Source: Palleronia sp. THAF1 (GTDB lineage: Bacteria > Pseudomonadota > Alphaproteobacteria > Rhodobacterales > Rhodobacteraceae). Taken from it: a stretch of 64,000 nucleotides of DNA. The translations under genes were made by a program, and so were the position numbers. Location: the NCBI RefSeq assembly GCF_009363795.1, contig NZ_CP045420.1, positions 229,001 through 293,000 on the forward strand. Direction: 5' to 3'. Below are positions 1-64,000 of the stretch, in pieces; the first letter of the stretch is position 1, and every line of letters begins with the position of its first letter. Below the pieces are notes generated by a model. The model made no database searches. It was not told the DNA's origin and worked only from the letters and a program-made list of their open reading frames with translations.

Positions 1-372
1 TATGCCAAGGATCAGGCCCGCACCCATCGCCGCTAGGAAGTCCCGCACGTAGCTCACGCCGGTCATCTCGGGCGTTATGCGCGCCTCGAACGTCAGGGCG
101 TCGTCGGTGTCCTGAATGTCCAGCGTCCCGGCACCACGGCTTGCCAGCGGGCGGTCGTAGGAATGCCCGACAAGGAAGTGAATATCTTCCTCGGGCCGGT
201 CCACGCGGTAGGCGAACGCACGGGGCGCGATCACCTCTTTACGGGGTCGCCCCCTACGCCCGCCATCCGTCAGGACAGCGGGCTTATTGTAGGGGAATCG
301 ACCAGAGAGACGGGTTGCCCCGTCTCCGCTTCTGCGCAGTTCAAGACTGCCCTGATCGAACCCGTGCAGCAT
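1..372 (-). CDS. HK97-family prohead protease, partial (C-terminus beyond the window)
   Basis: The minus-strand frame starting at ATG 372 reads 124 codons without a stop and runs off the window edge. It shows the layout of phage prohead proteases (peptidase S78/U35): an early RLSGRFPYNKPAV segment, then KEVIAPRAFAYRV, a histidine motif LVGHSYDRPLAS with the likely catalytic His, and GTLDIQDTDDALTFEARI. The family cleaves the capsid delta domain and matures the prohead. The start codon overlaps the capsid stop by one base (TAATG), so the two are translationally linked. Protease following capsid, rather than preceding it, is unusual. The catalytic Ser region should lie near the window edge and was not assigned. 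Confidence 0.85.
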   Translation of the reverse strand, partial: MLHGFDQGSLELRRSGDGATRLSGRFPYNKPAVLTDGGRRGRPRKEVIAPRAFAYRVDRPEEDIHFLVGHSYDRPLASRGAGTLDIQDTDDALTFEARITPEMTGVSYVRDFLAAMGAGLILGI

Positions 373-1631
373 TATTGCAGGCCCGTCAGGATTTCGAGCT
401 GCGTTCCGCGCGCCACCGTTACGTCCATCGTCGCCAGCGCCGTGATGCGAAGGCCACCCGACTGCGCATCGGTGAACGGATCTCGGATAAGGTCCACAGA
501 GCCATATCGTCCGACGAAGATAGGCGGGACGCCCCCGGCATTCGTGGTCATCAGCGCTACGCTTTCCGCTGGTGATCCAGCTGGTGCAGCGAGGCCGTTG
601 GTCGTCAGCACCGTGCGCCCCATCTTCGCCATAAGGCGATCCCATTCGGAGATCGACAGGCCGGTGATCAGTTCGTCCATGCTATCGAAGATTTCGGGAC
701 GCAGCATCAAGTTCACCGCACCCGTCCCGGTCGCCGTGTTCGCCAACATGAAACGCACCGCCGCCGCCCGGAACGCCGCGTAGGACGCCGCCGCATCCAC
801 AGCGGTTTCGGTGATGCCGTAGGTCGAAGCGCCGGGAATGACGCCCAGAGGCTCACCATCCGCACCGCTGCCAAGGAACACCACGCGATCCATCTCGATA
901 CCGATGGCGCTGTTCATGTCGCGCCGCACCGCATCTTCCAGAGCCGCTCCGGATTGCTTTAGGCTCTTGCGGGTCAGCCGCATCTGAACGCCCAGCGTAT
1001 GATCGGGGGCTAGAGCCTTATCGACGGTCTGGAACGCCTGCGGTGCGCCCACGTTGCCGGTTTCGCTCGTCTGCCACGCGACGGTTGCGCCTTGCGTCAC
1101 CACCGGCCATTCGACTTCGCCGCTGTCGATAGTGATCATCTGCGCGCCCATCTGCGCCGCGACAGAGTTCGGGAACAGGCGGTCGATGATGGGACGGGTC
1201 TGGATCGGGTCAGGCGATCCGGCGGCAATGGTTTCGCCAGCGCGCACTTCCAAAGCGGCCCAGGGTACTGGGATGCCAGCACCGCGACCTTCCCCGCGTT
1301 GTTGGCGAAGTTCGTCAACGATTTCGGCAGTCTGTCCATCCATCGGGCGGCCTTCGTCCAAAGAAAGGACAACCTGACGAAGTTCGAACCCGGCCATCAT
1401 GTCCGACCATTCGCGATCCGACCGGGTTTCGAGTTCGGCACCAGCTTCGCGGCGTTCTTCGTCTTCGGCCACCAGCGCCGCGCGGTAGCGGGTTTCGTTC
1501 GACCGATACTCTAGGTCGAGCGCATCCATCTCGCGGATTTCGTCTTCGGAGGGAGCTTCCTTGCCCGCCATCCCCGCCAATTTTTGACGGATTTCCGACT
1601 GACGCCGGGTGATCTTCACAGAGTCCAACAT
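372..1631 (-). CDS. Phage major capsid protein, HK97 family
   Basis: This 419-residue protein has the two-part layout of HK97-type capsid proteins. Residues 1 to about 110 are highly charged and helical (a delta or scaffold domain normally removed by the prohead protease). The rest reads as the HK97 fold, with typical segments such as RPIIDRLFPNSVAAQMGAQ, QMRLTRKSLKQSGAALEDAV, DRVVFLGSGADGEPLGVI and, near the end, VGRYGSVDLIRDPFTDAQSG. It forms the icosahedral head shell. The start lies 3 bases after the HNH stop and the end overlaps the protease start, so it is part of one packaging and head operon. Confidence 0.95.
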   Translation of the reverse strand: MLDSVKITRRQSEIRQKLAGMAGKEAPSEDEIREMDALDLEYRSNETRYRAALVAEDEERREAGAELETRSDREWSDMMAGFELRQVVLSLDEGRPMDGQTAEIVDELRQQRGEGRGAGIPVPWAALEVRAGETIAAGSPDPIQTRPIIDRLFPNSVAAQMGAQMITIDSGEVEWPVVTQGATVAWQTSETGNVGAPQAFQTVDKALAPDHTLGVQMRLTRKSLKQSGAALEDAVRRDMNSAIGIEMDRVVFLGSGADGEPLGVIPGASTYGITETAVDAAASYAAFRAAAVRFMLANTATGTGAVNLMLRPEIFDSMDELITGLSISEWDRLMAKMGRTVLTTNGLAAPAGSPAESVALMTTNAGGVPPIFVGRYGSVDLIRDPFTDAQSGGLRITALATMDVTVARGTQLEILTGLQ

Positions 1632-1634
1632 GGT

Positions 1635-1964
1635 CTACACCTCGTGTTTGTTGGGATTGCGCTGCATGTCGCGCAGCAGGGATTTCCACGCCTCGCGGGC
1701 GGGGTCGGGTCGGCCTAGACCGATCTCGATACGGGTCTTGCGGGCGTGACACCGACCGCAGAGCGTTTGCAGATTGGAAAGCGTCCAAGCCAAATCAGGC
1801 CGCGTTCGCACCGGCTCGATATGATCGACCTCTAGGCGGCGATGGGTGCCGCACTGGACGCACTGCCATTCATCGCGGTCGAGCGCATGGATGCGCAGCG
1901 CCTTCCAACGCCGGGTGCGGGTGATCTTTGCGGAATGCCGCTGATATTCCTTGATCAGCCCCAT
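1635..1964 (-). CDS. HNH endonuclease (phage packaging-associated)
   Basis: The protein has 109 residues with a full HNH core: a CVQC pair at residues 35-38, LEVDHIEPV with the catalytic His near 48, then NLQTLCGRCHARKT supplying the second zinc Cys pair (69, 72) and the last His. Small HNH proteins next to terminase genes assist DNA cleavage during packaging in many HK97-like phages; that role is inferred here from position. The gene overlaps the terL 3' end by 10 bases and is followed 3 bases later by the capsid gene, so it is an intact member of the operon rather than an inserted homing endonuclease. Confidence 0.93.
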   Translation of the reverse strand: MGLIKEYQRHSAKITRTRRWKALRIHALDRDEWQCVQCGTHRRLEVDHIEPVRTRPDLAWTLSNLQTLCGRCHARKTRIEIGLGRPDPAREAWKSLLRDMQRNPNKHEV

Positions 1965-3487
1965 GCGAACCGGCCCCCCGATGCTTTGGGCGCGCTGGTC
2001 ATGCGGATGCCTTGCGCCACCGCGATCACGGTTGCCGCCGCCGCGTCGATCCGCCCGGTCGAGCGAGATTTCGTCAGCTTGTGATTGCCCGCCGGGTCAA
2101 CCTGCGTGATGGCGTCCGTGAAGGCAGACCGCAGCAAAAGCGACGGCAAGGTGCGGATCTTTTGTTCAAACAGCGCCCGCCGGAACCTTTCAACGTCTTC
2201 GGAGCCGTCCTTCCAGCCCATCCCGCGCCATACGCACGGCACGCGGTCCAACCCTGCGCCGCGCAAGGCTTCGATAAACTCGGCATGGCGGAAGCGGTCG
2301 CCCACGACAGCCGCCGGGGCCTGCCCGTCCAACAGGTTCACAACGTCAGCTAGGAAGCGATCAACGGGAACGGTCGTCTCGCCCATCGTGACCAGCTCGC
2401 GACGGTCGGCCATCTCGACATACCGGCTAGACACGCCGTCAGCCGCGCCACGGTCTGCCAAGTTTGGTTTCGTCGGGAACGCCCCCACGCATTCAAGCCG
2501 CCCCGTCTCGGGCCAGAACAGTGCCGCCGCTGACATGGAACGCGAACCGCCCAGATCGACGCCCAGCACGACAGGGCCAGCGCGATCCGGCAATTCATTG
2601 GGTGAGACTTCCGCCGCCATCCATTCGTCAATCGTGATCAGCACCGAACGGTTATCGGATGCGACCCTCTCGTTTCTGTTTAGATTCCTAAAACTGGAAA
2701 GCGCAGAACCGCCCCGCGCTATGGCCCGCCGCGCTTGTGCGACCAGCCATTCGGGTGTTGACCCGATACCCTCTTTCGCGCCGGGGTTGGCGATCAGCAG
2801 GCTTTCTAAATCGTCAGGCGGCAAGCCCGGATCGGGCCGGTGTTCCTGCACAAACGTGCCGGGGGGCGGTTCATCCAACCAGCGGCTAAAGGTGTTCGCG
2901 TCGTCGGGCGCACTGGTCGAGATGATCAGCGCCCGCCCGTCACGCTTGCCCAGACCGGACAGGATGGCGTTCTCTAGGTTGTCGCCCTTTTCCCGTTCCC
3001 ACGCGGCCCGTTCGTCCAAGATCGCCAGCGTCGGCGCACCGCCAAGGATCGACTTACCATCGGCTGCGATGACACGCGCCAAGCCGCCGCCGTTCTCTGC
3101 CGTCTCGACTTCCAGCTTAGAGCCGCGCCGGATCGTGAATTGCGCTTGCTGTTCCTCGGGCAGTCCTTCGATGAAACCCAACAGGAAGCCAAACGCGATC
3201 TTGGCTTGGTCCCGGTTCCGCGCCGCGAAGATGATCTCGCGCTTGGGCTGCGGTGCGATCTCGCCGACCAGATGGCCTAGAGCGATGCCAGCCGATAGCG
3301 CGGTCTTGGCGTTGCCCCGTCCGATGGACAGACAGCCCGCCGCAACGCCCTTGGCAAACGCGCCCCGTACGAAGTCCTTTTGATACCGGGCCAGTTTCAG
3401 AGGCTTCCCAGCCGTCCGACCCTCTGGCACAACCAGCGTCGGCAGGAACCGCAGAGCCGCCAGCGCCTCTTTCGATGCGCGCGCCAT
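1955..3487 (-). CDS. terL: Phage terminase large subunit (TerL)
   Basis: This 510-residue packaging motor has an N-terminal ATPase and a C-terminal nuclease. The viral Walker A variant SIGRGNAKT is at residues 54-62 and Walker B LAILDE at about 154-159. An RNase-H-like nuclease domain begins with VVLGVDLGGS (Asp 311) and continues to the late acidic motif STGRIDAAAA near 480. This matches the Terminase_1 (HK97-like) family in length and motif order. It drives genome packaging into proheads and cuts the DNA. No small terminase is obvious upstream, where it would be expected. The reading frame is intact, so the packaging module is not obviously decayed. Confidence 0.95.
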   Translation of the reverse strand: MARASKEALAALRFLPTLVVPEGRTAGKPLKLARYQKDFVRGAFAKGVAAGCLSIGRGNAKTALSAGIALGHLVGEIAPQPKREIIFAARNRDQAKIAFGFLLGFIEGLPEEQQAQFTIRRGSKLEVETAENGGGLARVIAADGKSILGGAPTLAILDERAAWEREKGDNLENAILSGLGKRDGRALIISTSAPDDANTFSRWLDEPPPGTFVQEHRPDPGLPPDDLESLLIANPGAKEGIGSTPEWLVAQARRAIARGGSALSSFRNLNRNERVASDNRSVLITIDEWMAAEVSPNELPDRAGPVVLGVDLGGSRSMSAAALFWPETGRLECVGAFPTKPNLADRGAADGVSSRYVEMADRRELVTMGETTVPVDRFLADVVNLLDGQAPAAVVGDRFRHAEFIEALRGAGLDRVPCVWRGMGWKDGSEDVERFRRALFEQKIRTLPSLLLRSAFTDAITQVDPAGNHKLTKSRSTGRIDAAAATVIAVAQGIRMTSAPKASGGRFAWG

Positions 3488-4044
3488 CAGGCCATTCCCC
3501 CGGATTTTTTCGGGAGAGAGAAAGATACACCCCGCCCCGCGCTTGCACCCCCCTCCCAGAAGCCGGGGATTGGCACCATCGAATAGGTCAACTGTGCTGT
3601 CCTTCCTTCGTTCGTCGCACTACCTGCACCCGCTCCTTCCCCCCGATAAACAGGGGAAGGCCCTACGCTTCCTGCTCCGTATCCACGCGATGCCTTTTGT
3701 CGGTGGCCAGCCGCTTCCCCGCAGGCTTCACACCTGCCCGCATCCTGGTGGCCGTCATCGTGACTGCGCCGTTGATCCATTCTGCGTCCCCGGTCTGTCA
3801 CAGCGCCTGTTCGCGCCTTCACCAGCCGGTGGGTTGTAGTAGTCGCGTATCTGGTCGGGCCTAGTAGGAGCCGGTTCCCGACCGGGCCGGGTGAGATCCC
3901 CGGAGCATCTCCGCCTTTGGCACGGGAAGGCGGCAAACCGTGGCGCAGCTCTTTTGTATCCATCGCTTTGCGAGAGGACCGGGTGAAGCCGCGCATAAAC
4001 CTGTGGTCAGGGCGGCATTCACAGCCGCCCCGGTATGCGTGGGA
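3488..4044 (-). other. 557-base gap upstream of terL with no convincing gene
   Basis: A small terminase would be expected here. The longest minus-strand frame (about 169 codons, 3487-3996) reads as low-complexity Gly/Arg/Ser-rich sequence with no recognisable domain and looks spurious. A 31-codon frame at 3663-3758 (starting MTATRMRAGV, basic) is open, but no good ribosome binding site was seen. The stretch may hold a diverged or decayed TerS, a short peptide, or a regulatory RNA. Confidence 0.4.
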
Positions 4045-4266
4045 TCACTCGATCAGAATGATCTCGCCCTCCTGTTCGGTGTCGGTGAACATCTCGCTGA
4101 CAAGGCGGCGCATCATGCTCACTTGCTTGGGTGACGGTCGCCAGTTGCGACGGCGGGACTGACGCCGGACTGAAGCTGCAAAGCCCTTCGCCCAGTCATT
4201 CGTCGCCCGCTGTTCAACGGTCGGCATGTGGTAGATCAGTTCTTCGACTGTGCGGGGGGCCATCAT
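4045..4266 (-). CDS. Small phage-region protein of unknown function (73 aa)
   Basis: The start ATG at 4266 overlaps the stop of the upstream gene (ATGA), a typical translational-coupling arrangement, so this start is preferred to the longer open frame reaching 4383. The 73-residue product begins MMAPRTVEELIYHM, carries a basic centre (SVRRQSRRRNWRPSPKQ) and ends in an acidic tail (FTDTEQEGEIILIE). The basic middle suggests nucleic-acid contact, but no family is recognised. It lies upstream of the terminase on the same strand and probably belongs to the early or packaging-entry part of the phage operon. Confidence 0.6.
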   Translation of the reverse strand: MMAPRTVEELIYHMPTVEQRATNDWAKGFAASVRRQSRRRNWRPSPKQVSMMRRLVSEMFTDTEQEGEIILIE

Positions 4267-4577
4267 GCTGCGGCCCTCCCTTGCACGTGGTCTAGGAAGG
4301 CGGCTTGATCGACGGGGCGCATCGCTTGGAATGCGGCCAGCGTGTAGGCTTTCAGCTCCGCACGGTTCGCCAGACTGGCCCACCAGCGGGCATCGTTCAT
4401 TGGCGAAAGAAACGGGGGCAGGGGCGATCCTGCGCCGCCTAGGACGCTCTCAGCGGTCGCCACGGCATCGTCACCATCCAGCGACTTTAGGGACGCCCAC
4501 GCCATCGCCACGCGGCCCGCACGGTCGAGACCTAAGGCAACGCCCTTGGCCCATTCGGCAGTTGCCTCAGCGACCAT
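4263..4577 (-). CDS. Phage-region protein of unknown function (104 aa)
   Basis: The frame stays open further upstream into the serC gene, but that part reads as shadow sequence and would run through the operator-like palindrome. ATG 4577 is the only in-frame ATG between the palindrome and the conserved-looking part, so it is chosen. The product begins MVAEATAEWAKGVALGL, is rich in Ala and Trp and looks helical, with ARWWASLANRAELKAYTLAAF in the second half. No catalytic motif is seen. It is coupled by ATGA overlap to the next small gene. It could be the first gene of the visible phage operon, or a fragment of a longer protein cut at the integration boundary. Confidence 0.5.
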   Translation of the reverse strand: MVAEATAEWAKGVALGLDRAGRVAMAWASLKSLDGDDAVATAESVLGGAGSPLPPFLSPMNDARWWASLANRAELKAYTLAAFQAMRPVDQAAFLDHVQGRAAA

Positions 4578-4793
4578 TCTCGGGCTATCATGTGCGGGAA
4601 GCTGGGTGGCTTCATATGCAGTATTAGCGCCGTTGCGGGGTCCAGCCGCAGCGGCGTTTTTGCTTGCGCGAATCGTTAGGTTCGGGCAGGACTCAATCAG
4701 AGGATGTGCAGACCCCCTCCCAATCGCCCCGGTTGAGCCCCCCAGCTCGCCGGGGTTTCCACTTTCAGAACCGTGAACAGGACCAGAACCGGC

Positions 4794-4825
4794 TGTGCCA
4801 GTTTTGTGCCAATCCGCTGGCACAA
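4794..4825. promoter_or_regulatory. Operator-like palindrome with an extra half-site
   Basis: A perfect 8-base inverted repeat, TTGTGCCA at 4804-4811 and TGGCACAA at 4818-4825, is separated by 6 bases. A third half-site TGTGCCA lies directly upstream at 4794-4800, in direct repeat. This geometry is typical of phage-type or dimeric helix-turn-helix repressor binding. It lies between the minus-strand phage genes and the plus-strand serC promoter, so it could control the phage operon, or serC, or both. Confidence 0.55.
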
Positions 4826-4882
4826 TTCCCGATCCGTTCTGCATTGAGCTGCACGAACCTACAGGGTCGGATGCGATAACAC

Positions 4883-4962
4883 TTGCTATTTTCTTGGGGT
4901 TCTCTAGATGCCCGCAGTGGGACACCCTTCCCCAACGAAGGGCATTTATCTGGAAGGATACC
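4883..4962 (+). promoter_or_regulatory. serC promoter candidate and leader hairpin
   Basis: A plausible promoter has TTGCTA at 4883-4888 and TAGATG at 4905-4910 with a 16-base spacer. It is followed by a perfect 6-base-pair hairpin, CCCTTC at 4925-4930 and GAAGGG at 4937-4942, and a ribosome binding site GGAAGG at 4952-4957. A structured leader motif upstream of serC has been described in Rhodobacterales by comparative genomics; whether this hairpin belongs to it was not checked. Confidence 0.4.
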
Positions 4963-6120
4963 ATGTCTGATACGACCCCCCCGGCCACGCGGCCGGCGAA
5001 TCCGCGTTTTTCGTCCGGCCCCTGCGCCAAGCCCCCCACATTCTCGCTGGAAGCCCTGTCCGACGCGCCGTTGGGCCGGTCGCACCGCGCTGCCGTGGGT
5101 AAATCCAAGCTGAAGCAGGCCATCGATGAGACCGCCGAGATTCTTGGCGTTCCCGAAGGCTACCGCATCGGCATCGTGCCCGCCTCCGACACCGGTGCCT
5201 ATGAGATGGCCATGTGGACCATGCTGGGCGAACGCCCCGCAGAAATGGTCGCATGGGAAAGCTTCGGCGCGGGCTGGGTGACGGATGCCGTCAAGCAGCT
5301 GAAGATCGAACACACCAAGCACGAAGCCGACTACGGTCACCTGCCCGACATGGGCGCGGTGAACTGGGACAACGACGTCTGCTTCACCTGGAACGGGACG
5401 ACATCCGGGGTGCGGATGCCCAATGGGGATGCGATCCCGGCGGACCGCAAGGGCCTGACCTTATGCGATGCCACCAGCGCCGCCTTCGCGCAGGATCTGC
5501 CGTGGGACAAGCTGGATGTGACCACTTTCAGCTGGCAGAAGGTCATGGGCGGAGAGGCCGCGCATGGCGTCATCATCCTGTCGCCTCGCGCCGTTGAGCG
5601 TCTGGAGTCCTACACCCCCGCTTGGCCGCTGCCGAAGATCTTCCGCCTCACCAAAGGCGGAAAGCTGATCGAGGGCATTTTCAAGGGCGAGACGATCAAC
5701 ACGCCCTCGATGCTCTGCGTCGAAGACTATCTTCAGGCGCTGGCTTGGGGTCGATCCATCGGCGGGCTGCGTGGTCTGATGGACCGCGCCGACCAGAACG
5801 CCGGTGTGGTTTTCGACTTCGTCGCGGCGAAAGACTGGATTGCCAATCTGGCCGAGGATGACGCGACGCGGTCGAACACCTCTGTCTGCCTGAAGTTCAC
5901 CGATCCGGCCGTTGCCGGGGATGCGGACTTCGCCAAGGCCGTGACCAAGCGGCTGGACGCCGAGGGCGTGGCGTTGGACGTGGGCAGCTACCGCGATGCG
6001 CCCGCCGGTCTGCGGATTTGGTGTGGTGCGACGGTGGAGAAGGCCGATCTGGAGGCGCTGATGCCATGGATCGACTGGGCCTACCACGCGACCCTTGCCG
6101 ACCGGCAAGCCGCCGCCTGA
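4963..6120 (+). CDS. serC: Phosphoserine aminotransferase
   Basis: SerC is a PLP enzyme that makes 3-phosphoserine from 3-phosphohydroxypyruvate and glutamate in serine synthesis (and acts in pyridoxine synthesis in many bacteria). The 385-residue protein begins [20 protein letters not shown], has the [10 protein letters not shown] family start, and carries the PLP lysine in [16 protein letters not shown]. The alphaproteobacterial long form matches in length. ATG 4963 is preceded by GGAAGG at good spacing; a longer upstream frame is ignored. serA follows 177 bases downstream, so the two pathway enzymes are adjacent and probably co-regulated. A phage-like element ends just upstream of its promoter. 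Confidence 0.97.
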
Positions 6121-6179
6121 TCCGCGTCCCGCATCCGTCCTGCATGTGTGCGCCGTGCGTCGGGCACATGTGCAGCAAA

Positions 6180-6218
6180 GGTCGGGCCAACGTCCCCATC
6201 GGGTCGGGCCAATGTCCC
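6180..6218 (+). repeat. Two tandem 17-base near-identical units in the serC-serA gap
   Basis: GGTCGGGCCAACGTCCC at 6180-6196 is followed by GGTCGGGCCAATGTCCC at 6202-6218. The copies differ at one base and are set 22 bases apart, two helical turns. This could be a pair of regulator sites or a simple duplication. Confidence 0.5.
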
Positions 6219-6243
6219 GACGCCGTCCCTACACCGTACAGCA

Positions 6244-6264
6244 GACCGCCCCGACAGGGCGGTC
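6244..6264 (+). promoter_or_regulatory. Strong hairpin in the serA leader
   Basis: GACCGCCC at 6244-6251 and GGGCGGTC at 6257-6264 form an 8-base-pair stem with a 5-base loop, 33 bases upstream of the serA start. No T-run follows, so it is not a simple terminator. It may modulate serC-serA readthrough or mRNA stability. Confidence 0.45.
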
Positions 6265-6297
6265 GCTTCACCTCACTTTATCCATAGGAGCGCCACC

Positions 6298-7890
6298 ATG
6301 GCCCCCAAAGTTCTTATCTCCGACAAGCTGTCGGACGCCGCCGTCCAAATATTTCGCGACCGTGGCATCGACGTTGATTTCGAGCCCGGTCTTGGCAAGG
6401 ACAAAGAGCGTCTGCTGGAAGTCATCGGCCAGTATGACGGTCTTGCCATTCGCTCTGCCACGAAGGTCACCGAAAAGGTGCTGGCCGCAGCCGACAATCT
6501 GAAGGTCATCGGTCGCGCCGGTATCGGCGTCGATAACGTCGATATCCCCGTTGCGTCTCAGAAAGGCGTGATCGTGATGAACACGCCGTTCGGTAATTCG
6601 ATCACCACTGCCGAGCACGCCATCGCGATGATGTTCGCCGTTGCTCGCCAAATCCCCGAAGCCAGCGCGTCCACGCACGCAGGCAAGTGGGAGAAATCGA
6701 AGTTCATGGGCGTCGAGCTGACCAACAAGACGCTGGGCGTGATCGGCGCGGGCAACATCGGCTCTATCGCGATTTCCCGCGCGCTGGGCCTGCGCATGAA
6801 GGTCATCGCCTACGATCCTTTCCTGTCGGAAGAACGTGCGGCAGAGATCGGTTGCCGCAAGGTTGAGTTGGATGAGCTGCTGGTGCAGTCCGATTTCATC
6901 ACCCTGCACGTGCCGCTGACCGACAAGACGAAGAACATCCTGTCGAAAGAGGCCATTGCCAAACTGAAGCCCGGCGTTCGCATCGTGAACTGTGCGCGCG
7001 GTGGTTTGGTAGACGAAGAGGCGCTGGCCGAGGCGCTGAAAGAGGGCCGCGTCGCCGGTGCCGCCTTCGACGTGTTCGCCGAAGAGCCCGCAACGAACTC
7101 GCCGCTGTTCGGGTTGGACAACGTGGTCGTGACGCCGCACCTTGGCGCCGCGACGACCGAAGCGCAGGAAAACGTGGCGCTTCAGGTGGCCGAGCAGATG
7201 TCGGAGTATCTGCTGACGGGTGCCATTTCCAACGCGCTGAACACGCCGTCGGTGACGGCAGAGGAAGCCAAGGTCATGGGCCCGTGGCTGAAACTGTCCG
7301 AGCATCTGGGCAGTTTCATCGGCCAGCTGACCGAAGAGCCGATCGAGGCAGTGAACGTGCTGTATGACGGTGAAGTCGCCGAAATGAACCTGAACGCCCT
7401 GACGGCGGCGGTGACGGCAGGGTTGATGCAGGCGCGCAACCCGGACGTGAACATGGTCTCTGCCCCGATCATGGCCAAGGAAAGCGGAATCGAGATCAGC
7501 CGGACAACGCAAGAGCAAACCGGCGTTTTCGAGGCTTACATCAAGGTCACGATGAAGACGAAGCAGCGTCAGCGGTCTATCGCGGGCACGGTGTTCTCGG
7601 ATGGCAAACCGCGCTTCATCCAGATCAAGGGCATCAACATCGACGCCGAGGTCGGTCGCAACATGCTGTACTCCACCAACGAGGACCGCGCGGGTACGAT
7701 CGGTACGCTGGGCCGCATCCTTGGCGAGAACGACGTGAATATCGCGAACTTCACCCTGGGCCGTGCCGAAAAGGGCAAGGACGCCATCGCTCTGCTGTAC
7801 GTGGACGATGCGGTGCCAAGTCCGGTGATCGACGAACTGAAGGCGACCAGCGTGTTCAACACGGTTCGCAACCTGACGTTCAACGTCTGA
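6298..7890 (+). CDS. serA: D-3-phosphoglycerate dehydrogenase
   Basis: SerA oxidises 3-phosphoglycerate with NAD, the first step of serine synthesis. The 530-residue length marks the long form, with a catalytic and NAD-binding core, an intervening domain and a C-terminal ACT domain. Visible motifs are the Rossmann loop GVIGAGNIGSIAISRA, NCARGGLVDEEAL, the catalytic His in VVTPHLGAATTEAQ, and an ACT-like end (LYSTNEDRAGTIGTLGRIL). ATG 6298 follows AGGAG. The ACT domain suggests serine feedback. It lies directly after serC, and a terminator hairpin follows the stop. Confidence 0.97.
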   Translation: MAPKVLISDKLSDAAVQIFRDRGIDVDFEPGLGKDKERLLEVIGQYDGLAIRSATKVTEKVLAAADNLKVIGRAGIGVDNVDIPVASQKGVIVMNTPFGNSITTAEHAIAMMFAVARQIPEASASTHAGKWEKSKFMGVELTNKTLGVIGAGNIGSIAISRALGLRMKVIAYDPFLSEERAAEIGCRKVELDELLVQSDFITLHVPLTDKTKNILSKEAIAKLKPGVRIVNCARGGLVDEEALAEALKEGRVAGAAFDVFAEEPATNSPLFGLDNVVVTPHLGAATTEAQENVALQVAEQMSEYLLTGAISNALNTPSVTAEEAKVMGPWLKLSEHLGSFIGQLTEEPIEAVNVLYDGEVAEMNLNALTAAVTAGLMQARNPDVNMVSAPIMAKESGIEISRTTQEQTGVFEAYIKVTMKTKQRQRSIAGTVFSDGKPRFIQIKGINIDAEVGRNMLYSTNEDRAGTIGTLGRILGENDVNIANFTLGRAEKGKDAIALLYVDDAVPSPVIDELKATSVFNTVRNLTFNV

Positions 7891-7908
7891 TCTGGAATCA
7901 GATGTGTC

Positions 7909-7940
7909 GGGGCGCTGCGGGACACCGTGGCGCCCCTTTT
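7909..7940 (+). terminator. Rho-independent terminator after serA
   Basis: GGGGCGC at 7909-7915 pairs with GCGCCCC at 7930-7936, followed by TTTT. It starts 18 bases after the serA stop and ends next to the stop of the convergent kinase-like gene. Confidence 0.75.
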
Positions 7941-8633
7941 CTATTGGGTGCGCTGGGCGCGAAACAGGGCCACTGTAGGTATGATCGCGCGGAACTCTGC
8001 CTTGTGGTTCATCTGTCCCAGCAGTGGATGCAAAACGGCGATGATTGGGGCGATGAGCCTTACGCGACGGGCGGCGATGTCCGAGATTCCGTCCGGGGCC
8101 GCAGCAACATAGACCGCGCGCGCGCCGTCGATGGTGGCAGGATCATCGATCTCTGACAGCAGGCTGTGAAAGAAGACAAGCGCGTCCATCGCGTGACCTG
8201 ACGGTATGTCGCGGCGTGGAAGGGCGCGTTCGAAATCGACAAATGTTACGCGGCCGTCTTTCCAACAGATATCCTTCAGACCAGGCCGCCCGTGGCTGAC
8301 ACCCGCGGCATGCAAGACACCTAGCCCGGTCGCGGCAGCTAAAAGGGCGTCATGCTGTTCCGCAGGCTGCAGACGCCCTTTCCGTACCAGCATCTGCAAA
8401 TTCGGCCCGCTGTCGGCGGTCACGAAGGCTTCGTCGTCGTGGCGCAGCAATCGCGGCACCGGAAGGCCGCGATTCGATAGCCGCAAATGCGCCGACCGTT
8501 CGGTTCTGAAGGCTTTGTCCGGGTTGCCCTTCTGCAAGCGCATTCGCAACGGCAACCTTTCGCGCCGCTTCAAAAATGCGGGCTTTCCCTCAAGGGTCAG
8601 ACGTTCGATACGGCGGGCGTTCGGCGCAGACAT
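7941..8633 (-). CDS. Kinase-like protein (WaaP/Kdo-kinase or RIO-like fold)
   Basis: The 230-residue product shows a compact protein-kinase-like core. KPAFLKRRERLPLR supplies a candidate phosphate-anchoring lysine. GVSHGRPGLKDICW resembles the catalytic loop HGxxxxxDI of lipopolysaccharide kinases (here with Lys-Asp), and VTFVDFER corresponds to the metal-binding DFE. Such proteins phosphorylate LPS core sugars or act as small regulatory kinases; the substrate cannot be told. No membrane segments are seen. It is convergent with serA and divergent from the DMT transporter. The altered HRD-like motif leaves activity uncertain. Confidence 0.65.
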   Translation of the reverse strand: MSAPNARRIERLTLEGKPAFLKRRERLPLRMRLQKGNPDKAFRTERSAHLRLSNRGLPVPRLLRHDDEAFVTADSGPNLQMLVRKGRLQPAEQHDALLAAATGLGVLHAAGVSHGRPGLKDICWKDGRVTFVDFERALPRRDIPSGHAMDALVFFHSLLSEIDDPATIDGARAVYVAAAPDGISDIAARRVRLIAPIIAVLHPLLGQMNHKAEFRAIIPTVALFRAQRTQ

Positions 8634-8767
8634 TTCATGTCATCCAGAGGTTACTGGAATGACATATATTTGTTACACGGGCGCTGCGACGTACGCCGCT
8701 GTTGAGAATTCGGCAATGTGGCTTGGGCGCTATGGTCATGGTCCGATGGCGGCGGTAGGCATGGCCC

Positions 8768-9685
8768 ATGGCATCCTATCGCGGCATCCTGCTGATCACT
8801 CTCGGGTTCTCGGTCCTGACCTTCATGTCGGCTTTCGTGAAGGCAGCGGGAGAGACCGTGCCAACGGGTCAAATCGTGTTCTTCCGCGCCGCCTTGAGTC
8901 TGCCGGTGATCGGCGCGTGGCTTTGGGCACGCCACGATGTTGCGGCTGGTCTGCATGTGGAGAACTGGCGCGGGCATGCGGTGCGCGCGATTGTCGGAAC
9001 AACCTCGATGGGGATGGGATTCGCATCGATCACATTGCTCCCGCTGGCAGAAGTGCAGGCGATCCGTTTCGCCACGCCGATCTTTCTTGTGATTTTCGCG
9101 GCCATTTTTCTGGGTGAGCGGTTCCGCCTTGTCCGCCTGGTCGCCGTGCTGATCGGACTGGCGGGGGTGATCGTGATCGTCTCGCCGCGGTTCGGCGTGA
9201 CCGACTGGGGTGGTCCGGCCAGCATCGGTGCTGCATTGGCATTGGCCTCTGCTGCGATGGCCGCGGGTGCGCAGGTGCTGATCAAGGCGATGTCGGGAAC
9301 CGAACGATCCGAGGCTATCGCGTTCTATTTTCTGGCGACCGCCGCTGTGGTCTCGCTGATCACGGTGCCGTTCGGCTGGGTCTGGCCCACGCCCTTTGCC
9401 TGGGCGATGCTGATCCTTTGCGGGCTGGTCGGCGGCGTCGGGCAGTTGCTGCTGACCATGAGCTATAAATACGCCGAAGCCTCTACGCTGGCGCCGTTTT
9501 CCTACGTTTCGATGCTGTGGGCGGTGGCCATCGGCTTCGTCTTCTTCAGCGAGATCCCGACATGGGCGACCGTTGCGGGGGCCGCGCTTATCATCGCGTC
9601 GGGCGTGTTGATCGTCTTGCGCGAACGGCAACTAAAAAAGCAGGAAACCGCGCGCCGGAAATTGCGGGCGAAGGGGCTTTATTGA
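8768..9685 (+). CDS. DMT-superfamily transporter (EamA family)
   Basis: The protein has 305 residues with about ten hydrophobic helices arranged as two EamA repeats, the standard DMT permease layout. The first repeat spans roughly residues 1-140 and the second 150-290, ending in a basic cytoplasmic tail (RERQLKKQETARRKLRAK). Characteristic segments are FFRAALSLPVIGAWLW and LAEVQAIRFATPIFLVIFAA. Members export amino acids, metabolites or drugs; the substrate is unknown. The recO start overlaps its stop, so the two are cotranscribed. Confidence 0.9.
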   Translation: MASYRGILLITLGFSVLTFMSAFVKAAGETVPTGQIVFFRAALSLPVIGAWLWARHDVAAGLHVENWRGHAVRAIVGTTSMGMGFASITLLPLAEVQAIRFATPIFLVIFAAIFLGERFRLVRLVAVLIGLAGVIVIVSPRFGVTDWGGPASIGAALALASAAMAAGAQVLIKAMSGTERSEAIAFYFLATAAVVSLITVPFGWVWPTPFAWAMLILCGLVGGVGQLLLTMSYKYAEASTLAPFSYVSMLWAVAIGFVFFSEIPTWATVAGAALIIASGVLIVLRERQLKKQETARRKLRAKGLY

Positions 9686-10407
9686 TTGAGTGGCGCGAAG
9701 AGGGGATGGTCCTGTCGGTCCGCCGCCACGGAGAGTCCGATGCCATCGTCGAGGCGCTGACCAGAGACCATGGCCGCCATGCAGGCGTGGTTCGGGGCGG
9801 CGGCGGGCGCAAGCTGGCGGCCATGATGCAGCCCGGCGCGCAACTGGCGTTTGCATGGCGCGCCCGGCTGGAACAGCACTTGGGCCATTACACGGTCGAG
9901 CCGGTCCGCTCTCGGGCCGCTGTTCTAGGCGATCCGCTGGCGCTGGCCGGCCTGCTGTCGCTGACGTCGCTGCTGGGCTTCGTCTTGCCCGAACGAGAGG
10001 CGCAGCCGGGCCTGTACGAAGCGTCGATGGCCGTGGTGGATCTGATGGACGAGGGCGGGTTGTGGCCGCTGGCCTACTTACGCTGGGAAATGGGCGTGCT
10101 GGAGCGGCTGGGCTTTGGGCTGGACCTGACCCGCTGTGCCGTCACCGGATCGCGCGACGATCTGGCGTTCGTCAGCCCGCGCACGGGTCGGGCCGTGGCG
10201 CGTGATGCGGCGGGGGAGTGGTCGGATCGCTTGCTCCCACTGCCGCTGTGCATGCTCGGGCAGGGCCCGGCCGAAACGGCCGACATCGTCCGGGGATTGC
10301 GGGTCACCGGGCATTTTCTGGAGAAACGGCTTGCACCGTCTCTTGGGGATCGCCCGTTGCCCGTGGCGCGGGATCGTCTGATCGCGCGGCTGGCCCGGGT
10401 GGAATAG
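9682..10407 (+). CDS. recO: DNA repair protein RecO
   Basis: RecO works with RecF and RecR to load RecA onto SSB-coated gaps. The product reads IEWREEGMVLSVRRHGESDA at the N-terminal OB fold and continues through an all-helical C-terminal domain (LGFGLDLTRCAVTGSRDDLA, FVSPRTGRAVARDAA), the usual RecO layout. TTG 9682 overlaps the upstream stop (TTGA) and gives 241 residues, the family length; the open frame extends further upstream only as shadow of the transporter gene. recR lies elsewhere in this window at 62.6 kb. Confidence 0.92.
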   Translation: MIEWREEGMVLSVRRHGESDAIVEALTRDHGRHAGVVRGGGGRKLAAMMQPGAQLAFAWRARLEQHLGHYTVEPVRSRAAVLGDPLALAGLLSLTSLLGFVLPEREAQPGLYEASMAVVDLMDEGGLWPLAYLRWEMGVLERLGFGLDLTRCAVTGSRDDLAFVSPRTGRAVARDAAGEWSDRLLPLPLCMLGQGPAETADIVRGLRVTGHFLEKRLAPSLGDRPLPVARDRLIARLARVE

Positions 10408-10454
10408 CGGACCTTTAACCGCCATTGTGCATTATCCTGTCGGGAGGAGCGTTC

Positions 10455-10745
10455 ATGTGTGGCATCTATTCCAAGCAGGATCCCGAGCGGTATGCGCTGA
10501 CGACGCGCAGTCTGCGGTTGGATGGGTATTCCACCAGTATTCGCTTGGAAAACTGCTTTTGGGATGTGCTTGAACGCCTTGCCGAGGACGAAGGCCGACC
10601 CCTGTCGCAGGTCTTGTCCGACCTTTATGCCGAGGCGGTCAGCGACCGCGACGGGCCAACGAACTTCACGTCGATCCTGCGCGCCTCTTGTCTGATTTAC
10701 GTCGAAGGGTCCGACCAAGGTCGTAACGTGCACGCCGCCGAATAA
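10455..10745 (+). CDS. Ribbon-helix-helix domain protein
   Basis: The 96-residue protein has an RHH core: RSLRLDGYSTSIRLENCFWDV forms the beta strand and first helix, then LERLAEDEGRPLSQVLSDL forms the second. This matches the RHH_4-type family often found in alphaproteobacteria. RHH proteins bind DNA as dimers, so it may be a small transcription factor, but no target is visible. ATG 10455 with GGGAGGAG just upstream is preferred over an ATG 30 bases earlier. No toxin gene neighbours it, so an antitoxin role is not supported. Confidence 0.8.
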   Translation: MCGIYSKQDPERYALTTRSLRLDGYSTSIRLENCFWDVLERLAEDEGRPLSQVLSDLYAEAVSDRDGPTNFTSILRASCLIYVEGSDQGRNVHAAE

Positions 10746-10815
10746 TAACGGACTACCACCATCGCGCCCTGCTACGCGGCCATCCTGATCAGATGAAGAT
10801 ACAGGAAGGGCCACT

Positions 10816-11211
10816 ATGGCGAAGATGATCCACTCCATGATCCGTGTTCTGGACGAGAGCGCCTCTGTCGCATTTTACAGCGACGCATTCGGGCTGTCGG
10901 TCGCGGACCGTCTGGATTTTACAGATTTCACGCTTGTCTACTTGTCGAACGCTGAAACCGGGTTCGAGCTTGAGCTGACGGTCAACAAGGACCAGTCCCA
11001 GCCCTACGACCTAGGCAACGGGTACGGGCACTTGGCCGTTTCGGTGGCCGACCTGGACGCCGAGCACCAGCGCCTGACCGAGGCGGAGATGAAGCCGCGC
11101 AAGATCGTGGAGTTCGCGCCGGACGGAAAATTGGTTGGCCGCTTCTTCTTCATCACCGACCCCGACGGTTACGAGATCGAGGTGCTGGAACGCTCGGGGC
11201 GCTTCGGCTGA
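10816..11211 (+). CDS. VOC-family protein, glyoxalase I-like
   Basis: The 131-residue product has two beta-alpha-beta-beta-beta repeats of the vicinal oxygen chelate fold. It begins MAKMIHSMIRVLDESASVAF with an N-terminal His, then GFELELTVN with a candidate Glu ligand, GYGHLAVSVADLD with a second His, and ends DPDGYEIEVLER with a final Glu. This ligand pattern (H, E, H, E) fits lactoylglutathione lyase, which detoxifies methylglyoxal with glutathione. Other VOC activities are possible. It stands alone between the RHH gene and the dehydrogenase operon. Confidence 0.85.
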   Translation: MAKMIHSMIRVLDESASVAFYSDAFGLSVADRLDFTDFTLVYLSNAETGFELELTVNKDQSQPYDLGNGYGHLAVSVADLDAEHQRLTEAEMKPRKIVEFAPDGKLVGRFFFITDPDGYEIEVLERSGRFG

Positions 11212-11250
11212 CGCGCGAACGCGCGATCAAGAAACAGGGAGGAGACTGCA

Positions 11251-11778
11251 ATGACAGTCAAGGAAAAGGACCTGAAGGGGCTGACACGACGTCAGCTTTT
11301 GCAGGGCGCAAGTGCCGTTGGCGCTTTCGCCATCGGATCAGGCTATGTCGCGGGCACGAACGCCGCCTGGGCGACGGAAATGCGCGCGCTGAAGCCTAAA
11401 AGTTTCGCGACGCTGGTTCAAATGGCGCGGGACATCTATCCGCACGACCAGATCGCCGACGAATACTACGCCATCGCCGTGAAGGGCTACGACACGCAAG
11501 AACAGGCCGACATGGCCGAAGCGGGCCTTGCCGCGCTGAATGTGCGTTCCAGAGAGATGATGGGCGAGGATTACCTGAACATCGGCTGGGAGCGTGACCG
11601 GGTCGATGTGCTGCGCTCGATGGAAGAAGAGACGTTCTTTCAAACCGTCCGAGGCGGGCTTGTGACGGGTCTGTACAACCAGAAGGCCGTCTGGCCGATC
11701 TTCGGATACGAAGGCGAATCCTACTCGATGGGCGGCTACCTGCATCGCGGGTTCGACGACATCACGTGGGTCAGCTGA
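11251..11778 (+). CDS. Tat-exported small subunit of a GMC dehydrogenase (gluconate 2-dehydrogenase subunit 3-like)
   Basis: The 175-residue protein opens with a twin-arginine signal: LTRRQLLQGASAVGAFAIG at about residues 11-29, followed by a likely cleavage site after NAAWA. The mature part fits the small subunit that accompanies periplasmic FAD-dependent GMC dehydrogenases and helps export the partner by hitchhiking. The flavoprotein gene starts 13 bases downstream. The third subunit usual in this enzyme class, a multiheme or diheme cytochrome c, is not in this operon. Confidence 0.82.
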   Translation: MTVKEKDLKGLTRRQLLQGASAVGAFAIGSGYVAGTNAAWATEMRALKPKSFATLVQMARDIYPHDQIADEYYAIAVKGYDTQEQADMAEAGLAALNVRSREMMGEDYLNIGWERDRVDVLRSMEEETFFQTVRGGLVTGLYNQKAVWPIFGYEGESYSMGGYLHRGFDDITWVS

Positions 11779-11791
11779 AAGGAATGAAATC

Positions 11792-13360
11792 ATGAGTGCA
11801 CCTTTCGACAAATCGGACGACAGCGTTGTCGTCGTGATCGGAACCGGCGCGGGCGGTGGCGTCCTTGCCAACGAGCTTGCGCAAAAAGGCGTCAGCGTTG
11901 TCGCGCTTGAAGCGGGCGGACGGTATCTGCCGCAGGATTTCGTCAACGACGAGTGGGACTCCTTCGGCCAGCTTGCCTGGACGGACATGCGGACCACCAG
12001 CGGCGACTGGCGCGTGGCCAAGGATTTCTCGAACCTGCCGGCGTGGATCGTCAAGGCGGTCGGCGGGACCAGCACCCACTGGGCCGGCGCGTCGTTGCGG
12101 TTCCAGCCGCACGAATGGAAGGCCGCCACCAATTACGGCGCGGTCGACGGCGCAAACCTTCTGGACTGGCCCATCGACGCCGAAGAAATGGCGCCCTGGT
12201 ATGACAAAGCCGAAAAGAAACTGAACGTGACCGGAACGAACGGCAATCCGCGCCTGCCCGGGAACAACAACTACAAGGTGTTCGAAGCGGGCGCCGGGAA
12301 CCTTGGCTACAAAGAGGTCCATACCGGCAACATGGCGATCAACTCGACCGAGAACCATGACCGGATGATGTGCCAGCAGACCGGCTTTTGTTTCCAGGGG
12401 TGCAAGTGGGGGGCGAAATGGTCGTCTGCCTACACCGACATCCCCGAGGGAGAAGCCACCGGCAACCTGGAGGTGCGCGAGAAATCCCACGTGGCGCGGA
12501 TCCTGCACGACGATACCGGCAAGGTGACGGGCGTCGAATATTTCGATGAGAACGGCGACCTGCAGATGCAGAAGGCGCGGATCGTGGCGGTGGCGGGCAA
12601 TTCGTTCGAAAGCCCCCGGATGCTGCTGAACTCGGCATCGTCGATGTTCCCGGACGGTCTGGCGAACAGCTCTGGCCAGGTTGGGCGCAACTACATGCGT
12701 CACCTGACGGGGTCGGTCTACGGCATCTTCGACAAGCCGGTGAAGATGTGGCGGGGCACCACGATGGCGGGGATCGTTCAGGACGAGGCAAAACACGACC
12801 CGTCGCGCGGATTCGTGGGCGGCTACGAGCTGGAGACGCTGTCGCTGGGTCTGCCCTTCATGGCCGCGTTCCTGGATCCGGGGGCCTGGGGCCGTGAGTT
12901 CACATCGGCGCTGGACCAGTACGAGAACATGGCCGGCATGTGGATCGTGGGCGAAGACATGCCGCAAGAGACCAACCGCGTCACCCTTTCGGACGCCGAG
13001 GACCAGTGGGGCTTGAAGGTGGCAAACGTTCATTACTCGGACCACCCCAACGACGTGGCCATGCGCGACCACGCCTACGCGCGCGGGCAAGAGATGTACG
13101 ACAGCATGGGCGCGACCCGCACGCTGCCAACGCCGCCTTACCCCTCGACGCACAACCTGGGCACCAACCGGATGTCCGAGCGTGCGGAGGATGGCGTCGT
13201 GAACCGTTGGGGGCAGACGCACGACATCGCGAACCTGTTCATCTCGGATGGCTCGCAGTTCACGACCGGCGCGGCAGAGAACCCGACACTGACGATCGTG
13301 GCGCTGGCGATCCGGCAGGCCGACCACATCGCCAGAGAAATGTCGGCGGGCAATATCTAG
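11792..13360 (+). CDS. GMC-family FAD-dependent dehydrogenase, large subunit
   Basis: The protein has 522 residues. The FAD Rossmann loop is VVIGTGAGGGVLANELA near residues 14-30, followed by GVSVVALEAGGRYLP and the GMC segment VGGTSTHWAGASLRF. The C-terminal signature STHNLGTNRMSERAEDGVV and LFISDGSQFTTGAAENPTLT carries the active-site His and Asn typical of sugar-acid and alcohol dehydrogenases. No signal peptide is present, consistent with export bound to the Tat-tagged small subunit just upstream. It probably oxidises a sugar or sugar acid in the periplasm; the substrate is not deducible. A strong terminator follows. Confidence 0.9.
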   Translation: MSAPFDKSDDSVVVVIGTGAGGGVLANELAQKGVSVVALEAGGRYLPQDFVNDEWDSFGQLAWTDMRTTSGDWRVAKDFSNLPAWIVKAVGGTSTHWAGASLRFQPHEWKAATNYGAVDGANLLDWPIDAEEMAPWYDKAEKKLNVTGTNGNPRLPGNNNYKVFEAGAGNLGYKEVHTGNMAINSTENHDRMMCQQTGFCFQGCKWGAKWSSAYTDIPEGEATGNLEVREKSHVARILHDDTGKVTGVEYFDENGDLQMQKARIVAVAGNSFESPRMLLNSASSMFPDGLANSSGQVGRNYMRHLTGSVYGIFDKPVKMWRGTTMAGIVQDEAKHDPSRGFVGGYELETLSLGLPFMAAFLDPGAWGREFTSALDQYENMAGMWIVGEDMPQETNRVTLSDAEDQWGLKVANVHYSDHPNDVAMRDHAYARGQEMYDSMGATRTLPTPPYPSTHNLGTNRMSERAEDGVVNRWGQTHDIANLFISDGSQFTTGAAENPTLTIVALAIRQADHIAREMSAGNI

Positions 13361-13385
13361 GTCGGCCACCTTGGGTTATCTTAAG

Positions 13386-13416
13386 ACGGGCGTGCTTCGG
13401 TACGCCCGTTTTTTTT
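13386..13416 (+). terminator. Strong rho-independent terminator after the GMC operon
   Basis: ACGGGCGT at 13386-13393 pairs with ACGCCCGT at 13402-13409, closed by a C-TTCG-G tetraloop and followed by a run of eight T. Confidence 0.92.
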
Positions 13417-13430
13417 CGTTTTCGAGGTCG

Positions 13431-13464
13431 GCCCTGCGGGGCAGGTATTTAAGGAACAGTGAAG
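13431..13464 (+). repeat. Composite hairpin-box element, copy A
   Basis: A short hairpin, GCCC at 13431-13434 and GGGC at 13439-13442, runs straight into the 23-base box at 13442-13464 (CAGGTATTT at the start, GTGAAG at the end). It is the most diverged of the six clear copies. It ends 3 bases before the ATG of the flavodoxin-like gene, so here the box also supplies the AAGGA ribosome binding region. Confidence 0.7.
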
Positions 13465-13467
13465 CAC

Positions 13468-13953
13468 ATGGCGCAGCTTTTGGTGGTCTGGCATTCTCGC
13501 ACGGGTGGGTCGGAAGCGATGGCTTTGGCCGCAGCAGAAGCGGCCCGCGCGGAGTGTTTCGTGGTGTGTTTGCGCGCGGATGAGGCGGGCCCGGACGATG
13601 TGCTCGCCGCAGATGGTTACCTGTTCTGCGGCCCGGAAAATCTGGCGGCGCTGTCGGGGATGATGAAGGACTTCTTCGACCGCTGCTACTACCCCGTCCT
13701 GGGCCGGATTGAGGGCCGCCCCTACGCGCAGATGATCTGCGCCGGGTCGGACGGTGAGGGCGCGGCGAAGCAGCTGGCCCGTATCGCGCAGGGATGGCGG
13801 CTGAAGGCGGTACAGGAGCCGGTGATCGTCATGGTCGACGCACAGACGTCAGAGGCGATCCTGGCGGAGAAGGAACTGACCGAGGACCAACTGGCCCTCT
13901 GCCGTGAACTGGGCGCGGTGCTGGGGGCTGGGTTGGAGATGGGGGTGTTTTAA
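13468..13953 (+). CDS. Flavodoxin-like FMN-binding protein
   Basis: The product begins MAQLLVVWHSRTGGSEAMAL, where HSRTGGSEAM is a phosphate-binding loop of the flavodoxin fold. It continues with DGYLFCGPENLAALSGMMKDF, resembling flavodoxin-family NAD(P)H-dependent reductases. It has 161 residues from ATG 13468; a GTG nine bases earlier is also possible. It is likely a small cytoplasmic redox protein of unknown partner. A repeated intergenic box ends just before its start codon. Confidence 0.8.
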   Translation: MAQLLVVWHSRTGGSEAMALAAAEAARAECFVVCLRADEAGPDDVLAADGYLFCGPENLAALSGMMKDFFDRCYYPVLGRIEGRPYAQMICAGSDGEGAAKQLARIAQGWRLKAVQEPVIVMVDAQTSEAILAEKELTEDQLALCRELGAVLGAGLEMGVF

Positions 13954-13965
13954 CCCCAGCGGCGT

Positions 13966-14334
13966 TCATCCATCGCTGAGGTCGATGCCCAATTCTTGCA
14001 AAGCGGCCTTCATCTGGGTGATTTCGCGCTCCTGATCCTCGATGATCTTTCGGGCGATATCAGCGGTTTCAGCATCCTCTCCCTGTTCCAGAACGACCAT
14101 TGCCATGTCGATGGCGGACTGGTGGTGCGGGATCATCATCAGCAGGAAGTCCGCGTCTGGATTGCCGGAGGATTCGATGTCGGCCATGTCCTGCATCATG
14201 TAATCCATCGGAGCCATGAGCGCGGACATCGAGTCCGACGCATGAGCTCCATGATCCATGCCTTGCATGGATTGAGCGAATGCCCCGAAGGGAAAAATCA
14301 GGACCAATGCGATGGCGCCGCGTTTGAAGGGCAT
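13966..14334 (-). CDS. DUF305 secreted metal-related protein
   Basis: The 122-residue protein has a signal peptide (MPFKRGAIALVLIFPFGAFA), then a Met/His-rich stretch (MQGMDHGAHASDSMSALM) and the DUF305 signature LLMMIPHHQSAIDMA, followed by a second helix with Glu- and Gln-rich turns. DUF305 proteins are periplasmic four-helix proteins frequently linked to copper handling, which the Met/His clusters support; metal binding here is inferred. It is a single-gene unit convergent with the flavodoxin-like gene. Confidence 0.88.
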   Translation of the reverse strand: MPFKRGAIALVLIFPFGAFAQSMQGMDHGAHASDSMSALMAPMDYMMQDMADIESSGNPDADFLLMMIPHHQSAIDMAMVVLEQGEDAETADIARKIIEDQEREITQMKAALQELGIDLSDG

Positions 14335-14436
14335 GGGAGGAATATCCTTGATGACTGGGTCCGCAGAAAGCGGCCTACATCAAGTAGACCCGCGCATGCT
14401 CACTCCAAGATCCTCACGGTATCGTGCAAGAGTGAT

Positions 14437-16716
14437 CTACCCATAGACCGCCACCGGCGTCCCGGCGATGGCGCTCATGTTCAGCAGGCCCCGGGCCGTG
14501 ATCGAGGACGTCACGATGTGCGCCTTGTTGCCCATGCCCATGAGGATGGGGCCGACTTCGAGGCCGCCGGCTTTCATTTTCAGGATGTTGCGCACGCCGG
14601 AGGCGGCGTCCGTGTTCGCGAAGACCAGCACGTTGGCCGCACCCGACATGCGGGAGTTGGGGAAGATGCGGTGGCGGACGTCTTCGTCGAGCGCGGCGTC
14701 GGCGTGCATTTCACCTTCGTAGCAGAAGTCGCGGGGTTGCGAGTCCAGGATCTCTAGTGCTGCGCGCATTCGGACGCCCGTGTCGCAGTCGAAGTTGCCT
14801 AACTGGCTGTGCGAGCAGAGGGCGATCTTGGGTTCGACGCCAAAGCGCTTCACGTGCCGGGCGGCTCCGATGCAGGTGGCGGCGATCTGTTCAGGCGTGG
14901 GCTGCGGGTTCACGTGGGTGTCGGCGACAAACAGCGGGCCGTCCTCCAGGATCATCAGGGACAGCGCGCCGACCGCATGGCACCCGTCGGTCGCGAGCAC
15001 CTGCGTGATGTAGTCCAGATGCCAGAGGTACTGGCCGAAAGTGCCGCAGATCATCGAATCCGCCTCGTCACGATGCACCATGACCGCGCCGATGGCGGTG
15101 GTATTCGTGCGCATGATGGCCTTGGCGATATCTGGCGTGACGCCGCGCCGCTCCATGATCGAATGGTAGGTCTGCCAGTAGTCGCGGTAGCGCGGGTCGT
15201 TATCGGGCGACACGATCTCGAAGTCACGGTCGGGGCGGATCGCAAGGCCGGCGCGTTCAGCGCGCAGGGCGATGACTTCGGGGCGACCGATCAGGATCGG
15301 CGTGTCGGTCGTTTCCTCCAGCATGGCATTGGCGGCGCGCAGCACGCGCTCGTCCTCGCCTTCCGTGAAGACGATACGGCGCTGGGCGGTTGCGGCGGCT
15401 TCGAACACGGGGCGCATAATGAAGGACGATTTGAAGACCGATGCGTCGAGCTTGCGCTTGTAGGCGGCCATGTCCGCGATGGGGCGCTCCGCCACACCGG
15501 ATTCCATTGCGGCCTGAGCGACCGCGGAGGCGACGACGCCCATCAGGCGCGGATCGAAGGGCTTGGGGATCAGGTAGTCGGGGCCGAAGGTCATCTGCTC
15601 GCCCTGGTAGGCGGCGGCGGCTTCGGCAGATGTGGTCTTGCGCGCGAGTTCGGCGATGCCTTCGACGCAGGCGATCTTCATGGCGTCATTGATCGTCGTC
15701 GCGCCCACGTCCAGCGCGCCGCGGAAGATAAAGGGGAAGCACAGGACGTTGTTGACCTGGTTCGGGAAATCACTGCGGCCCGTGGCGATCAGCGCGGTAG
15801 GCGCTGTGGCGCGCGCTTCTTCGGGGTCGATCTCTGGGTTCGGATTGGCGAGCGCGAAGATGATCGGGTCGGCGGCCATGCGCGCGACCATGTCGGTGGT
15901 CAGCACGCCGGGGCCGGAGAGGCCAAGGAACAGGTCTGCGCCTTCGATCACATCGGACAATTTGCGAGCGCCGCAAGGCTGGGCGTAGGCGGCCTTCTGT
16001 TCAGTCATGTCCTTTTCGCGGCCTTCGTGAACCAGACCCTCCAGGTCGCAGAGAAACACGTTCTCGCGCTTCACGCCCAGTTTCAGCAGCATGTCGAGGC
16101 AGGCGATGCCCGCCGCTCCGCCGCCGGTGGAGACGACCTTGATATCGGCGAAAGCTTTGCCCGCGACGCGCAAGGCGTTGGTGGCAGCAGCGCCGACCAC
16201 GATGGCCGTGCCGTGCTGGTCGTCGTGGAAGACGGGAATGTTCATGCGTTCACGGCAGATACGTTCCACCACGAAGCAGTCCGGGGCCTTGATGTCTTCC
16301 AGGTTGATTGCACCGAAGGTCGGTTCCAGCGCGCAGACGATCTCGGCCAGCTTTTCGGGGTCGGCTTCGTTCAGCTCGATATCGAAGCAGTCGATGTCGG
16401 CGAACTTCTTGAAAAGGACTGCCTTGCCTTCCATCACGGGTTTTGAGGCCAGGGCGCCGATATTGCCAAGGCCCAGCACGGCAGTCCCGTTGGTCACAAC
16501 CGCCACGAGGTTGCCGCGCGCCGTGTAGTCGCGCGCGGTGACGGGGTCGGCTTTGATTTCCAAGCAGGCCTCGGCCACACCAGGCGAATAAGCGCGGGCC
16601 AGGTCGCGGGCATTGGCGAGCGGCTTGGTGGCCCTGATTTCCAGCTTACCCGGCTTGGGGTGGCGGTGATAATCAAGTGCGGCTTCGCGCAACTGGGATT
16701 TTTTATCGTCGCTCAT
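14437..16716 (-). CDS. maeB: NADP-dependent malic enzyme with C-terminal phosphotransacetylase-like domain
   Basis: This 759-residue MaeB-type enzyme decarboxylates malate to pyruvate. The N-terminal malic domain includes [19 protein letters not shown] and [20 protein letters not shown]. The NAD(P) domain has [19 protein letters not shown] and a [11 protein letters not shown] nucleotide loop. From about residue 430 a phosphotransacetylase-like domain follows ([20 protein letters not shown]), thought to be regulatory through acetyl-CoA in this family. It supplies NADPH and pyruvate during growth on organic acids. It stands alone; the promoter side faces the DUF3072 genes. Confidence 0.96.
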
Positions 16717-16797
16717 GGCCTGTCCCCTGATCTGTCGGGAACAGGCTTAGAGTGGATCGGGGTGCGGTGAAAGAGTGTCGCACCCCGCGCTGGCCAA

Positions 16798-17025
16798 TCA
16801 GTCGGTGCCGCGCCCGGTCTTGTTCTGCAGCGCGTCGATCTGCTTGGACGCCTCGGCCTTGGTCATGTCGGGATCGTACTCGACACCGGCTTCCTCACAC
16901 AGCGTCTGCAGGTAACTGGCCTGTGCGCCGGTCATCTTCTCGTCCCCGGTCACCCAGTCGTCCACCGGTTTGTCGGCGTTCGAAGGGGCCTCGGTCTTCG
17001 GATCTGCGTATGGGTCATCGGCCAT
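16798..17025 (-). CDS. DUF3072 family protein, copy 1
   Basis: The 75-residue acidic protein reads DEKMTGAQASYLQTLCEEAG, then DMTKAEASKQIDALQ. This is a small helical DUF3072 unit with a SAP-like helix pattern (MT..QA..L..L, then MT.AEA...I..L). The N-terminal part is disordered and Pro/Asp-rich. Function is unknown. A paralogue with the same two-helix motif lies immediately upstream on the same strand. Confidence 0.85.
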   Translation of the reverse strand: MADDPYADPKTEAPSNADKPVDDWVTGDEKMTGAQASYLQTLCEEAGVEYDPDMTKAEASKQIDALQNKTGRGTD

Positions 17026-17089
17026 GGGGTGGCTCCGTTCTTGAAATGTTCTGATGCTAAACCCGCGAAGACGTCACGGGTTCCGGGGG

Positions 17090-17311
17090 TCAGTCGTCAG
17101 ACAGTGCGGCAATCCGCGCGTCGGCCTGTTCGCGGGTCATGTTGCCGTCAAAGGCCTCGTTCTTCTTCTCGCAAAGATCACGCAGGATCGCGGCTTGCTT
17201 GTCGGTCATCGGCTCGTCCTTGCCTGAAAACTCTCCGTGCACGACGGCGCCGCCGATCGGGAAATTGCCGGTGCCGGTGTTCTTGTCGCCGGGAATGGTG
17301 TCGTCGGCCAT
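17090..17311 (-). CDS. DUF3072 family protein, copy 2
   Basis: The 73-residue paralogue of the neighbouring gene reads EPMTDKQAAILRDLCEKKNE, then NMTREQADARIAALSDD. The shared pattern of MT, QA, L-C-E and MT-A-I-L shows tandem duplication. The N-terminal half (TGTGNFPIGGAVVHGEFSG) is different and glycine-rich. Function is unknown. The two genes are 64 bases apart and could be one transcript. Confidence 0.85.
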   Translation of the reverse strand: MADDTIPGDKNTGTGNFPIGGAVVHGEFSGKDEPMTDKQAAILRDLCEKKNEAFDGNMTREQADARIAALSDD

Positions 17312-17398
17312 GGTGCATCCTCCGTTCTAAAGGCAATGCGACGGAGCGGGCCGCGGTTCCGCCTTGCCACCGGGCGGCACAGGGATCAGCATCGGGGA

Positions 17399-17788
17399 AT
17401 GGATGATCTGATCGCTGCCGCAGCCGCCGTGCGTGAAAATGCCCACGCACCTTATTCCAATTTCAAGGTGGGGGCCGCCTTGCGCACGCGCGACGGGCAG
17501 GTGTTCGCTGGGTGCAACGTGGAAAACGTCGCCTTTCCCGAAGGCACCTGCGCCGAGGCGGGTGCCATCGCCGCCATGTGCGCCGCTGGTGCGCGCGAGA
17601 TCGTGGCGGTCGCGGTGATCGCAGACAGCCCGGCGCCGGTGCCCTGTTGCGGCGGCTGCCGACAGAAAATCGCCGAGTTCGCCGGGGCCGACGTGCCGGT
17701 GATGATGGCCACCACCAGCGGCGCGCGGCGGCAGGTGACAGTGGCCGAACTGCTGCCGGGGGCCTTCGACGCCGGGTTCATGAAGTGA
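17399..17788 (+). CDS. cdd: Cytidine deaminase
   Basis: The 129-residue zinc enzyme converts cytidine and deoxycytidine to uridine and deoxyuridine. The signature is intact: GCNVENVAFPEGTCAEAGAI with the zinc Cys 51 and catalytic Glu 53, and VPCCGGCRQKIAEF with the second Cys pair. ATG 17399 gives the tetrameric-type family length; longer upstream frames are rejected. It is first in a nucleoside-salvage operon; its stop overlaps the deoA GTG start by four bases. Confidence 0.96.
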   Translation: MDDLIAAAAAVRENAHAPYSNFKVGAALRTRDGQVFAGCNVENVAFPEGTCAEAGAIAAMCAAGAREIVAVAVIADSPAPVPCCGGCRQKIAEFAGADVPVMMATTSGARRQVTVAELLPGAFDAGFMK

Positions 17789-19062
17789 AACAGCTGCTGG
17801 TCGATCTACGGGCCGGACGGGTGCCATCTGCCGATGCTTTGCGCGCGTTCGCCGCCGGTTTGGCGGATGGCAGCGTGTCCGATGCGCAGGCGGGCGCTTT
17901 CGCCATGGGCGTATGCCGGGGGCCGGGGCTGGGAGAGGCCGGGCGCGTGGCGCTGACGGATGCGATGGCCCGATCGGGCGATGTGCTGTCTTGGGATTTG
18001 GACGGGCCGGTGGTGGACAAGCATTCCACCGGCGGCGTGGGCGATCCGGTGTCGCTGGTGTTGGCCCCGATGTTGGCGGCGGTGGGCTGCTACGTCCCGA
18101 TGATCTCTGGCCGTGGGCTGGGACACACCGGCGGCACGCTGGACAAGCTGGAAGCGATACCGGGACTGTCGGTAGAACTGGACGAAACGCGGGTCCGTTC
18201 GGTGGTCGCCGAGTGCGGCGCGGCCATCGTTGCGGCCTCGGACCGGATCGCGCCAGCGGATCGGCGTCTTTATGCCGTGCGCGACGCGACCGCGACGGTG
18301 GATCAAATGGACCTGATCACGGCGTCAATTCTGTCGAAGAAGCTGGCCGCCGGGTTGGATGCGCTGGTGCTGGATGTGAAGACCGGGGCAGGCGCGTTCA
18401 TGGTCGATCCCGACGACGCACGCTCCCTGGCGCAGGCGTTGGTGCGCGCGGCGAACGGTGCGGGCTGCCGCACGGCGGCGCTGATCACGGCGATGGACCA
18501 GCCACTTGCCCCCGCCTGCGGCAACGCGCTGGAAATCATCGCGGTGATGGAGGTGTTGACCGGCGTGTCGGCAGACAAACGCCTGCACGATGTGGCGTTG
18601 GCGCTGGGTGAAGTCGTGCTGGAGTTGGCCGGGATGGACGCCGATCTGGCTGCAACGCTCGCCGATGGCCGCGCGGCGGAACGGTTCGGCGCGATGGTCG
18701 CCGCGATGGGCGGGCCGTCGGACTTCGTGGATCGCTGGGCGGACAGGTTGCCAGCGGCCCCCGTCGTCGTCACGGTGCAGGCAGAGGCGGCAGGCGTTGT
18801 GTCCGGCATCGACGGGACGGCGCTTGGGCACGCGGTGGTCGCTTTGGGAGGTGGACGCACGCGGCCCGGTGACGCCGTGGACCCGTCGGTCGGGCTTAGT
18901 CAGGTGGTGCGTCTGGGCACAAAGGTGGCGCCGGGCGATCCATTGGCGCGGGTTCATGCAGCCGATGAAAATTCGGCAGAGCGCGCTGTGGTGGCTGTGC
19001 GCGACGCGCTTCGGCTGGATGAGGGTCCGCAGCCGATGCCACTTGTTCTGGAGAGGGTCTGA
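17785..19062 (+). CDS. deoA: Thymidine phosphorylase
   Basis: DeoA cleaves thymidine and deoxyuridine with phosphate to the base and deoxyribose-1-phosphate. The 425-residue protein has the motif VVDKHSTGGVGDPVSLVLAP (phosphate and pyrimidine site), GRGLGHTGGTLDKLEAIPG, and the C-terminal pyrimidine phosphorylase domain (HAVVALGGGRTRPGDAVD). The GTG start overlaps the cdd stop (GTGA). The product of cdd is its substrate, and deoB next handles its sugar phosphate. A hairpin-box repeat lies between it and deoB. Confidence 0.96.
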   Translation: MKQLLVDLRAGRVPSADALRAFAAGLADGSVSDAQAGAFAMGVCRGPGLGEAGRVALTDAMARSGDVLSWDLDGPVVDKHSTGGVGDPVSLVLAPMLAAVGCYVPMISGRGLGHTGGTLDKLEAIPGLSVELDETRVRSVVAECGAAIVAASDRIAPADRRLYAVRDATATVDQMDLITASILSKKLAAGLDALVLDVKTGAGAFMVDPDDARSLAQALVRAANGAGCRTAALITAMDQPLAPACGNALEIIAVMEVLTGVSADKRLHDVALALGEVVLELAGMDADLAATLADGRAAERFGAMVAAMGGPSDFVDRWADRLPAAPVVVTVQAEAAGVVSGIDGTALGHAVVALGGGRTRPGDAVDPSVGLSQVVRLGTKVAPGDPLARVHAADENSAERAVVAVRDALRLDEGPQPMPLVLERV

Positions 19063-19081
19063 TGCGTGCGATGGTGCGGAA

Positions 19082-19131
19082 CGAGGGGCGCTGCCCCTCG
19101 CGCTCCCCGAGGTATTTTTGGAACGATGAAG
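19082..19131 (+). repeat. Composite hairpin-box element, copy B
   Basis: The hairpin is CGAGGGGC at 19082-19089 with GCCCCTCG at 19093-19100, 19 bases after the deoA stop. The box at 19109-19131 has the consensus GAGGTATTT, TTG, GAACGATGAAG. An alternative stem, CCTCG with CGAGG directly before TATTTTT, could form instead, so the element can be drawn as two mutually exclusive hairpins. The deoB ATG is 10 bases after the box. Confidence 0.8.
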
Positions 19132-19141
19132 GGGTGCGGCC

Positions 19142-20305
19142 ATGAGCCGGGCGTTCCTTATCGTGCTGGACTCGGTCGGCATTGGCGGCGCTCCGGATGC
19201 GGCGGACTTCGGAGATGCGGGCGCGAATACGGTGGGGCATATCGCGCAGACGGTGGATGTGTCGCTGCCGAACCTTGATGCGCTGGGGCTGGGGGCGGCG
19301 GTGACATTGGCCTCTGGTCTTGAGGTGCCGGGACTGGGGGCAAAGCCGACCGGTGCATGGGGCGCGGCGACAGAGGTCAGCCGGGGGAAGGACACGCCGT
19401 CTGGCCACTGGGAACTGGCGGGTGTGCCCGTTCCGTGGGAGTGGACGTATTTTCCGGACACGCGGCCCGCTTTCGACGCTGAACTGTCGGCGCGGGTGGC
19501 CGAACTGGCGGGCACCGATGGCATCCTTGGGAACCGCCACGCCAGCGGCACCGCAATCCTGGATGAAGAGGGGGCCGCGCACCTGCGGACGGGCTGGCCG
19601 ATCTGCTATACCTCGACTGACAGCGTGTTCCAGATCGCAGCCCATGAAGAGGTATTCGGACTGGACCGCCTGCTGGACCTATGCGCCGCGCTGGCCCCGG
19701 AACTGCATGCGCGCAAGGTGGGCCGGGTGATCGCGCGGCCCTTCGTGGGCGATGCGACAAGCGGTTTCACTCGCACGCCGCGCCGACAGGATTTCGCCAT
19801 CGCGCCACCATCGCCGACCCTGTGCGACTGGGTGTCTGGTGCGGGCCGACGGGTGCATTCCGTCGGCAAGATCGGGGACATCTTCTCGATGCGGGGGATC
19901 GACACCAAGGTGAAGGGTGCGGACGCGGATCTGCTGATCGCGCTGGAAGGTCTGATGGACACGGCAGAGGATGGATCGCTGACTTTCGCCAATTTTGTCG
20001 AGTTCGACAGCGAATATGGCCACCGCCGCGACGCCCTCGGATACGCGCGGCATCTGGAATGGTTCGACGCTGCCTTGCCCAGCCTGCTGGGCCGGATGCA
20101 CGACGGCGATCTGCTGGTGATAACGGCGGATCACGGCAACGACCCCACGTGGCGCGGCACGGATCACACGCGCGAACGGGTGCCGGTCCTATGCGCCGGG
20201 GTCGGCCGCCGTGCGTTGGGCCAGGTGGCTTTCGTAGACGTTGCCGCGAGCATCGCGGATCATTTGGGTGTGCCGAATGGCGGGCCGGGACGGAGTTTCC
20301 TATGA
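19142..20305 (+). CDS. deoB: Phosphopentomutase
   Basis: DeoB interconverts (deoxy)ribose-1-phosphate and 5-phosphate, linking deoA to pentose use. The 387-residue enzyme of the alkaline-phosphatase superfamily shows the metal sites: FLIVLDSVGIGGAPDAADFG at the N-terminus, YTSTDSVFQIAAHE in the cap, and LVITADHGNDPTWRGTDHTR with two Asp-His pairs at the C-terminus. Its stop overlaps the add start by four bases (ATGA). Confidence 0.96.
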   Translation: MSRAFLIVLDSVGIGGAPDAADFGDAGANTVGHIAQTVDVSLPNLDALGLGAAVTLASGLEVPGLGAKPTGAWGAATEVSRGKDTPSGHWELAGVPVPWEWTYFPDTRPAFDAELSARVAELAGTDGILGNRHASGTAILDEEGAAHLRTGWPICYTSTDSVFQIAAHEEVFGLDRLLDLCAALAPELHARKVGRVIARPFVGDATSGFTRTPRRQDFAIAPPSPTLCDWVSGAGRRVHSVGKIGDIFSMRGIDTKVKGADADLLIALEGLMDTAEDGSLTFANFVEFDSEYGHRRDALGYARHLEWFDAALPSLLGRMHDGDLLVITADHGNDPTWRGTDHTRERVPVLCAGVGRRALGQVAFVDVAASIADHLGVPNGGPGRSFL

Positions 20306-21276
20306 AAGAGTTACCGAAGGTCGAACTGCACCTGCATCTGGAGGGCGCGATGCCGCCCGCCTTCGCGCGGGACATGGCGAAAGCGAAGAACGTCGATATC
20401 TCGCGCATCTTCGACGACAGCGGTGCCTACAACTACGACGGCTTTCTGGAATTCCTGCAGGTCTACGAGGTCGCAACCAGTGTCCTGATCCGGCCAGAGG
20501 ATTTCGCCAAGTTGACCCGAACGGTGTTGGAGCAATCGGCGGAAACGGGCGTGATCTATACCGAGGCGTTCCTGTCGCCCGACTTCTGCGGCGGGCGCGA
20601 CGTGGGAGCATGGCGCGAGTATCTGCACGCGATCCGCGAGGCAGCAGAGGGGGCAGAGCGTGACTTCGGCATCGCCATGCGCGGGATCGTCACCTGCATC
20701 CGCCACTTCGGGCCGGACAAAGCCAAGGAAACCGCGCGCTGTGCGGCCGAGACGGCGGGCGACTTCATCACCGGCTTCGGCATGGGCGGTGATGAGGGCA
20801 AAGGGCGGCAGGGCGACTTCGCCTATGCCTTCGACATGGCGCGTGAGGCCGGGTTGCGGCTGACGACCCACGCGGGCGAATGGGGCGGGCCGTCCTCGGT
20901 GCGGCACGCGCTGGACGATTTGCGCGTCGAACGGATCGGCCACGGCGTGCGGGCGATCGAGGACCCGGCGCTGGTCGAACGTTTGGCGCGCGATGGCGTG
21001 GTGCTGGAAGTCTCTCCGGGATCGAATGTCGCGCTTGGCATCTATAAGTGGAACACGCATCCTATCGAAAAGCTGCGCGCCGCGGGCGTGCCCATCACCG
21101 TGTCCACCGATGATCCGCCGTTCTTCCACACCGATATGGTCCACGAATACGACCGTCTGGCGGCGACCTTCGGCTGGGACGAAGACATGTTCCGCCACAT
21201 CGCGCGGGTATCAATCGACGCCGCCTTCTGCGATGAGCCTACGCGCAAACGGCTTCACGAAAGGATCGACGCATGA
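20302..21276 (+). CDS. add: Adenosine deaminase
   Basis: Add converts adenosine and deoxyadenosine to inosine forms. The 324-residue enzyme begins [18 protein letters not shown] with the HLH zinc motif. It also has [15 protein letters not shown] (third zinc His and substrate contacts), [11 protein letters not shown] with the catalytic-site His, and [11 protein letters not shown] with the zinc Asp. ATG 20302 overlaps the deoB stop and gives the usual length; the much longer open frame upstream is shadow. It is coupled downstream to upp. Confidence 0.95.
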
Positions 21277-21905
21277 CCGACCATTGCACCGTGGTGAACC
21301 ATCCCCTCGTGCAGCACAAGCTGACGATCATGCGCGACAAGGCCACGCCCACCGCCGTTTTCCGCCAGTTACTGCGAGAGATCAGCCACCTGCTGGCCTA
21401 CGAGGTCACGCGCGATCTGCCAATGACGACGATGACCATCGACACGCCAATCCAGCCGATGGAGGCCCCAACGCTGGACGGTCGCAAGCTGGCGCTGGTC
21501 TCGATCCTGCGGGCAGGCAACGGGCTGCTGGACGGCATGCTGGACCTGATCCCCTCGGCCCGCGTCGGCTTCGTGGGGCTGTACCGCGATGAGGAGACGC
21601 TGGAGCCGGTGGAATATTACTTCAAGGTTCCCGCCGAGCTGGACACCCGCGTGGTGATCGCGGTGGATCCGATGCTGGCGACGGGCAACTCGTCCGTCGC
21701 TGCCATCGACAGGCTGAAAGAGGCGGGGGCGACGGATGTGCGGTTCCTGTGCCTGCTGGCCTCTCCCGAAGGCGTGGCACGCATGAAAGAGGCGCACCCC
21801 GACGTGCCCATCACCACCGCCGCGCTGGACGAACGGTTGAACGAGAAGGGCTACATCGTGCCCGGATTGGGTGATGCAGGGGATCGCATGTACGGGACGA
21901 AATAG
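21273..21905 (+). CDS. upp: Uracil phosphoribosyltransferase
   Basis: Upp salvages uracil with PRPP to UMP, completing the route opened by cdd and deoA. The 210-residue protein has [20 protein letters not shown] at the N-terminus, the PRPP loop [20 protein letters not shown] and the C-terminal [17 protein letters not shown] uracil-binding hood. ATG 21273 overlaps the add stop (ATGA). It is the last gene of the five-gene salvage operon. An RHS-protein scar begins immediately after its stop. Confidence 0.97.
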
Positions 21906-22046
21906 AGAGCGGCGTTCGGCGACACCATCGACCTGCGCTTCCCCGGCCAGTGGTCCCAGTCCGAGACCGGGCACTGTCAGAACTGGAAGCTCGACTACGA
22001 CCCGACCACGGGCCGCTACCTCCAAGCCGACCCGCTCGGCCTGATG
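21906..22046 (+). pseudogene. Remnant of an RHS-repeat protein core
   Basis: The frame continuing from the upp stop reads AFGDTIDLRFPGQWSQSETG, then NWKLDYDPTTGRYLQADPLG and LM. This is the highly conserved end of the RHS core domain (RFPGQ, ETG, YDP-TGRYLQ-DPLGL). No RHS gene surrounds it and no start codon or toxin tail is present, so about 45 codons of an RHS polymorphic-toxin or wall-associated protein survive as a scar. It sits between upp and an unrelated secreted-protein gene. Confidence 0.88.
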
Positions 22047-22133
22047 GGTGGGAAATTTCGCGTTTCCGCCACCAACCCTTGTCGCAGTCCCTTATCCGCG
22101 CCATCCTCACGACAAATCGTCCGGGGGGACATT

Positions 22134-23084
22134 ATGCTGAAACCGATTCTCTTGGGGGCTGTCGTTGCCCTGTCCGGGCTGTCGCCCGCCGTTGCGCAGA
22201 TTGCGCGGACCGATCTTGCGGATGCCGCGCCGCCCGCCGAGATCCCGCCCAGCAGCTACACCGCGCGTCAGTATATCGACAGCGCGGGCTGCGTTTATGT
22301 GCGCGCGGGGCAGGGGGCGACGTCGATCTGGGTGCCGCGTGTCACCGGCAACCGCAAGGCGCTCTGTGGCTTCCAGCCGACGCTTGGCACCAATGTTGCC
22401 AGCGCGGCGCCGGTGATCCCCGATCCGGTGCCATCGCCGCAAACGCGGGTCGCCAGCGTCGCGCCCACGCCTCAGGTGCGGACTGCTGCCGTTGAACCCT
22501 CTGCGGCACCGACCATCCGGCAGACCCGCCGCGTTGCGGTCGCCCCGGTGCCGCAAGCGGCTGTGCCGATCTCGGCACCCGCTCCCGTGGCCACAGCCGG
22601 GCGCTACGTTCCGCCGACCGTCACCGCGCAGCTGACGCCGAAGCCATACGGCGGCACGCGCTTGCGGCAGGTGGCGACCACGCCCCGCCCCATGCCGACG
22701 CAATACGCCGCGCCGACGCGCTACGTGCCCCCGACCGTGACAACGCCGGTGTCGTATGGCGGCGTGACCAGCCTGCCGCCGGTGAAGCCCGTGCGCATTC
22801 CGCCGGGCTATCGGGCTGCGTGGGACGATGGACGCCTGAACCCCTACGCCGGAGCTCAGACACTGGAAGGCGCGTTGCAGACAGCACAGGTCTGGACGCA
22901 GACGACCCCGCGTGAACTGAAGAAGGGGCCCAGCGTCAACAACTACGTTCTGGTTCAGCCGTCGCAATACGGTCGCCTTAAGCCCTACGTGTCCGGCCCG
23001 CAGCGCCAGATCGCCGTGCCGACGACGGTGTATCCCTATCCCGAGCAGGTTCCGCCAGAGCGTATCTACGGCACGCGCCGCTAA
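22134..23084 (+). CDS. Secreted proline-rich protein of unknown function
   Basis: The 316-residue protein has a signal peptide (MLKPILLGAVVALSGLSPAVA), then a small globular unit with two Cys (REYIDS-like YIDSAGCVYVRAGQG and RKALCGFQPTLG). A long Pro/Ala/Val linker follows, in which RYVPPTVT occurs twice, and then a C-terminal segment ending YPEQVPPERIYGTRR. The C-terminal part (NNYVLVQPSQYGRLKPYV) may bind an envelope component. ATG 22134 with GGGGGGAC upstream is preferred to the frame extended into the RHS scar. It is likely periplasmic or outer-membrane associated; no family is confirmed. Confidence 0.75.
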   Translation: MLKPILLGAVVALSGLSPAVAQIARTDLADAAPPAEIPPSSYTARQYIDSAGCVYVRAGQGATSIWVPRVTGNRKALCGFQPTLGTNVASAAPVIPDPVPSPQTRVASVAPTPQVRTAAVEPSAAPTIRQTRRVAVAPVPQAAVPISAPAPVATAGRYVPPTVTAQLTPKPYGGTRLRQVATTPRPMPTQYAAPTRYVPPTVTTPVSYGGVTSLPPVKPVRIPPGYRAAWDDGRLNPYAGAQTLEGALQTAQVWTQTTPRELKKGPSVNNYVLVQPSQYGRLKPYVSGPQRQIAVPTTVYPYPEQVPPERIYGTRR

Positions 23085-23091
23085 GCGCGGA

Positions 23092-24102
23092 TCACTCGCA
23101 GATCTGCTGTAACGCGACCCATTGGCCGTCCGTCAGGATTTCAGGGGCATCGTCGCTGACGGGATCGCCTTCGATCAGCGGCAGGACCGTCTCTCCGGTC
23201 AGGTCCAGCGCATAGGCGTAGGCGGCAGAGGACACGTCCGCTTCGGCAAAGCGCGCGATCAGGGCGTCGGTTGCCACAGGCTCTGGCGTCGTGGCCAGCA
23301 GGCGTTCCGCGTAACTGCGCAGGTCGTCTTCGGGGATTTCGCCGCTGGTCATCAGGCGGATCGCGGCGGTGGGGCCAGAGGCAGCGAGCACCCGGCGGAT
23401 CGGATCGACCTGGGCCGCGCGTTCCTGAGCGGCAAGGATATGCCCGGCGATCGGGCCGGGGCCATCGTGATCCTCGATCAGGCGTCGGTCCACGATGATC
23501 GTCTGGCCGGGTAGCGCAAAGGCGGTGCTACCCGCGTCCGGCAGAACGACGATCCGGCCAGAGCCGCTGCCGATCAGCCGACGGGCAAGGTCCGTCAGTG
23601 GCGCACGGGCGGCAGGGCTGGCGCAGGCGTCGCCGGACAGGCGTGTCAGGTGGCGCAGCAACCGCGCGCCCGTATCAGCGCGCACGGCAGGGGGCACCAT
23701 CACAGAGGCGTGGTTGACCAGGACTCCCGGCAGCCACACGACAGAGAACAGCAGCAGCGCCAGAAGTGCACCGGTCAGCATGACGCTGCGCAGTCGGCCC
23801 GGACGCGGCCGCGCGCGCATCGTGGCGGTGTGCACCCTTTCGATGGCGGCGATCATCAGGTCGTCGTCCAGCTCTAATTCTTCGCGCGCATCCGCGCCGG
23901 GGGCGAAGATGGCCGGAGTCTCTCCGGGATTGCGGCGCTCGATGGCGGGCAGGGACCAGTGAGCCAGCGGCATCTCGTCGGTGCCGGAGATCGACAACGT
24001 CGCGTCGCCCATAGAGACGATCACGTTCCGGCGTTGCTGATACGCGTTGGGACGCCACAGCCCGGATGCCTCCAGCCGCTCATATTCCGTCAGTGCGGTC
24101 AT
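23092..24102 (-). CDS. Membrane protein with a degenerate M48-like peptidase domain
   Basis: The 336-residue protein has an N-terminal cytoplasmic part, one strong membrane segment at about 106-128 (SVMLTGALLALLLFSVVWLP), and an extracytoplasmic domain. That domain resembles M48 metalloproteases before the active site (VLPDAGSTAFALPGQTIIVD). Where the zinc motif HExxH should stand it reads IAGHILAAQE, keeping one His and losing the HE pair, so it is probably not a classical zinc peptidase. It may be a scaffold or chaperone-like relative. Its 5' end faces the acyl-CoA ligase on the same strand. Confidence 0.6.
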   Translation of the reverse strand: MTALTEYERLEASGLWRPNAYQQRRNVIVSMGDATLSISGTDEMPLAHWSLPAIERRNPGETPAIFAPGADAREELELDDDLMIAAIERVHTATMRARPRPGRLRSVMLTGALLALLLFSVVWLPGVLVNHASVMVPPAVRADTGARLLRHLTRLSGDACASPAARAPLTDLARRLIGSGSGRIVVLPDAGSTAFALPGQTIIVDRRLIEDHDGPGPIAGHILAAQERAAQVDPIRRVLAASGPTAAIRLMTSGEIPEDDLRSYAERLLATTPEPVATDALIARFAEADVSSAAYAYALDLTGETVLPLIEGDPVSDDAPEILTDGQWVALQQICE

Positions 24103-24175
24103 TGCCTGCCTGCGATGCGACGCGTGTGCGCCGGTGAACTGCTTTTCGACAGGCTACTCGGCGGACAGCCGCGCA

Positions 24176-25801
24176 TCAACCGGCATCGAATCGCTTGCGC
24201 AACTCGAACTTCTGGATTTTCCCTGTCGAGGTCTTCGGCAGTTCGGTGAAGACGACCGCTTTCGGCGTCTTGAAGCCCGCCAGTTTCTCGCGGCAGAAAG
24301 CGATCAACTCTTCCTCGGTCGCCTGCGCGCCATCGGCCAGTTCCACGAAGGCGCAGGGCACTTCCCCCCACTTCTCGTCCGGTTTCGCAACGACAGCGGC
24401 GAGTGCGACGGCGGGGTGGGCGGCCAGTCGATCTTCTATCTCGATGCTGGAAACGTTCTCTCCGCCCGAGATGATGATGTCCTTGGCCCTGTCCGCGATC
24501 TTCACGTAGCCGTCTGGATATTGCACGGCGATGTCGCCGGTCATGAACCAGCCGTTGCGGAAGGATTTTTCCGTGGCTTCGGTGTTCTTGTAGTAACCCT
24601 TCATGACCCCGTTGCCGCGCATCCCGATCTCGCCCTGCGTTTGGCCGTCGTGGGGCACCGGAGCGCCGTCATTGTCCACCACGTCGATGCGTTCGTTCAT
24701 GGGCATCGGCACGCCCTGTCGCGACTTGCGCTCGGCGCGGCCATCGGCGTCCAGCGTGCCCCAGTCGGGGTTCCAGGTGCATTCCGTGGCGGGGCCGTAG
24801 CTTTCGGTCAGCCCGTAGACGTGGGTGACGGTGAAACCCAATTCCTCGATCTTGCGCAGGGTGCTGGACGGGGGAGGAGAGGCGGCGACGAAGATCTCGA
24901 CCGGATGATCGACGGTCCGCTTGTCCGCGTCGGAGGCATTGATCAGGCTGTTCAGCACGATGGGCGCCCCGCCGAAGTGGGTCACGCCCTCATCCGCGAT
25001 GGCGTCGAAGATCGCCTTGGCGGTGATGTCGCGGCAGCAGACCGTGACGCCCCCCAGAGCGGGCATCATCCAGCTGTGCGTCCAGCCGTTGCAGTGGAAC
25101 AGCGGCACGATGGTCAGCAGCTTGGGGTACAGCACCATCCGCCACGAAATCGGCGTAGCCAGCGTGCACAGGTACGCGCCGCGATGGTGGGTCACGACGC
25201 CTTTGGGCCGCCCGGTGGTGCCAGAGGTATAGTTCAGTGCGATGCTTTCCCATTCGTCTTCCGGCATTGTCCAAGGCGCATTCGGATCGCCCTGAGCAAG
25301 CGCGTCTTCCCACGTCGTGTGCCGCCCACTGGCGGTGTGGCCGGGGTTCGGATCGGCGACTTCGATGATCTTTGGTTTTGGGCCTTCCATCGCGCCAAGG
25401 GCGTCCTCGGCCAAGTCGAGGAAGGCGTGATCCACGATCAGCACCTTCGCACGCCCGTGGTCCAGAATGTAGGCGACCGTATCCACATCGAGCCGGATAT
25501 TGATCGTGTTCAGGACACCGGCCATCGCGGGCACGGCCCATGTCGCGATCACTTGCGCGGCGGTGTTGGGCAGGATCGTCGCGACCACATCGCCAGAGCC
25601 GACGCCCATCCCGCGCAGGGCGGACGCAAGGCGGCTGACGTCAGCGTGCAGTTCGGGGTAGGTCCAGCGCGATCCGCCATCGACCAACGCCTCACGGTCG
25701 CGGAACACCGATTTCGCCCGGTTCAGATGTGACAGGGGCGTCAAGGGAACATAGTTCGCGGCGTTCTTCTCCAGCCCCGTTTCATCGTCCATCCAGCCCA
25801 T
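24176..25801 (-). CDS. Acyl-CoA synthetase (AMP-binding, DmdB/medium-chain type)
   Basis: This 541-residue ANL-superfamily ligase activates a carboxylic acid with ATP and CoA. Motifs are the P-loop ALNYTSGTTGRPKGVVTHHR, YGLTESYGPAT, the hinge TGDIAVQYPDGYVKIADRAKD, and the C-terminal lysine motif ELPKTSTGKIQKFELR. ATG 25801 with GGAGAG upstream is chosen over an earlier in-frame ATG. The sequence resembles the group that includes 3-methylmercaptopropionate-CoA ligase (DmdB) of marine roseobacters; fatty-acid specificity is equally possible. Confidence 0.88.
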   Translation of the reverse strand: MGWMDDETGLEKNAANYVPLTPLSHLNRAKSVFRDREALVDGGSRWTYPELHADVSRLASALRGMGVGSGDVVATILPNTAAQVIATWAVPAMAGVLNTINIRLDVDTVAYILDHGRAKVLIVDHAFLDLAEDALGAMEGPKPKIIEVADPNPGHTASGRHTTWEDALAQGDPNAPWTMPEDEWESIALNYTSGTTGRPKGVVTHHRGAYLCTLATPISWRMVLYPKLLTIVPLFHCNGWTHSWMMPALGGVTVCCRDITAKAIFDAIADEGVTHFGGAPIVLNSLINASDADKRTVDHPVEIFVAASPPPSSTLRKIEELGFTVTHVYGLTESYGPATECTWNPDWGTLDADGRAERKSRQGVPMPMNERIDVVDNDGAPVPHDGQTQGEIGMRGNGVMKGYYKNTEATEKSFRNGWFMTGDIAVQYPDGYVKIADRAKDIIISGGENVSSIEIEDRLAAHPAVALAAVVAKPDEKWGEVPCAFVELADGAQATEEELIAFCREKLAGFKTPKAVVFTELPKTSTGKIQKFELRKRFDAG

Positions 25802-25863
25802 GTCTCTCTCCCCTTTGGTGCCTGCCTTGCCTATGGTAGCGACAGGCAAGCCAGAGGCCACCC

Positions 25864-26511
25864 ATGATCATCTCTCCCGGTCGGGGCTATATCTTCGTCC
25901 ACATTCCCAAGACGGGAGGTACCTCCGTCGCGCTGGCGCTGGAAGAGCGGGCGATGAAGGACGACATCCTGATCGGGGACACGCCGAAAGCCAAACGGCG
26001 CAGGGGGCGGCTGAAGGAACTGCCCGCGCGGGGGCGGCTGTGGAAGCACGCGCGGCTGGCCAATATCGAGGGCGTGCTGAGCGCGGATGAGATCATGGAG
26101 ATGCGGATCGTCACCATCGTGCGCAATCCGTGGGACAGGATGGTCAGCTATTACCACTGGCTGCAGCGGCAGGGCTTCGACCATCCTGCGGTGTCGCGCG
26201 CAAAGGCGCTGCCGTTTGCGGACTTCATCGCGGACCCCGGCACGCGGGCCGAAATGTCCCGCGATCAGGTGTCCGATTACCTCAGGCTTAGCGACGGACG
26301 TGTGCCGAATGCGACCGTGCTGCGGTTCGAACACCTGGCCGACGATTTGGAACGGTTCTCTAAGGTCATGAACGTCGGCTTGAAACTACCGCACGCAAAC
26401 GCGTCGAAGCGTCCCGACGATTGGCGCGCGCTGTACGATGAACACACGCAGGGTGTGGTGGCACGGGCCTACGCTCACGATATCGCGGACTACGGCTACA
26501 GATTCAATTGA
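25864..26511 (+). CDS. Sulfotransferase-family protein
   Basis: The 215-residue protein has the two PAPS-binding elements of the sulfotransferase family 2 fold: FVHIPKTGGTSVALALEE at the N-terminus (5'-phosphosulfate loop) and TIVRNPWDRMVSYYHWLQ in the middle (3'-phosphate site). Such bacterial enzymes sulfate surface carbohydrates or lipids. The acceptor is unknown and no capsule genes are nearby. It is divergent from the acyl-CoA ligase with a 62-base gap. Confidence 0.85.
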   Translation: MIISPGRGYIFVHIPKTGGTSVALALEERAMKDDILIGDTPKAKRRRGRLKELPARGRLWKHARLANIEGVLSADEIMEMRIVTIVRNPWDRMVSYYHWLQRQGFDHPAVSRAKALPFADFIADPGTRAEMSRDQVSDYLRLSDGRVPNATVLRFEHLADDLERFSKVMNVGLKLPHANASKRPDDWRALYDEHTQGVVARAYAHDIADYGYRFN

Positions 26512-26577
26512 ACTGTCGTCACATACCATAAGCCTGATCAACGCCACAAAGTGACCTCAATTCCGTCCCGAACCCCC

Positions 26578-26591
26578 GTTTTAGCTAAAAC
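26578..26591. promoter_or_regulatory. Perfect 14-base palindrome upstream of the Hint gene
   Basis: GTTTTAGCTAAAAC is a perfect palindrome at 26578-26591, in an otherwise unremarkable 124-base gap, 44 bases before the chosen start. It is AT-rich in a GC-rich genome and is a good candidate operator. Confidence 0.5.
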
Positions 26592-26635
26592 ACGTAAGAG
26601 TTGCATAAGCGACCATGGGATCGAAAGGACTGAAG

Positions 26636-27250
26636 ATGCGTGAGTTCGCTGACAAGAAAGCCAATGCCTTGACCGAAGGTCGCGCCTGCGGGCTTGCTGC
26701 CGGCACGAAAGTTGCCACTTCTATCGGGTGGCGTCCTGTCGAAGCTCTGATCGCAGGAGACAAAGTTCTGACCTTCGATGCCGGTCTGCAGAAAATCACC
26801 CGCATTGACCGTGCCCTTCTGTGGGCAGAGGACACGCCTTGCCCTCGGCACCTGTGGCCAATGGAGGTTCCGGCGCACGCGCTGGGGAACCACGCCCCGA
26901 TGCGGCTGCTGCCCGAACAATGCGTGATCTTGGAGTCCGATACGGCAGAGGAAATCTTCGGCAGCCCCTTCTCGATGGTGCCGGCCGCTGCGCTGGAAGG
27001 GTTCCGCGGGATTGCCCGGACCGAGCCGCGCGGCATGGTCGAGGTGGTGTCGATCTGCTTTGCGGAAGACCAAGTCGTTTTCGCCAACGTCGGCGCGTTG
27101 TTCCACTGCCCCCGAGTGATCGCCGGAGAGATCGTGCGCGATAGTCTTGAGATCGAGGATGGCGGTCTCTACGCCCCGATGGATATTGAACGCGCAGAGA
27201 CACTGACCGCGATGATCGAAGCAGAGGAGTCGCGCGAAGCCGCCTACTGA
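26636..27250 (+). CDS. Hint (hedgehog/intein)-domain protein
   Basis: The 204-residue protein has a stand-alone Hint domain. It begins with ACGLAAGTKVATSIGWRPVE, where the Cys corresponds to the autoprocessing nucleophile and the following strand to block A, then LIAGDKVLTFDAG. The later part (MRLLPEQCVILESDTAEEIF) fits the Hint core seen in many rhodobacterial proteins. No C-terminal splice His-Asn is visible, so splicing is unlikely. ATG 26636 with GAAAGGA is preferred over an ATG 21 bases upstream. Role is unknown; a palindrome lies upstream. Confidence 0.78.
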   Translation: MREFADKKANALTEGRACGLAAGTKVATSIGWRPVEALIAGDKVLTFDAGLQKITRIDRALLWAEDTPCPRHLWPMEVPAHALGNHAPMRLLPEQCVILESDTAEEIFGSPFSMVPAAALEGFRGIARTEPRGMVEVVSICFAEDQVVFANVGALFHCPRVIAGEIVRDSLEIEDGGLYAPMDIERAETLTAMIEAEESREAAY

Positions 27251-27273
27251 TTTGCAGACGATCGGGGCCGAAT

Positions 27274-27303
27274 AAAAAAGCCGGGCAACCCGCCCGGCTT
27301 TTT
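27274..27303. terminator. Bidirectional rho-independent terminator
   Basis: GCCGGGC at 27280-27286 pairs with GCCCGGC at 27292-27298, flanked by six A on the left and a T-run on the right. It separates the convergent Hint and multifunctional beta-oxidation genes and works in both directions. Confidence 0.92.
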
Positions 27304-27316
27304 CGTGTGCTAGCGG

Positions 27317-29524
27317 TCAGGCCGCTTTGGCGGCCGCCCCGTCGCCGAAGCGAGCGTAGAACGTGGTGCCCTTGTCGGCGATGTCGCGCAGCAGTTGCGG
27401 TGTCTCGAACCGCGCGCCACAGTCCGCTGTCAGCGTCTCACAGATTTCTACCGCACGGCTTGCGCCGATGATGTCGAGCCAAGAGAACGGACCGCCCGAC
27501 CACGGCGCGAAGCCCCAGCCGAGGATCGCGCCCACGTCTCCTTCACGGATGTCTTCCAGAACGCCTTCTTCGAACGCACGCACCGCTTCCAGCACCTGCG
27601 CCATCATCAGGCGATGCTGCACACGGGTGACGTCGGGCTGGTCATCGGCGGGCGGGTACTGTTCGGACAGGCCGTCCCAGATGCCCTGCCGTTTGCCCTT
27701 ATCGTCGTAGGCGTAGAAGCCCTTGCCGTTCTTGCGGCCCATGCGGTCCTGATCGGCCATCCAGAAAACGACCTCGTCGACCTCTTCGTTCGGGTAGTCG
27801 TCGCCCATGGCCGCCTTGGTCGCCTTGGCAATCTTGACGCCCAGATCGATAGAGGTTTCGTCCATCAGTTGAAGCGGTCCCAGCGGGAAGCCCAGGTTCT
27901 TTGCCGCGTTCTCGATCAATGCAGGCTCGACGCCCTCTTTCACCATCCGCACACCTTCGTTGATATAGGGGATGATGCAGCGGTTGGCGTAGAAGAAGCG
28001 CGCGTCGTTCACCACGATGGGCGTCTTGCGGATCTGGCGCACGTAATCCAGCGACTTTGCAACCGCGACATCGCCGGTCTTCTCGCCCTTGATGATCTCG
28101 ACCAGCGCCATCTTGTCCACGGGGCTGAAGAAGTGGATGCCGATGAACTGTTCGGGCCGTTCGCTGGCCTTGGCCAGCTCGGTGATCGGTAGGGTGGATG
28201 TGTTGGTGGCGAAGATGCAGTCGGGGCCGACGACGGCTTCGACCTTTTTGGTAACCTCTGCCTTGATGCCCGTATCCTCGAATACCGCCTCGACGATCAG
28301 ATCGCAGCCCTTCAGCGCGTCGTAGTTGGTGGTCGCGGTGATGCGGCCCAAAACCTCGGCCTTCTTCTCCTCGGTCACCTTCTTGATCTTGATGCCCTTG
28401 TCGAGAATGCCTTCGGCGTGTGCCTTGCCCTTGTCGGCATTGGCCTGTTCCTGGTCGATCAGCACGACCTCGATACCCGCATTGGCCGACACATAGGCAA
28501 TACCCGCGCCCATCATGCCCGCACCCATGATGCCCACCTTCTTGACGGTCTGGTCAGGCGCCTCGGGACGATTTGCGCCCTTTTCCAGCGCTTGCTTGTT
28601 CAGGAACAGCGACCGGATCATGGCGTTCGAAGACGGGTTCATCAGGATAGAGGTGAAGTAGCGCGCCTCGATCTTCAGAGCCGTGTCGAACGGCACCAGC
28701 GCGCCCTCATAAACCGACGACAGCAACGCCTTGGCCGCCGGGTAGACGCCTTTGGTCTTGCCGTTGATCATCGCGGATGCACCCACGAAGGTCATGAAAC
28801 CGGCGGGGTGATAGGGTTCACCGCCCGGCATCTTGTAGCCCTTCTGGTCCCACGGCTTAACGATATCCGCATCAGTGGCGTTCAGCACCCAGTCGCGGGC
28901 CTTGGCAATCAGTTCTTCGGCTGGCACCACGTCGTCGATCAGCGAAGCGGACTTCGCCTTCTTCGGGTCCAGCATCTTGCCTTCCAGCAGAACCGGGGCA
29001 GCGGCCATCGCGCCAACCATACGGCTGTAGCGTGTCGTGCCGCCCGCGCCGGGGAAAATGCCGATCAGGATTTCCGGCAGGCCGATCTTGGCCTTCGGAT
29101 TGTCGGCCATGATGCGGTGATGACAGGCCAGCGCGATTTCCGTGCCGATACCCGCGCAGGTGCCGGGAATGGCGCACGCGATGGGCTTGCCACCCTTGTT
29201 GGTCTTGGCGTCCATGCCCGCACGCTCAATCTTGCGCAGGATGCGGTGACCTTCCATCGTGAAATCGAAGATGGCCTGTGCAGGCTCATCCCCGCTGTCC
29301 TCGCGCAACGTGGACAACACGTTCAGGTCCATCCCGCCCGCGAAGTCCTTCTTGCCAGAGGTGATGACCACGCCCTTCACCGCGTCGTCGCCCAGCACGT
29401 CGTCGATCATCTGATCTACGTCGGCAAAGGCCTCACGTGTGAGCGTGTTCATGGACGCGCCTTCGCGGTCCCAAGTGATGACGGCAACACCGTCGTCGTG
29501 CTTTTCGAGTTTGAAATCAGGCAT
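27317..29524 (-). CDS. fadJ: Multifunctional enoyl-CoA hydratase / 3-hydroxyacyl-CoA dehydrogenase
   Basis: The protein has 735 residues. The N-terminal crotonase domain holds the oxyanion and catalytic Glu regions (AIPGTCAGIGTEIALACHHR, AKIGLPEILIGIFPGAGGTT). A linker is followed by a Rossmann domain from about residue 330 (KKVGIMGAGMMGAGIAYVSA) and a 3-hydroxyacyl-CoA dehydrogenase pair (GIHFFSPVDKMALVEIIKG, ARFFYANRCIIPYINEG). It performs the hydration and second oxidation of fatty-acid beta-oxidation. The thiolase gene ends 12 bases upstream on the same strand, forming the classic pair. FadB versus FadJ cannot be settled from the sequence alone. Confidence 0.93.
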   Translation of the reverse strand: MPDFKLEKHDDGVAVITWDREGASMNTLTREAFADVDQMIDDVLGDDAVKGVVITSGKKDFAGGMDLNVLSTLREDSGDEPAQAIFDFTMEGHRILRKIERAGMDAKTNKGGKPIACAIPGTCAGIGTEIALACHHRIMADNPKAKIGLPEILIGIFPGAGGTTRYSRMVGAMAAAPVLLEGKMLDPKKAKSASLIDDVVPAEELIAKARDWVLNATDADIVKPWDQKGYKMPGGEPYHPAGFMTFVGASAMINGKTKGVYPAAKALLSSVYEGALVPFDTALKIEARYFTSILMNPSSNAMIRSLFLNKQALEKGANRPEAPDQTVKKVGIMGAGMMGAGIAYVSANAGIEVVLIDQEQANADKGKAHAEGILDKGIKIKKVTEEKKAEVLGRITATTNYDALKGCDLIVEAVFEDTGIKAEVTKKVEAVVGPDCIFATNTSTLPITELAKASERPEQFIGIHFFSPVDKMALVEIIKGEKTGDVAVAKSLDYVRQIRKTPIVVNDARFFYANRCIIPYINEGVRMVKEGVEPALIENAAKNLGFPLGPLQLMDETSIDLGVKIAKATKAAMGDDYPNEEVDEVVFWMADQDRMGRKNGKGFYAYDDKGKRQGIWDGLSEQYPPADDQPDVTRVQHRLMMAQVLEAVRAFEEGVLEDIREGDVGAILGWGFAPWSGGPFSWLDIIGASRAVEICETLTADCGARFETPQLLRDIADKGTTFYARFGDGAAAKAA

Positions 29525-29536
29525 GTCGGTCCTCCC

Positions 29537-30748
29537 TTATACGCGCTCGATGATGGTCGCGGCACCCATGCCGGATGCGACGCACAGGGTCGCAAGGCCG
29601 ACTTCCTTGTCGGTGCGCTCCATCTCGTCGAGCAAGGTGTTGATGATGATGGCACCGGATGCGCCCAGCGGGTGACCCATGGCGATTGCGCCGCCGTTCA
29701 CGTTCACGCGCGACTGGTCCACGTCGAAATACTGCATGAAGCGCAGCACGACCGAAGCGAAGGCTTCGTTCACCTCGAACAGGTCGATGTCGCCGATGGT
29801 CATGCCGGACTGCTGCAGGATCCGGTCGGTGGCGGGAACAGGGCCGATCAGCATGATGGTAGGATCGTTGCCGACCTTGGCCGTGGCGCGGATACGGGCG
29901 CGGGGCTTCAGGCCGTTGGCCTCTCCCCACTCCTTCGATCCGATCAGTACACCGGCGGCGCCGTCCACGATGCCCGACGAGTTGCCTGCGTGGTGGATAT
30001 GATTGATCTTTTCCAAGTGCGGATACTTCATCAGCGCCAGCTGGTCGAAACCGGGCATGCTCTCGCCCTGATCCTTGAAGGCGGGGTTCAACGCGCCCAA
30101 CGCCTGCATGTCGGTGCCGGGGCGCAGGTATTCGTCGCGGTCAAGAATGGTCAGGCCGTTACGGTCCTTCACAGAAATGATGGATTTGTCGAAGCGACCT
30201 TCCTCCCACGCCTTGGCGGCGCGCTTCTGGGATTCGACGGCCAGTGCATCGGCGTCGTCCCGGCTGAAGCCGTACTCAGTCGCGATGATGTCGGCAGAGA
30301 TACCCTGCGGAACGAAATACTGGTCCATGGCGATGGAGGGATCGACCGCGATGGCCGCGCCGTCGGATCCCATGGGAACGCGGCTCATGCATTCCACGCC
30401 GCCCGCGATATAGGCCTGGCCCGCACCGCCCTTGATCTGGTTGGCGGCTAGGTTCACGGCTTCCATGCCGGATGCACAGAAGCGGTTGATCGACAGGCCT
30501 GGGATGCGCTCGTCGAGGTCGCTCGCCAGAACCGCGGTCCGGGCAAGGCAACCACCCTGTTCCTTGACCTGCGTGGCGTTGCCCCAAATCACGTCTTCCA
30601 CGAAGTGTCCGTCCAGACCGTTGCGGTCCTTCAGGGCGTTCAGCGTGACGGCGGACAGCCGGGCCGAGGTAACCTCGTGCAGGCTGCCGTCCTTGCGGCC
30701 CTTGCCACGCGGGGTGCGCACGGCGTCGAAGATATAGGCGTCGGTCAT
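29537..30748 (-). CDS. fadA: Acetyl-CoA acyltransferase (3-ketoacyl-CoA thiolase)
   Basis: This 403-residue thiolase performs the last step of beta-oxidation. The nucleophile is Cys 91 in LSINRFCASGMEAVNLAAN. The His motif is NGGAIAMGHPLGASGAI and the C-terminal second Cys lies in LATLCVASGMGAATIIERV. The ATG overlaps the stop of the upstream GST gene by four bases, and the gene lies directly before the FadJ-type enzyme, so GST-thiolase-FadJ are one transcript. Biosynthetic PhaA-type thiolase is less likely given the partner. Confidence 0.93.
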   Translation of the reverse strand: MTDAYIFDAVRTPRGKGRKDGSLHEVTSARLSAVTLNALKDRNGLDGHFVEDVIWGNATQVKEQGGCLARTAVLASDLDERIPGLSINRFCASGMEAVNLAANQIKGGAGQAYIAGGVECMSRVPMGSDGAAIAVDPSIAMDQYFVPQGISADIIATEYGFSRDDADALAVESQKRAAKAWEEGRFDKSIISVKDRNGLTILDRDEYLRPGTDMQALGALNPAFKDQGESMPGFDQLALMKYPHLEKINHIHHAGNSSGIVDGAAGVLIGSKEWGEANGLKPRARIRATAKVGNDPTIMLIGPVPATDRILQQSGMTIGDIDLFEVNEAFASVVLRFMQYFDVDQSRVNVNGGAIAMGHPLGASGAIIINTLLDEMERTDKEVGLATLCVASGMGAATIIERV

Positions 30749-31386
30749 TTGTCCTCCTCACCCCAGGCACGGGGCATCAAGTCGTAGGGATGCTTCCAGC
30801 CGTCGAGAGACTGGATGTTGCTCAGCCAGCGGTCGATCGCGGGGTAGGCGTCGCGCGAGAAACCGAAGGGTTCCGGGTAATACAGGTAGCCGCAGCACGT
30901 CAGGTCGGCGACCGTGACGGTGCGTCCGACAATCCAGTCGCGCTCCGTCAGGTGGGTCTCGAGAACCTGCAAGGCAGCGTCGGCGCGGCCTTGCAGGAAA
31001 CCCAGCGCCTGCTCAGGGCGCTTCTCTTCGGGGACGTAGTTCATCAGGAACCGGATAACGCCAAGCTGGGACGAGAGCTTGTGATTGTCCCAAAACTGCC
31101 AACGTAGGATCTCGCGTGCATCGTCCTTGGTTTCGCCACCGAATTGGCCGGTTTTTTCCACCAGATACTGCTGGATCACCGCGGACTGGCTGAGCGTGGT
31201 GTCACCATCGACCATGACGGGCGCTTCGCCCATGGGATTGTAGTCCGAGCGGTAGGCGTTGGATCGCGCTTCGCCGTTGAAGAAATCGACGAACACTGGC
31301 TCCCACTCCAGCCCCATCAGTTCCAACGTCAAGGCCGCCTTGTAGGAATGTCCGCTCTCTCCGAAGCAGTGCAGTTTGGTCGTCAT
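30745..31386 (-). CDS. Glutathione S-transferase family protein
   Basis: The 213-residue protein has an N-terminal thioredoxin-like glutathione domain (KLHCFGESGHSYKAALTLEL, GEAPVMVDGDTTLSQSAVIQ with the conserved cis-Pro and Ser glutathione contacts). A C-terminal helical domain follows, with the N-capping motif RDWIVGRTVTVADLTCCGYL. It could conjugate electrophiles formed during lipid oxidation or act on a specific acyl compound. Coupling to thiolase by ATGA overlap argues for a role linked to the same catabolic operon. Confidence 0.9.
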   Translation of the reverse strand: MTTKLHCFGESGHSYKAALTLELMGLEWEPVFVDFFNGEARSNAYRSDYNPMGEAPVMVDGDTTLSQSAVIQQYLVEKTGQFGGETKDDAREILRWQFWDNHKLSSQLGVIRFLMNYVPEEKRPEQALGFLQGRADAALQVLETHLTERDWIVGRTVTVADLTCCGYLYYPEPFGFSRDAYPAIDRWLSNIQSLDGWKHPYDLMPRAWGEEDK

Positions 31387-31411
31387 GTCGTCCTCCCGAG
31401 TTGACAGGGGA

Positions 31412-31472
31412 GGGGGCGCTGCCCCCGCCGCTCTTCGAGCGACTCCCCCGAGGTATTTTTCGAACGATGAAG
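31412..31472 (+). repeat. Composite hairpin-box element, copy C
   Basis: The hairpin is GGGGGC at 31412-31417 with GCCCCC at 31421-31426, then a second small hairpin (GCTC, TTC, GAGC), then the box at 31450-31472 (GAGGTATTT, TTC, GAACGATGAAG). Unlike the other copies it does not follow a gene on its own strand; it lies upstream of, and opposite to, the GST gene and points towards copy D. Confidence 0.8.
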
Positions 31473-31555
31473 CGCCGGTAACGGCTTGTTAAGCTCGATC
31501 AGCGATCATGAACGGGCGGTACAGGCTGAGGAGCCGATGACCGTGAACGGTGAAG

Positions 31556-31600
31556 CCCCGTTTCGTCCGCCCCGGCCTAGGACAGCCGGACGGAACGGGG
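31556..31600 (+). repeat. Long near-perfect hairpin between two facing repeat elements
   Basis: A 14-base arm at 31556-31569 (CCCCGTTTCGTCCG) pairs with 31587-31600 (CGGACGGAACGGGG) with a single G-T wobble and a 17-base loop. It is followed by a short T-run (TCTTT). It could be a terminator, or the core of a small structured RNA, placed between copies C and D of the composite element. Confidence 0.55.
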
Positions 31601-31613
31601 TGACGTCTTTCGT

Positions 31614-31645
31614 CTTCATCGTTCCGCAAATACCTCCGCCGGAGG
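31614..31645 (-). repeat. Composite hairpin-box element, copy D
   Basis: On the minus strand a CCTCC/GGAGG hairpin (31645-31633) leads directly into the box at 31636-31614 (GAGGTATTT, GCG, GAACGATGAAG). It begins 11 bases after the stop of the small gene ending at 31656, the same placement relative to a stop codon as copies B, E and F. It faces copy C. Confidence 0.8.
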
Positions 31646-31655
31646 CATACCGCAC

Positions 31656-31868
31656 TCACCTCTTGCGCGCCTCCAGTTCCGAATTGAAGAGCCGCAGCCG
31701 CGCTGTCAGATTGTCGCTGTTGGTCACGCTGTCGAAGTGTTCGAACAGGAACGACAGAGCCTCACCTTCGTCCAGACCTGCTTCCGTGGCAAAGCGTTTC
31801 AAGCGGCGATAGCCGTCTTCGGTCATGGCGATGGGCAGGCGGCGGGTCAGTTTGAAGCGTTTGGGCAT
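31656..31868 (-). CDS. Small protein of unknown function, possibly RHH-like (70 aa)
   Basis: ATG 31868 gives MPKRFKLTRRLPIAMTEDGY, then RRLKRFATEAGLDEGEALSF, ending NSELEARKR. The start with a basic strand, followed by two helices separated by a glycine (EAGLDEGEALSFLFEHF), resembles a ribbon-helix-helix fold and fits DNA binding, but this is only a pattern impression. Longer upstream reading in this frame is shadow of the acyl-CoA dehydrogenase. It lies 50 bases after that gene and before a hairpin-box element. Confidence 0.6.
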   Translation of the reverse strand: MPKRFKLTRRLPIAMTEDGYRRLKRFATEAGLDEGEALSFLFEHFDSVTNSDNLTARLRLFNSELEARKR

Positions 31869-31918
31869 CGCGGGCTCCGGATAGCGAACGGGGGGCATCT
31901 CTGCCCCCCATCCAATCG

Positions 31919-33697
31919 CTAGAAGTTTGCCGCGTCGAGGGCCATCACCGGTTCCGCACCGCTTTCGATGCGCGCGAGGTGCATCTTCGTGGCCGGAAGC
32001 TGGCGCGCCATGTAATAGCGGCCCGTGGCGATCTTGCTCTCGTAGAACGCGGGGTTCGCAGCGCCGCCGTCCAGCGCCTCTTGCGCCGCCTTGCCCATCT
32101 TGGCCCACATGAACCCAAGGCAGACATGGCCGAAGAGATGCATGAAGTCGTAGCTGCCCGACAGCGCCTCGTCGGGGTTCTTCATGCCTTGCTGCATGAA
32201 GAAGGTCGCGGCGGCCTGCAGATCCTTGGACGCCGCCTTCAGCGGATCGAGGTAGCCGGCCTTCAGCGACTCGTTGCCCTCGTTTTCCTTGATGAACTCT
32301 TTGATCATCGAGAAAAAGCCCATGACGGTCTTGCCGCCGTTCAGCCCCAACTTGCGGCCCACGAGATCGAGCGACTGGATGCCGTTGGTGCCTTCGTAGA
32401 TCATCGTGATCCGGGCATCGCGGACGAATTGCTCAAGGCCCCATTCGGTTGTGAAACCCGATCCGCCCAGCGTCTGTTGCGCCAGAACGGTCGTCTCGAA
32501 GCCCTTGTCGGTCAGAAAGCCTTTGATAACGGGCGTCAACAAGGACACGAGCGCCTCGGCCTCTGCATCACCGGTGCGGTGCGAGCGGTCGATCAACTCG
32601 GCGCCCCACAGCGCAAAGGTGCGCGCCCCTTCGACGAAGGCCTTCTGGTCCATCAGATTCCGGCGCACGTCGGGGTGGACGATGATCGGGTCGGCGGGGC
32701 CGTCGGGGTTCGCAGGCTCCGCAATGTCGCGTCCCTGCAGGCGGTCCTTGGCGAAGCCCAGCGCGTTCTGGTAGGCCACGACCCCCTGTGCGTAGCCCTG
32801 GATGCCGACGCCGAGGCGCGCCTCGTTCATCATGGTGAACATGGCACGCAGGCCCTTGTGCTCTTCGCCGATCAGGTAGCCGGTCGCACCGTCGTAGTTC
32901 ATCACGCAGGTGGCGTTGCCGTGGATGCCCATCTTGGACTCCAGCCCGCCGCAGGATACGGCATTGCGGTCGCCCAGCGAGCCGTCTTCGTTCACCATGA
33001 ACTTCGGCACGATGAACAGGCTGATCCCCTTCACGCCTTCGGGTCCGCCGGGGATCTTGGCCAGCACCAGGTGGATGATGTTGTCGGTCATGTCGTGCTC
33101 ACCGGCGCTGATCCAGATCTTCTGGCCGGTGATCTTGAACGATCCGTCGTCCTGCGGTTCCGCCTTGGTGCGGATCAAGCCGAGATCCGTGCCGCACTGG
33201 GGCTCGGTCAGGTTCATGGTGCCGGACCAGGTACCTTCGACCATCTTGGGCAGGTAGGTCTGTTTCTGCTGGTCGGTGCCGTGGGTGTGGATGGCATTGT
33301 AGGCGCCGTGGGACAGGCCCTGATACATGTTGAACGCCATGTTGGCGGAGACGAAAATCTCGCCCACGGCAGAGTTCAGCAGATGCGGCATGCCTTGCCC
33401 GCCGTATTCAGGATCGCAGTCCAGACCGACCCAGCCACCTTCGCAAACCTGATCGTAGGCGGCCTTGAAGCCCTTGGGCGTGCGGACGACACCGTTTTCC
33501 AGCTTGCAGCCCTCTTCGTCGCCCACCTTGTTCAAAGGGTGCAGGACGCCAGAGGCGAGCTTGCCGGCCTCTTCCAGCACGGCCTTGGTGAAGTCCGGCT
33601 CCAACTCATCATAGCCGGGGACGTCTGATTTCGACGCGCCGAGAACCTCGTGCAGAACGAATTGCATATCGTCGACGGGGGCGGTGTAGGTGGTCAT
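31919..33697 (-). CDS. Acyl-CoA dehydrogenase (long form with extra C-terminal domain, DmdC-like)
   Basis: This 592-residue FAD enzyme introduces the 2,3 double bond into an acyl-CoA. Motifs are [20 protein letters not shown] (FAD and substrate), [20 protein letters not shown], and the catalytic Glu in [22 protein letters not shown]-terminal domain of about 130 residues marks the subfamily that includes roseobacterial 3-methylmercaptopropionyl-CoA dehydrogenase (DmdC) and long-chain enzymes. It lies directly downstream of a MerR regulator and upstream of the thiolase operon on the same strand, so a broad fatty-acid role is most economical. Confidence 0.9.
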
Positions 33698-33718
33698 GGT
33701 CTTCCTCCCAGAAGGCTA

Positions 33719-34114
33719 TCAGGCGGCGTCGGTCTTGCGAAGACCGGCGATTGTTTCGGAAACAAAGGAAAGCTGGTCTTCGAGATCGCGGATGGCAGCG
33801 TCGAGTTCCGCGCGTTGGGTGCGCAGCTCGGTCAAACGCTCGGTCGCGATCTCATGGGTGCGGGTCAACTGCTCTTGCTGGGCGTCGCCGCGCGCATAGA
33901 GGTCGAGCAATTGGCGGATTTCTTCGAGGCTGAAGCCGAAGCGCTTGCCGCGCAGGATCAGCTTCAGGCGCGCACGGTCGCGGCGGGTGAACAGGCGTTT
34001 TTGCCCCTCGCGGACAGGGCTCAGCAATTCCTTCTGCTCGTAGAAGCGCAACGTACGTGGCGTAACCGCAAACGCGTCGCACATCTGGCGGATGGTCATC
34101 AGGTCATCGGTCAT
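33719..34114 (-). CDS. MerR-family transcriptional regulator 1
   Basis: The 131-residue protein has an N-terminal winged helix (MTIRQMCDAFAVTPRTLRFY, EQKELLSPVREGQKRLFTRR) and a C-terminal coiled-coil dimer helix (ERLTELRTQRAELDAAIRDL). No cysteines are present, so metal sensing is unlikely. Members of this type (LiuR-like) control branched-chain and fatty-acid catabolism in proteobacteria. It sits 21 bases upstream of the acyl-CoA dehydrogenase on the same strand and is likely its regulator. A close paralogue is the next gene upstream. Confidence 0.9.
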   Translation of the reverse strand: MTDDLMTIRQMCDAFAVTPRTLRFYEQKELLSPVREGQKRLFTRRDRARLKLILRGKRFGFSLEEIRQLLDLYARGDAQQEQLTRTHEIATERLTELRTQRAELDAAIRDLEDQLSFVSETIAGLRKTDAA

Positions 34115-34211
34115 GAAAGAAGCCGGTCAGTTGGGTCGGTGGCACCCATATCTGCTTAGGCGAACCCGTGGCTGCAAGTGATCTTCCCGTTGACGTGACC
34201 GGAACGCTGCG

Positions 34212-34601
34212 TCAGTTTCCCTTGCTGCCATTCAAGGTCTTCGCAACACCGTCGCGCGTGGCCTGCAGCTCTGCCAAAGCCTCTTTGGTCTGTTCAAGCT
34301 CGGTTGTCAGAACGCCGATCTGCCGATCCGCCAGTTCGACCCAAGCCTGCATCTGCGCCTCGTTGCCCTTCTGGTCGTAAATCTGCAGCCATTGTCGGAT
34401 CTCTTCCAGTCCGAAGCCCCATCGCCGACCGCGCAAGATCAACGTCATGCGGGCGATGTCGCGTGAGTGGTAGAATCGTGCACGGCCTTCGCGTTCTGGC
34501 GACAGCAACTCGATATACTCGTAATAGCGCAGCGTTCGTGGCGTCACGTCGAAGCGTGCGCACATCTCTTTGAACGACAGGCGTTCGTCTTCGTCCGACA
34601 T
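34212..34601 (-). CDS. MerR-family transcriptional regulator 2
   Basis: The 129-residue paralogue of the neighbouring regulator has LSFKEMCARFDVTPRTLRYY, EYIELLSPEREGRARFYHSR and a C-terminal coiled coil (LTTELEQTKEALAELQATRD). It also lacks cysteines. ATG 34601 with GGAGG upstream is chosen over an ATG 21 bases earlier. The two regulators lie 97 bases apart in tandem; they may bind overlapping promoters or form a duplication with split targets among the lipid genes downstream. Confidence 0.88.
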   Translation of the reverse strand: MSDEDERLSFKEMCARFDVTPRTLRYYEYIELLSPEREGRARFYHSRDIARMTLILRGRRWGFGLEEIRQWLQIYDQKGNEAQMQAWVELADRQIGVLTTELEQTKEALAELQATRDGVAKTLNGSKGN

Positions 34602-34646
34602 GGTGGCCTCCTCCAGTCGCAACGTAGCGCGGGTGAAGCAAGAGGA

Positions 34647-35291
34647 CTAGGTGTCCGGTCCCACGATCACGGGCGTGCCGCGCACCCAGTCGCCAGTCTC
34701 GACGCAGTCCAGCATGAACGCGGCCAGATCGGCGCGGGCCGTTTGCCACAGGCCCTCGGCGGGCAGTTCCGGCGTGACGGTGCAACGGTTCGTCGCCGGA
34801 TCGTCCGTCAGAGAGCCGGGGCGCACGGCGGTCCAGTCGGTATCGCTCGCGCGCAGGATCTGCTCCATCTCGCCCATCTGCGTCAGGATGCGTTCAAGCG
34901 CCGTATTCGTAGCGATGCGAAAGTGCACCGGCCCCATATCGCGGCTGGCGACCATCGCGGCGGATAACACGACAAGGCGGCGGATGCCCGTGGCTTCCAT
35001 CCCGCGCAGCACAGCGCGGGTGCCATCGGTGTGCAGGGGAGGCGGGTTCGTCGCGGTCTGCAGGTTCATCGGCAGGCCGACGCAATTGATGATCGCGTCG
35101 CAGCCATCCAGCACTGCGGCCAGATCATCGTTCAACAGATCGGCGGTGCGCACGTCGACCTGATCGGTCCAATCGGCCTGCGGGGCTTCTGGCGTCACGC
35201 TGCGCACCGAATGGCCGCGTGCAAGAGCGCCGCGCACCACCTGTTCGCCAGTTGCACCGTCCGCTCCAAGAATTGCTATCGTGTGTGTCAT
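34647..35291 (-). CDS. NAD(P)-binding SDR-like protein (NmrA/atypical epimerase type)
   Basis: The 214-residue protein starts MTHTIAILGADGATGEQVVR, a Rossmann loop with GADGATG typical of atypical short-chain dehydrogenases. It continues with DVRTADLLNDDLAAVLDGCD, IRRLVVLSAAMVAS and TDWTAVRPGSLTDDP. The usual YxxxK is absent, which suggests a regulatory or flavin-reductase-like role rather than classic dehydrogenase activity. It is divergent from the thioesterase genes and ends 45 bases before the second MerR regulator. Confidence 0.82.
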   Translation of the reverse strand: MTHTIAILGADGATGEQVVRGALARGHSVRSVTPEAPQADWTDQVDVRTADLLNDDLAAVLDGCDAIINCVGLPMNLQTATNPPPLHTDGTRAVLRGMEATGIRRLVVLSAAMVASRDMGPVHFRIATNTALERILTQMGEMEQILRASDTDWTAVRPGSLTDDPATNRCTVTPELPAEGLWQTARADLAAFMLDCVETGDWVRGTPVIVGPDT

Positions 35292-35379
35292 GTGTGGCGA
35301 ACACCCGGCTGGCCCTGCTGTTCCCCTTGCCGGGCGCGACATGTCGCGCCACAACCGAACCGACCCACAGGAGCCGACG

Positions 35380-35808
35380 ATGACAGACCGCGCCGCACAG
35401 ATTGCCAAGCAATTCATCGAGGCGATCCCCCATGCCCGCGACCTTGGCATGACGGTGGATGAGACCGGGGCGGGGACCTGCACCATCTCTATGCCCTATG
35501 ACGAACGGCTGATCGGCGATCCGCGCACCGGCGTGATCCATGGCGGTGCCGTATCCGCCTTGATGGACACCTGCGGCGGGGCGGCAGTGATGCTGCACCC
35601 CAGCGCGCCGGGGGGCACCGCTACGCTGGACTTGCGGATCGACTACATGCGTCCTGCCACGCCCGGCCAGACGGTGCGCGCGCGGGCGGAGTGCTATCAC
35701 ATCACGCGGTCTGTCGCCTTCATCCGGGCGCAGGCGGTGGATGACGACGATGCGAACCCGGTGGCCACGGCGTCGGGCGCGTTCACCCTGCCGGGAGCGA
35801 AGGAATGA
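35380..35808 (+). CDS. PaaI-family hotdog thioesterase 1
   Basis: The 142-residue hotdog protein has the PaaI signature GVIHGGAVSALMDTCGGAAV, with the conserved catalytic Asp in LMDTCGG. It also has ATLDLRIDYMRPATPGQTVR. Such enzymes hydrolyse aromatic or acyl-CoA thioesters. ATG 35380 with ACAGGAG upstream is used. The next gene, a second hotdog protein, overlaps its stop by four bases, suggesting a heteromeric pair. Confidence 0.9.
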   Translation: MTDRAAQIAKQFIEAIPHARDLGMTVDETGAGTCTISMPYDERLIGDPRTGVIHGGAVSALMDTCGGAAVMLHPSAPGGTATLDLRIDYMRPATPGQTVRARAECYHITRSVAFIRAQAVDDDDANPVATASGAFTLPGAKE

Positions 35809-36317
35809 GCCGCAAGACACCAGAGCCCGTTCAGGTCATCAAGCAGCGGCGCGATACCGCGCTGGAGGCGCTGGCCACCGCGTCGCCCTACATGCGTTAC
35901 CTTGGCATGCGGTTCGACCGGCGCGGGGATGAGCTTACGGCGATCCTGCCTTATTCCGACAAGCTGATCGGCAACCCGATGCTGCCCGCCCTGCATGGTG
36001 GTGTGACGGCGGCGTTCCTTGAGTCCACGGGCGTCATCTCGCTGGCTTGGGCGCGGATGTGGGACGATATAGAAAGCGGTGCGCTGGATCCGGACGCTTT
36101 GGCCGCCGATACCTTGCCCCGTCTGCCCAAGACCATCGACATCACCATCGACTACCTGCGATCCGGCCTGCCGCGCGATGCCTATGCACGCGCGCAGATC
36201 GTGCGATCCGGGCGACGTTATGCGTCCGTGCGCGTCGATGCGTGGCAGGACAATCGCGACCGGCTGTACGCCTCGGCGACCGCGCATTTCGTGATGCCGC
36301 AATCGCGCGATGGCTGA
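35805..36317 (+). CDS. PaaI-family hotdog thioesterase 2
   Basis: The 170-residue hotdog protein has LPALHGGVTAAFLESTGVIS, where the catalytic position holds Glu-Ser instead of Asp, and ITIDYLRSGLPRDAYARAQI. Compared with its neighbour it has an inserted segment after the first helix (WARMWDDIESGALDPDALAA). It may be a divergent partner of thioesterase 1. The start overlaps the previous stop (ATGA) and the end overlaps the MATE gene by 8 bases. Confidence 0.85.
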   Translation: MSRKTPEPVQVIKQRRDTALEALATASPYMRYLGMRFDRRGDELTAILPYSDKLIGNPMLPALHGGVTAAFLESTGVISLAWARMWDDIESGALDPDALAADTLPRLPKTIDITIDYLRSGLPRDAYARAQIVRSGRRYASVRVDAWQDNRDRLYASATAHFVMPQSRDG

Positions 36318-37623
36318 AGCGCGCCCGGTCACGCACAAGCGTGTGTTGGCGGTGGCGCTGCCCATCGTGCTGTCGAACGCAACCGTGCCCATCCTTGGCG
36401 CGGTGGACACCGGTGTCGTCGGCCAAATGGGAGAGGCGGCACCCATCGGCGCGGTCGGCATCGGCGCGATCATCCTGACAGCACTGTATTGGGTGTTCGG
36501 CTTCCTGCGGATGGGCACGACCGGTTTCGCGTCACAGGCGCTGGGCCGGGGCGACATGGACGAAGGCGCGGCGATCCTGACGCGCGGCCTGTTCATCGGC
36601 GTCGCGGGCGGGTTGCTGATCATCCTGTTTCAGCTGCCGCTGTTCCGACTGGCATTCCTTGTGTCCCCCGCCAGCACAGAGGTCGAAACGCTGGCGCGCG
36701 GCTACATGGGCGTGCGCGTCTGGTCCGCGCCCGCGCTAATTTCCCTGTACGCCATCACCGGCTGGCTGATCGCGGCAGAGCGCACCACGGGCGTCTTCGT
36801 GATCCAGCTGTGGATGAACGGCATCAACGTCGCGTTGGACCTGTGGTTCGTGCTGTCCCTCGGCTGGGGTGTTACAGGCGTGGCTTGGGCTACCTTCATC
36901 GCCGAATGGTCCGGTCTGGCGTTGGGCCTATGGCTGTGCCGCAACGCCTTTGCGACGCCAGCGTGGCGCGACCGCGCGCGTATCCTGGACCCGACAAAGC
37001 TCAAGCGGTTCGCGCAGGTCAATTCCGACATCCTGCTGCGCTCGCTGATGTTGCAGGCGATCTTCGTGTCGTTCCTGCTGCTGGGTGCGCGGTTCGGAGA
37101 CGTGCGGCTGGCAGCGAACCAAATCCTGCTGCAGTTTCTGGAGATCACCGCCTTCGCCATGGATGGCTTCGCTTTCGCGGCAGAAGCTATCGTCGGCAGC
37201 GCGCTGGGCGCGAACCGGCGCGACCTGTTCCGGCGCGGGGCCATCGTTTCGTCCATCTGGGGCGGCGTCATCGGGATCGCGCTGGCGCTGGCCTTCTGGT
37301 TGGCAGGCGGCTGGGTGATCGATCTGATGACGACCAACGCAGAGGTTCGGGCAGAGGCGCGGCTCTACCTGCCCTACATGATCGCCGCGCCCATCGTCGG
37401 CTGGGCGGCGTGGATGCTGGACGGCATTTTCATCGGCGCGACGCGCACGGCGGACATGCGCAACATGATGGTGATATCGTTCGTCATCTACATAGCGGCG
37501 GTCTTCGCGCTGATGCCGGTCTTCGGCAATCACGGCCTATGGATGGCGTTCCTGATCTCCTTCGTCGCGCGCGGGCTGACGCTGGGCTGGCGTTACCCCG
37601 CGTTGGAACGCTCAATCGGTTAA
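36310..37623 (+). CDS. MATE-family efflux transporter (DinF-like)
   Basis: The 437-residue protein has twelve predicted hydrophobic helices in two MatE halves. The first opens with [20 protein letters not shown] and [20 protein letters not shown]. The second holds [20 protein letters not shown]. The DinF branch is suggested by these segments. MATE proteins expel drugs and metabolites using sodium or protons. It is cotranscribed with the two thioesterases through overlaps and convergent with pyrD, overlapping it by four bases. Confidence 0.9.
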
Positions 37624-38660
37624 AGCCAGCGGTCGCGGTCGGTGCCGATCGCCGCCTCGGCGGTCAGCCCCTCAGCGGTCAGCAACGCGTCCAGATCGCG
37701 CGCGATCTTCGCCGCCAGACCCAACCCGCCATAGACCATGGCGGTGTAAAGCTGCACAGCGCTTGCTCCCGCCTTGATCTTCGCGAGTGCCTGCGCGCCA
37801 GAGCCCACACCCCCCACGCCGATCAGCGGCAGATCGGTCAGTGTGGACAGGCGGGCCAGGACCCGCGTGCTGCGCTCGAACAAGGGCGCGCCGGAAAGGC
37901 CGCCGGTCTCGCCCTTGTGGGCAGAGCGAAGCCCGTCGCGGTTCAGCGTGGTGTTCGTGGCGATAATGCCTGCGATACCCGTCTCGTTCGCGATGCCTGC
38001 GATGTCCTGCAAGGAACTCTCGTCCAGATCTGGCGCGATCTTCAGGAAGATCGGGATGCCGCGCACATTCGCGGCGATCACGCCTTGCAGGAGGGCGCGC
38101 AACGCTTCCGGCCCCTGTAGATCGCGCAGCTTTTCGGTGTTGGGCGAGGATACGTTCACCGTCGCGAAATCGATGTGCTCCGCCGCCGATTCCAGCACGC
38201 GGGCGAAGTCAGACGCGCGGTCGGCGCTGTCCTTGTTCGCCCCAAGGTTCAGGCCGCGCGGCACGTCGGTGGGCGTGGCGCGTAGGCGCTCTGCGATGAC
38301 GCCGACGCCTTCGTTATTGAAGCCGAAGCGATTGATCGCTGCCGAGTCCTCGGTCAGCCGAAACAGCCGGGGCTTGGCGTTGCCCTCCTGAGGGCGGGGC
38401 GTCGCCGCGCCGACTTCCAGAAACCCAAAACCCGCGCGCGACAGGGGTGCCAACGCCTCGGCGTTTTTATCGAATCCTGCCGCCAGTCCGACCGGGTTCG
38501 GCAGCGCCAGCCCCGCGACGCGCACGGCCAAGCGCTCCGATGTCACCACGCCCGGAAGCGGCACAAAACCTGCGCGCAGGCCCTTCAATGCCAACCCATG
38601 CGCCGTTTCCGGATCGAACCGGCGCAGCGCCGTCAGACCGACGCGTTCCAGCAAGCTCAT
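37620..38660 (-). CDS. pyrD: Dihydroorotate dehydrogenase (quinone), class 2
   Basis: PyrD oxidises dihydroorotate to orotate in pyrimidine synthesis and feeds electrons to quinone at the membrane. The 346-residue protein has the class 2 N-terminal membrane-associating helix ([20 protein letters not shown]), [20 protein letters not shown], the catalytic Ser in [19 protein letters not shown], and the FMN site [20 protein letters not shown]. Its start overlaps the DUF952 stop by four bases, so both are one operon. Confidence 0.96.
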
Positions 38661-38992
38661 TCTTCGCCAAGCGCCAGTTGGTCGATTCCGTCACGCGGAA
38701 TTTCCTTGTGCCACAGGATCTCATCGCGCTTCAGAACACGGTAGAGATGCGGGAAGTCCTGCCCTTCTCGGGCCGCCTCCCATTTCAGCGCATCGCCCAT
38801 ATCGTCAGCTTCCGCAGCGGCGAGGATCAGGCCGGTTTCGCCCTTGAAATGCTTGGCCAGAGTCTCACCGACCTGATCGTGGGTCGAGAAATGGATGTAC
38901 CCGTCGGCCACATCCACGGGCGCGCCCTCAGTCTCACCGGCGTCATCGAAGGCACGCCACTCGGTCGCGCGGAAAATCTTGTAGATACGCAT
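38657..38992 (-). CDS. DUF952 family protein
   Basis: The 111-residue protein begins [20 protein letters not shown] and has the family motif [20 protein letters not shown], with a conserved His-Ser, followed by [23 protein letters not shown]952 has a fold related to NAD-using ADP-ribosyltransferase-like proteins, but its role is unknown. It is first in a two-gene operon with pyrD, overlapping by ATGA, an association that may only reflect cotranscription. Confidence 0.9.
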
Positions 38993-39104
38993 CCATCATC
39001 TCCTTGGATTGCCGCTCTCCGTGTCGTCGTGGTGTCACGAAAGAGGGCTTTGACACTTGGGCAACACAGTCGCACTGTTTTGCGATCCAACAAGGGGGAT
39101 ACCC

Positions 39105-40667
39105 ATGACGTTCCGCATTGCAACCGCAACCGCCGCACTGGCCCTGATGACCGGCGCGGCGCAGGCCGAGTATTCGATCACCATCCTGCACACCAACGAC
39201 TTCCATTCGCGATTCGAGCCGATCAGCGCCTACGATTCGACTTGTGGCGAAGAAGACAACGCCAACGGTGAATGCTTCGGCGGCTGGGCGCGCTTGGTGA
39301 ATGTCATCAAGGACGCACAGGAGCGCAACGAGAACACGCTGCTGGTGGACGGCGGCGATCAGTTCCAGGGAACGCTGTTCTACACTTACTACAAGGGCAA
39401 GCTGGCCGCCGAGATGATGAATTCGCTTGGCTATGACGGCATGACCGTCGGCAACCACGAATTCGATGACGGCCCGGAAGTTCTGCAATCCTTCGCGCAG
39501 ACCATCGACTTCCCGATCCTGATGTCGAACGCCGACCTGTCGTCCGAGCCGCTGCTGTCGGACGTGATCCAGAAGTCGGTCATCGTCGAGAAGAACGGTG
39601 AGCGTATCGGCATGATCGGCCTGACGCCGGTGGATACGGACGAACTGGCCTCTCCCGGTCCGAACGTGGTCTTCACCGACCCGTCCGAGGCCGTCCAGGG
39701 TGAGGTGGATCGTCTGCAGGGCGAGGGCGTGAACAAGATCATCGTGCTGTCGCATTCGTCCTACCGCGTGGATCAGATGGTGGCCGAGAACACCACCGGC
39801 GTGGATGTGATCGTCGGCGGACACTCTAACACCTTGCTGGGTGACATGGACGGCGCCGAAGGTCCGTACCCCACCATGGTGGGCGACACCGCGATCGTGC
39901 AGGCCTATGCCTACGGCAAATATTTGGGCGAGCTGAACGTCACTTTCGATGACGACGGCAACGTGACCGAGGCCTCCGGCGCGCCGATCCTGATCGACGC
40001 GGCCTTCGCCGAGGACGAAGCCGTGGTCAGCCGGATCCAAGAAGCCGCTGCTCCCCTGAATGAGATTCGAAATGAGGTCGTGGCCGAGACCGCAACCGAG
40101 ATTGTCGGAGTTCGTGAAGACTGTCGGGCACGAGAGTGTCAGATGGGCAATCTGATCGCAGACGCCATGCTGGATCGCGTGGCTGATCAGGGCATAGACG
40201 TCGCCCTTCAGAACGGTGGGGGCATCCGGGCGAGCATCGACGCCGGGGAGGTCACCATGGGCGAGGTTCTGACGGTGCTGCCGTTCCAGAACACGCTCTC
40301 TACATTCGAAGTCACCGGCGAAACGCTGCTTGCCGCGCTGGAGAACGGGGTCAGCCAGTATGAGGAGGGCGCAGGCCGCTTTCCGCAGGTTGCGGGCATG
40401 ACCTTCACGGTCGATCCTGCGGCAGAGGTCGGCAGCCGCGTGTCGGAGGTGATGATCGGTGGTGAGCCGGTCGATTCGGCGGCGACCTATGGCGTGGTCT
40501 CGAACAACTACGTGCGTAACGGCGGTGACGGCTATTCGATGTTCGTGGATGCCGCGAATGCTTACGACTACGGCCCGGACCTGGCGGATGTGACCGCCGA
40601 ATACATGGCCGAGCAGGGCGCTTATGAGCCCTACACCGACGGCCGCATCACGGTCGCTGGCGAGTAA
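39105..40667 (+). CDS. Secreted 5'-nucleotidase / metallophosphatase
   Basis: The 520-residue protein has a signal peptide (MTFRIATATAALALMTGAAQA). The N-terminal metallophosphoesterase domain has SITILHTNDFHSRFEPIS, LLVDGGDQFQGTLFY, MTVGNHEFDDGPEVL and an HSN-type motif VIVGGHSNTLLG. The C-terminal 5'-nucleotidase domain has ALQNGGGIRASIDAGEVTMG and NNYVRNGGDGYSMF. It hydrolyses nucleotides in the periplasm to release phosphate and nucleosides, which the salvage operon at 17-22 kb could use. A strong terminator follows. Confidence 0.95.
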   Translation: MTFRIATATAALALMTGAAQAEYSITILHTNDFHSRFEPISAYDSTCGEEDNANGECFGGWARLVNVIKDAQERNENTLLVDGGDQFQGTLFYTYYKGKLAAEMMNSLGYDGMTVGNHEFDDGPEVLQSFAQTIDFPILMSNADLSSEPLLSDVIQKSVIVEKNGERIGMIGLTPVDTDELASPGPNVVFTDPSEAVQGEVDRLQGEGVNKIIVLSHSSYRVDQMVAENTTGVDVIVGGHSNTLLGDMDGAEGPYPTMVGDTAIVQAYAYGKYLGELNVTFDDDGNVTEASGAPILIDAAFAEDEAVVSRIQEAAAPLNEIRNEVVAETATEIVGVREDCRARECQMGNLIADAMLDRVADQGIDVALQNGGGIRASIDAGEVTMGEVLTVLPFQNTLSTFEVTGETLLAALENGVSQYEEGAGRFPQVAGMTFTVDPAAEVGSRVSEVMIGGEPVDSAATYGVVSNNYVRNGGDGYSMFVDAANAYDYGPDLADVTAEYMAEQGAYEPYTDGRITVAGE

Positions 40668-40682
40668 ACTTCAAGACGTCGA

Positions 40683-40716
40683 CAAAGGGGCCGGTGCGAA
40701 AGTACCGGCCCTTTTT
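40683..40716 (+). terminator. Rho-independent terminator after the 5'-nucleotidase
   Basis: GGGCCGGT at 40688-40695 pairs with ACCGGCCC at 40704-40711, followed by TTTTT; an A-rich stretch precedes the stem. Confidence 0.93.
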
Positions 40717-40788
40717 CCATGCTGTACGCTGCGCGTCGATACCGAGGATACTGCGTATTTCGCGGGGATTTTGCGGCGTATTTCGTTC

Positions 40789-41304
40789 CTACGTTCGTCG
40801 ACATTTCCGCAGTGCCACGTTGTAGCGTGACGGTGCGAACGGTGCGACTGGGCCGTTGACCTGTCCGACGATGTCCAACCGGCTGCGCGACAGGCGGGTC
40901 AGGGTGAAGGTTGCTGGGGACAAGTCGAACACGCGGGTGGCGGAAATCCCGATGCGGGGCGGCGCGCCCTGGATCGACAGGATTTCGAACATGCGGCCTT
41001 CGGCAATGATGTACTTCGGCGTCAGATGCCAAGCGCCCAGCGTGCCAAGGCAGGTGCCGTTCGCTTCCGTCCGCCACAGGTGTGTCAGCTTGCCGTAGGC
41101 CGCCTGCGCGACCGGATCGTCCGGCACGGGAAACGCGCGGATCGGGGCGCCCAGAACGGTCGGCGCACCCCATGTGGGCTCGCCGAAGTCGCAATCACCA
41201 TTCCCCTGACATAAGCCACCCGCTGCCGATCCGACTGCCCAGAAGAGCAGCCCAAGAGGGATGGCGAAGGCGCGCAGGAAGAGCATGGGTGGGGATCCAT
41301 TCAT
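40789..41304 (-). CDS. Secreted protein of unknown function (171 aa)
   Basis: The N-terminus is a signal peptide (MLFLRAFAIPLGLLFWAVGS within the first 27 residues). The mature part begins with a Cys-containing segment (GLCQGNGDCDFGEPTW) and contains GTCLGTLGAWHLTPKYIIAE and RSRLDIVGQVNGPVAPFAPS, ending in a basic tail with a final Cys. Four or five cysteines suggest disulfides in the periplasm. No family is recognised. ATG 41304 with GGGGAAA upstream is taken; ATG 41286 is the alternative. Its neighbour upstream is also secreted and Cys-containing. Confidence 0.7.
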   Translation of the reverse strand: MNGSPPMLFLRAFAIPLGLLFWAVGSAAGGLCQGNGDCDFGEPTWGAPTVLGAPIRAFPVPDDPVAQAAYGKLTHLWRTEANGTCLGTLGAWHLTPKYIIAEGRMFEILSIQGAPPRIGISATRVFDLSPATFTLTRLSRSRLDIVGQVNGPVAPFAPSRYNVALRKCRRT

Positions 41305-41353
41305 GGTTTCCCCAAACTTCTACCGCACCAGCATTACCAAACCGTTTACGCGC

Positions 41354-42136
41354 CTAGCAGGGTCGCAGGGTCGCGCTTGGTGCATCACCGCTGCCCTGCA
41401 CACGTGCACCACTGCCATCAGGCGTCAGCGTGAAGGTGATCGGGGTGCCATCGTCGCCCATCGCCTGAACACCCAAACGGCTGGCATCGCCCGACACGTT
41501 CATCACATCATAGCCTGAACCATTCGCGGTGATTCGGCCGTCGTCGATCCGCCAATCGCAGGCCCCGCCGCTGGAATAGGACCCGCTGTAGGCCGTGCGG
41601 AAGGCTTCGTCCGCCGACAGATCGTCTTCCGGCTGGTCGTCGGCTTCCGCGGCGGGCGCGCTCGGCGCTGGCCTGTTGGCGGCCAGTGCATCGCGCAACT
41701 CGTCGGAGCTGGGGACGTCCGGGTCAAGCGATTGCGCGGTGATGTTATCCTCGGGCGCGGGGAAGGGCGACGTGGGTTCCTGCGCCACGGCAAGGCACCG
41801 TTGCAGATCGGCAGAAATGCCGGAACCGCGCACGGCGACGCCAGAGGACGTCGGGATCAAAGCCAACGGCACGCGCTGACCGGTGGATTGGCTGACCAAA
41901 TCAATGGTGATGCCCTGCGCTCCGGTGCCGACGCCCAACAGTTCCAGTCGCTGGTTGCCTGCGCGCACCGATTGCATCCCGAAGGACCACGTGTCGGCAG
42001 GATCGGCGCAGTTCTTCGACGGCTCAGCCCATTCGCCGGTCAACCCGCGATATGTCTGCGCGGCCTGTGCCAGCGCGTCCTGCGCGGCTGCGGGCAAGGG
42101 AATAAGGACAAGCATCGGGATCACGTAACGCAACAT
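41354..42136 (-). CDS. Secreted protein with two duplicated Cys-bounded modules
   Basis: The 260-residue protein has a signal peptide (MLRYVIPMLVLIPLPAAA). Two similar modules of about 75 residues lie at 32-113 and 185-260. Each starts with a Cys near a Trp (KNCADPADTWSFG; GGACDWRIDDG) and ends in a GSG turn before a last Cys (AVRGSGISADLQRC; RVQGSGDAPSATLRPC). A Pro/Ala/Asp-rich linker joins them. Internal duplication of a small beta-rich periplasmic domain is the simplest reading. Function is unknown. Confidence 0.7.
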   Translation of the reverse strand: MLRYVIPMLVLIPLPAAAQDALAQAAQTYRGLTGEWAEPSKNCADPADTWSFGMQSVRAGNQRLELLGVGTGAQGITIDLVSQSTGQRVPLALIPTSSGVAVRGSGISADLQRCLAVAQEPTSPFPAPEDNITAQSLDPDVPSSDELRDALAANRPAPSAPAAEADDQPEDDLSADEAFRTAYSGSYSSGGACDWRIDDGRITANGSGYDVMNVSGDASRLGVQAMGDDGTPITFTLTPDGSGARVQGSGDAPSATLRPC

Positions 42137-42244
42137 CAGTCGGCTCCGGTGGGATGGGTAAGGTTTAACGTGTCAGATAGGGACGCGGGGTCCGGTCATG
42201 CCATGACAGCGCGTGTTATCGGCAAGCACTTGCCGGTTCGAGGT

Positions 42245-43474
42245 CTAGACTTCTGCGGCCAAAACCGCCGTCTGGGGGGTCGTGGCGCGCGGCTGACCCT
42301 GCGGCACGAACTGGCCCTTGTCCTCCAGATCGGGGGCAGCGTTTTTCCACAGACGGACGACCCCGAACAGGATGATCGACAGATGCGCCAGCGCGGTGAT
42401 CGCGAACAGGGCGCGGATGCCGTAGGCGGTCATGCCCCAGCCCGCTGCCAGCGGCCCCACGATAGAGCCGAGCCCGAACACCAACAGCAGGCCGCCTGAC
42501 ACCCGGATCGAAGCGCCCTCTCCCGCGTGGTCGTTCGCGTGGGCGACGATCACGGGATACATCGCGAAGATCGACCCGCCGAGCGCCGCGGCCAGCGCAA
42601 GATTGCTCCACGCGCCTTCCGGCCGCCATGTCAGGAAAGCGGCGTCGGCCAGCAAGGCGACCGCCGCGACCCCCATCAGCACCCAGCGACGGTCCATCCG
42701 GTCCGACAGGACGCCCACGGGCAACTGCGCGACCGCGCCAGCTAGAATGGGCAGTGACGAAAACAGGGCGATGGTCCCGAAAGCCAGCCCGATCCGCTCG
42801 GCGAAGACCGGAGCCAGCGCGCCGAAAGAGGCGTTCGACACGCCCACGAAGAACACCGCGAAGACCGCGATAGGAGAGTTACGCCACAGACCGGGCAGGT
42901 CCAACCGCGCGCGCACAAGCGGCGGGGGATTGGCCGAGGTGGACACGGCCGTCGGCACAAGGCTGAGCGCGTAGAAGATGCCCGCGACGGCGAAGAGCGT
43001 GAAGCCGGTGGGGTCGCCCAGCGTCAGCATCATCTGCCCGCTGGTCGAGGCCACAAGGTTCACCATCGTGTAAATCCCGAACACCCGCCCGCGCGCCTCC
43101 GCCGGGGCGCGATCCGTCAGCCAGCTTTCCACGATCATCGCCGCCCCGGCGAAACAGAAGCCACAGATGCCGCGTGTCACGATCCACGCCCAGGGCGTCA
43201 CCAGCATCGCCTGTAGCAGCACAGTGATGGCAGCCAAGGCCGCAAGCGCAGAAAACGCACGCACGTGGCCGACGTTCGCCACCAGCCCCGATGTCAGCAA
43301 GCAGCCGGCGACGTAGCCGACGGCCCAGCCCGTGCCCAGAAGGCCCAACGAAACGGCGGTGAACCCCTCGATCCCGCCACGGACCGGCAGAACAAGCCCA
43401 TTGATGCCGCCCGCGAAAAGAAGGCAGGCGGATCCAAGCAGAAGGGCGCTGACGGGAAGAAGCTGTCGCAGCAT
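42245..43474 (-). CDS. MFS transporter 1
   Basis: The 409-residue permease has about twelve hydrophobic helices. It begins MLRQLLPVSALLLGSACLLF and has the MFS A-like loop GVLSDRMDRRWVLMGVAAVA between the halves; TDRAPAEARGRVFGIYTMV resembles the loop after helix 4 in the YcaD-like group. The C-terminal tail is polar. The substrate is not deducible. ATG 43474 is chosen because the upstream extension of the frame is shadow of the divergent SRAP gene. Confidence 0.88.
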   Translation of the reverse strand: MLRQLLPVSALLLGSACLLFAGGINGLVLPVRGGIEGFTAVSLGLLGTGWAVGYVAGCLLTSGLVANVGHVRAFSALAALAAITVLLQAMLVTPWAWIVTRGICGFCFAGAAMIVESWLTDRAPAEARGRVFGIYTMVNLVASTSGQMMLTLGDPTGFTLFAVAGIFYALSLVPTAVSTSANPPPLVRARLDLPGLWRNSPIAVFAVFFVGVSNASFGALAPVFAERIGLAFGTIALFSSLPILAGAVAQLPVGVLSDRMDRRWVLMGVAAVALLADAAFLTWRPEGAWSNLALAAALGGSIFAMYPVIVAHANDHAGEGASIRVSGGLLLVFGLGSIVGPLAAGWGMTAYGIRALFAITALAHLSIILFGVVRLWKNAAPDLEDKGQFVPQGQPRATTPQTAVLAAEV

Positions 43475-43576
43475 GGCAGGTGCTTTCGGGTGGGCGTCGC
43501 CGCGGCAGTATGCCCATCGCAACCACCCGTCCACGGCAAGATTGCGGACGGCGGAGAGGCGCTTATCTTGGGTCCC

Positions 43577-44227
43577 ATGTGCGGACGCTTCGCGATCACC
43601 CTGCCATCCGACGCCATGGCGCAACTGTTCTCGGCGGTGCCCGCGAACGACCTGCCGGATGTGCCGAACTACAACGTCTGCCCAACGAACTGCGTTCATG
43701 CCGTGGTGTCGGATCAGGACCGTCGCCTGCAGTCCATGCGATGGGGGTTCGTACCGCATTGCGCGAAGGCTGTGAACGACGGGCCGCCCTTGATCAACGC
43801 GCGGGCCGAGACGATCGCCGACAAGCGCGCCTTTCGCGCTGCCGTGCGCGCGCGGCGCTGCCTGATCCCGGCGGATGGCTTCTACGAATGGACGAAGGGA
43901 CCGGACGACGCTCGCTTGCCGTGGTGGATCGCCCGCGCGGACGGGGCGCCGATGGTTTTCGCGGGCATCTGGCAGGACTGGGCGCGGGACGGCGAGACGG
44001 TCCGCTCCTGCGCCATCGTGACCTGCGCGGCACAGGGCGATATGGCCGAACTGCACCATCGCAGCCCGGTGATCCTGGACGCCGACGACTGGCCGTTGTG
44101 GCTGGGAGAGGATGGTAAAGGCGCCGCGCGGTTGATGCGGGGGCGTGATGATCTGGTGTGGCACCGGGTGGGGACAGAGGTGAATTCGAATCGCAGTACG
44201 GGCGCGCAGCTGCGCGAACCTTTATGA
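43577..44227 (+). CDS. yedK: SOS response-associated peptidase / abasic-site protein (SRAP, YedK type)
   Basis: SRAP proteins crosslink covalently to abasic sites in single-stranded DNA through Cys2 and shield them. The 216-residue protein starts MCGRFAITLP, giving Cys2 after Met removal. It has the conserved Asn in VPNYNVCPTN, the catalytic Glu in IPADGFYEW and the His in AELHHRSPVI, where the family usually reads HDRMP. The length and motif order match bacterial YedK and HMCES. It is divergent from the MFS gene. A bidirectional terminator follows the stop. Confidence 0.94.
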   Translation: MCGRFAITLPSDAMAQLFSAVPANDLPDVPNYNVCPTNCVHAVVSDQDRRLQSMRWGFVPHCAKAVNDGPPLINARAETIADKRAFRAAVRARRCLIPADGFYEWTKGPDDARLPWWIARADGAPMVFAGIWQDWARDGETVRSCAIVTCAAQGDMAELHHRSPVILDADDWPLWLGEDGKGAARLMRGRDDLVWHRVGTEVNSNRSTGAQLREPL

Positions 44228-44258
44228 AAAAGGCCACGCACGAAGCGTGGCCAGTCTT
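44227..44258. terminator. Bidirectional terminator
   Basis: GGCCACGC at 44232-44239 and GCGTGGCC at 44245-44252 form an 8-base-pair stem. Five A on the left give a T-run for the minus strand, and AGTCTTT follows on the right. It lies between the convergent SRAP and lipoprotein genes. Confidence 0.85.
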
Positions 44259-44330
44259 TCAGGGAGAAATCCGTCGAACCACCGCGTCCGTCGGATAATG
44301 TCTTATGACACGAATCCGCTTTCAGGTCTC

Positions 44331-45005
44331 TTACCCACATATGTCAGAGAGATTGCCGTGACCCTGCGGCAACAGGACTTCGTCCGCAGGCACACGCGAT
44401 CTGCGTTCTAACGCGGGAAAAACCGGCGACAAAAGCCCGTATAGCTTGGCCGTGCGCGCGCCGTCGGGGTCGAGCGCGCGGCAGCAGACGAACTCCTCCA
44501 CCAGCCCGCCCTGCTGCTCATAGCCGTAGTCCGCGAAGGCGGCGCCATCCGGCAGGTCGAACAGGTAGGGGTCGTCCTCCACATGCTCTGTCGCGGCTTT
44601 GAACGGGGTGTAGCCGGTCTTTTCCGCGTTCTGCCATTGCCACACGTGGGTCAGCTCGTGCGCCAGAAGCATGGCGTCGGGCAGGCTCATCCGACTGGGA
44701 TAGGCGGACAGGTAATCGTCAAGAAAGAACGGTTTGGCGAAGAAGGCGCGGTTGTAAAGGACCGTCGCGGCGATGCGGGTCTGGACGCGGCCGGTTTCCG
44801 GCGGGCGGATGCGCTCGCGGCAGGCCACCGGCGGACGGGCGTCGCGGGAATGACGCAGCAGATACAACGGGTTGCGGCCATGGATGCGGACGGCGCTCGC
44901 GTCCAGGGACGGCCCGTGAATTGTGCCCGCAAAAGCACGCTCGGCGTCCGTCAAGGGGCGGGAGCAGGCGGTTAAGGTCAACAAAACAAGGGCGATGCGC
45001 AGCAT
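44331..45005 (-). CDS. Putative lipoprotein with HExxH-type metallopeptidase motif
   Basis: The 224-residue protein starts with a lipoprotein signal, MLRIALVLLTLTACSRPLTD, with lipobox LTAC and lipidation at Cys 14. The zinc motif LLAHELTHVWQWQ occurs near residues 114-126, with a helix-turn beyond it (YGYEQQGGLVEEFV) that may give the third ligand. This resembles secreted DUF4157-like peptidases. ATG 45005 is used; an ATG 24 bases earlier would spoil the signal. Function could be cell-envelope processing. It is divergent from the L,D-transpeptidase gene. Confidence 0.8.
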   Translation of the reverse strand: MLRIALVLLTLTACSRPLTDAERAFAGTIHGPSLDASAVRIHGRNPLYLLRHSRDARPPVACRERIRPPETGRVQTRIAATVLYNRAFFAKPFFLDDYLSAYPSRMSLPDAMLLAHELTHVWQWQNAEKTGYTPFKAATEHVEDDPYLFDLPDGAAFADYGYEQQGGLVEEFVCCRALDPDGARTAKLYGLLSPVFPALERRSRVPADEVLLPQGHGNLSDICG

Positions 45006-45099
45006 TGGGGAAGTTTGCGCCGCGCTCAACCTTTTCGCAACACGGATCGCGGATGCTGACCTAGAATTGAGGACGAATCAGTCCTGGGGAGGATGCGGT

Positions 45100-45516
45100 A
45101 TGATGAAATGGCTGGTGACAGCCGTGCTTTTCTGTGCGGGTCAGATGGCGGCGGCGCAGGCGGTGGATGTGCGCGTGGACATCTCTGAACAGCGGATGAT
45201 CGTGAAGCGCTGGGGAGAGACGGTGGCGTCTTGGCCCGTGTCCACAGCGCGGCGGGGCAAGGTGACGCCAACGGGGACCTACGCGCCGCAGGTCATGAGA
45301 AAGAGGCACTATTCCAGCCTGTACAACAACGCGCCGATGCCGTGGTCGATCTTCTATTCGGGCAACTACGCGATCCACGGGACGAACGCGATCTCCAAAC
45401 TCGGCCGCCCGGCGAGCGCGGGCTGCGTGCGCCTACACCCCGACAACGCGCAACGACTGTACGGCTGGGTGCAGAACGCAGGCATGCGGAACACGCGTAT
45501 CCGGGTGGTGCATTGA
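45100..45516 (+). CDS. L,D-transpeptidase (YkuD domain)
   Basis: The 138-residue protein has a signal peptide (MMKWLVTAVLFCAGQMAAAQ) and a minimal YkuD catalytic domain: YAIHGTNAISKLGRPASAGC, with His 93 and the nucleophile Cys 109, followed by VRLHPDNAQRLYGWV. It crosslinks peptidoglycan stem peptides or anchors envelope proteins in the periplasm. ATG 45100 follows GGGGAGGA. A very long hairpin begins 6 bases after its stop. Confidence 0.93.
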   Translation: MMKWLVTAVLFCAGQMAAAQAVDVRVDISEQRMIVKRWGETVASWPVSTARRGKVTPTGTYAPQVMRKRHYSSLYNNAPMPWSIFYSGNYAIHGTNAISKLGRPASAGCVRLHPDNAQRLYGWVQNAGMRNTRIRVVH

Positions 45517-45521
45517 CCGAT

Positions 45522-45583
45522 CCACCGCGCGCCGGGTTTACCGGGCTCGGTCGTGTTGGCCGGGTAAAGGCGGCGCGCGGTGG
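45522..45583. repeat. Large imperfect hairpin after the L,D-transpeptidase
   Basis: The outer stem is 12 perfect base pairs, CCACCGCGCGCC at 45522-45533 with GGCGCGCGGTGG at 45572-45583. After a 3-by-3 internal loop, an inner stem TTTACC at 45537-45542 pairs with GGTAAA at 45563-45568. There is no T-run, so it is more like a mobile palindrome or mRNA-stabilising structure than a standard terminator. Confidence 0.65.
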
Positions 45584-45767
45584 AGGTTTGGCGATTTCGA
45601 AGTATCGGCCTTTTGTCGGCCCTGCGTTGGACGGGCGGAGAGGCGTCCGGGACTGGGGCCAGAGAAAGCAAACTTGGTCGGGCGCGATGGTTCTGTTGAG
45701 TTTCGAGATGCCGAGAGTTTTGGTGTCTAGCGTCGATGATGTGGTCCACCTCACGGGTGCCAATGGT
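45584..45767. other. 184-base gap with no convincing gene
   Basis: A minus-strand stretch reads VDHIIDARHQNSRHLETQQN, slightly reminiscent of an HNH core, but with no start, no Cys pairs and no continuing domain. It borders an AT-rich foreign-looking gene and may be decayed mobile DNA. Confidence 0.3.
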
Positions 45768-46545
45768 CTACTGTCGAGAGGCCAGTCGATCTTTGACTGC
45801 TGGCGCCGGTTGCCAGCGAGCGGCTCTTTCTTCCAAATCGTGCAAGACACCGTAAGGGATTTCGGAAATAAAATTAATTCTCAAAAAGCTAAGAATTTCA
45901 TCCTTATTCAAAGTTTTGATCTTCACGCTATCTCCTCTTGCGAACTCGAAAATGGGAGTTAGAGATTTTTGCATCTCAGCGAAAGTAAAGATAATTTCAT
46001 GTCGCGGCTGAATTAAATCATTGTATTCAACGATACTGCTGTTCACTTCCTCGACATTTTTTATGTCTTCGAGCAGTCCAGAGTATCTAGCCCGTGTGAT
46101 CTGATATAAATTTACTGTTCTTTTTGCAGCGGAAATTTGTTTCTCGTCTCCGGTCCTCGTGATTTGCGCTATCTGAATCGCCGCTTTGTCGGCGATTTCC
46201 CAGTCGAGCTCTATTCTTTCATCTAAAGAGATAATTTTCAGCGCGCATTTCGTGGCGTGCTCGTACAGAGTTGAGGCGCTTATGCTTGCTTCCGCCAATG
46301 CTGCGTTGAGGTTTCGGATCCTTTCGTCCTCCCTAAGTTGGTCTTTCTGCTCGATTTGTTTTTCGATAGAAGAAATCGTCACGATTGCAGCGGCTAGTGT
46401 TGCTAGAGCAACAATGTAGCCTTGCGCCTCCACAATAAATCCAGCTCGTTGCCACTCGAAATAAACGAAGGCGATGAAAGATAGTAATCCAAAGGCGTAG
46501 CCCAAGAGTACCCAGAACAAGATCCTGAGATGTGTTCCAACCCAC

Positions 46546-46553
<8 letters not shown>
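45768..46553 (-). CDS. AT-rich orphan membrane protein of foreign appearance
   Basis: The 261-residue product has two membrane helices near the N-terminus (about 8-30, ILFWVLLGYAFGLLSFIAFV; about 42-62, AQGYIVALATLAAAIVTISS). Helical, Lys/Glu/Ile-rich cytoplasmic sequence follows (SSIEKQIEQKDQLREDERIR). The DNA is strikingly AT-rich against a GC-rich background, except the last 20 or so codons (ERAARWQPAPAVKDRLASRQ), which look like local GC-rich sequence, as if the gene were cut and fused there. The ATG lies inside the end of parE, overlapping by 8 bases. No family is recognised. Confidence 0.65.
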
Positions 46554-48495
<1,942 letters not shown>

Positions 48496-48609
48496 GCTCG
48501 CGCCTTTCGTTCTTGTTGGGTTCCGATTGTGGCAGGGGGCGGCGGCGGCGGCAAGGTTGCGCCGTGCCGCGTTCGTCTTTTGGTCAGGTTTCTCTGGCAC
48601 AGTGGCGGC

Positions 48610-48813
48610 ATGAAGCAACTTCGCCCCCCCACAGTGCCCGATGCGGCGCCGATGCGCTTTGCGTCCGTTCGAACGTCACGGTTTCGCTATCGCGGGATGT
48701 CGACGCAGGATCGGCCCGAGTGGATGGCGCTGTGGACACCGGGGGTGCAGCCGCGACCGCTAACGGTGGCCGAGGCGCGGCGCTTCATGACGCGGGACCG
48801 GGCGGGCGACTAG
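48610..48813 (+). CDS. Small protein of unknown function (67 aa)
   Basis: ATG 48610 gives a 67-residue basic protein beginning MKQLRPPTVPDAAPMRFASV, with FRYRGMSTQDRPEWMALW and TVAEARRFMTRDRAGD. It has no membrane segment or motif. It is plausible as a small conserved protein because the frame ends with a 4-base overlap to the convergent MFS gene and lies upstream of nothing else, but it could be spurious. It is divergent from parE with 114 bases between starts. Confidence 0.5.
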   Translation: MKQLRPPTVPDAAPMRFASVRTSRFRYRGMSTQDRPEWMALWTPGVQPRPLTVAEARRFMTRDRAGD

Positions 48814-49937
48814 CGCGCAGCGGGGCGCATGGCGCTTGCGAAGACGATCATCAGGATAGCCAGCACGGCCAGAACGCCCATGCCGAACCGCAGCGAGGTC
48901 AGCGCTGCGACCGCGCCGATCAGGGGTGGGCCGATCAGAATGCCGCCGTAGCCCAGCGTTGCGACGGCGGCGATGGCCTGGCCTGCTGGCATGGTTTTCG
49001 AGGCAGCGGCCCGGCTAAAGGCGAGCGGGAAGATCACGCCAAGGCCAAGGCCCAGCAGCACGAAACCGGGCAGGGCGACAGCGACCGACGGGGCCGCCGC
49101 GATCATCGTCGCGCCGGTGACCGCTGCGATCCCGCTGGTGCGGGTGGCGGTGATCGGGCCGAGGCGTTCGATCAGGAGATCCCCCATCAGGCGGATCACG
49201 ACCATGGCGACAGAAAAGCAGGCGTATCCCAAAGGCGCGCGGGACTCGGATTGCGAGAGCGCTTCGATCAGGTAAAGCGCGCTCCAGTCCGCGACCGCAC
49301 CTTCGGCGAGCGCGCTGGACAGCGCCACGATGCCCACCAGCACCAGCGGGCCGCGCGGCAGGGCGAAGACGGGGCCGTCTTCGCTGATGCGGCTGTTCCA
49401 TGGCGTGCGGCAAAGCCAGTAGGTCAGGGCGGCGGCGGGCAGTCCGATGACCGCGAAGTGGTAAAGCGGCGCGACCCCGGAGAGGGCCAGACCCGTGACG
49501 GCGCCGATGCCGCCGGACAGAGACCACGCGGCGTGGAACGACGACAGGATGGGCTTGCCGCGCTGTTCCTCGACCTCTGTCGCCCAGCCGTTCATCGCCA
49601 CGTCGGTCGCACCGTAGGCCGCGCCGAAGATGACCAGCGCGGGGGCCAGTAGCCAGACCTGCGGCATCAGCGCCAAGGCCAGTAGGGCGATGATTTGTAC
49701 GGGGACGAGAACGCGCGTCAGGCGGGCGGCTCCGATCCGGTCGGACGCGCGGCCTGAAAGGGGGAAAGCGATGATCGCGCCGCCGGCGATGCACAAAAGC
49801 AGAAGGCCCAGCGTGTCATGGCCGAGCGCGAAGCGGTCCACGAAGGCGGGGATACGCGCGGCCCAAATGCCGAACAGAAGTCCGTTCAGGCAAAAGGCGG
49901 CGGTGGCGGCGATGCGGGCTGGGCGTGTGTCGGTCAT
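48810..49937 (-). CDS. MFS transporter 2
   Basis: The 375-residue permease has about twelve helices. It begins MTDTRPARIAATAAFCLNGL and has FPLSGRASDRIGAARLTRVL, an A-motif after helix 2. The loop VEEQRGKPILSSFHAAWSLS is typical of the YbjJ-like MFS group, with GYACFSVAMVVIRLMGDLLI in the second half. YbjJ-like members are weakly characterised; sugar or drug export is possible. The gene stands alone on the minus strand. Confidence 0.88.
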   Translation of the reverse strand: MTDTRPARIAATAAFCLNGLLFGIWAARIPAFVDRFALGHDTLGLLLLCIAGGAIIAFPLSGRASDRIGAARLTRVLVPVQIIALLALALMPQVWLLAPALVIFGAAYGATDVAMNGWATEVEEQRGKPILSSFHAAWSLSGGIGAVTGLALSGVAPLYHFAVIGLPAAALTYWLCRTPWNSRISEDGPVFALPRGPLVLVGIVALSSALAEGAVADWSALYLIEALSQSESRAPLGYACFSVAMVVIRLMGDLLIERLGPITATRTSGIAAVTGATMIAAAPSVAVALPGFVLLGLGLGVIFPLAFSRAAASKTMPAGQAIAAVATLGYGGILIGPPLIGAVAALTSLRFGMGVLAVLAILMIVFASAMRPAAR

Positions 49938-50059
49938 GCGCAGGGAATCGGGCGCGCGGCCCGCTTTTGCAAATGACGTTATGTGTCTTGTTCTTGCGAA
50001 GATTACTCTTGCCGCATCATCGGCCTACATTCCCCGCCGACGGCAAAGGGAGAACCGAT

Positions 50060-50938
50060 ATGCGTATTCTTTTCACGGGTGGTAGCGGCAAGGCGGGCAA
50101 GCACGTGGTGCCTTACCTTATCGAACAGGGTCATGAAGTGACGAACTTCGACAAGGTGCCGCTGGACGTGCCCGGCGTGAAGAACCTGACCGGCGATCTG
50201 ACCGAGGCCGGGCAGGTCTGGGGCGCGCTCACGCAGCCCGCTGACTTCGACGAACTGGAGGACGGCACGGGCGTGCGGCCCTATGATGCCGTCGTGCATT
50301 TCGCGGCGATCCCGCGGATCATGATTGCGCCCGATCACGAGACGTTTCGCGTGAACACGATGGGCACCTACAACGTGATGGAGGCCGCTTTGGGCCTGGG
50401 CATCCGCAAGGTGATCTTCGCCAGTTCGGAAACGACCTACGGCATCTGTTTCGCCGATGGGGAGCGCAAACCGGAGTACTACCCCATCGACGAAGAGCAT
50501 CCGGTCGTGCCGGGTGACAGCTATGCCATGTCGAAGGTCGCGAACGAGGTTTGCGGGCAGTGCTTCCAGCACCGATCTGGCGCGGATGTCTATGGCATCC
50601 GGATCAACAACGTGATCGAGCCGCATGAATACGCCGAGATGTTTCCGTTCGAAGAGGCAGGCCAGCGCCGCCGCAACATCTTCGCCTACATCGACGCGCG
50701 CGATCTGGGCCATGCGGTGGATCGGATGTTGAAGACCGACGGGTTGGGCTTCGAAGTGTTCAACATCGCTAACGCGGACACGTCCGTAACGATGCCCTCG
50801 GCGGACGTGGCGGAGCAGTTCTACAGCGGTGTGGAGCGCAAGCGCGAGATGGGCGAGTTCGAGACGTTCTACTCCATCGAGAAGGCGAAGGAGTTGCTCG
50901 GCTACGCGCCGAAGCATTCGTGGCGCGATGAGGTCTGA
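50060..50938 (+). CDS. NAD-dependent epimerase/dehydratase family protein
   Basis: This 292-residue extended SDR begins MRILFTGGSGKAGKHVVPYL with the Rossmann loop TGGSGKAG. It has AVVHFAAIPRIMIAPDHETF, FASSETTYGICFADG with the Ser, and YAMSKVANEV carrying the catalytic YxxxK. It could act on a nucleotide sugar or on a hexose acid, as in uronate dehydrogenase-like enzymes. ATG 50060 follows AAGGGAGAA. It stands apart, with a degenerate repeat box just after its stop. Confidence 0.88.
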   Translation: MRILFTGGSGKAGKHVVPYLIEQGHEVTNFDKVPLDVPGVKNLTGDLTEAGQVWGALTQPADFDELEDGTGVRPYDAVVHFAAIPRIMIAPDHETFRVNTMGTYNVMEAALGLGIRKVIFASSETTYGICFADGERKPEYYPIDEEHPVVPGDSYAMSKVANEVCGQCFQHRSGADVYGIRINNVIEPHEYAEMFPFEEAGQRRRNIFAYIDARDLGHAVDRMLKTDGLGFEVFNIANADTSVTMPSADVAEQFYSGVERKREMGEFETFYSIEKAKELLGYAPKHSWRDEV

Positions 50939-50949
50939 GCGGCGGCCAT

Positions 50950-50972
50950 GAGTATTTGTGAAAACAAAGAAC
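50950..50972 (+). repeat. Degenerate copy of the 23-base box (copy G)
   Basis: GAGTATTTGTG followed by AAAACAAAGAACG keeps the GAG-TATTT start and the GAA ending of the repeated box, but lacks the GC hairpin in front. It lies 12 bases after the epimerase stop and 44 bases before the MATE start, the same intergenic placement as other copies. Confidence 0.45.
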
Positions 50973-51016
50973 GGCTGGTGTTGCGCCGGGGTGTGGCGCG
51001 GCGCTAGGGGCGTCGG

Positions 51017-52357
51017 ATGGATTTTTCGACGCATATCCGCCGGACGCTGGCGTTGGGCGTGCCGCTGATCGGCAGTCTGGTCGCGCAGATGGCGATCCAA
51101 CTGACCGATGCGGTCATGTTGGGGCGCTATGACGTGGTGGCTTTGGCCGGGCAGGTGCTGGGATCGACGCTGTTCACACTGGCGCTGCTGTTCGGATCGG
51201 GCTTCGGCTGGGCCGTGACGCCGGTGGTGGCCGAAGCCGATGCGCGCGGGCAGGTCACCGACGTGCGTCGGGTGACACGCATGGCGCTGTGGCTGTCGGC
51301 GGGGTTCGGGGCGCTGGTGATGCCGCTGTTCCTGCTGTCCGGCCCCGTGTTTCTGGCGATGGGGCAAGAGCCGGAAACGGCGCGGATCGCGGCGCAGTAT
51401 CTGTTCGTGCAAGGCTGGTCGATCTTCCCGGCACTGGGGCTGATGGTCGTGCGAGCTTACTTGTCGGGGCTGGGACGCACGCGGGCTCAGTTCTGGGCCA
51501 TGACGGCTGCGTTGGTTCTGAACGGGTTGGTGAACTATGCGCTGATCTTCGGAGCGTGGGGCGCGCCGGAGCTTGGGGTGACGGGGGCGGCCATCGGGTC
51601 GGTCGTGTCGACCGGCGCGGCCTTCGGGGCGCTAGCGATTTATGCGGCGCTCACGACGCCCGAGCATGCGATCTTCGCCCGCCTGTGGCGGCCCGATTGG
51701 TCCGCGATGGGGCGCGTCTTCGCCTTGGGCTGGCCCATCGGATTGGCGACGCTGGCCGAGGCTGGGTTGTTCTCAGCCTCGGCGGTGATGATGGGTTGGC
51801 TGGGAACGGTGCCGCTGGCGGCGCATGGGATCGCGATGCAGATCATATCAGTCATCTTCATGGCGCATCTTGGGTTGAGTCAGGCGGCGACGATCCGGGT
51901 CGGCAACGCTCTAGGGCGCGATGATGCCGCTGGTCTGCAGCGGGCGGCGAGCGTTGCGCTTTGGCTGTCGGCGGGCGTTGCCGTTCCGACCCTGGTCGTG
52001 CTGGTGGTCCTGCCCGAACCGCTGATCGGTTTGTTCCTTGGCGCGGATGAGCAGAGCCGTGCGGCCGTGGTTGCCATGGGGATCGGGCTGTTGGCGGCTG
52101 CGGCGGCGTTCCAGTTGGTGGATGCCGCGCAGGTCATGGCGATGGGCTTCTTGCGCGGGTTGCAGGACACGCGCGGACCCATGTGGATCGCGTCGCTGAG
52201 CTACTGGGTGATCGGCATCCCGCTGGCCTATCTGCTGGGCTTTCCGGGCGGCATGGGCGGCGTCGGGGTCTGGCTGGGCATGGCGGGCGGTTTGAGCGTC
52301 GCGGCCGTTGCATTGCAGCGCCGGTTCTGGCGGTTGGCTGCCAAGGTAGAGGGCTAG
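51017..52357 (+). CDS. MATE-family efflux transporter (NorM-like)
   Basis: The 446-residue protein has twelve helices in two MatE halves. The first begins [20 protein letters not shown] and the second [20 protein letters not shown]. The second half also has [20 protein letters not shown], typical of NorM-type multidrug exporters that use sodium or protons. It is a different subfamily from the DinF-like MATE at 36 kb. truA follows after 4 bases, so the two share a transcript. Confidence 0.92.
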
Positions 52358-52361
52358 GGCG

Positions 52362-53117
52362 ATGCCGCGTTACGCGTTCAAGGTCGAATATCACGGCGCA
52401 CCTTTTGCGGGGTGGCAGAGGCAGGTGGACCAGCCCTCTGTCCAAGGCGCGTTGGAAGCAGCGCTGGCGCGGCTGGAAGACGACGTGCCCTCTATCGCCG
52501 CGGCCGGGCGGACCGATGCCGGGGTGCATGCGACAGCGCAGGTGGCCCATGCGGATACGGCGCGCGACTGGGACCCGTTCCGGCTGATGGAGGCGGTGAA
52601 CTATCACCTGAAACCCGCGCCGGTTGCGGTGGTGGCCTGCGCGCGGGTGGCTGACGATTGGCACGCGCGGTTCAGTGCGGTGGGGCGACGCTATCTGTAC
52701 CGCGTGGTGTCCCGGCGCGCGCCGTTGGTGCACGACAAGGGCCTGGCGTGGTGGGTGCGGCACCCGCTGGACGCGGGCGCGATGCAGGCGGGGGCGGATC
52801 GGTTGCTCGGGCAGCATGATTTCACGACGTTTCGCTCGGTGCAGTGCCAGGCGAAGTCTCCGGTGAAGACTCTGGATCGCCTGGTGGTCGAGGTGGATGG
52901 GGATGAGGTTCGATTTCATGTCGAGGCACGGTCGTTTCTGCACAATCAGGTGCGCAGCTTTGTAGGTACGTTGGAGCGCGTCGGTCGCGGGGCATGGTCG
53001 CCTGACGATGTAACGGCGGCGTTAGAGGCGCGGGAACGGGCGGCCTGCGGGCCGGTGGCGCCGCCGGAAGGGTTGTATCTGGTGGGCGTGGTGTATCCAG
53101 AAGATCCGTTCGGCTGA
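52362..53117 (+). CDS. truA: tRNA pseudouridine(38-40) synthase
   Basis: TruA modifies U38-U40 in the anticodon stem of many tRNAs. The 251-residue enzyme has the catalytic Asp in [20 protein letters not shown], the tRNA-binding [20 protein letters not shown], and [20 protein letters not shown] at the end. The start lies 4 bases after the MATE stop. The stop codon is the first part of a GC-rich hairpin that begins a composite hairpin-box repeat. Confidence 0.96.
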
Positions 53118-53178
53118 GGGGCTCTGCCCCTTTTGGCCCTTGGCCAATTCACCCCGAGGTATTTGCGGAACGCTGAAA
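53117..53178 (+). repeat. Composite hairpin-box element, copy E
   Basis: The hairpin is AGGGGC at 53117-53122 with GCCCCT at 53126-53131, followed by TTT, so it also looks like a terminator for truA. After TTGGCCAA the box lies at 53156-53178 (GAGGTATTT, GCG, GAACGCTGAAA; two changes from consensus). The hairpin begins at the last base of the truA stop. Confidence 0.78.
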
Positions 53179-53180
53179 AC

Positions 53181-53240
53181 ATGGCGGCAGACCCTTTCCA
53201 CGCCTATCTGTGCATCGACGGCAGGAAAGGGCAGGCATGA
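53181..53240 (+). CDS. Possible 19-codon leader peptide upstream of ycjX
   Basis: ATG 53181 opens a frame coding MAADPFHAYLCIDGRKGQA. Its stop overlaps the ycjX start by four bases (ATGA), which would couple ycjX translation to it. The start lies 2 bases after the conserved box, with only a weak ribosome binding site. It may be chance; no homologue is known to me. Confidence 0.25.
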   Translation: MAADPFHAYLCIDGRKGQA

Positions 53241-54640
53241 TCGGCGAGTTGGTGGACGGGGTGACGACACGGATCGGTGGGCTGGGGCGCGCTGTGACGG
53301 GGCGGTTTTCCGACAACACGATCCGGCTGGGCGTCACGGGCCTGAGCCGCGCGGGCAAAACGGTGTTCATCACGTCGCTGGTCGCGAACCTGCTGGATCG
53401 GGGGCGGATGCACGGGCTGCGCGCGGCGGCGGACGGGTCGATCCGGACGGCGTATCTTCAGCCTCAGCCCAGCGATACGCTGCCCCGGTTCGACTATGAG
53501 ACGCATCTGGACGCGATGACCGGGGCCGACCCGCAATGGCCCGAGTCGACGAGTGCGGTGTCCGAGTTGCGCCTGTCGCTGAAGGTGCAGCCGACGGGGC
53601 TGCTGGCGGGGATGCGCGGCACGCGGGTCCTGCATCTGGATATCGTGGATTATCCCGGCGAGTGGTTGCTGGACTTGGGGTTGCTGGAAAAATCCTTTGC
53701 GGAGTGGTCCGAAGGCGCGCTGGTGCGGGCGCGGTCCCGCGCGCAAGGGGCGGCGTTCGTGGAACTGGTCGAAGGCGTCGATCCGACGGCCAAGATGGAC
53801 GAAGGGCTGGCCAAGCGGTTGGCTGAAGCGTGGACAGGCTATCTGCGGGCGGCCAAGGATGCGGGCTATTCGGACTGCTCTCCGGGGCGGTTCCTGTTGC
53901 CTGGGCAGATGGCCGGATCGCCCGCGCTGACCTTTGCACCATTGCCCGAAGGGGGCGGTCGTGGATCGTTGGGAAAAGAGTTCGAGCGGCGGTTCGAGGC
54001 CTACAAGCGCGAGGTCGTGCGCCCGTTTTTCCGCGCGCATTTCGCGCAGATCGATCGGCAGGTGGTGCTTGTGGATGCGCTGGGCGCGATCCATGCGGGA
54101 CCACAGGCGGTGGACGATCTGCGGGTGGCGATGACGGATATTCTGTCGGCCTTCAGGCCCGGTCGGAATGCGTTTCTGACCGAGATTTTTCGGGGCAAGC
54201 GGGTCGAGAAGATCCTGTTCGCTGCGACCAAGGCAGACCATCTGCACCACGCGCAACACGGGCAGTTGACGCGGATCATGGAGGCATTGGTCGAGGATGC
54301 GAAGCGGCGGGCGGAGTATGCAGGCGCCCGCGTGTCTTCCATGGCGCTGGCGTCGCTACGCGCGACGACCGAGGACCGTATGACGCATGAGGGCGAGGAA
54401 TTGGACATGGTGCGCGGGGTGCTGGAGTCGGGCAAGCGCGCGGCGTTCTGGCCGGGGGCGCTGCCCGATGATCCGCAGGCGTTGCTCAGTCAGGGACGTC
54501 GAGGAGAGACGGCTTGGCTGGACGGCGATTTCGCGGCGATGACCTTCGTGCCGCAGGGGGGGGCGCTGAAGCCCGGAGAGGGGCCGCCGCATATTCGGCT
54601 GGACCGTGCGGCGGAGTTTCTGATCGGGGATCGGTTATGA
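53237..54640 (+). CDS. ycjX: YcjX-family P-loop GTPase-like protein
   Basis: The 467-residue protein has the P-loop GLSRAGKTVFITSLVANLL near residues 36-54 and LHLDIVDYPGEWLLDLGLLE, where a DxxG-like switch motif sits. It has long helical insertions (EFERRFEAYKREVVRPFF) and an NKxD-like AATKADHLHH. YcjX proteins are stress-linked, dynamin-like nucleotide-binding proteins of uncertain role, nearly always paired with YcjF. ycjF follows 22 bases later. ATG 53237 with GGAAAGGGCAGG upstream is chosen. Confidence 0.92.
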   Translation: MIGELVDGVTTRIGGLGRAVTGRFSDNTIRLGVTGLSRAGKTVFITSLVANLLDRGRMHGLRAAADGSIRTAYLQPQPSDTLPRFDYETHLDAMTGADPQWPESTSAVSELRLSLKVQPTGLLAGMRGTRVLHLDIVDYPGEWLLDLGLLEKSFAEWSEGALVRARSRAQGAAFVELVEGVDPTAKMDEGLAKRLAEAWTGYLRAAKDAGYSDCSPGRFLLPGQMAGSPALTFAPLPEGGGRGSLGKEFERRFEAYKREVVRPFFRAHFAQIDRQVVLVDALGAIHAGPQAVDDLRVAMTDILSAFRPGRNAFLTEIFRGKRVEKILFAATKADHLHHAQHGQLTRIMEALVEDAKRRAEYAGARVSSMALASLRATTEDRMTHEGEELDMVRGVLESGKRAAFWPGALPDDPQALLSQGRRGETAWLDGDFAAMTFVPQGGALKPGEGPPHIRLDRAAEFLIGDRL

Positions 54641-54662
54641 GTAACTTTAGAAAGTCGATGGC

Positions 54663-55661
54663 ATGGTGAAACGCCCAGTTCTGATCGAGGACGACGCTTT
54701 TGAAGGGCCGGGACCGGCCGAGGCGTTGCCGGTTCCCGACAGCGACGTGCCTGCGGACGGGCGGGCGATGCGGACGATGGCGGCCTTGGCGGCGCGGCCC
54801 CGGTCGGCGTTGGGAACGTGGTTCTGGCGGTTGTCGGGGGCCTTGTTCGTGTTCCTGTTGTCCGTTGCGGCATGGTCGGCGGTGGATGCGATGCTGGCGC
54901 GCTCTGCCATCTTGGGTGGAATCGCGACCGTACTGGTGGCGGGCGTGGCGATCACCTCGCTGGGCTTGGTCCTGCGCGAGTTATTGGCGCTGTCGCGCCT
55001 GAAGCGCGTCGGACGGGTCCAAGCGGATGCGACGGCGGCGATCGCGGCGCAGGATCTGGATGCGGCCAAGGGCGTCGCGGACCGCATCGTGGCACTTTAT
55101 TCCGGGCGCGACGCGCTGGATTGGCAGCGCGAGCGGTTCGCCGAACGGCGGGGCGACGTGTTTGACGCGGATGCCTTGCTGGGCCTGGCCGAAACCGAGC
55201 TGCTGACCCCGCTTGATGACGCCGCGCGGGCCGAGGTCGAGGCGGCGGCGCGTCAGGTCGCGGCGGTGACGGCAGTGGTGCCCTTGGCGCTGGCGGATGT
55301 GGCAGCGGCTGCGGTCTCGAACCTGCGGATGATCCGACGGATTGCAGAGATTTACGGCGGTCGCGCGGGGTCGCTTGGCACCTGGCGGCTGACACGGGCG
55401 GTGTTCGCGCATCTGGTGGCGACGGGGGCCGTGGCGGTGGGCGATGATCTGATCGGCTCGATCGCCGGAGGATCGGTGCTGGCGCGGTTGTCGCGTCGGT
55501 TCGGCGAGGGCATCGTGAACGGTGCGCTGACCGCACGGGTCGGTGTGGCGGCGATCGAAGTTTGCCGCCCGTTGCCCTTCGTGGCAGCGAAGAAGCCGCA
55601 GGTGCATAAGCTGATCGGGCGGGCGCTGTCGGGGGTTTTCCCGCAAAGCCGGAAAGACTGA
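54663..55661 (+). CDS. ycjF: YcjF-family membrane protein
   Basis: The 332-residue partner of YcjX has a disordered acidic N-terminus and two membrane helices near residues 50-100 (LFVFLLSVAAWSAVDAMLAR, ILGGIATVLVAGVAITSLGL). The DUF697-like C-terminal domain includes VVPLALADVAAAAVSNLRMI and GSVLARLSRRFGEGIVNGAL. The pair probably forms a membrane-associated stress complex; the mechanism is not known. They are cotranscribed. Confidence 0.9.
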   Translation: MVKRPVLIEDDAFEGPGPAEALPVPDSDVPADGRAMRTMAALAARPRSALGTWFWRLSGALFVFLLSVAAWSAVDAMLARSAILGGIATVLVAGVAITSLGLVLRELLALSRLKRVGRVQADATAAIAAQDLDAAKGVADRIVALYSGRDALDWQRERFAERRGDVFDADALLGLAETELLTPLDDAARAEVEAAARQVAAVTAVVPLALADVAAAAVSNLRMIRRIAEIYGGRAGSLGTWRLTRAVFAHLVATGAVAVGDDLIGSIAGGSVLARLSRRFGEGIVNGALTARVGVAAIEVCRPLPFVAAKKPQVHKLIGRALSGVFPQSRKD

Positions 55662-55772
55662 TACTTAGCTCCGACGGACAGAGGCATCTGTTGCGGAAAG
55701 TCGGTGCGATGGAACCGGCGGCACTTTGTCGCGTTCGTGGCTGTTGGCCTCTTGCATAAGTGAACGCATTCT

Positions 55773-56927
55773 TTGGACCGTCCCGTCGTAAATCCTGATC
55801 CCATCGATCCAGACACGCTTGCGCCCGAACTGGCGCGCGCCGCGACGGTGCGCGAGTTGCAGCGCATCCGGGGGCTCGTGATCGTTCTGGTCTTGATCGG
55901 CGTCACCATCGCGTTGTTTTTCGCACGCGACGTCATCCTGCCGATCATCCTTGGTGTGATGCTGGCATTGACGTTGTCGCCCTTGGTGCGGTTTTTTTCC
56001 CGACTCAAGGTCCCGCCGCCGTTGACCGCCGTGGTTCTGATTTTCGGCTTGGGAACGGGCTTGGCGGCCGGCGGCTACGCAATGTCCGGCCCGGTTTCGA
56101 CATGGATCGAAAGCGCGCCCGAAATGGGGGTGCGGTTAGAAGAAAAACTGCGTGGCGTCTTCGCGTCGGTCGAAAAGGTGAAAGAGGCTGCCGACCAGGC
56201 TGAAGAGATCACCCAGGGCGACGACACGGTGCAACGCGTCGCCGTTGAACAGCCGGGCCTTTTGAATTCCGCGGCGAGTGCCGCGGCCACGGCCGGCACG
56301 ACCATCGCGGTATCTCTGGTGCTGGCCCTGTTCATCCTGGCGTCAGGAGAGATGTTCTACGCGAAAATCGTCGAGGCTTACCCTAAGTTGAGCGAGAAGA
56401 AGCGGGCTCTGCGCATCGTCTATGGGGTCGAACGCGCGATCTCTCGTTACCTCCTGACCATCGCGCTGATCAACGCCGGTCTGGGTGTCATCGTCTTTCT
56501 GTTGATGTGGGCCATCGGCTTGCCGAACGCGTACATCTGGGGCTTCGTCGCGTTCCTCTTCAACTTCCTGCCGTTCATCGGGGCTATCGCGGGCGTGGTC
56601 CTCGTGGGTCTTTACGCGCTCCTGATGATCGAGCCGCTGGGCGCCGCACTGCTGGCCCCCGCGCTTTACCTTGCTGCCACAACGGTCGAAGGCAACATCA
56701 TCACGCCAGCCATTCTGGGGCGCAGTTTGCAGCTAAATACGGTGTCGGTCTTCATCACGGTCGTGTTCTGGGGCTGGCTTTGGGGCATTCCCGGCGCTCT
56801 GATGGCGGTGCCGTTCCTGGTGATCGTCAAGGTGATCTGCGACAACGTGGCCGGACTGAAGACACTGGGGCTGTTCCTTGGCTCGGCGGATACTTCGGTG
56901 GCAGAGGCGAAGACGGCAGAGGCGTAG
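55773..56927 (+). CDS. AI-2E family transporter
   Basis: The 384-residue protein begins at TTG 55773; no ATG or GTG fits the conserved start better. It has about eight membrane helices with the family layout. A first pair (GLVIVLVLIGVTIALFFARD, ILPIILGVMLALTLSPLVRF) is followed by a long polar middle (EKVKEAADQAEEITQGDDTV) and a C-terminal bundle (FVAFLFNFLPFIGAIAGVVL, ATTVEGNIITPAILGRSLQL). Members export autoinducer-2, ions or metabolites; the substrate here is unknown. Confidence 0.9.
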   Translation: MDRPVVNPDPIDPDTLAPELARAATVRELQRIRGLVIVLVLIGVTIALFFARDVILPIILGVMLALTLSPLVRFFSRLKVPPPLTAVVLIFGLGTGLAAGGYAMSGPVSTWIESAPEMGVRLEEKLRGVFASVEKVKEAADQAEEITQGDDTVQRVAVEQPGLLNSAASAAATAGTTIAVSLVLALFILASGEMFYAKIVEAYPKLSEKKRALRIVYGVERAISRYLLTIALINAGLGVIVFLLMWAIGLPNAYIWGFVAFLFNFLPFIGAIAGVVLVGLYALLMIEPLGAALLAPALYLAATTVEGNIITPAILGRSLQLNTVSVFITVVFWGWLWGIPGALMAVPFLVIVKVICDNVAGLKTLGLFLGSADTSVAEAKTAEA

Positions 56928-57006
56928 GTCGTGACTTGCCCGTCCGCGGGCTTCCTGCCAAAAGCGGGGCCGACATGATCTGGACCTATCTCATACGAAT
57001 TACGCG

Positions 57007-57035
57007 CCCGGCGGCCTGATCGGCCTGCCGGGTTT
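57007..57035 (+). terminator. Weak terminator-like hairpin before ileS
   Basis: CCCGGC at 57007-57012 pairs with GCCGGG at 57027-57032 with inner GGCC/GGCC pairing, followed by TTT only. It lies 79 bases after the transporter stop. Confidence 0.4.
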
Positions 57036-57100
57036 CCCGCGCCGAGATTGCTCGCGCCCTTTCGCATGTTCCAGACCGCCCATTACACGGGATTTTCCCC

Positions 57101-60091
57101 ATGTCCGATACGCCCGAAACCCCCGACTACAAAGACACCCTGTTCCTGCCGCAGACGGATTTCCCGATGCGCGCGGGATTGCCCAAGCGAGAGCCCGAGT
57201 GGCTGGCGCGCTGGGCGCAGATCGGGGTCTATGATCGCCTGCGCGAGAAGAAGGGCCGCGCGCCCTTCACGCTGCACGATGGCCCGCCTTACGCGAACGG
57301 CAACCTGCATATCGGCCACGCGCTGAACAAGACGATCAAGGACATGATCGTGCGCTCGCACCAGATGATGGGTCATGACGCGCGCTATGTGCCCGGCTGG
57401 GACTGCCACGGCCTGCCGATCGAGTGGAAGATCGAGGAACAGTACCGCGCCAAGGGCAAGGATAAGGACCAGGTCGACGTGGTGGAGTTCCGCCGCGAAT
57501 GCCGCGAGTTCGCGGCGGGCTGGGTGGATGTGCAGCGCGAGGAATTCCAGCGCCTTGGCGTCACCGGCAACTGGGCTGATCCCTACCTGACGATGGATTT
57601 CCACGCCGAGGCCGTGATCGCCGCCGAGTTCCAGAAGTTTCTGATGAACGGCGTTCTGTATCAGGGCAGCAAGCCGGTGATGTGGTCGCCGGTTGAAAAG
57701 ACCGCGCTGGCCGAGGCGGAGGTCGAGTACCATGAGCGCCAGACCGATGCGATCTGGGTGAAGTTCCCGGTGGTTTCGGCCAGCCGCGACGCCGACATCA
57801 TCGCTTCCGAGGAAGAGGCCACGGACGATGCGCGCGAGTCAGAGGCCGAAGCTGTCCTGAAGCGCGAGGCACAGCTGGAGGCGGCGACCGTCATCATCTG
57901 GACGACGACGCCGTGGACGATCCCATCGAACCGGGCGATTTGCTTCAACCCCGAGGTGTCCTACGGCCTGTATGAAGTCACCGCGACACCAGACGAATGC
58001 TGGGCGTCGGTGGGTGACCTTTACCTGTTGGCGGACAACCTTGCCGCCGAGGTGCTGGCTGCCGCCCGTCTGGAAGACGGCCAGTGGAGCCGCGTGCGCG
58101 GTCTGCGGACGTCCGAGCTGGAGGCGCTGGTTTGCGCGCATCCGCTGCGCGGGGCCGAGGGTGGTCAGGGCGAGTGGGATTACGACGTGCCCATGCTGCC
58201 GGGCGCGCATGTCACCGACGACGCGGGCACGGGCTTTGTGCACACTGCGCCCAGCCACGGCGACGATGACTTCCAGATCGGCCTGCAGCACGGGCTGGTG
58301 ATGACCTACAACCACGGCGACGACAGCGCCTACCGCGCCGATTTGCCGTTCTTCGCAGGGCTTGAGGTTATCAATCCCAAGGGCAAGCCGGGGGGCGCGA
58401 ACAAGGCCGTCATCGAAAAGCTGGTCGAGACCGGCCGGCTGTTGGCCCGCAAGCGTATCACGATTTCCGATGCGCACTCCTGGCGCTCGAAGGCGCCGGT
58501 GATCCGTTTGAACCGGCCCCAATGGTTTGCCGCCATCGACCGTGCGGTGGGCGACGGCCAGGACCAGTATGGCACGACGATCCGCGAACGTGCGCTGCGG
58601 TCCATCGATGAGCTGGTGACGTGGACGCCCAAACGTGGGCGGAACCGTCTGCACGCGATGATCTCTGACCGGCCCGACTGGGTGCTGTCGCGCCAGCGCG
58701 CTTGGGGCGTGCCGCTGACCTGCTTCGTGAAGAAGGGGGCGAAACCAGACGAACCGGGCTTTTTGCTGCGGGATGAGGCCGTCAACAAACGGATTTTTGA
58801 CGTTTTCGAACAAGAGGGCGCGGATGCATGGTATGTGCAAGGCGCCAAGGAACGCTTCCTCGGGGACGATTATGACCCCGATGAATGGGAGCAGGTGTTC
58901 GACATCCTGGACGTCTGGTTCGACTCCGGCTCGACCCACGCTTTCGTGCTGCGTGACCGCGCGGACGGGAGCGAGGACGGCATCGCGGATGTTTACATGG
59001 AGGGCACGGACCAGCACCGCGGCTGGTTCCATTCCTCGCTGTTGCAGGCCTGCGGAACCATGGGACGCGCGCCCTATCGCAACGTGGTCACCCACGGCTT
59101 CACGCTGGATGCCAAGGGCAACAAGATGTCCAAGTCGGTGGGCAACACCGTGGCGCCGCAGAAGGTCATCGACCAGTACGGCGCGGATATCCTGCGGTTG
59201 TGGGTCGCGCAGTCTGACTACACGGGCGATTTGCGCATCGGGGACGAGATCCTGAAGGGCGTGGCGGACAGCTATCGGCGCCTGCGCAACACGATCCGCT
59301 TCATCCTGGGCAATGTTGCGCATTACGACGAGGCGCTGGCAGTGGAGCCTGCGGATATGCCGGAACTGGAGCGGCTGATGCTGCACAAGCTGGCCGTGCT
59401 GGATGGCGTGGTGCGCGACGGCTACCGCCGATTCGACTTCGCAAAAGTGTTCCAAGAGGTGTTCACCTTCGCCACGGTGGACCTGTCGTCCTTCTATTTC
59501 GACGTGCGTAAGGACGCGCTGTATTGCGACGCGGCGGACAGCATCGAGCGGCGCTCTGCGCTGACTGTCTTGGACCTGCTGTATCACCGCCTGGTCACGT
59601 GGTTGGCCCCGGTGCTGTGCTTCACCATGGAAGAGACGTGGTTGGAGCGGTTCGGGGAAGATGTGTCGTCCGTCCACCTGCTCGACTTCCCCGAAACGCC
59701 GGAAAGCTGGCGCGACGATGCACTGGCCGCCCGGTCCGAGCAGGTGCGTGCGGTGCGGCGCGTGGTGACAGGCGCGTTGGAGTTGAAGCGGCGCGAAAAG
59801 GCGATCGGCGCGTCGCTGGAGGCTGCACCCATTGTGCACCTCTCGCCAGAATTGGCCGAGGTGGTGCGTGATGCAGAGACCTTCGCCACGCTGTGCATCA
59901 CGTCTGACATCACGTTGACGACCGATCCCGCGCCTGCCGAGGCGTTCCGTCTGCCAGAGGTGGATGGTGTGGCTGTCGTTTTCGCCAGGGCCGACGGGCA
60001 GAAATGCCAGCGCTGCTGGAAAGTGCTGCCGGATGTGGGATCTCATAAGCATGACGCCGTCTGCGGACGGTGTGACACGGCGCTGGGGTGA
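57101..60091 (+). CDS. ileS: Isoleucyl-tRNA synthetase
   Basis: This 996-residue class I synthetase has the HIGH motif in GPPYANGNLHIGHALNK, KMSKS in DAKGNKMSKSVGNTVAP, and the CP1 editing domain (ATVIIWTTTPWTIPSNRAIC, FVHTAPSHGDDDFQIG). The C-terminal zinc finger reads QKCQRCWKVLPDVGSHKHD, then VCGRCD. The length fits the long bacterial form. Within the CP1 region an acidic insertion (ASEEEATDDARESEAEAVLK) is present. Its stop is followed by a composite hairpin-box repeat. Confidence 0.98.
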   Translation: MSDTPETPDYKDTLFLPQTDFPMRAGLPKREPEWLARWAQIGVYDRLREKKGRAPFTLHDGPPYANGNLHIGHALNKTIKDMIVRSHQMMGHDARYVPGWDCHGLPIEWKIEEQYRAKGKDKDQVDVVEFRRECREFAAGWVDVQREEFQRLGVTGNWADPYLTMDFHAEAVIAAEFQKFLMNGVLYQGSKPVMWSPVEKTALAEAEVEYHERQTDAIWVKFPVVSASRDADIIASEEEATDDARESEAEAVLKREAQLEAATVIIWTTTPWTIPSNRAICFNPEVSYGLYEVTATPDECWASVGDLYLLADNLAAEVLAAARLEDGQWSRVRGLRTSELEALVCAHPLRGAEGGQGEWDYDVPMLPGAHVTDDAGTGFVHTAPSHGDDDFQIGLQHGLVMTYNHGDDSAYRADLPFFAGLEVINPKGKPGGANKAVIEKLVETGRLLARKRITISDAHSWRSKAPVIRLNRPQWFAAIDRAVGDGQDQYGTTIRERALRSIDELVTWTPKRGRNRLHAMISDRPDWVLSRQRAWGVPLTCFVKKGAKPDEPGFLLRDEAVNKRIFDVFEQEGADAWYVQGAKERFLGDDYDPDEWEQVFDILDVWFDSGSTHAFVLRDRADGSEDGIADVYMEGTDQHRGWFHSSLLQACGTMGRAPYRNVVTHGFTLDAKGNKMSKSVGNTVAPQKVIDQYGADILRLWVAQSDYTGDLRIGDEILKGVADSYRRLRNTIRFILGNVAHYDEALAVEPADMPELERLMLHKLAVLDGVVRDGYRRFDFAKVFQEVFTFATVDLSSFYFDVRKDALYCDAADSIERRSALTVLDLLYHRLVTWLAPVLCFTMEETWLERFGEDVSSVHLLDFPETPESWRDDALAARSEQVRAVRRVVTGALELKRREKAIGASLEAAPIVHLSPELAEVVRDAETFATLCITSDITLTTDPAPAEAFRLPEVDGVAVVFARADGQKCQRCWKVLPDVGSHKHDAVCGRCDTALG

Positions 60092-60096
60092 GAGCG

Positions 60097-60150
60097 CTGG
60101 GGGGCTTCGCGCCCCCCAGACCCCTGCGAGGTATTTGTCGAACGATGAAG
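60097..60150 (+). repeat. Composite hairpin-box element, copy F
   Basis: The hairpin is CTGGGGGGC at 60097-60105 with GCCCCCCAG at 60111-60119, 5 bases after the ileS stop. The box lies at 60128-60150 (GAGGTATTT, GTC, GAACGATGAAG). The dnaX start chosen is 57 bases downstream. Confidence 0.8.
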
Positions 60151-60207
60151 GTGGAGGGCGCGCCCGGACTGGTCTAGTCTGGGCGCGTTCTTATGACCCG
60201 AGGGATC

Positions 60208-61935
60208 ATGGCCGACCAACCCGCCTATCAGGTGCTTGCCCGCAAGTACCGCCCCGCGACCTTTGCTGACCTCATCGGTCAGGACGCCATGGTGCGCGTG
60301 CTGAAATCCGCGTTCGAGACGGATCGCATCGCGCAGGCCTTCATGATGACGGGCATCCGCGGGACGGGGAAAACGACCACCGCGCGGATCATCGCCAAGG
60401 GGATGAACTGCGTCGGGCCGGACGGGCAGGGCGGGCCGACCGTGTCGCCTTGCGGTGAGTGCGAACCGTGCCGTGCCATCGCCGAGGGGCGGCATGTGGA
60501 CGTGATGGAGATGGACGGCGCGTCGCAGACAGGCGTGAACGACATCCGCGACAACATCATCAGCACCGTTAGCTATGCGCCGGCCTCTGCGCGTTACAAG
60601 ATCTACATCATCGACGAGGTTCACATGCTGTCGACCAGCGCGTTCAACGCGCTGCTCAAGACGCTGGAAGAGCCGCCTGCGCATGTGAAGTTCATCTTCG
60701 CGACGACCGAAATCCGCAAGGTGCCGGTGACGGTGCTGTCTCGCTGCCAGCGGTTCGATCTGCGGCGGATTGAGCCCGAGGTTATGATCGCGCATCTGCA
60801 GGCGATCGCGGGCCAAGAGGGCGCGACAGTCGCCGATGATGCGCTTGCGCTGATTGTGCGCGCCGCCGAAGGCTCCGTGCGGGACGCGCTGTCCCTGCTG
60901 GATCAGGCGATTGCCCACGGGGGGGGCGAGACCGAAGCGGATCAGGTGCGGGCCATGCTCGGGCTGGCGGATAGGGGCCGGGTCCTTGACCTGTTCGATA
61001 TGATCATGAAGGGCGACGCGGCGGGGGCGCTGACCGAGATCGCGGGGCAGTACGCCGACGGGGCCGATCCGCTGGCGGTGCTGCGCGATCTGGCCGAGGT
61101 GACGCATTGGATCAGCGTGGTGAAGATCACGCCAGAGGCGGTAGATGATCCCACCATCGGCCCTGATGAGCGTGAGCGTGGCCGGGATATGGCCGAGCGG
61201 TTGCCCATGCGGGTGCTGACGCGAATGTGGCAGATGCTGCTGAAAGCGTTGGAAGAGGTGTCGGCGGCGCCGAACGCGATGATGGCGGCGGAAATGGCGA
61301 TCATCCGGCTGACGCATGTGGCCGACCTGCCCAGCCCCGGCGATCTGGTGGCGAAGCTGAAAGACGCGACGCCGCCTGCACCTGCTGCCCCAGCCCCCTC
61401 TGCACCGCAGGGCAACGGCGGAAGCGCTCCGGTCGCGCGCGGTCCCGCTGGCCCGTCCGGCCAAGCTACGGCGCTGGCGCAGGCCCCCGAGGCGTTGGCC
61501 CGCTATGACCGCTTCGAGCAGGTGGTCGAGATGATCCGCGCCAACCGCGATGCCAAGCTGCTGATCGACGTGGAAACCGGCGTGCGTCTTGTCAGCTATG
61601 TGCCTGGCCGGATCGAGTTTGCGCCCACCGATAGCGCGCCGCCCGACCTAGCCGCCCGGCTTGGCGCCGCTTTGCAACGTTGGACCGGCGTGCGTTGGGG
61701 CGTGTCCGTCGTGGCGGATGGCGGCGATCCCACCATCGCGGAATTGCGCGATGCCGAACGGCTGAAGCTTGAGGCCACCGCCCGCGCCCATCCGATGATG
61801 CAGGCGGTGTTCGACGCGTTTCCAAAGGCGAAGATCATCACGATCCGCACGGCTGAACAGATCGCGGCAGCGGCCCAGGCCGAGGCATTGCCGGAAGTCG
61901 ATGACGAATGGGACCCGTTCGCCGAAGAAGATTGA
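60208..61935 (+). CDS. dnaX: DNA polymerase III subunit gamma/tau
   Basis: DnaX is the clamp-loader ATPase. The 575-residue protein has Walker A in MTGIRGTGKTTTARIIAKGM, zinc Cys in SPCGECEPCRAIAEGRHVD, Walker B and sensor motifs (YIIDEVHMLSTSAFNALLKT, LSRCQRFDLRRIEP), a Pro/Ala linker at about 395-430, and a tau-like C-terminal domain ending WDPFAEED. ATG 60208 with GAGGG is chosen over ATG 60193. No clear A-rich slippery site for a gamma product was seen. The ybaB and recR genes downstream complete the usual cluster. Confidence 0.96.
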   Translation: MADQPAYQVLARKYRPATFADLIGQDAMVRVLKSAFETDRIAQAFMMTGIRGTGKTTTARIIAKGMNCVGPDGQGGPTVSPCGECEPCRAIAEGRHVDVMEMDGASQTGVNDIRDNIISTVSYAPASARYKIYIIDEVHMLSTSAFNALLKTLEEPPAHVKFIFATTEIRKVPVTVLSRCQRFDLRRIEPEVMIAHLQAIAGQEGATVADDALALIVRAAEGSVRDALSLLDQAIAHGGGETEADQVRAMLGLADRGRVLDLFDMIMKGDAAGALTEIAGQYADGADPLAVLRDLAEVTHWISVVKITPEAVDDPTIGPDERERGRDMAERLPMRVLTRMWQMLLKALEEVSAAPNAMMAAEMAIIRLTHVADLPSPGDLVAKLKDATPPAPAAPAPSAPQGNGGSAPVARGPAGPSGQATALAQAPEALARYDRFEQVVEMIRANRDAKLLIDVETGVRLVSYVPGRIEFAPTDSAPPDLAARLGAALQRWTGVRWGVSVVADGGDPTIAELRDAERLKLEATARAHPMMQAVFDAFPKAKIITIRTAEQIAAAAQAEALPEVDDEWDPFAEED

Positions 61936-62011
61936 ACCCGATGACGCCCGCGTGAGTTGAGCCTTTGGAACGGGCGGCACCACGCCGCCTGCACATTTCG
62001 GGGGACCACCC

Positions 62012-62089
62012 ATGATCCGCAATATCATCTACATCGTCGGCTTGATCGTCGTCGTACTCTTCATCCTGTCGCTGCTTGGCGTCGCCTGA
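62012..62089 (+). CDS. 25-residue membrane peptide between dnaX and ybaB
   Basis: ATG 62012, with GGGGGACC 5 bases upstream, codes MIRNIIYIVGLIVVVLFILS followed by LLGVA. It is a single hydrophobic helix with a short basic N-terminus, a typical bacterial small membrane protein. Composition and the good ribosome binding site argue for real translation. It may be a stress or complex-stabilising peptide; a role related to its replication-gene neighbours is not implied. Confidence 0.65.
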   Translation: MIRNIIYIVGLIVVVLFILSLLGVA

Positions 62090-62150
62090 CCTTGCACGAC
62101 GCCATGCCCGCCCGTATCTGAAGGGTTAACTTCGGATACGGGAGAGCGTG

Positions 62151-62495
62151 ATGCTTAAAGGACTGGGCGGCCTGGGTGACATGGGCAAGATGATGAAGGC
62201 CGCGCAAGAGATGCAGGGTAAGATGGAGTCGTTGCAGGAAGAACTGCACACGATGACCGTCACCGGCGAGTCCGGCGCGGGCATGGTCAAGGCCACCTCT
62301 ACCGCGAAGGGTGAGCTGGTTGGTCTGGACATCGACCCGTCGATCTTCAATCCCGATGAGAAGGAAGTGGTCGAGGATCTGATCCTTGCCGCGATCAAGG
62401 ACGCGCAGGGCAAAGCCTCTGACCGCGCGCAGGAAGAAATGGCGAAGCTGACCGAAGGGCTAGGCTTGCCCCCCGGTATGAAACTGCCGTTTTAG
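62151..62495 (+). CDS. ybaB: YbaB/EbfC-family nucleoid-associated protein
   Basis: The 114-residue protein reads MGKMMKAAQEMQGKMESLQE in its first helix, then VTGESGAGMVKATSTAKGEL in the beta core, and VEDLILAAIKDAQGKASDRA before the Pro-rich end LGLPPGMKLPF. It binds DNA as a dimer. Its place between dnaX and recR is conserved across bacteria. ATG 62151 is preferred to a GTG three bases earlier. Confidence 0.95.
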   Translation: MLKGLGGLGDMGKMMKAAQEMQGKMESLQEELHTMTVTGESGAGMVKATSTAKGELVGLDIDPSIFNPDEKEVVEDLILAAIKDAQGKASDRAQEEMAKLTEGLGLPPGMKLPF

Positions 62496-62528
62496 AGCGG
62501 TCGGCGCAGCTGATCCGCAGTGGACAGA

Positions 62529-62575
62529 GGGCAAGCATACTTGCCCGGAGTCGCACCCGGTTCTGGTCCGGGTGC
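62529..62575 (+). promoter_or_regulatory. Two adjacent hairpins upstream of recR
   Basis: GGGCAAG at 62529-62535 pairs with CTTGCCC at 62540-62546 (4-base loop). Six bases later GCACCCGG at 62553-62560 pairs with CCGGGTGC at 62568-62575. No T-run follows. The second stem ends 20 bases before the recR ATG, close to its GGGGGA ribosome binding site. Confidence 0.5.
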
Positions 62576-62595
62576 CTGAACGGGGGATCTGACCC

Positions 62596-63198
62596 ATGAC
62601 CGACGCCCCCTCTGACATCCAATCCCTGATCGACCTGATGGCGAGGCTTCCCGGTCTTGGCCCGCGCTCCGCCCGGCGCGCCGTGCTGCACTTGATCAAG
62701 AAGCGATCACAGCAGATGCGGCCCCTGGGGCAAGCCCTGATGACGGTTGCCGAAACAGCCCGCGAATGCCTGACCTGCGGCAATATCGGTGAAGGTGATA
62801 GCTGTGCCATCTGCCGGGATGAGCGCCGCGCGACGGGCGAAATCTGCGTGGTCGAGGATGTCGCCGATCTGTGGGCCATGGAACGGGCAGGCGTCTTCAA
62901 GGGCCGCTATCACGTATTGGGCGGCACGCTGTCCGCGCTCGACGATATGGGGCCGGACGAGTTGCGCATCCCCCGACTAGAAGTGCGCATCGGGGATGAA
63001 GACGTGCGCGAGGTGATCCTTGCGTTGGGTGCGACTGTCGATGGCCAGACCACCGCACACTACATCGCCGACCGGCTTGAAGGGCGCGATGGGCTGTCTG
63101 TAACAAGCCTTGCGCAAGGCGTTCCGGTGGGCGGTGAGCTCGATTATTTAGACGACGGCACGATCGGCGCAGCCCTGCGGGCGCGCAAGGCGTTCTGA
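62596..63198 (+). CDS. recR: Recombination protein RecR
   Basis: The 200-residue DNA gap-repair protein has an N-terminal helix-hairpin-helix ([20 protein letters not shown]), a zinc finger with Cys 58, 61, 70 and 73 ([20 protein letters not shown]), a Toprim domain ([40 protein letters not shown]), and the C-terminal Walker B-like [20 protein letters not shown]. It acts with RecO (9.7 kb in this window) to load RecA. Confidence 0.97.
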
Positions 63199-63439
63199 AC
63201 AGGTTTATCCACAGAACGGCCTGAGAAACCCTAGACGATTCGAAAATCAGCATCTGGAACCGTGATCCCGGCTTTCCACAACTTACTGATCGAATCGCTA
63301 AATAAAACCTTTACAGAGAGTCGCCATTCTCACACCATATCTTGTGAGAGCTGGTCGAATGACCGACCGGGTCTTGAGCAGGCACCAAGTCCTTGGGGCG
63401 ATTCGGAAAATCGCTTTCGGACCAACGAAAGAGGCCGCT
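63199..63439. promoter_or_regulatory. 241-base intergenic region with a DnaA-box match and a palindrome
   Basis: TTATCCACA at 63205-63213 matches the DnaA-box consensus exactly. The middle is AT-rich (around 63290-63315). TCTCACA at 63328-63334 pairs with TGTGAGA at 63343-63349, an operator-like inverted repeat. It probably holds the promoter of the downstream YbjN-like gene. One DnaA box is not enough to call an origin. Confidence 0.4.
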
Positions 63440-63943
63440 ATGGCGTTGAGCGAGCAGTATATCAACACCGATGAATTGGACCCGATCGACATCGTCGAGC
63501 ATATCGCCGAGCACTACGATTGGGAGTTCGACCGTGTTGCCGAGGATCAGATCGCTATGGCGGTGCAGGGCCAATGGCGCACCTACTCGCTGACGTTGGC
63601 ATGGGCACCCCATGACGAGACGTTGCGCCTGATCTGCACCTTCGAGATGGAGCCACCGGAAGAGCGGATGGCAGAGCTTTACGAGGTTCTGAACGCCGCC
63701 AACGACCAATGCTGGCTGGGCGCTTTCACCTATTGGGCCGAGCCCAAGCTGATGGTCTACCGCTACGCGCTGGCGTTGCAGGGCAGCCAGATCGCCGGTC
63801 CCGAACAGATCGACCGGATGATCGAGGCCGCCGTGAACAACGCAGAGCGCTTCTACCCAGCGTTTCAACTGGTTTGCTGGGGCAACCGCGCCCCGGCTGA
63901 CGCGATGCAGGTCGCAATCGCAGAGGCCTACGGCCGCGCATGA
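63440..63943 (+). CDS. YbjN-domain protein
   Basis: The 167-residue protein has a single YbjN domain of the type III secretion chaperone-like fold. It begins MALSEQYINTDELDPIDIVE, with HIAEHYDWEFDRVAEDQIAM and LICTFEMEPPEERMAELYEV, and ends FQLVCWGNRAPADAMQVAIA. Alphaproteobacterial copies often precede proC; the sequence ends before that can be checked. ATG 63440 with GAAAGAGG upstream is used. It probably acts as a cytoplasmic chaperone or regulator. Confidence 0.88.
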   Translation: MALSEQYINTDELDPIDIVEHIAEHYDWEFDRVAEDQIAMAVQGQWRTYSLTLAWAPHDETLRLICTFEMEPPEERMAELYEVLNAANDQCWLGAFTYWAEPKLMVYRYALALQGSQIAGPEQIDRMIEAAVNNAERFYPAFQLVCWGNRAPADAMQVAIAEAYGRA

Positions 63944-64000
63944 CCTGCCCCTCAGGAAGCCCCGGACACGACACCCCCTCAAGAACAACAAGTCCCTGGC
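63944..64000. other. Window end, no gene called
   Basis: The remaining 57 bases follow the YbjN-like stop and show no convincing reading frame. Confidence 0.5.

Follow-up and report, generated by a model that had tools for sequence, protein, structure and literature searches.

A short composite element recurring in a 64,000-nucleotide stretch of Palleronia sp. THAF1 (the window) belongs, on balance probably, to a REP-like extragenic family of Rhodobacteraceae whose asymmetric 23-nt box would be read as DNA by a dedicated, putative trans-acting factor. Members share one layout: hairpin(s), a C-run, GAGG, GGAG or GGGG, then TATTT, the spacer NNR, a genome-specific tetranucleotide and GATGAAR. 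The earlier note on this DNA had named a genome search yielding the window copies alone as a refutation; a pattern search of the genome found 80, and the reversed pattern, used as a control, none.

The six window copies lie where the earlier note had placed them and follow GAGGTATTT-NNR-GAACGATGAAG, four of them exactly, one with two mismatches and one with three (Table 1); 100 dinucleotide shuffles of the window gave no box, and a window scan gave none with four or five mismatches. A GC hairpin stands directly 5' of each, as proposed, its 5-bp stem taking in the first bases of the box at 31614 and 13442, and all window hairpins of the types scanned lead to a box with at most two mismatches. 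The described position after stop codons was also borne out, the boxes at 19109, 31614 (minus), 53156 and 60128 lying 46, 19, 38 and 36 nt past a same-strand stop and copy A (13442) following a canonical terminator; at 31450 there is no same-strand stop before the box, and the upstream neighbour is a minus-strand gene. The gene downstream of the 19109 box is, from its sequence, presumably deoB, and by the look of their sequences we take those flanking the 60128 box to be ileS and dnaX. A facing pair like 31450/31614 was found in the same gap of two relatives, G008 and G004.

Table 1. Boxes and hairpins of the six copies, in window positions.
Feature	Positions	Strand	Locus or basis
Hairpin CCTGC-GGG-GCAGG, 5 bp, shares first bases of box A	13433..13445	+	L073
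Box copy A, 3 mismatches (CAGGTATTTAAGGAACAGTGAAG)	13442..13464	+	pattern match
Hairpin CGAGGGGC-GCT-GCCCCTCG	19082..19100	+	L003
Box, exact; start codon of next gene 10 nt downstream	19109..19131	+	pattern match
Hairpin 1 of 31450 copy, one mismatch	31409..31429	+	L004
Hairpin 2 of 31450 copy, GCTC-TTC-GAGC	31430..31440	+	by eye
Box, exact; opposite minus-strand copy 31614	31450..31472	+	pattern match
Box, exact; partner of facing pair 31450/31614	31614..31636	-	pattern match
Hairpin CCTCC-GGC-GGAGG, overlaps start of 31614 box	31633..31645	-	L005
Hairpin 1 AGGGGC-TCT-GCCCCT, overlaps last base of TGA stop	53117..53131	+	L061
Hairpin 2 TTGGCC-CTT-GGCCAA	53133..53147	+	L061
Box, 2 mismatches	53156..53178	+	pattern match
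Hairpin CTGGGGGGC-TTCGC-GCCCCCCAG	60097..60119	+	L006
Box, exact, flanked by ileS-like and dnaX-like genes	60128..60150	+	pattern match

Within this fixed frame the spacer is diverse. The three central bases had been described as variable, which holds for the spacer as a whole but not for its third base: 88% of 79 own copies and 94% of 70 G008 copies have a purine there. The hairpins, recurring as modules among copies, keep their stems while their sequences change, in line with the hairpin claim: 22 of 27 second-hairpin regions form a stem of 5 bp or more, compared with 7% of shuffles, and 7 of the 79 own copies had no stem at the threshold used. Except in the CCTCCGGCGGAGG type, hairpin and TATTT are some 8–12 nt or more apart. 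Folding-energy z-scores average a modest -1.2 for the 45 nt upstream, against -0.6 for the downstream control, and are similar for the two strands. Six permutation tests of pairing between the C-run and the G-rich 3' flank, which would form an outer stem, gave no signal specific to the pairs (lowest p 0.09), and G-T versus A-C mispairs in hairpins, considered as a strand test, are few.

A separate locus was obtained for 79 of the 80 own copies, the partner at 1979597 being seen within L028. With gene calls from a codon-usage script made for this analysis, only 2 of the 79 lie inside called genes, and a gene 3' end adjoins 75 of the 77 that could be placed. By context, leaving out copies overlapped by a gene call (2 of 79 own, 14 of 70 in G008), 34 of the 77 are sense-tandem, 25 convergent, 16 antisense-tandem and 2 divergent; the 55 box-free window gaps used for comparison comprise 38 tandem, 8 convergent and 9 divergent (divergent p=0.008, the Fisher tests here assuming independent sites). 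Orientation, for which randomness had been named as a point that would speak against the element, is neither random nor strict: sense to antisense in tandem gaps is 34:16 (p=0.015) in the own genome and 21:12 in G008, together p=0.004. Where there is a minus-strand neighbour, its stop is no more than 8 nt from the box in 26 of 41 own cases, compared with only 7 of 28 in G008. There are two close inverted pairs among the 80 copies, 38 and 164 nt apart. Spacing is random (CV 1.0) with no clear replichore bias, and replichore-oriented, KOPS-like sites were rejected on this spacing and on plus:minus counts of 27:16 and 20:17, the origin being inferred from recF near C1:1.

The impression that similar motifs recur in Rhodobacterales proved correct, as the family is patchily present through the bacterial family, which we take to be Rhodobacteraceae on the strength of matches to a named plasmid and to Maritimibacter. 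The tetranucleotide after NNR is GAAC in the own genome and GAAA, CAAG, GCAA, CCAA or AAGA elsewhere, and some genomes (G082, G023) have two such dialects. Patchiness extends to species of one genus (78, 2 and 76 matches in genus g59), and the congener G010 has no copies by the patterns used. Of 14 genomes in the genus, the own one included, 12 carry the element in the dnaN-recF gap, which is short and empty in the other two; in G001 the copy there is degenerate and lacks that genome's own dialect. Sixteen of the 79 own copies share their gap with a G008 copy, three of them inverted. Sixteen contig stretches matching the box are mostly due to chance; of the four from Maritimibacter, three have hairpins by eye. 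Three stretches with the GAAA dialect were found in viral contigs, and no box match in phage records.

Between the near relatives G013 and G008, the 30 copies compared, all exact in G013 and taken from its 67, are all retained. Fixed box bases differ at 3/600 positions and NNR at 10/90 (p=2e-7), where box changes are countable on the G008 side only because the copies were picked as exact in G013; the next 30 nt differ at 49/882. For two of the 30, the L210 gap is about 0.8 kb longer and L230 orthology comes from the upstream flank only, and without L230 the contrast still gives p=2e-6. This is consistent with selection on the box either side of the spacer, as the earlier note had suggested. 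Antisense copies average fewer mismatches than sense copies (0.50 versus 0.88 own, 0.33 versus 0.57 in G008), neither difference being significant with 16 and 12 antisense copies respectively. Four antisense near pairs show 0/80 differences and two more, with an overlapping gene call, 1/40, and the hairpin class with G first is equally frequent in antisense and sense copies (12/16 and 26/34). That mismatches are no more numerous where a copy lies antisense to both flanking genes suggests that recognition of the box takes place on DNA.

Since antisense copies are as conserved, the roles of terminator, RNA-processing site and translation cassette offered in the earlier note lose support. Counting against any of these as the main role, 16 of 77 own copies are antisense to both neighbours, 25 lie between convergent genes and stem-less copies exist, and a translation cassette in particular fits poorly with a G024 dialect (GAAGAAG) that does not keep the ATG. 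A transcribed 3'-UTR element, be it a partial terminator, a 3'-end stabiliser or an RNase E site (a hairpin, then single-stranded GGUAUUU), is accordingly unlikely, although it is favoured by hairpins that abut stop codons and are maintained through compensatory changes, as well as by the 2:1 sense bias and the AU-rich RNase E sites of R. sphaeroides described in passages of PMC6238624. Terminator-like hairpins seen by eye downstream of several copies, e.g., L047, L060, L064 and L069, also count in its favour, and those copies are therefore probably transcribed. Yet in a scan for stems of at least 6 bp with a T-run, a threshold that excludes the 5-bp CCTCCGGCGGAGG type, 2 of 79 copies had a terminator downstream of the box and none used the box as T-tract, and RNase E would need neither 20 fixed bases nor a dialect.

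Quite improbable is a neutral miniature mobile element of REP or MITE type, piling up where it does little harm. It would account for the intergenic placement, the rarity in divergent gaps, the patchiness by species, the inverted copies within one gap and the recurring hairpin modules, but not for orthologous copies that vary in NNR and hardly in the box; moreover, with NNR so diverse inside a fixed frame, the copies do not look recent. The mobile origin suggested earlier thus survives in part, as units seem to come and go whole and may be inverted in the same gap, but are then conserved. As to enzymes, the Y1 tyrosine transposase (PF01797) was not found in the own genome or in 17 of 20 chosen carriers (found in 3, and in 2 of 20 others), and a RAYT partner was rejected for lack of correlation with carriers. 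The target of IS91 elements is GAAC/CAAG. The IS91-type Y2_Tnp (PF04986) occurs in 7 of 27 genomes, with three copies here, but is absent from G008, G013, G009 and other carriers, and was likewise rejected. Very doubtful is a reading in which the box serves gene ends by binding either gyrase or a nucleoid protein, both of them general host DNA proteins, for which the BIMEs of E. coli are the model: placement at gene 3' ends in both orientations, random spacing and the absence of clear replichore bias agree with it, whereas genome-specific dialects and a copy-free congener would misfit a universal, conserved protein.

Under the preferred reading, a REP-like family with a dedicated reader, the unit would be the box with a C-run and usually one or two hairpins, entering whole into a gap beside a stop codon in either orientation. 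Once there, the unit is kept in place by selection on the box while NNR drifts, as the near-relative comparison shows. The specificity of the putative factor would lie partly in the tetranucleotide, so that a change of factor would change that genome's copies too, in keeping with the dialects observed. By analogy with proposals for REP elements, the likeliest host function would be to set a boundary where genes end, whether as a roadblock, through topology or by 3'-end protection, and the hairpin may add protection to transcripts running into the unit. The approximately 2:1 sense bias of tandem copies is not what a role at the DNA level alone would predict, the two-dialect genomes would need two factors, and the model requires some 80 sites to switch dialect together within a genus; the degenerate G001 copy, lacking its genome's dialect, also counts against it. 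A more specific form, held tentatively, is a REPIN-like two-part system in which a new, fast-evolving putative protein other than Y1 may read GTATTT-NNR-tetranucleotide-GATGAAR as DNA at about 80 gene ends, copies switching tetranucleotide jointly even between congeners. Given the strong constraint on the box and its respelling genome by genome, one would expect a partner that matching of dialects can reveal. Many Rhodobacteraceae, a family that counts several model organisms as well as abundant marine bacteria, have the element at the 3' ends of dozens of genes, and it offers a test case for short extragenic repeats mobile in origin yet maintained by selection, without the known REP transposase.

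Several known systems share features with the family. Intrinsic terminators also have a GC hairpin after the stop followed by a T-containing stretch, but differ in the hairpin-TATTT distance, the mixed orientation and the 20 fixed bases seen here; a hairpin with an immediate T-tract on the gene's strand was not found, only the CCTCCGGCGGAGG-TATTT subtype coming near. The DNA uptake sequences of Neisseriaceae likewise have genus-level dialects and often lie at gene ends, but are far more numerous and occur also within genes, unlike the roughly 80 copies here, 2 of 79 in called genes. At gathering score, Rfam matched only serC in the window, away from the copies, and nothing in 20 chosen copy loci, and the element is absent from the annotation of two named records. 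No description of the motif or family was found among the matches listed from open-licence PMC papers, including passages of PMC5217627, PMC2864571 and PMC12306157, though a paper may print another dialect; matches to GAACGATGAAG as a text string were unrelated by title. The 159-bp, IS1182-related MITE of Paracoccus yeei, as presented in part of PMC11578231, is a different thing.

REPIN-RAYT systems are sequence populations persisting long in a genome (PMC8049555), with a partner enzyme that reads a tetranucleotide beside the hairpin (passages of PMC6006769). The box family likewise persists and has a tetranucleotide, but this lies 3' of the hairpin and away from it, and the inverted-pair arrangement is confined to the two close pairs. 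REP elements, in the relevant passages of Di Nocera et al. 2013 (PMC3733652), are short, multicopy, extragenic hairpin elements in unidirectional or convergent gaps, less than 20 bp from ORF 3' ends; their GTAG and CGTC superfamilies comprise families that vary by genome and can coexist, CGTC families being present in every order of the alpha division. A word search of that main text gave no mention of Rhodobacter, Paracoccus, Roseobacter or Ruegeria. The present elements are also multicopy, extragenic and near ORF 3' ends in such gaps, but what is conserved in them is the asymmetric 23-nt box with its free spacer and a tetranucleotide that depends on the genome; the hairpin 5' of the box is optional, and dimers are rare. 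Neither the copies nor their composition revealed a conserved GTAG/GTGG or CGTC/TGTC/CCTC tag at the 5' foot of the hairpin. On the other strand, CCTC (GAGG of the box) stands beside the hairpin in the own dialect, and other dialects have GGAG or GGGG there.

The six copies of the 23-base box that the earlier note had listed in the window all matched the box pattern (6 matches, and 0 in 100 shuffles). The whole genome of Palleronia sp. THAF1 holds 80 matches with up to three mismatches (39, 20, 14 and 7 at 0, 1, 2 and 3 mismatches), every one on the 3.25-Mb contig, and none to the reversed pattern. Most of the 79 copies examined with 1.5 kb of flank on each side carry a GGGGC-N3-GCCCC or related hairpin upstream of the box, with a C-run between. 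About one third have a second hairpin, of free sequence, between the first and the C-run; where space for it was available (27 copies), a stem of at least 5 bp occurred in 22, versus 7% of shuffles. In an alternative type, the 3' arm of a CCTCC-GGC-GGAGG hairpin is the start of the box itself. At the stem threshold used, 72 of the 79 upstream regions contained one or more stems, of which some may be chance occurrences, and the seven stem-less copies all belong to the 16 in which the first box base is not G. Of the three spacer bases, described as variable, bases 1 and 2 are near background, but base 3 is mostly a purine. Four loci (L009, L022, L031 and L049) have the hairpin in two or three tandem repeats ahead of a single box, and in six (L059, L067, L068, L073, L076 and L077) AG replaces GA at positions 16-17, a recurring sub-spelling (GAACAGTGAAG) that perhaps marks a second subfamily.

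The impression that similar motifs recur in Rhodobacterales was borne out. Box matches (up to three mismatches) in genome-specific spellings occur in eight of 13 congeners and also in other genera of the bacterial family, and 24 genomes from other families gave just 0-1 matches each. The pattern GTATTTN{6,9}GATGAA had at least 13 matches (maximum 133) in 28 of the 149 genomes sampled from the order, against at most 2 for the control; these 28, THAF1 included, are all of the same bacterial family. Most of the remaining genomes had 0-6 matches, near background, so the box family is patchy or otherwise spelled there. GTATTTN7RRTGAAR matched 95 times in G018, 73 in THAF1 and in G031, 22 in G011, 12 in G007 and 0 in G010. 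The boxes that follow the first hairpin in G018 and G012 are spelled differently. BLAST matches were found in 37 plasmid records, mostly Rhodobacterales (e.g., Leisingera, Phaeobacter, Paracoccus, Sulfitobacter), three weak, partial ones being from Cupriavidus and Deinococcus. Two Paracoccus copies inspected have the hairpins, the C-run and GGGGTATTT.

Judged by eye from the gap sequences, the dnaN-recF gap contains the element in 12 of the genus's 14 genomes, in degenerate form in G001, and is short and empty in G005 and G010. Among 13 other genomes of the family, G022 has an inverted element, G019, G015 and G020 have the second type, and G025 has a questionable remnant; the element is absent from the rest and from three genomes of other families. 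In six genomes with a listed spelling, the gap copy has the tetranucleotide used genome-wide; the degenerate G001 copy does not show its genome's spelling. In G018 (L257) and G024 (L252) the gap is filled by a different kind of palindrome, e.g., CGGAATTTTTCAAAAATTCCGG, possibly another extragenic repeat family.

Box tetranucleotides of the dnaN-recF copies (G000 denotes THAF1)
Tetranucleotide	Genome	Genome-wide spelling
GAAC	G000	agrees
GCAG	G012	agrees, based on just two other G012 copies
CAAG	G003	agrees; spacer one base shorter
GAAA	G004, G008, G013	agrees
GATA	G011	dnaN-recF gap alone as basis
GACA	G007	dnaN-recF gap alone as basis
AAAG	G002/G006	dnaN-recF gap alone as basis

Copies of THAF1 (n=77) lie in tandem sense (34), tandem antisense (16), convergent (25) and divergent (2) positions, those of its relative G008 (n=56) in 21, 12, 16 and 7, respectively; box-free window gaps (n=55) are tandem (38), convergent (8) and divergent (9). 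Of 47 THAF1 copies whose box begins with G and that follow a sense gene, 35 start 26-46 nt past its stop; the stop of an opposing gene is within 8 nt of the box in 26/41 THAF1 and 7/28 G008 cases. Two copies 2.1 kb apart (L041, C1:689839; L074, C1:687692; C1 being the 3.25-Mb contig) lie within called genes, and G008 has a counterpart to each.

Between G008 and its near relative G013 (flanks 92-99% identical), all 30 exact G013 copies fetched have a counterpart, with both flanks adjacent in 28. Fixed box bases differ at 3/600 sites versus 10/90 for NNR (Fisher 2e-7; without locus L230, 2/580 vs 8/87, p=2e-6) and 49/882 for the 30 nt past the box (1e-8 vs box); since the G013 copies had been picked for exactness, the real box rate could be about twice as high, with the contrast still large. 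For the more distant pair THAF1 and G008, 16 of 79 THAF1 copies have a G008 copy in the corresponding gap (about 2 expected by chance, assuming some 3,000 gaps), oriented alike in 13 cases and oppositely in 3; at these sites the spacers are not the same, and THAF1 has C at position 15 where G008 has A. G008 copies often have a G-rich stretch (CCGGGGGCG) 3' of the box, for which copy-specific pairing with the C-run was not found.

We conclude that the element is REP-like, with units that seem to come and go whole, yet stay once placed, and that the box is a putative DNA recognition site for a trans-acting factor of changing specificity. If sense mRNA were the target, antisense copies should decay, and they do not: mean mismatches are 0.50 antisense vs 0.88 sense in THAF1 and 0.33 vs 0.57 in G008 (neither difference significant), and in the near pair 0/80 box sites differ in four clear antisense copies and 1/40 in two more that a gene call overlaps. 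Copies with G first, the hairpin class, are as common in antisense (12/16) as in sense orientation (26/34). The 2:1 sense bias in tandem gaps (p=0.004, THAF1 and G008 pooled) is compatible with an additional, secondary role in transcripts. For the DNA-level reading, we infer that a whole unit would enter a gap and be retained through some benefit to the host, its box being read by a factor of shifting specificity. A search for the REPIN Y1 transposase was negative in THAF1 and in 17 of 20 carrier genomes tested. Y2 (IS91-type) transposase genes lie at three THAF1 sites, C1:137454, 157887 and 1655368, and score identically.

No description of the box family was found in the open-licence literature searched, in some searches among the best matches listed, and a word search of the RepRanger main text (PMC12306157) found neither Rhodobacter nor Paracoccus nor Roseobacter. 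The closest description found is that of GTAG/CGTC REPs (PMC3733652), which resemble the element in placement but differ in tag and architecture. At gathering score, the window has a single Rfam match, the serC leader (RF00517; 4915-4966, plus strand, 70 bits).
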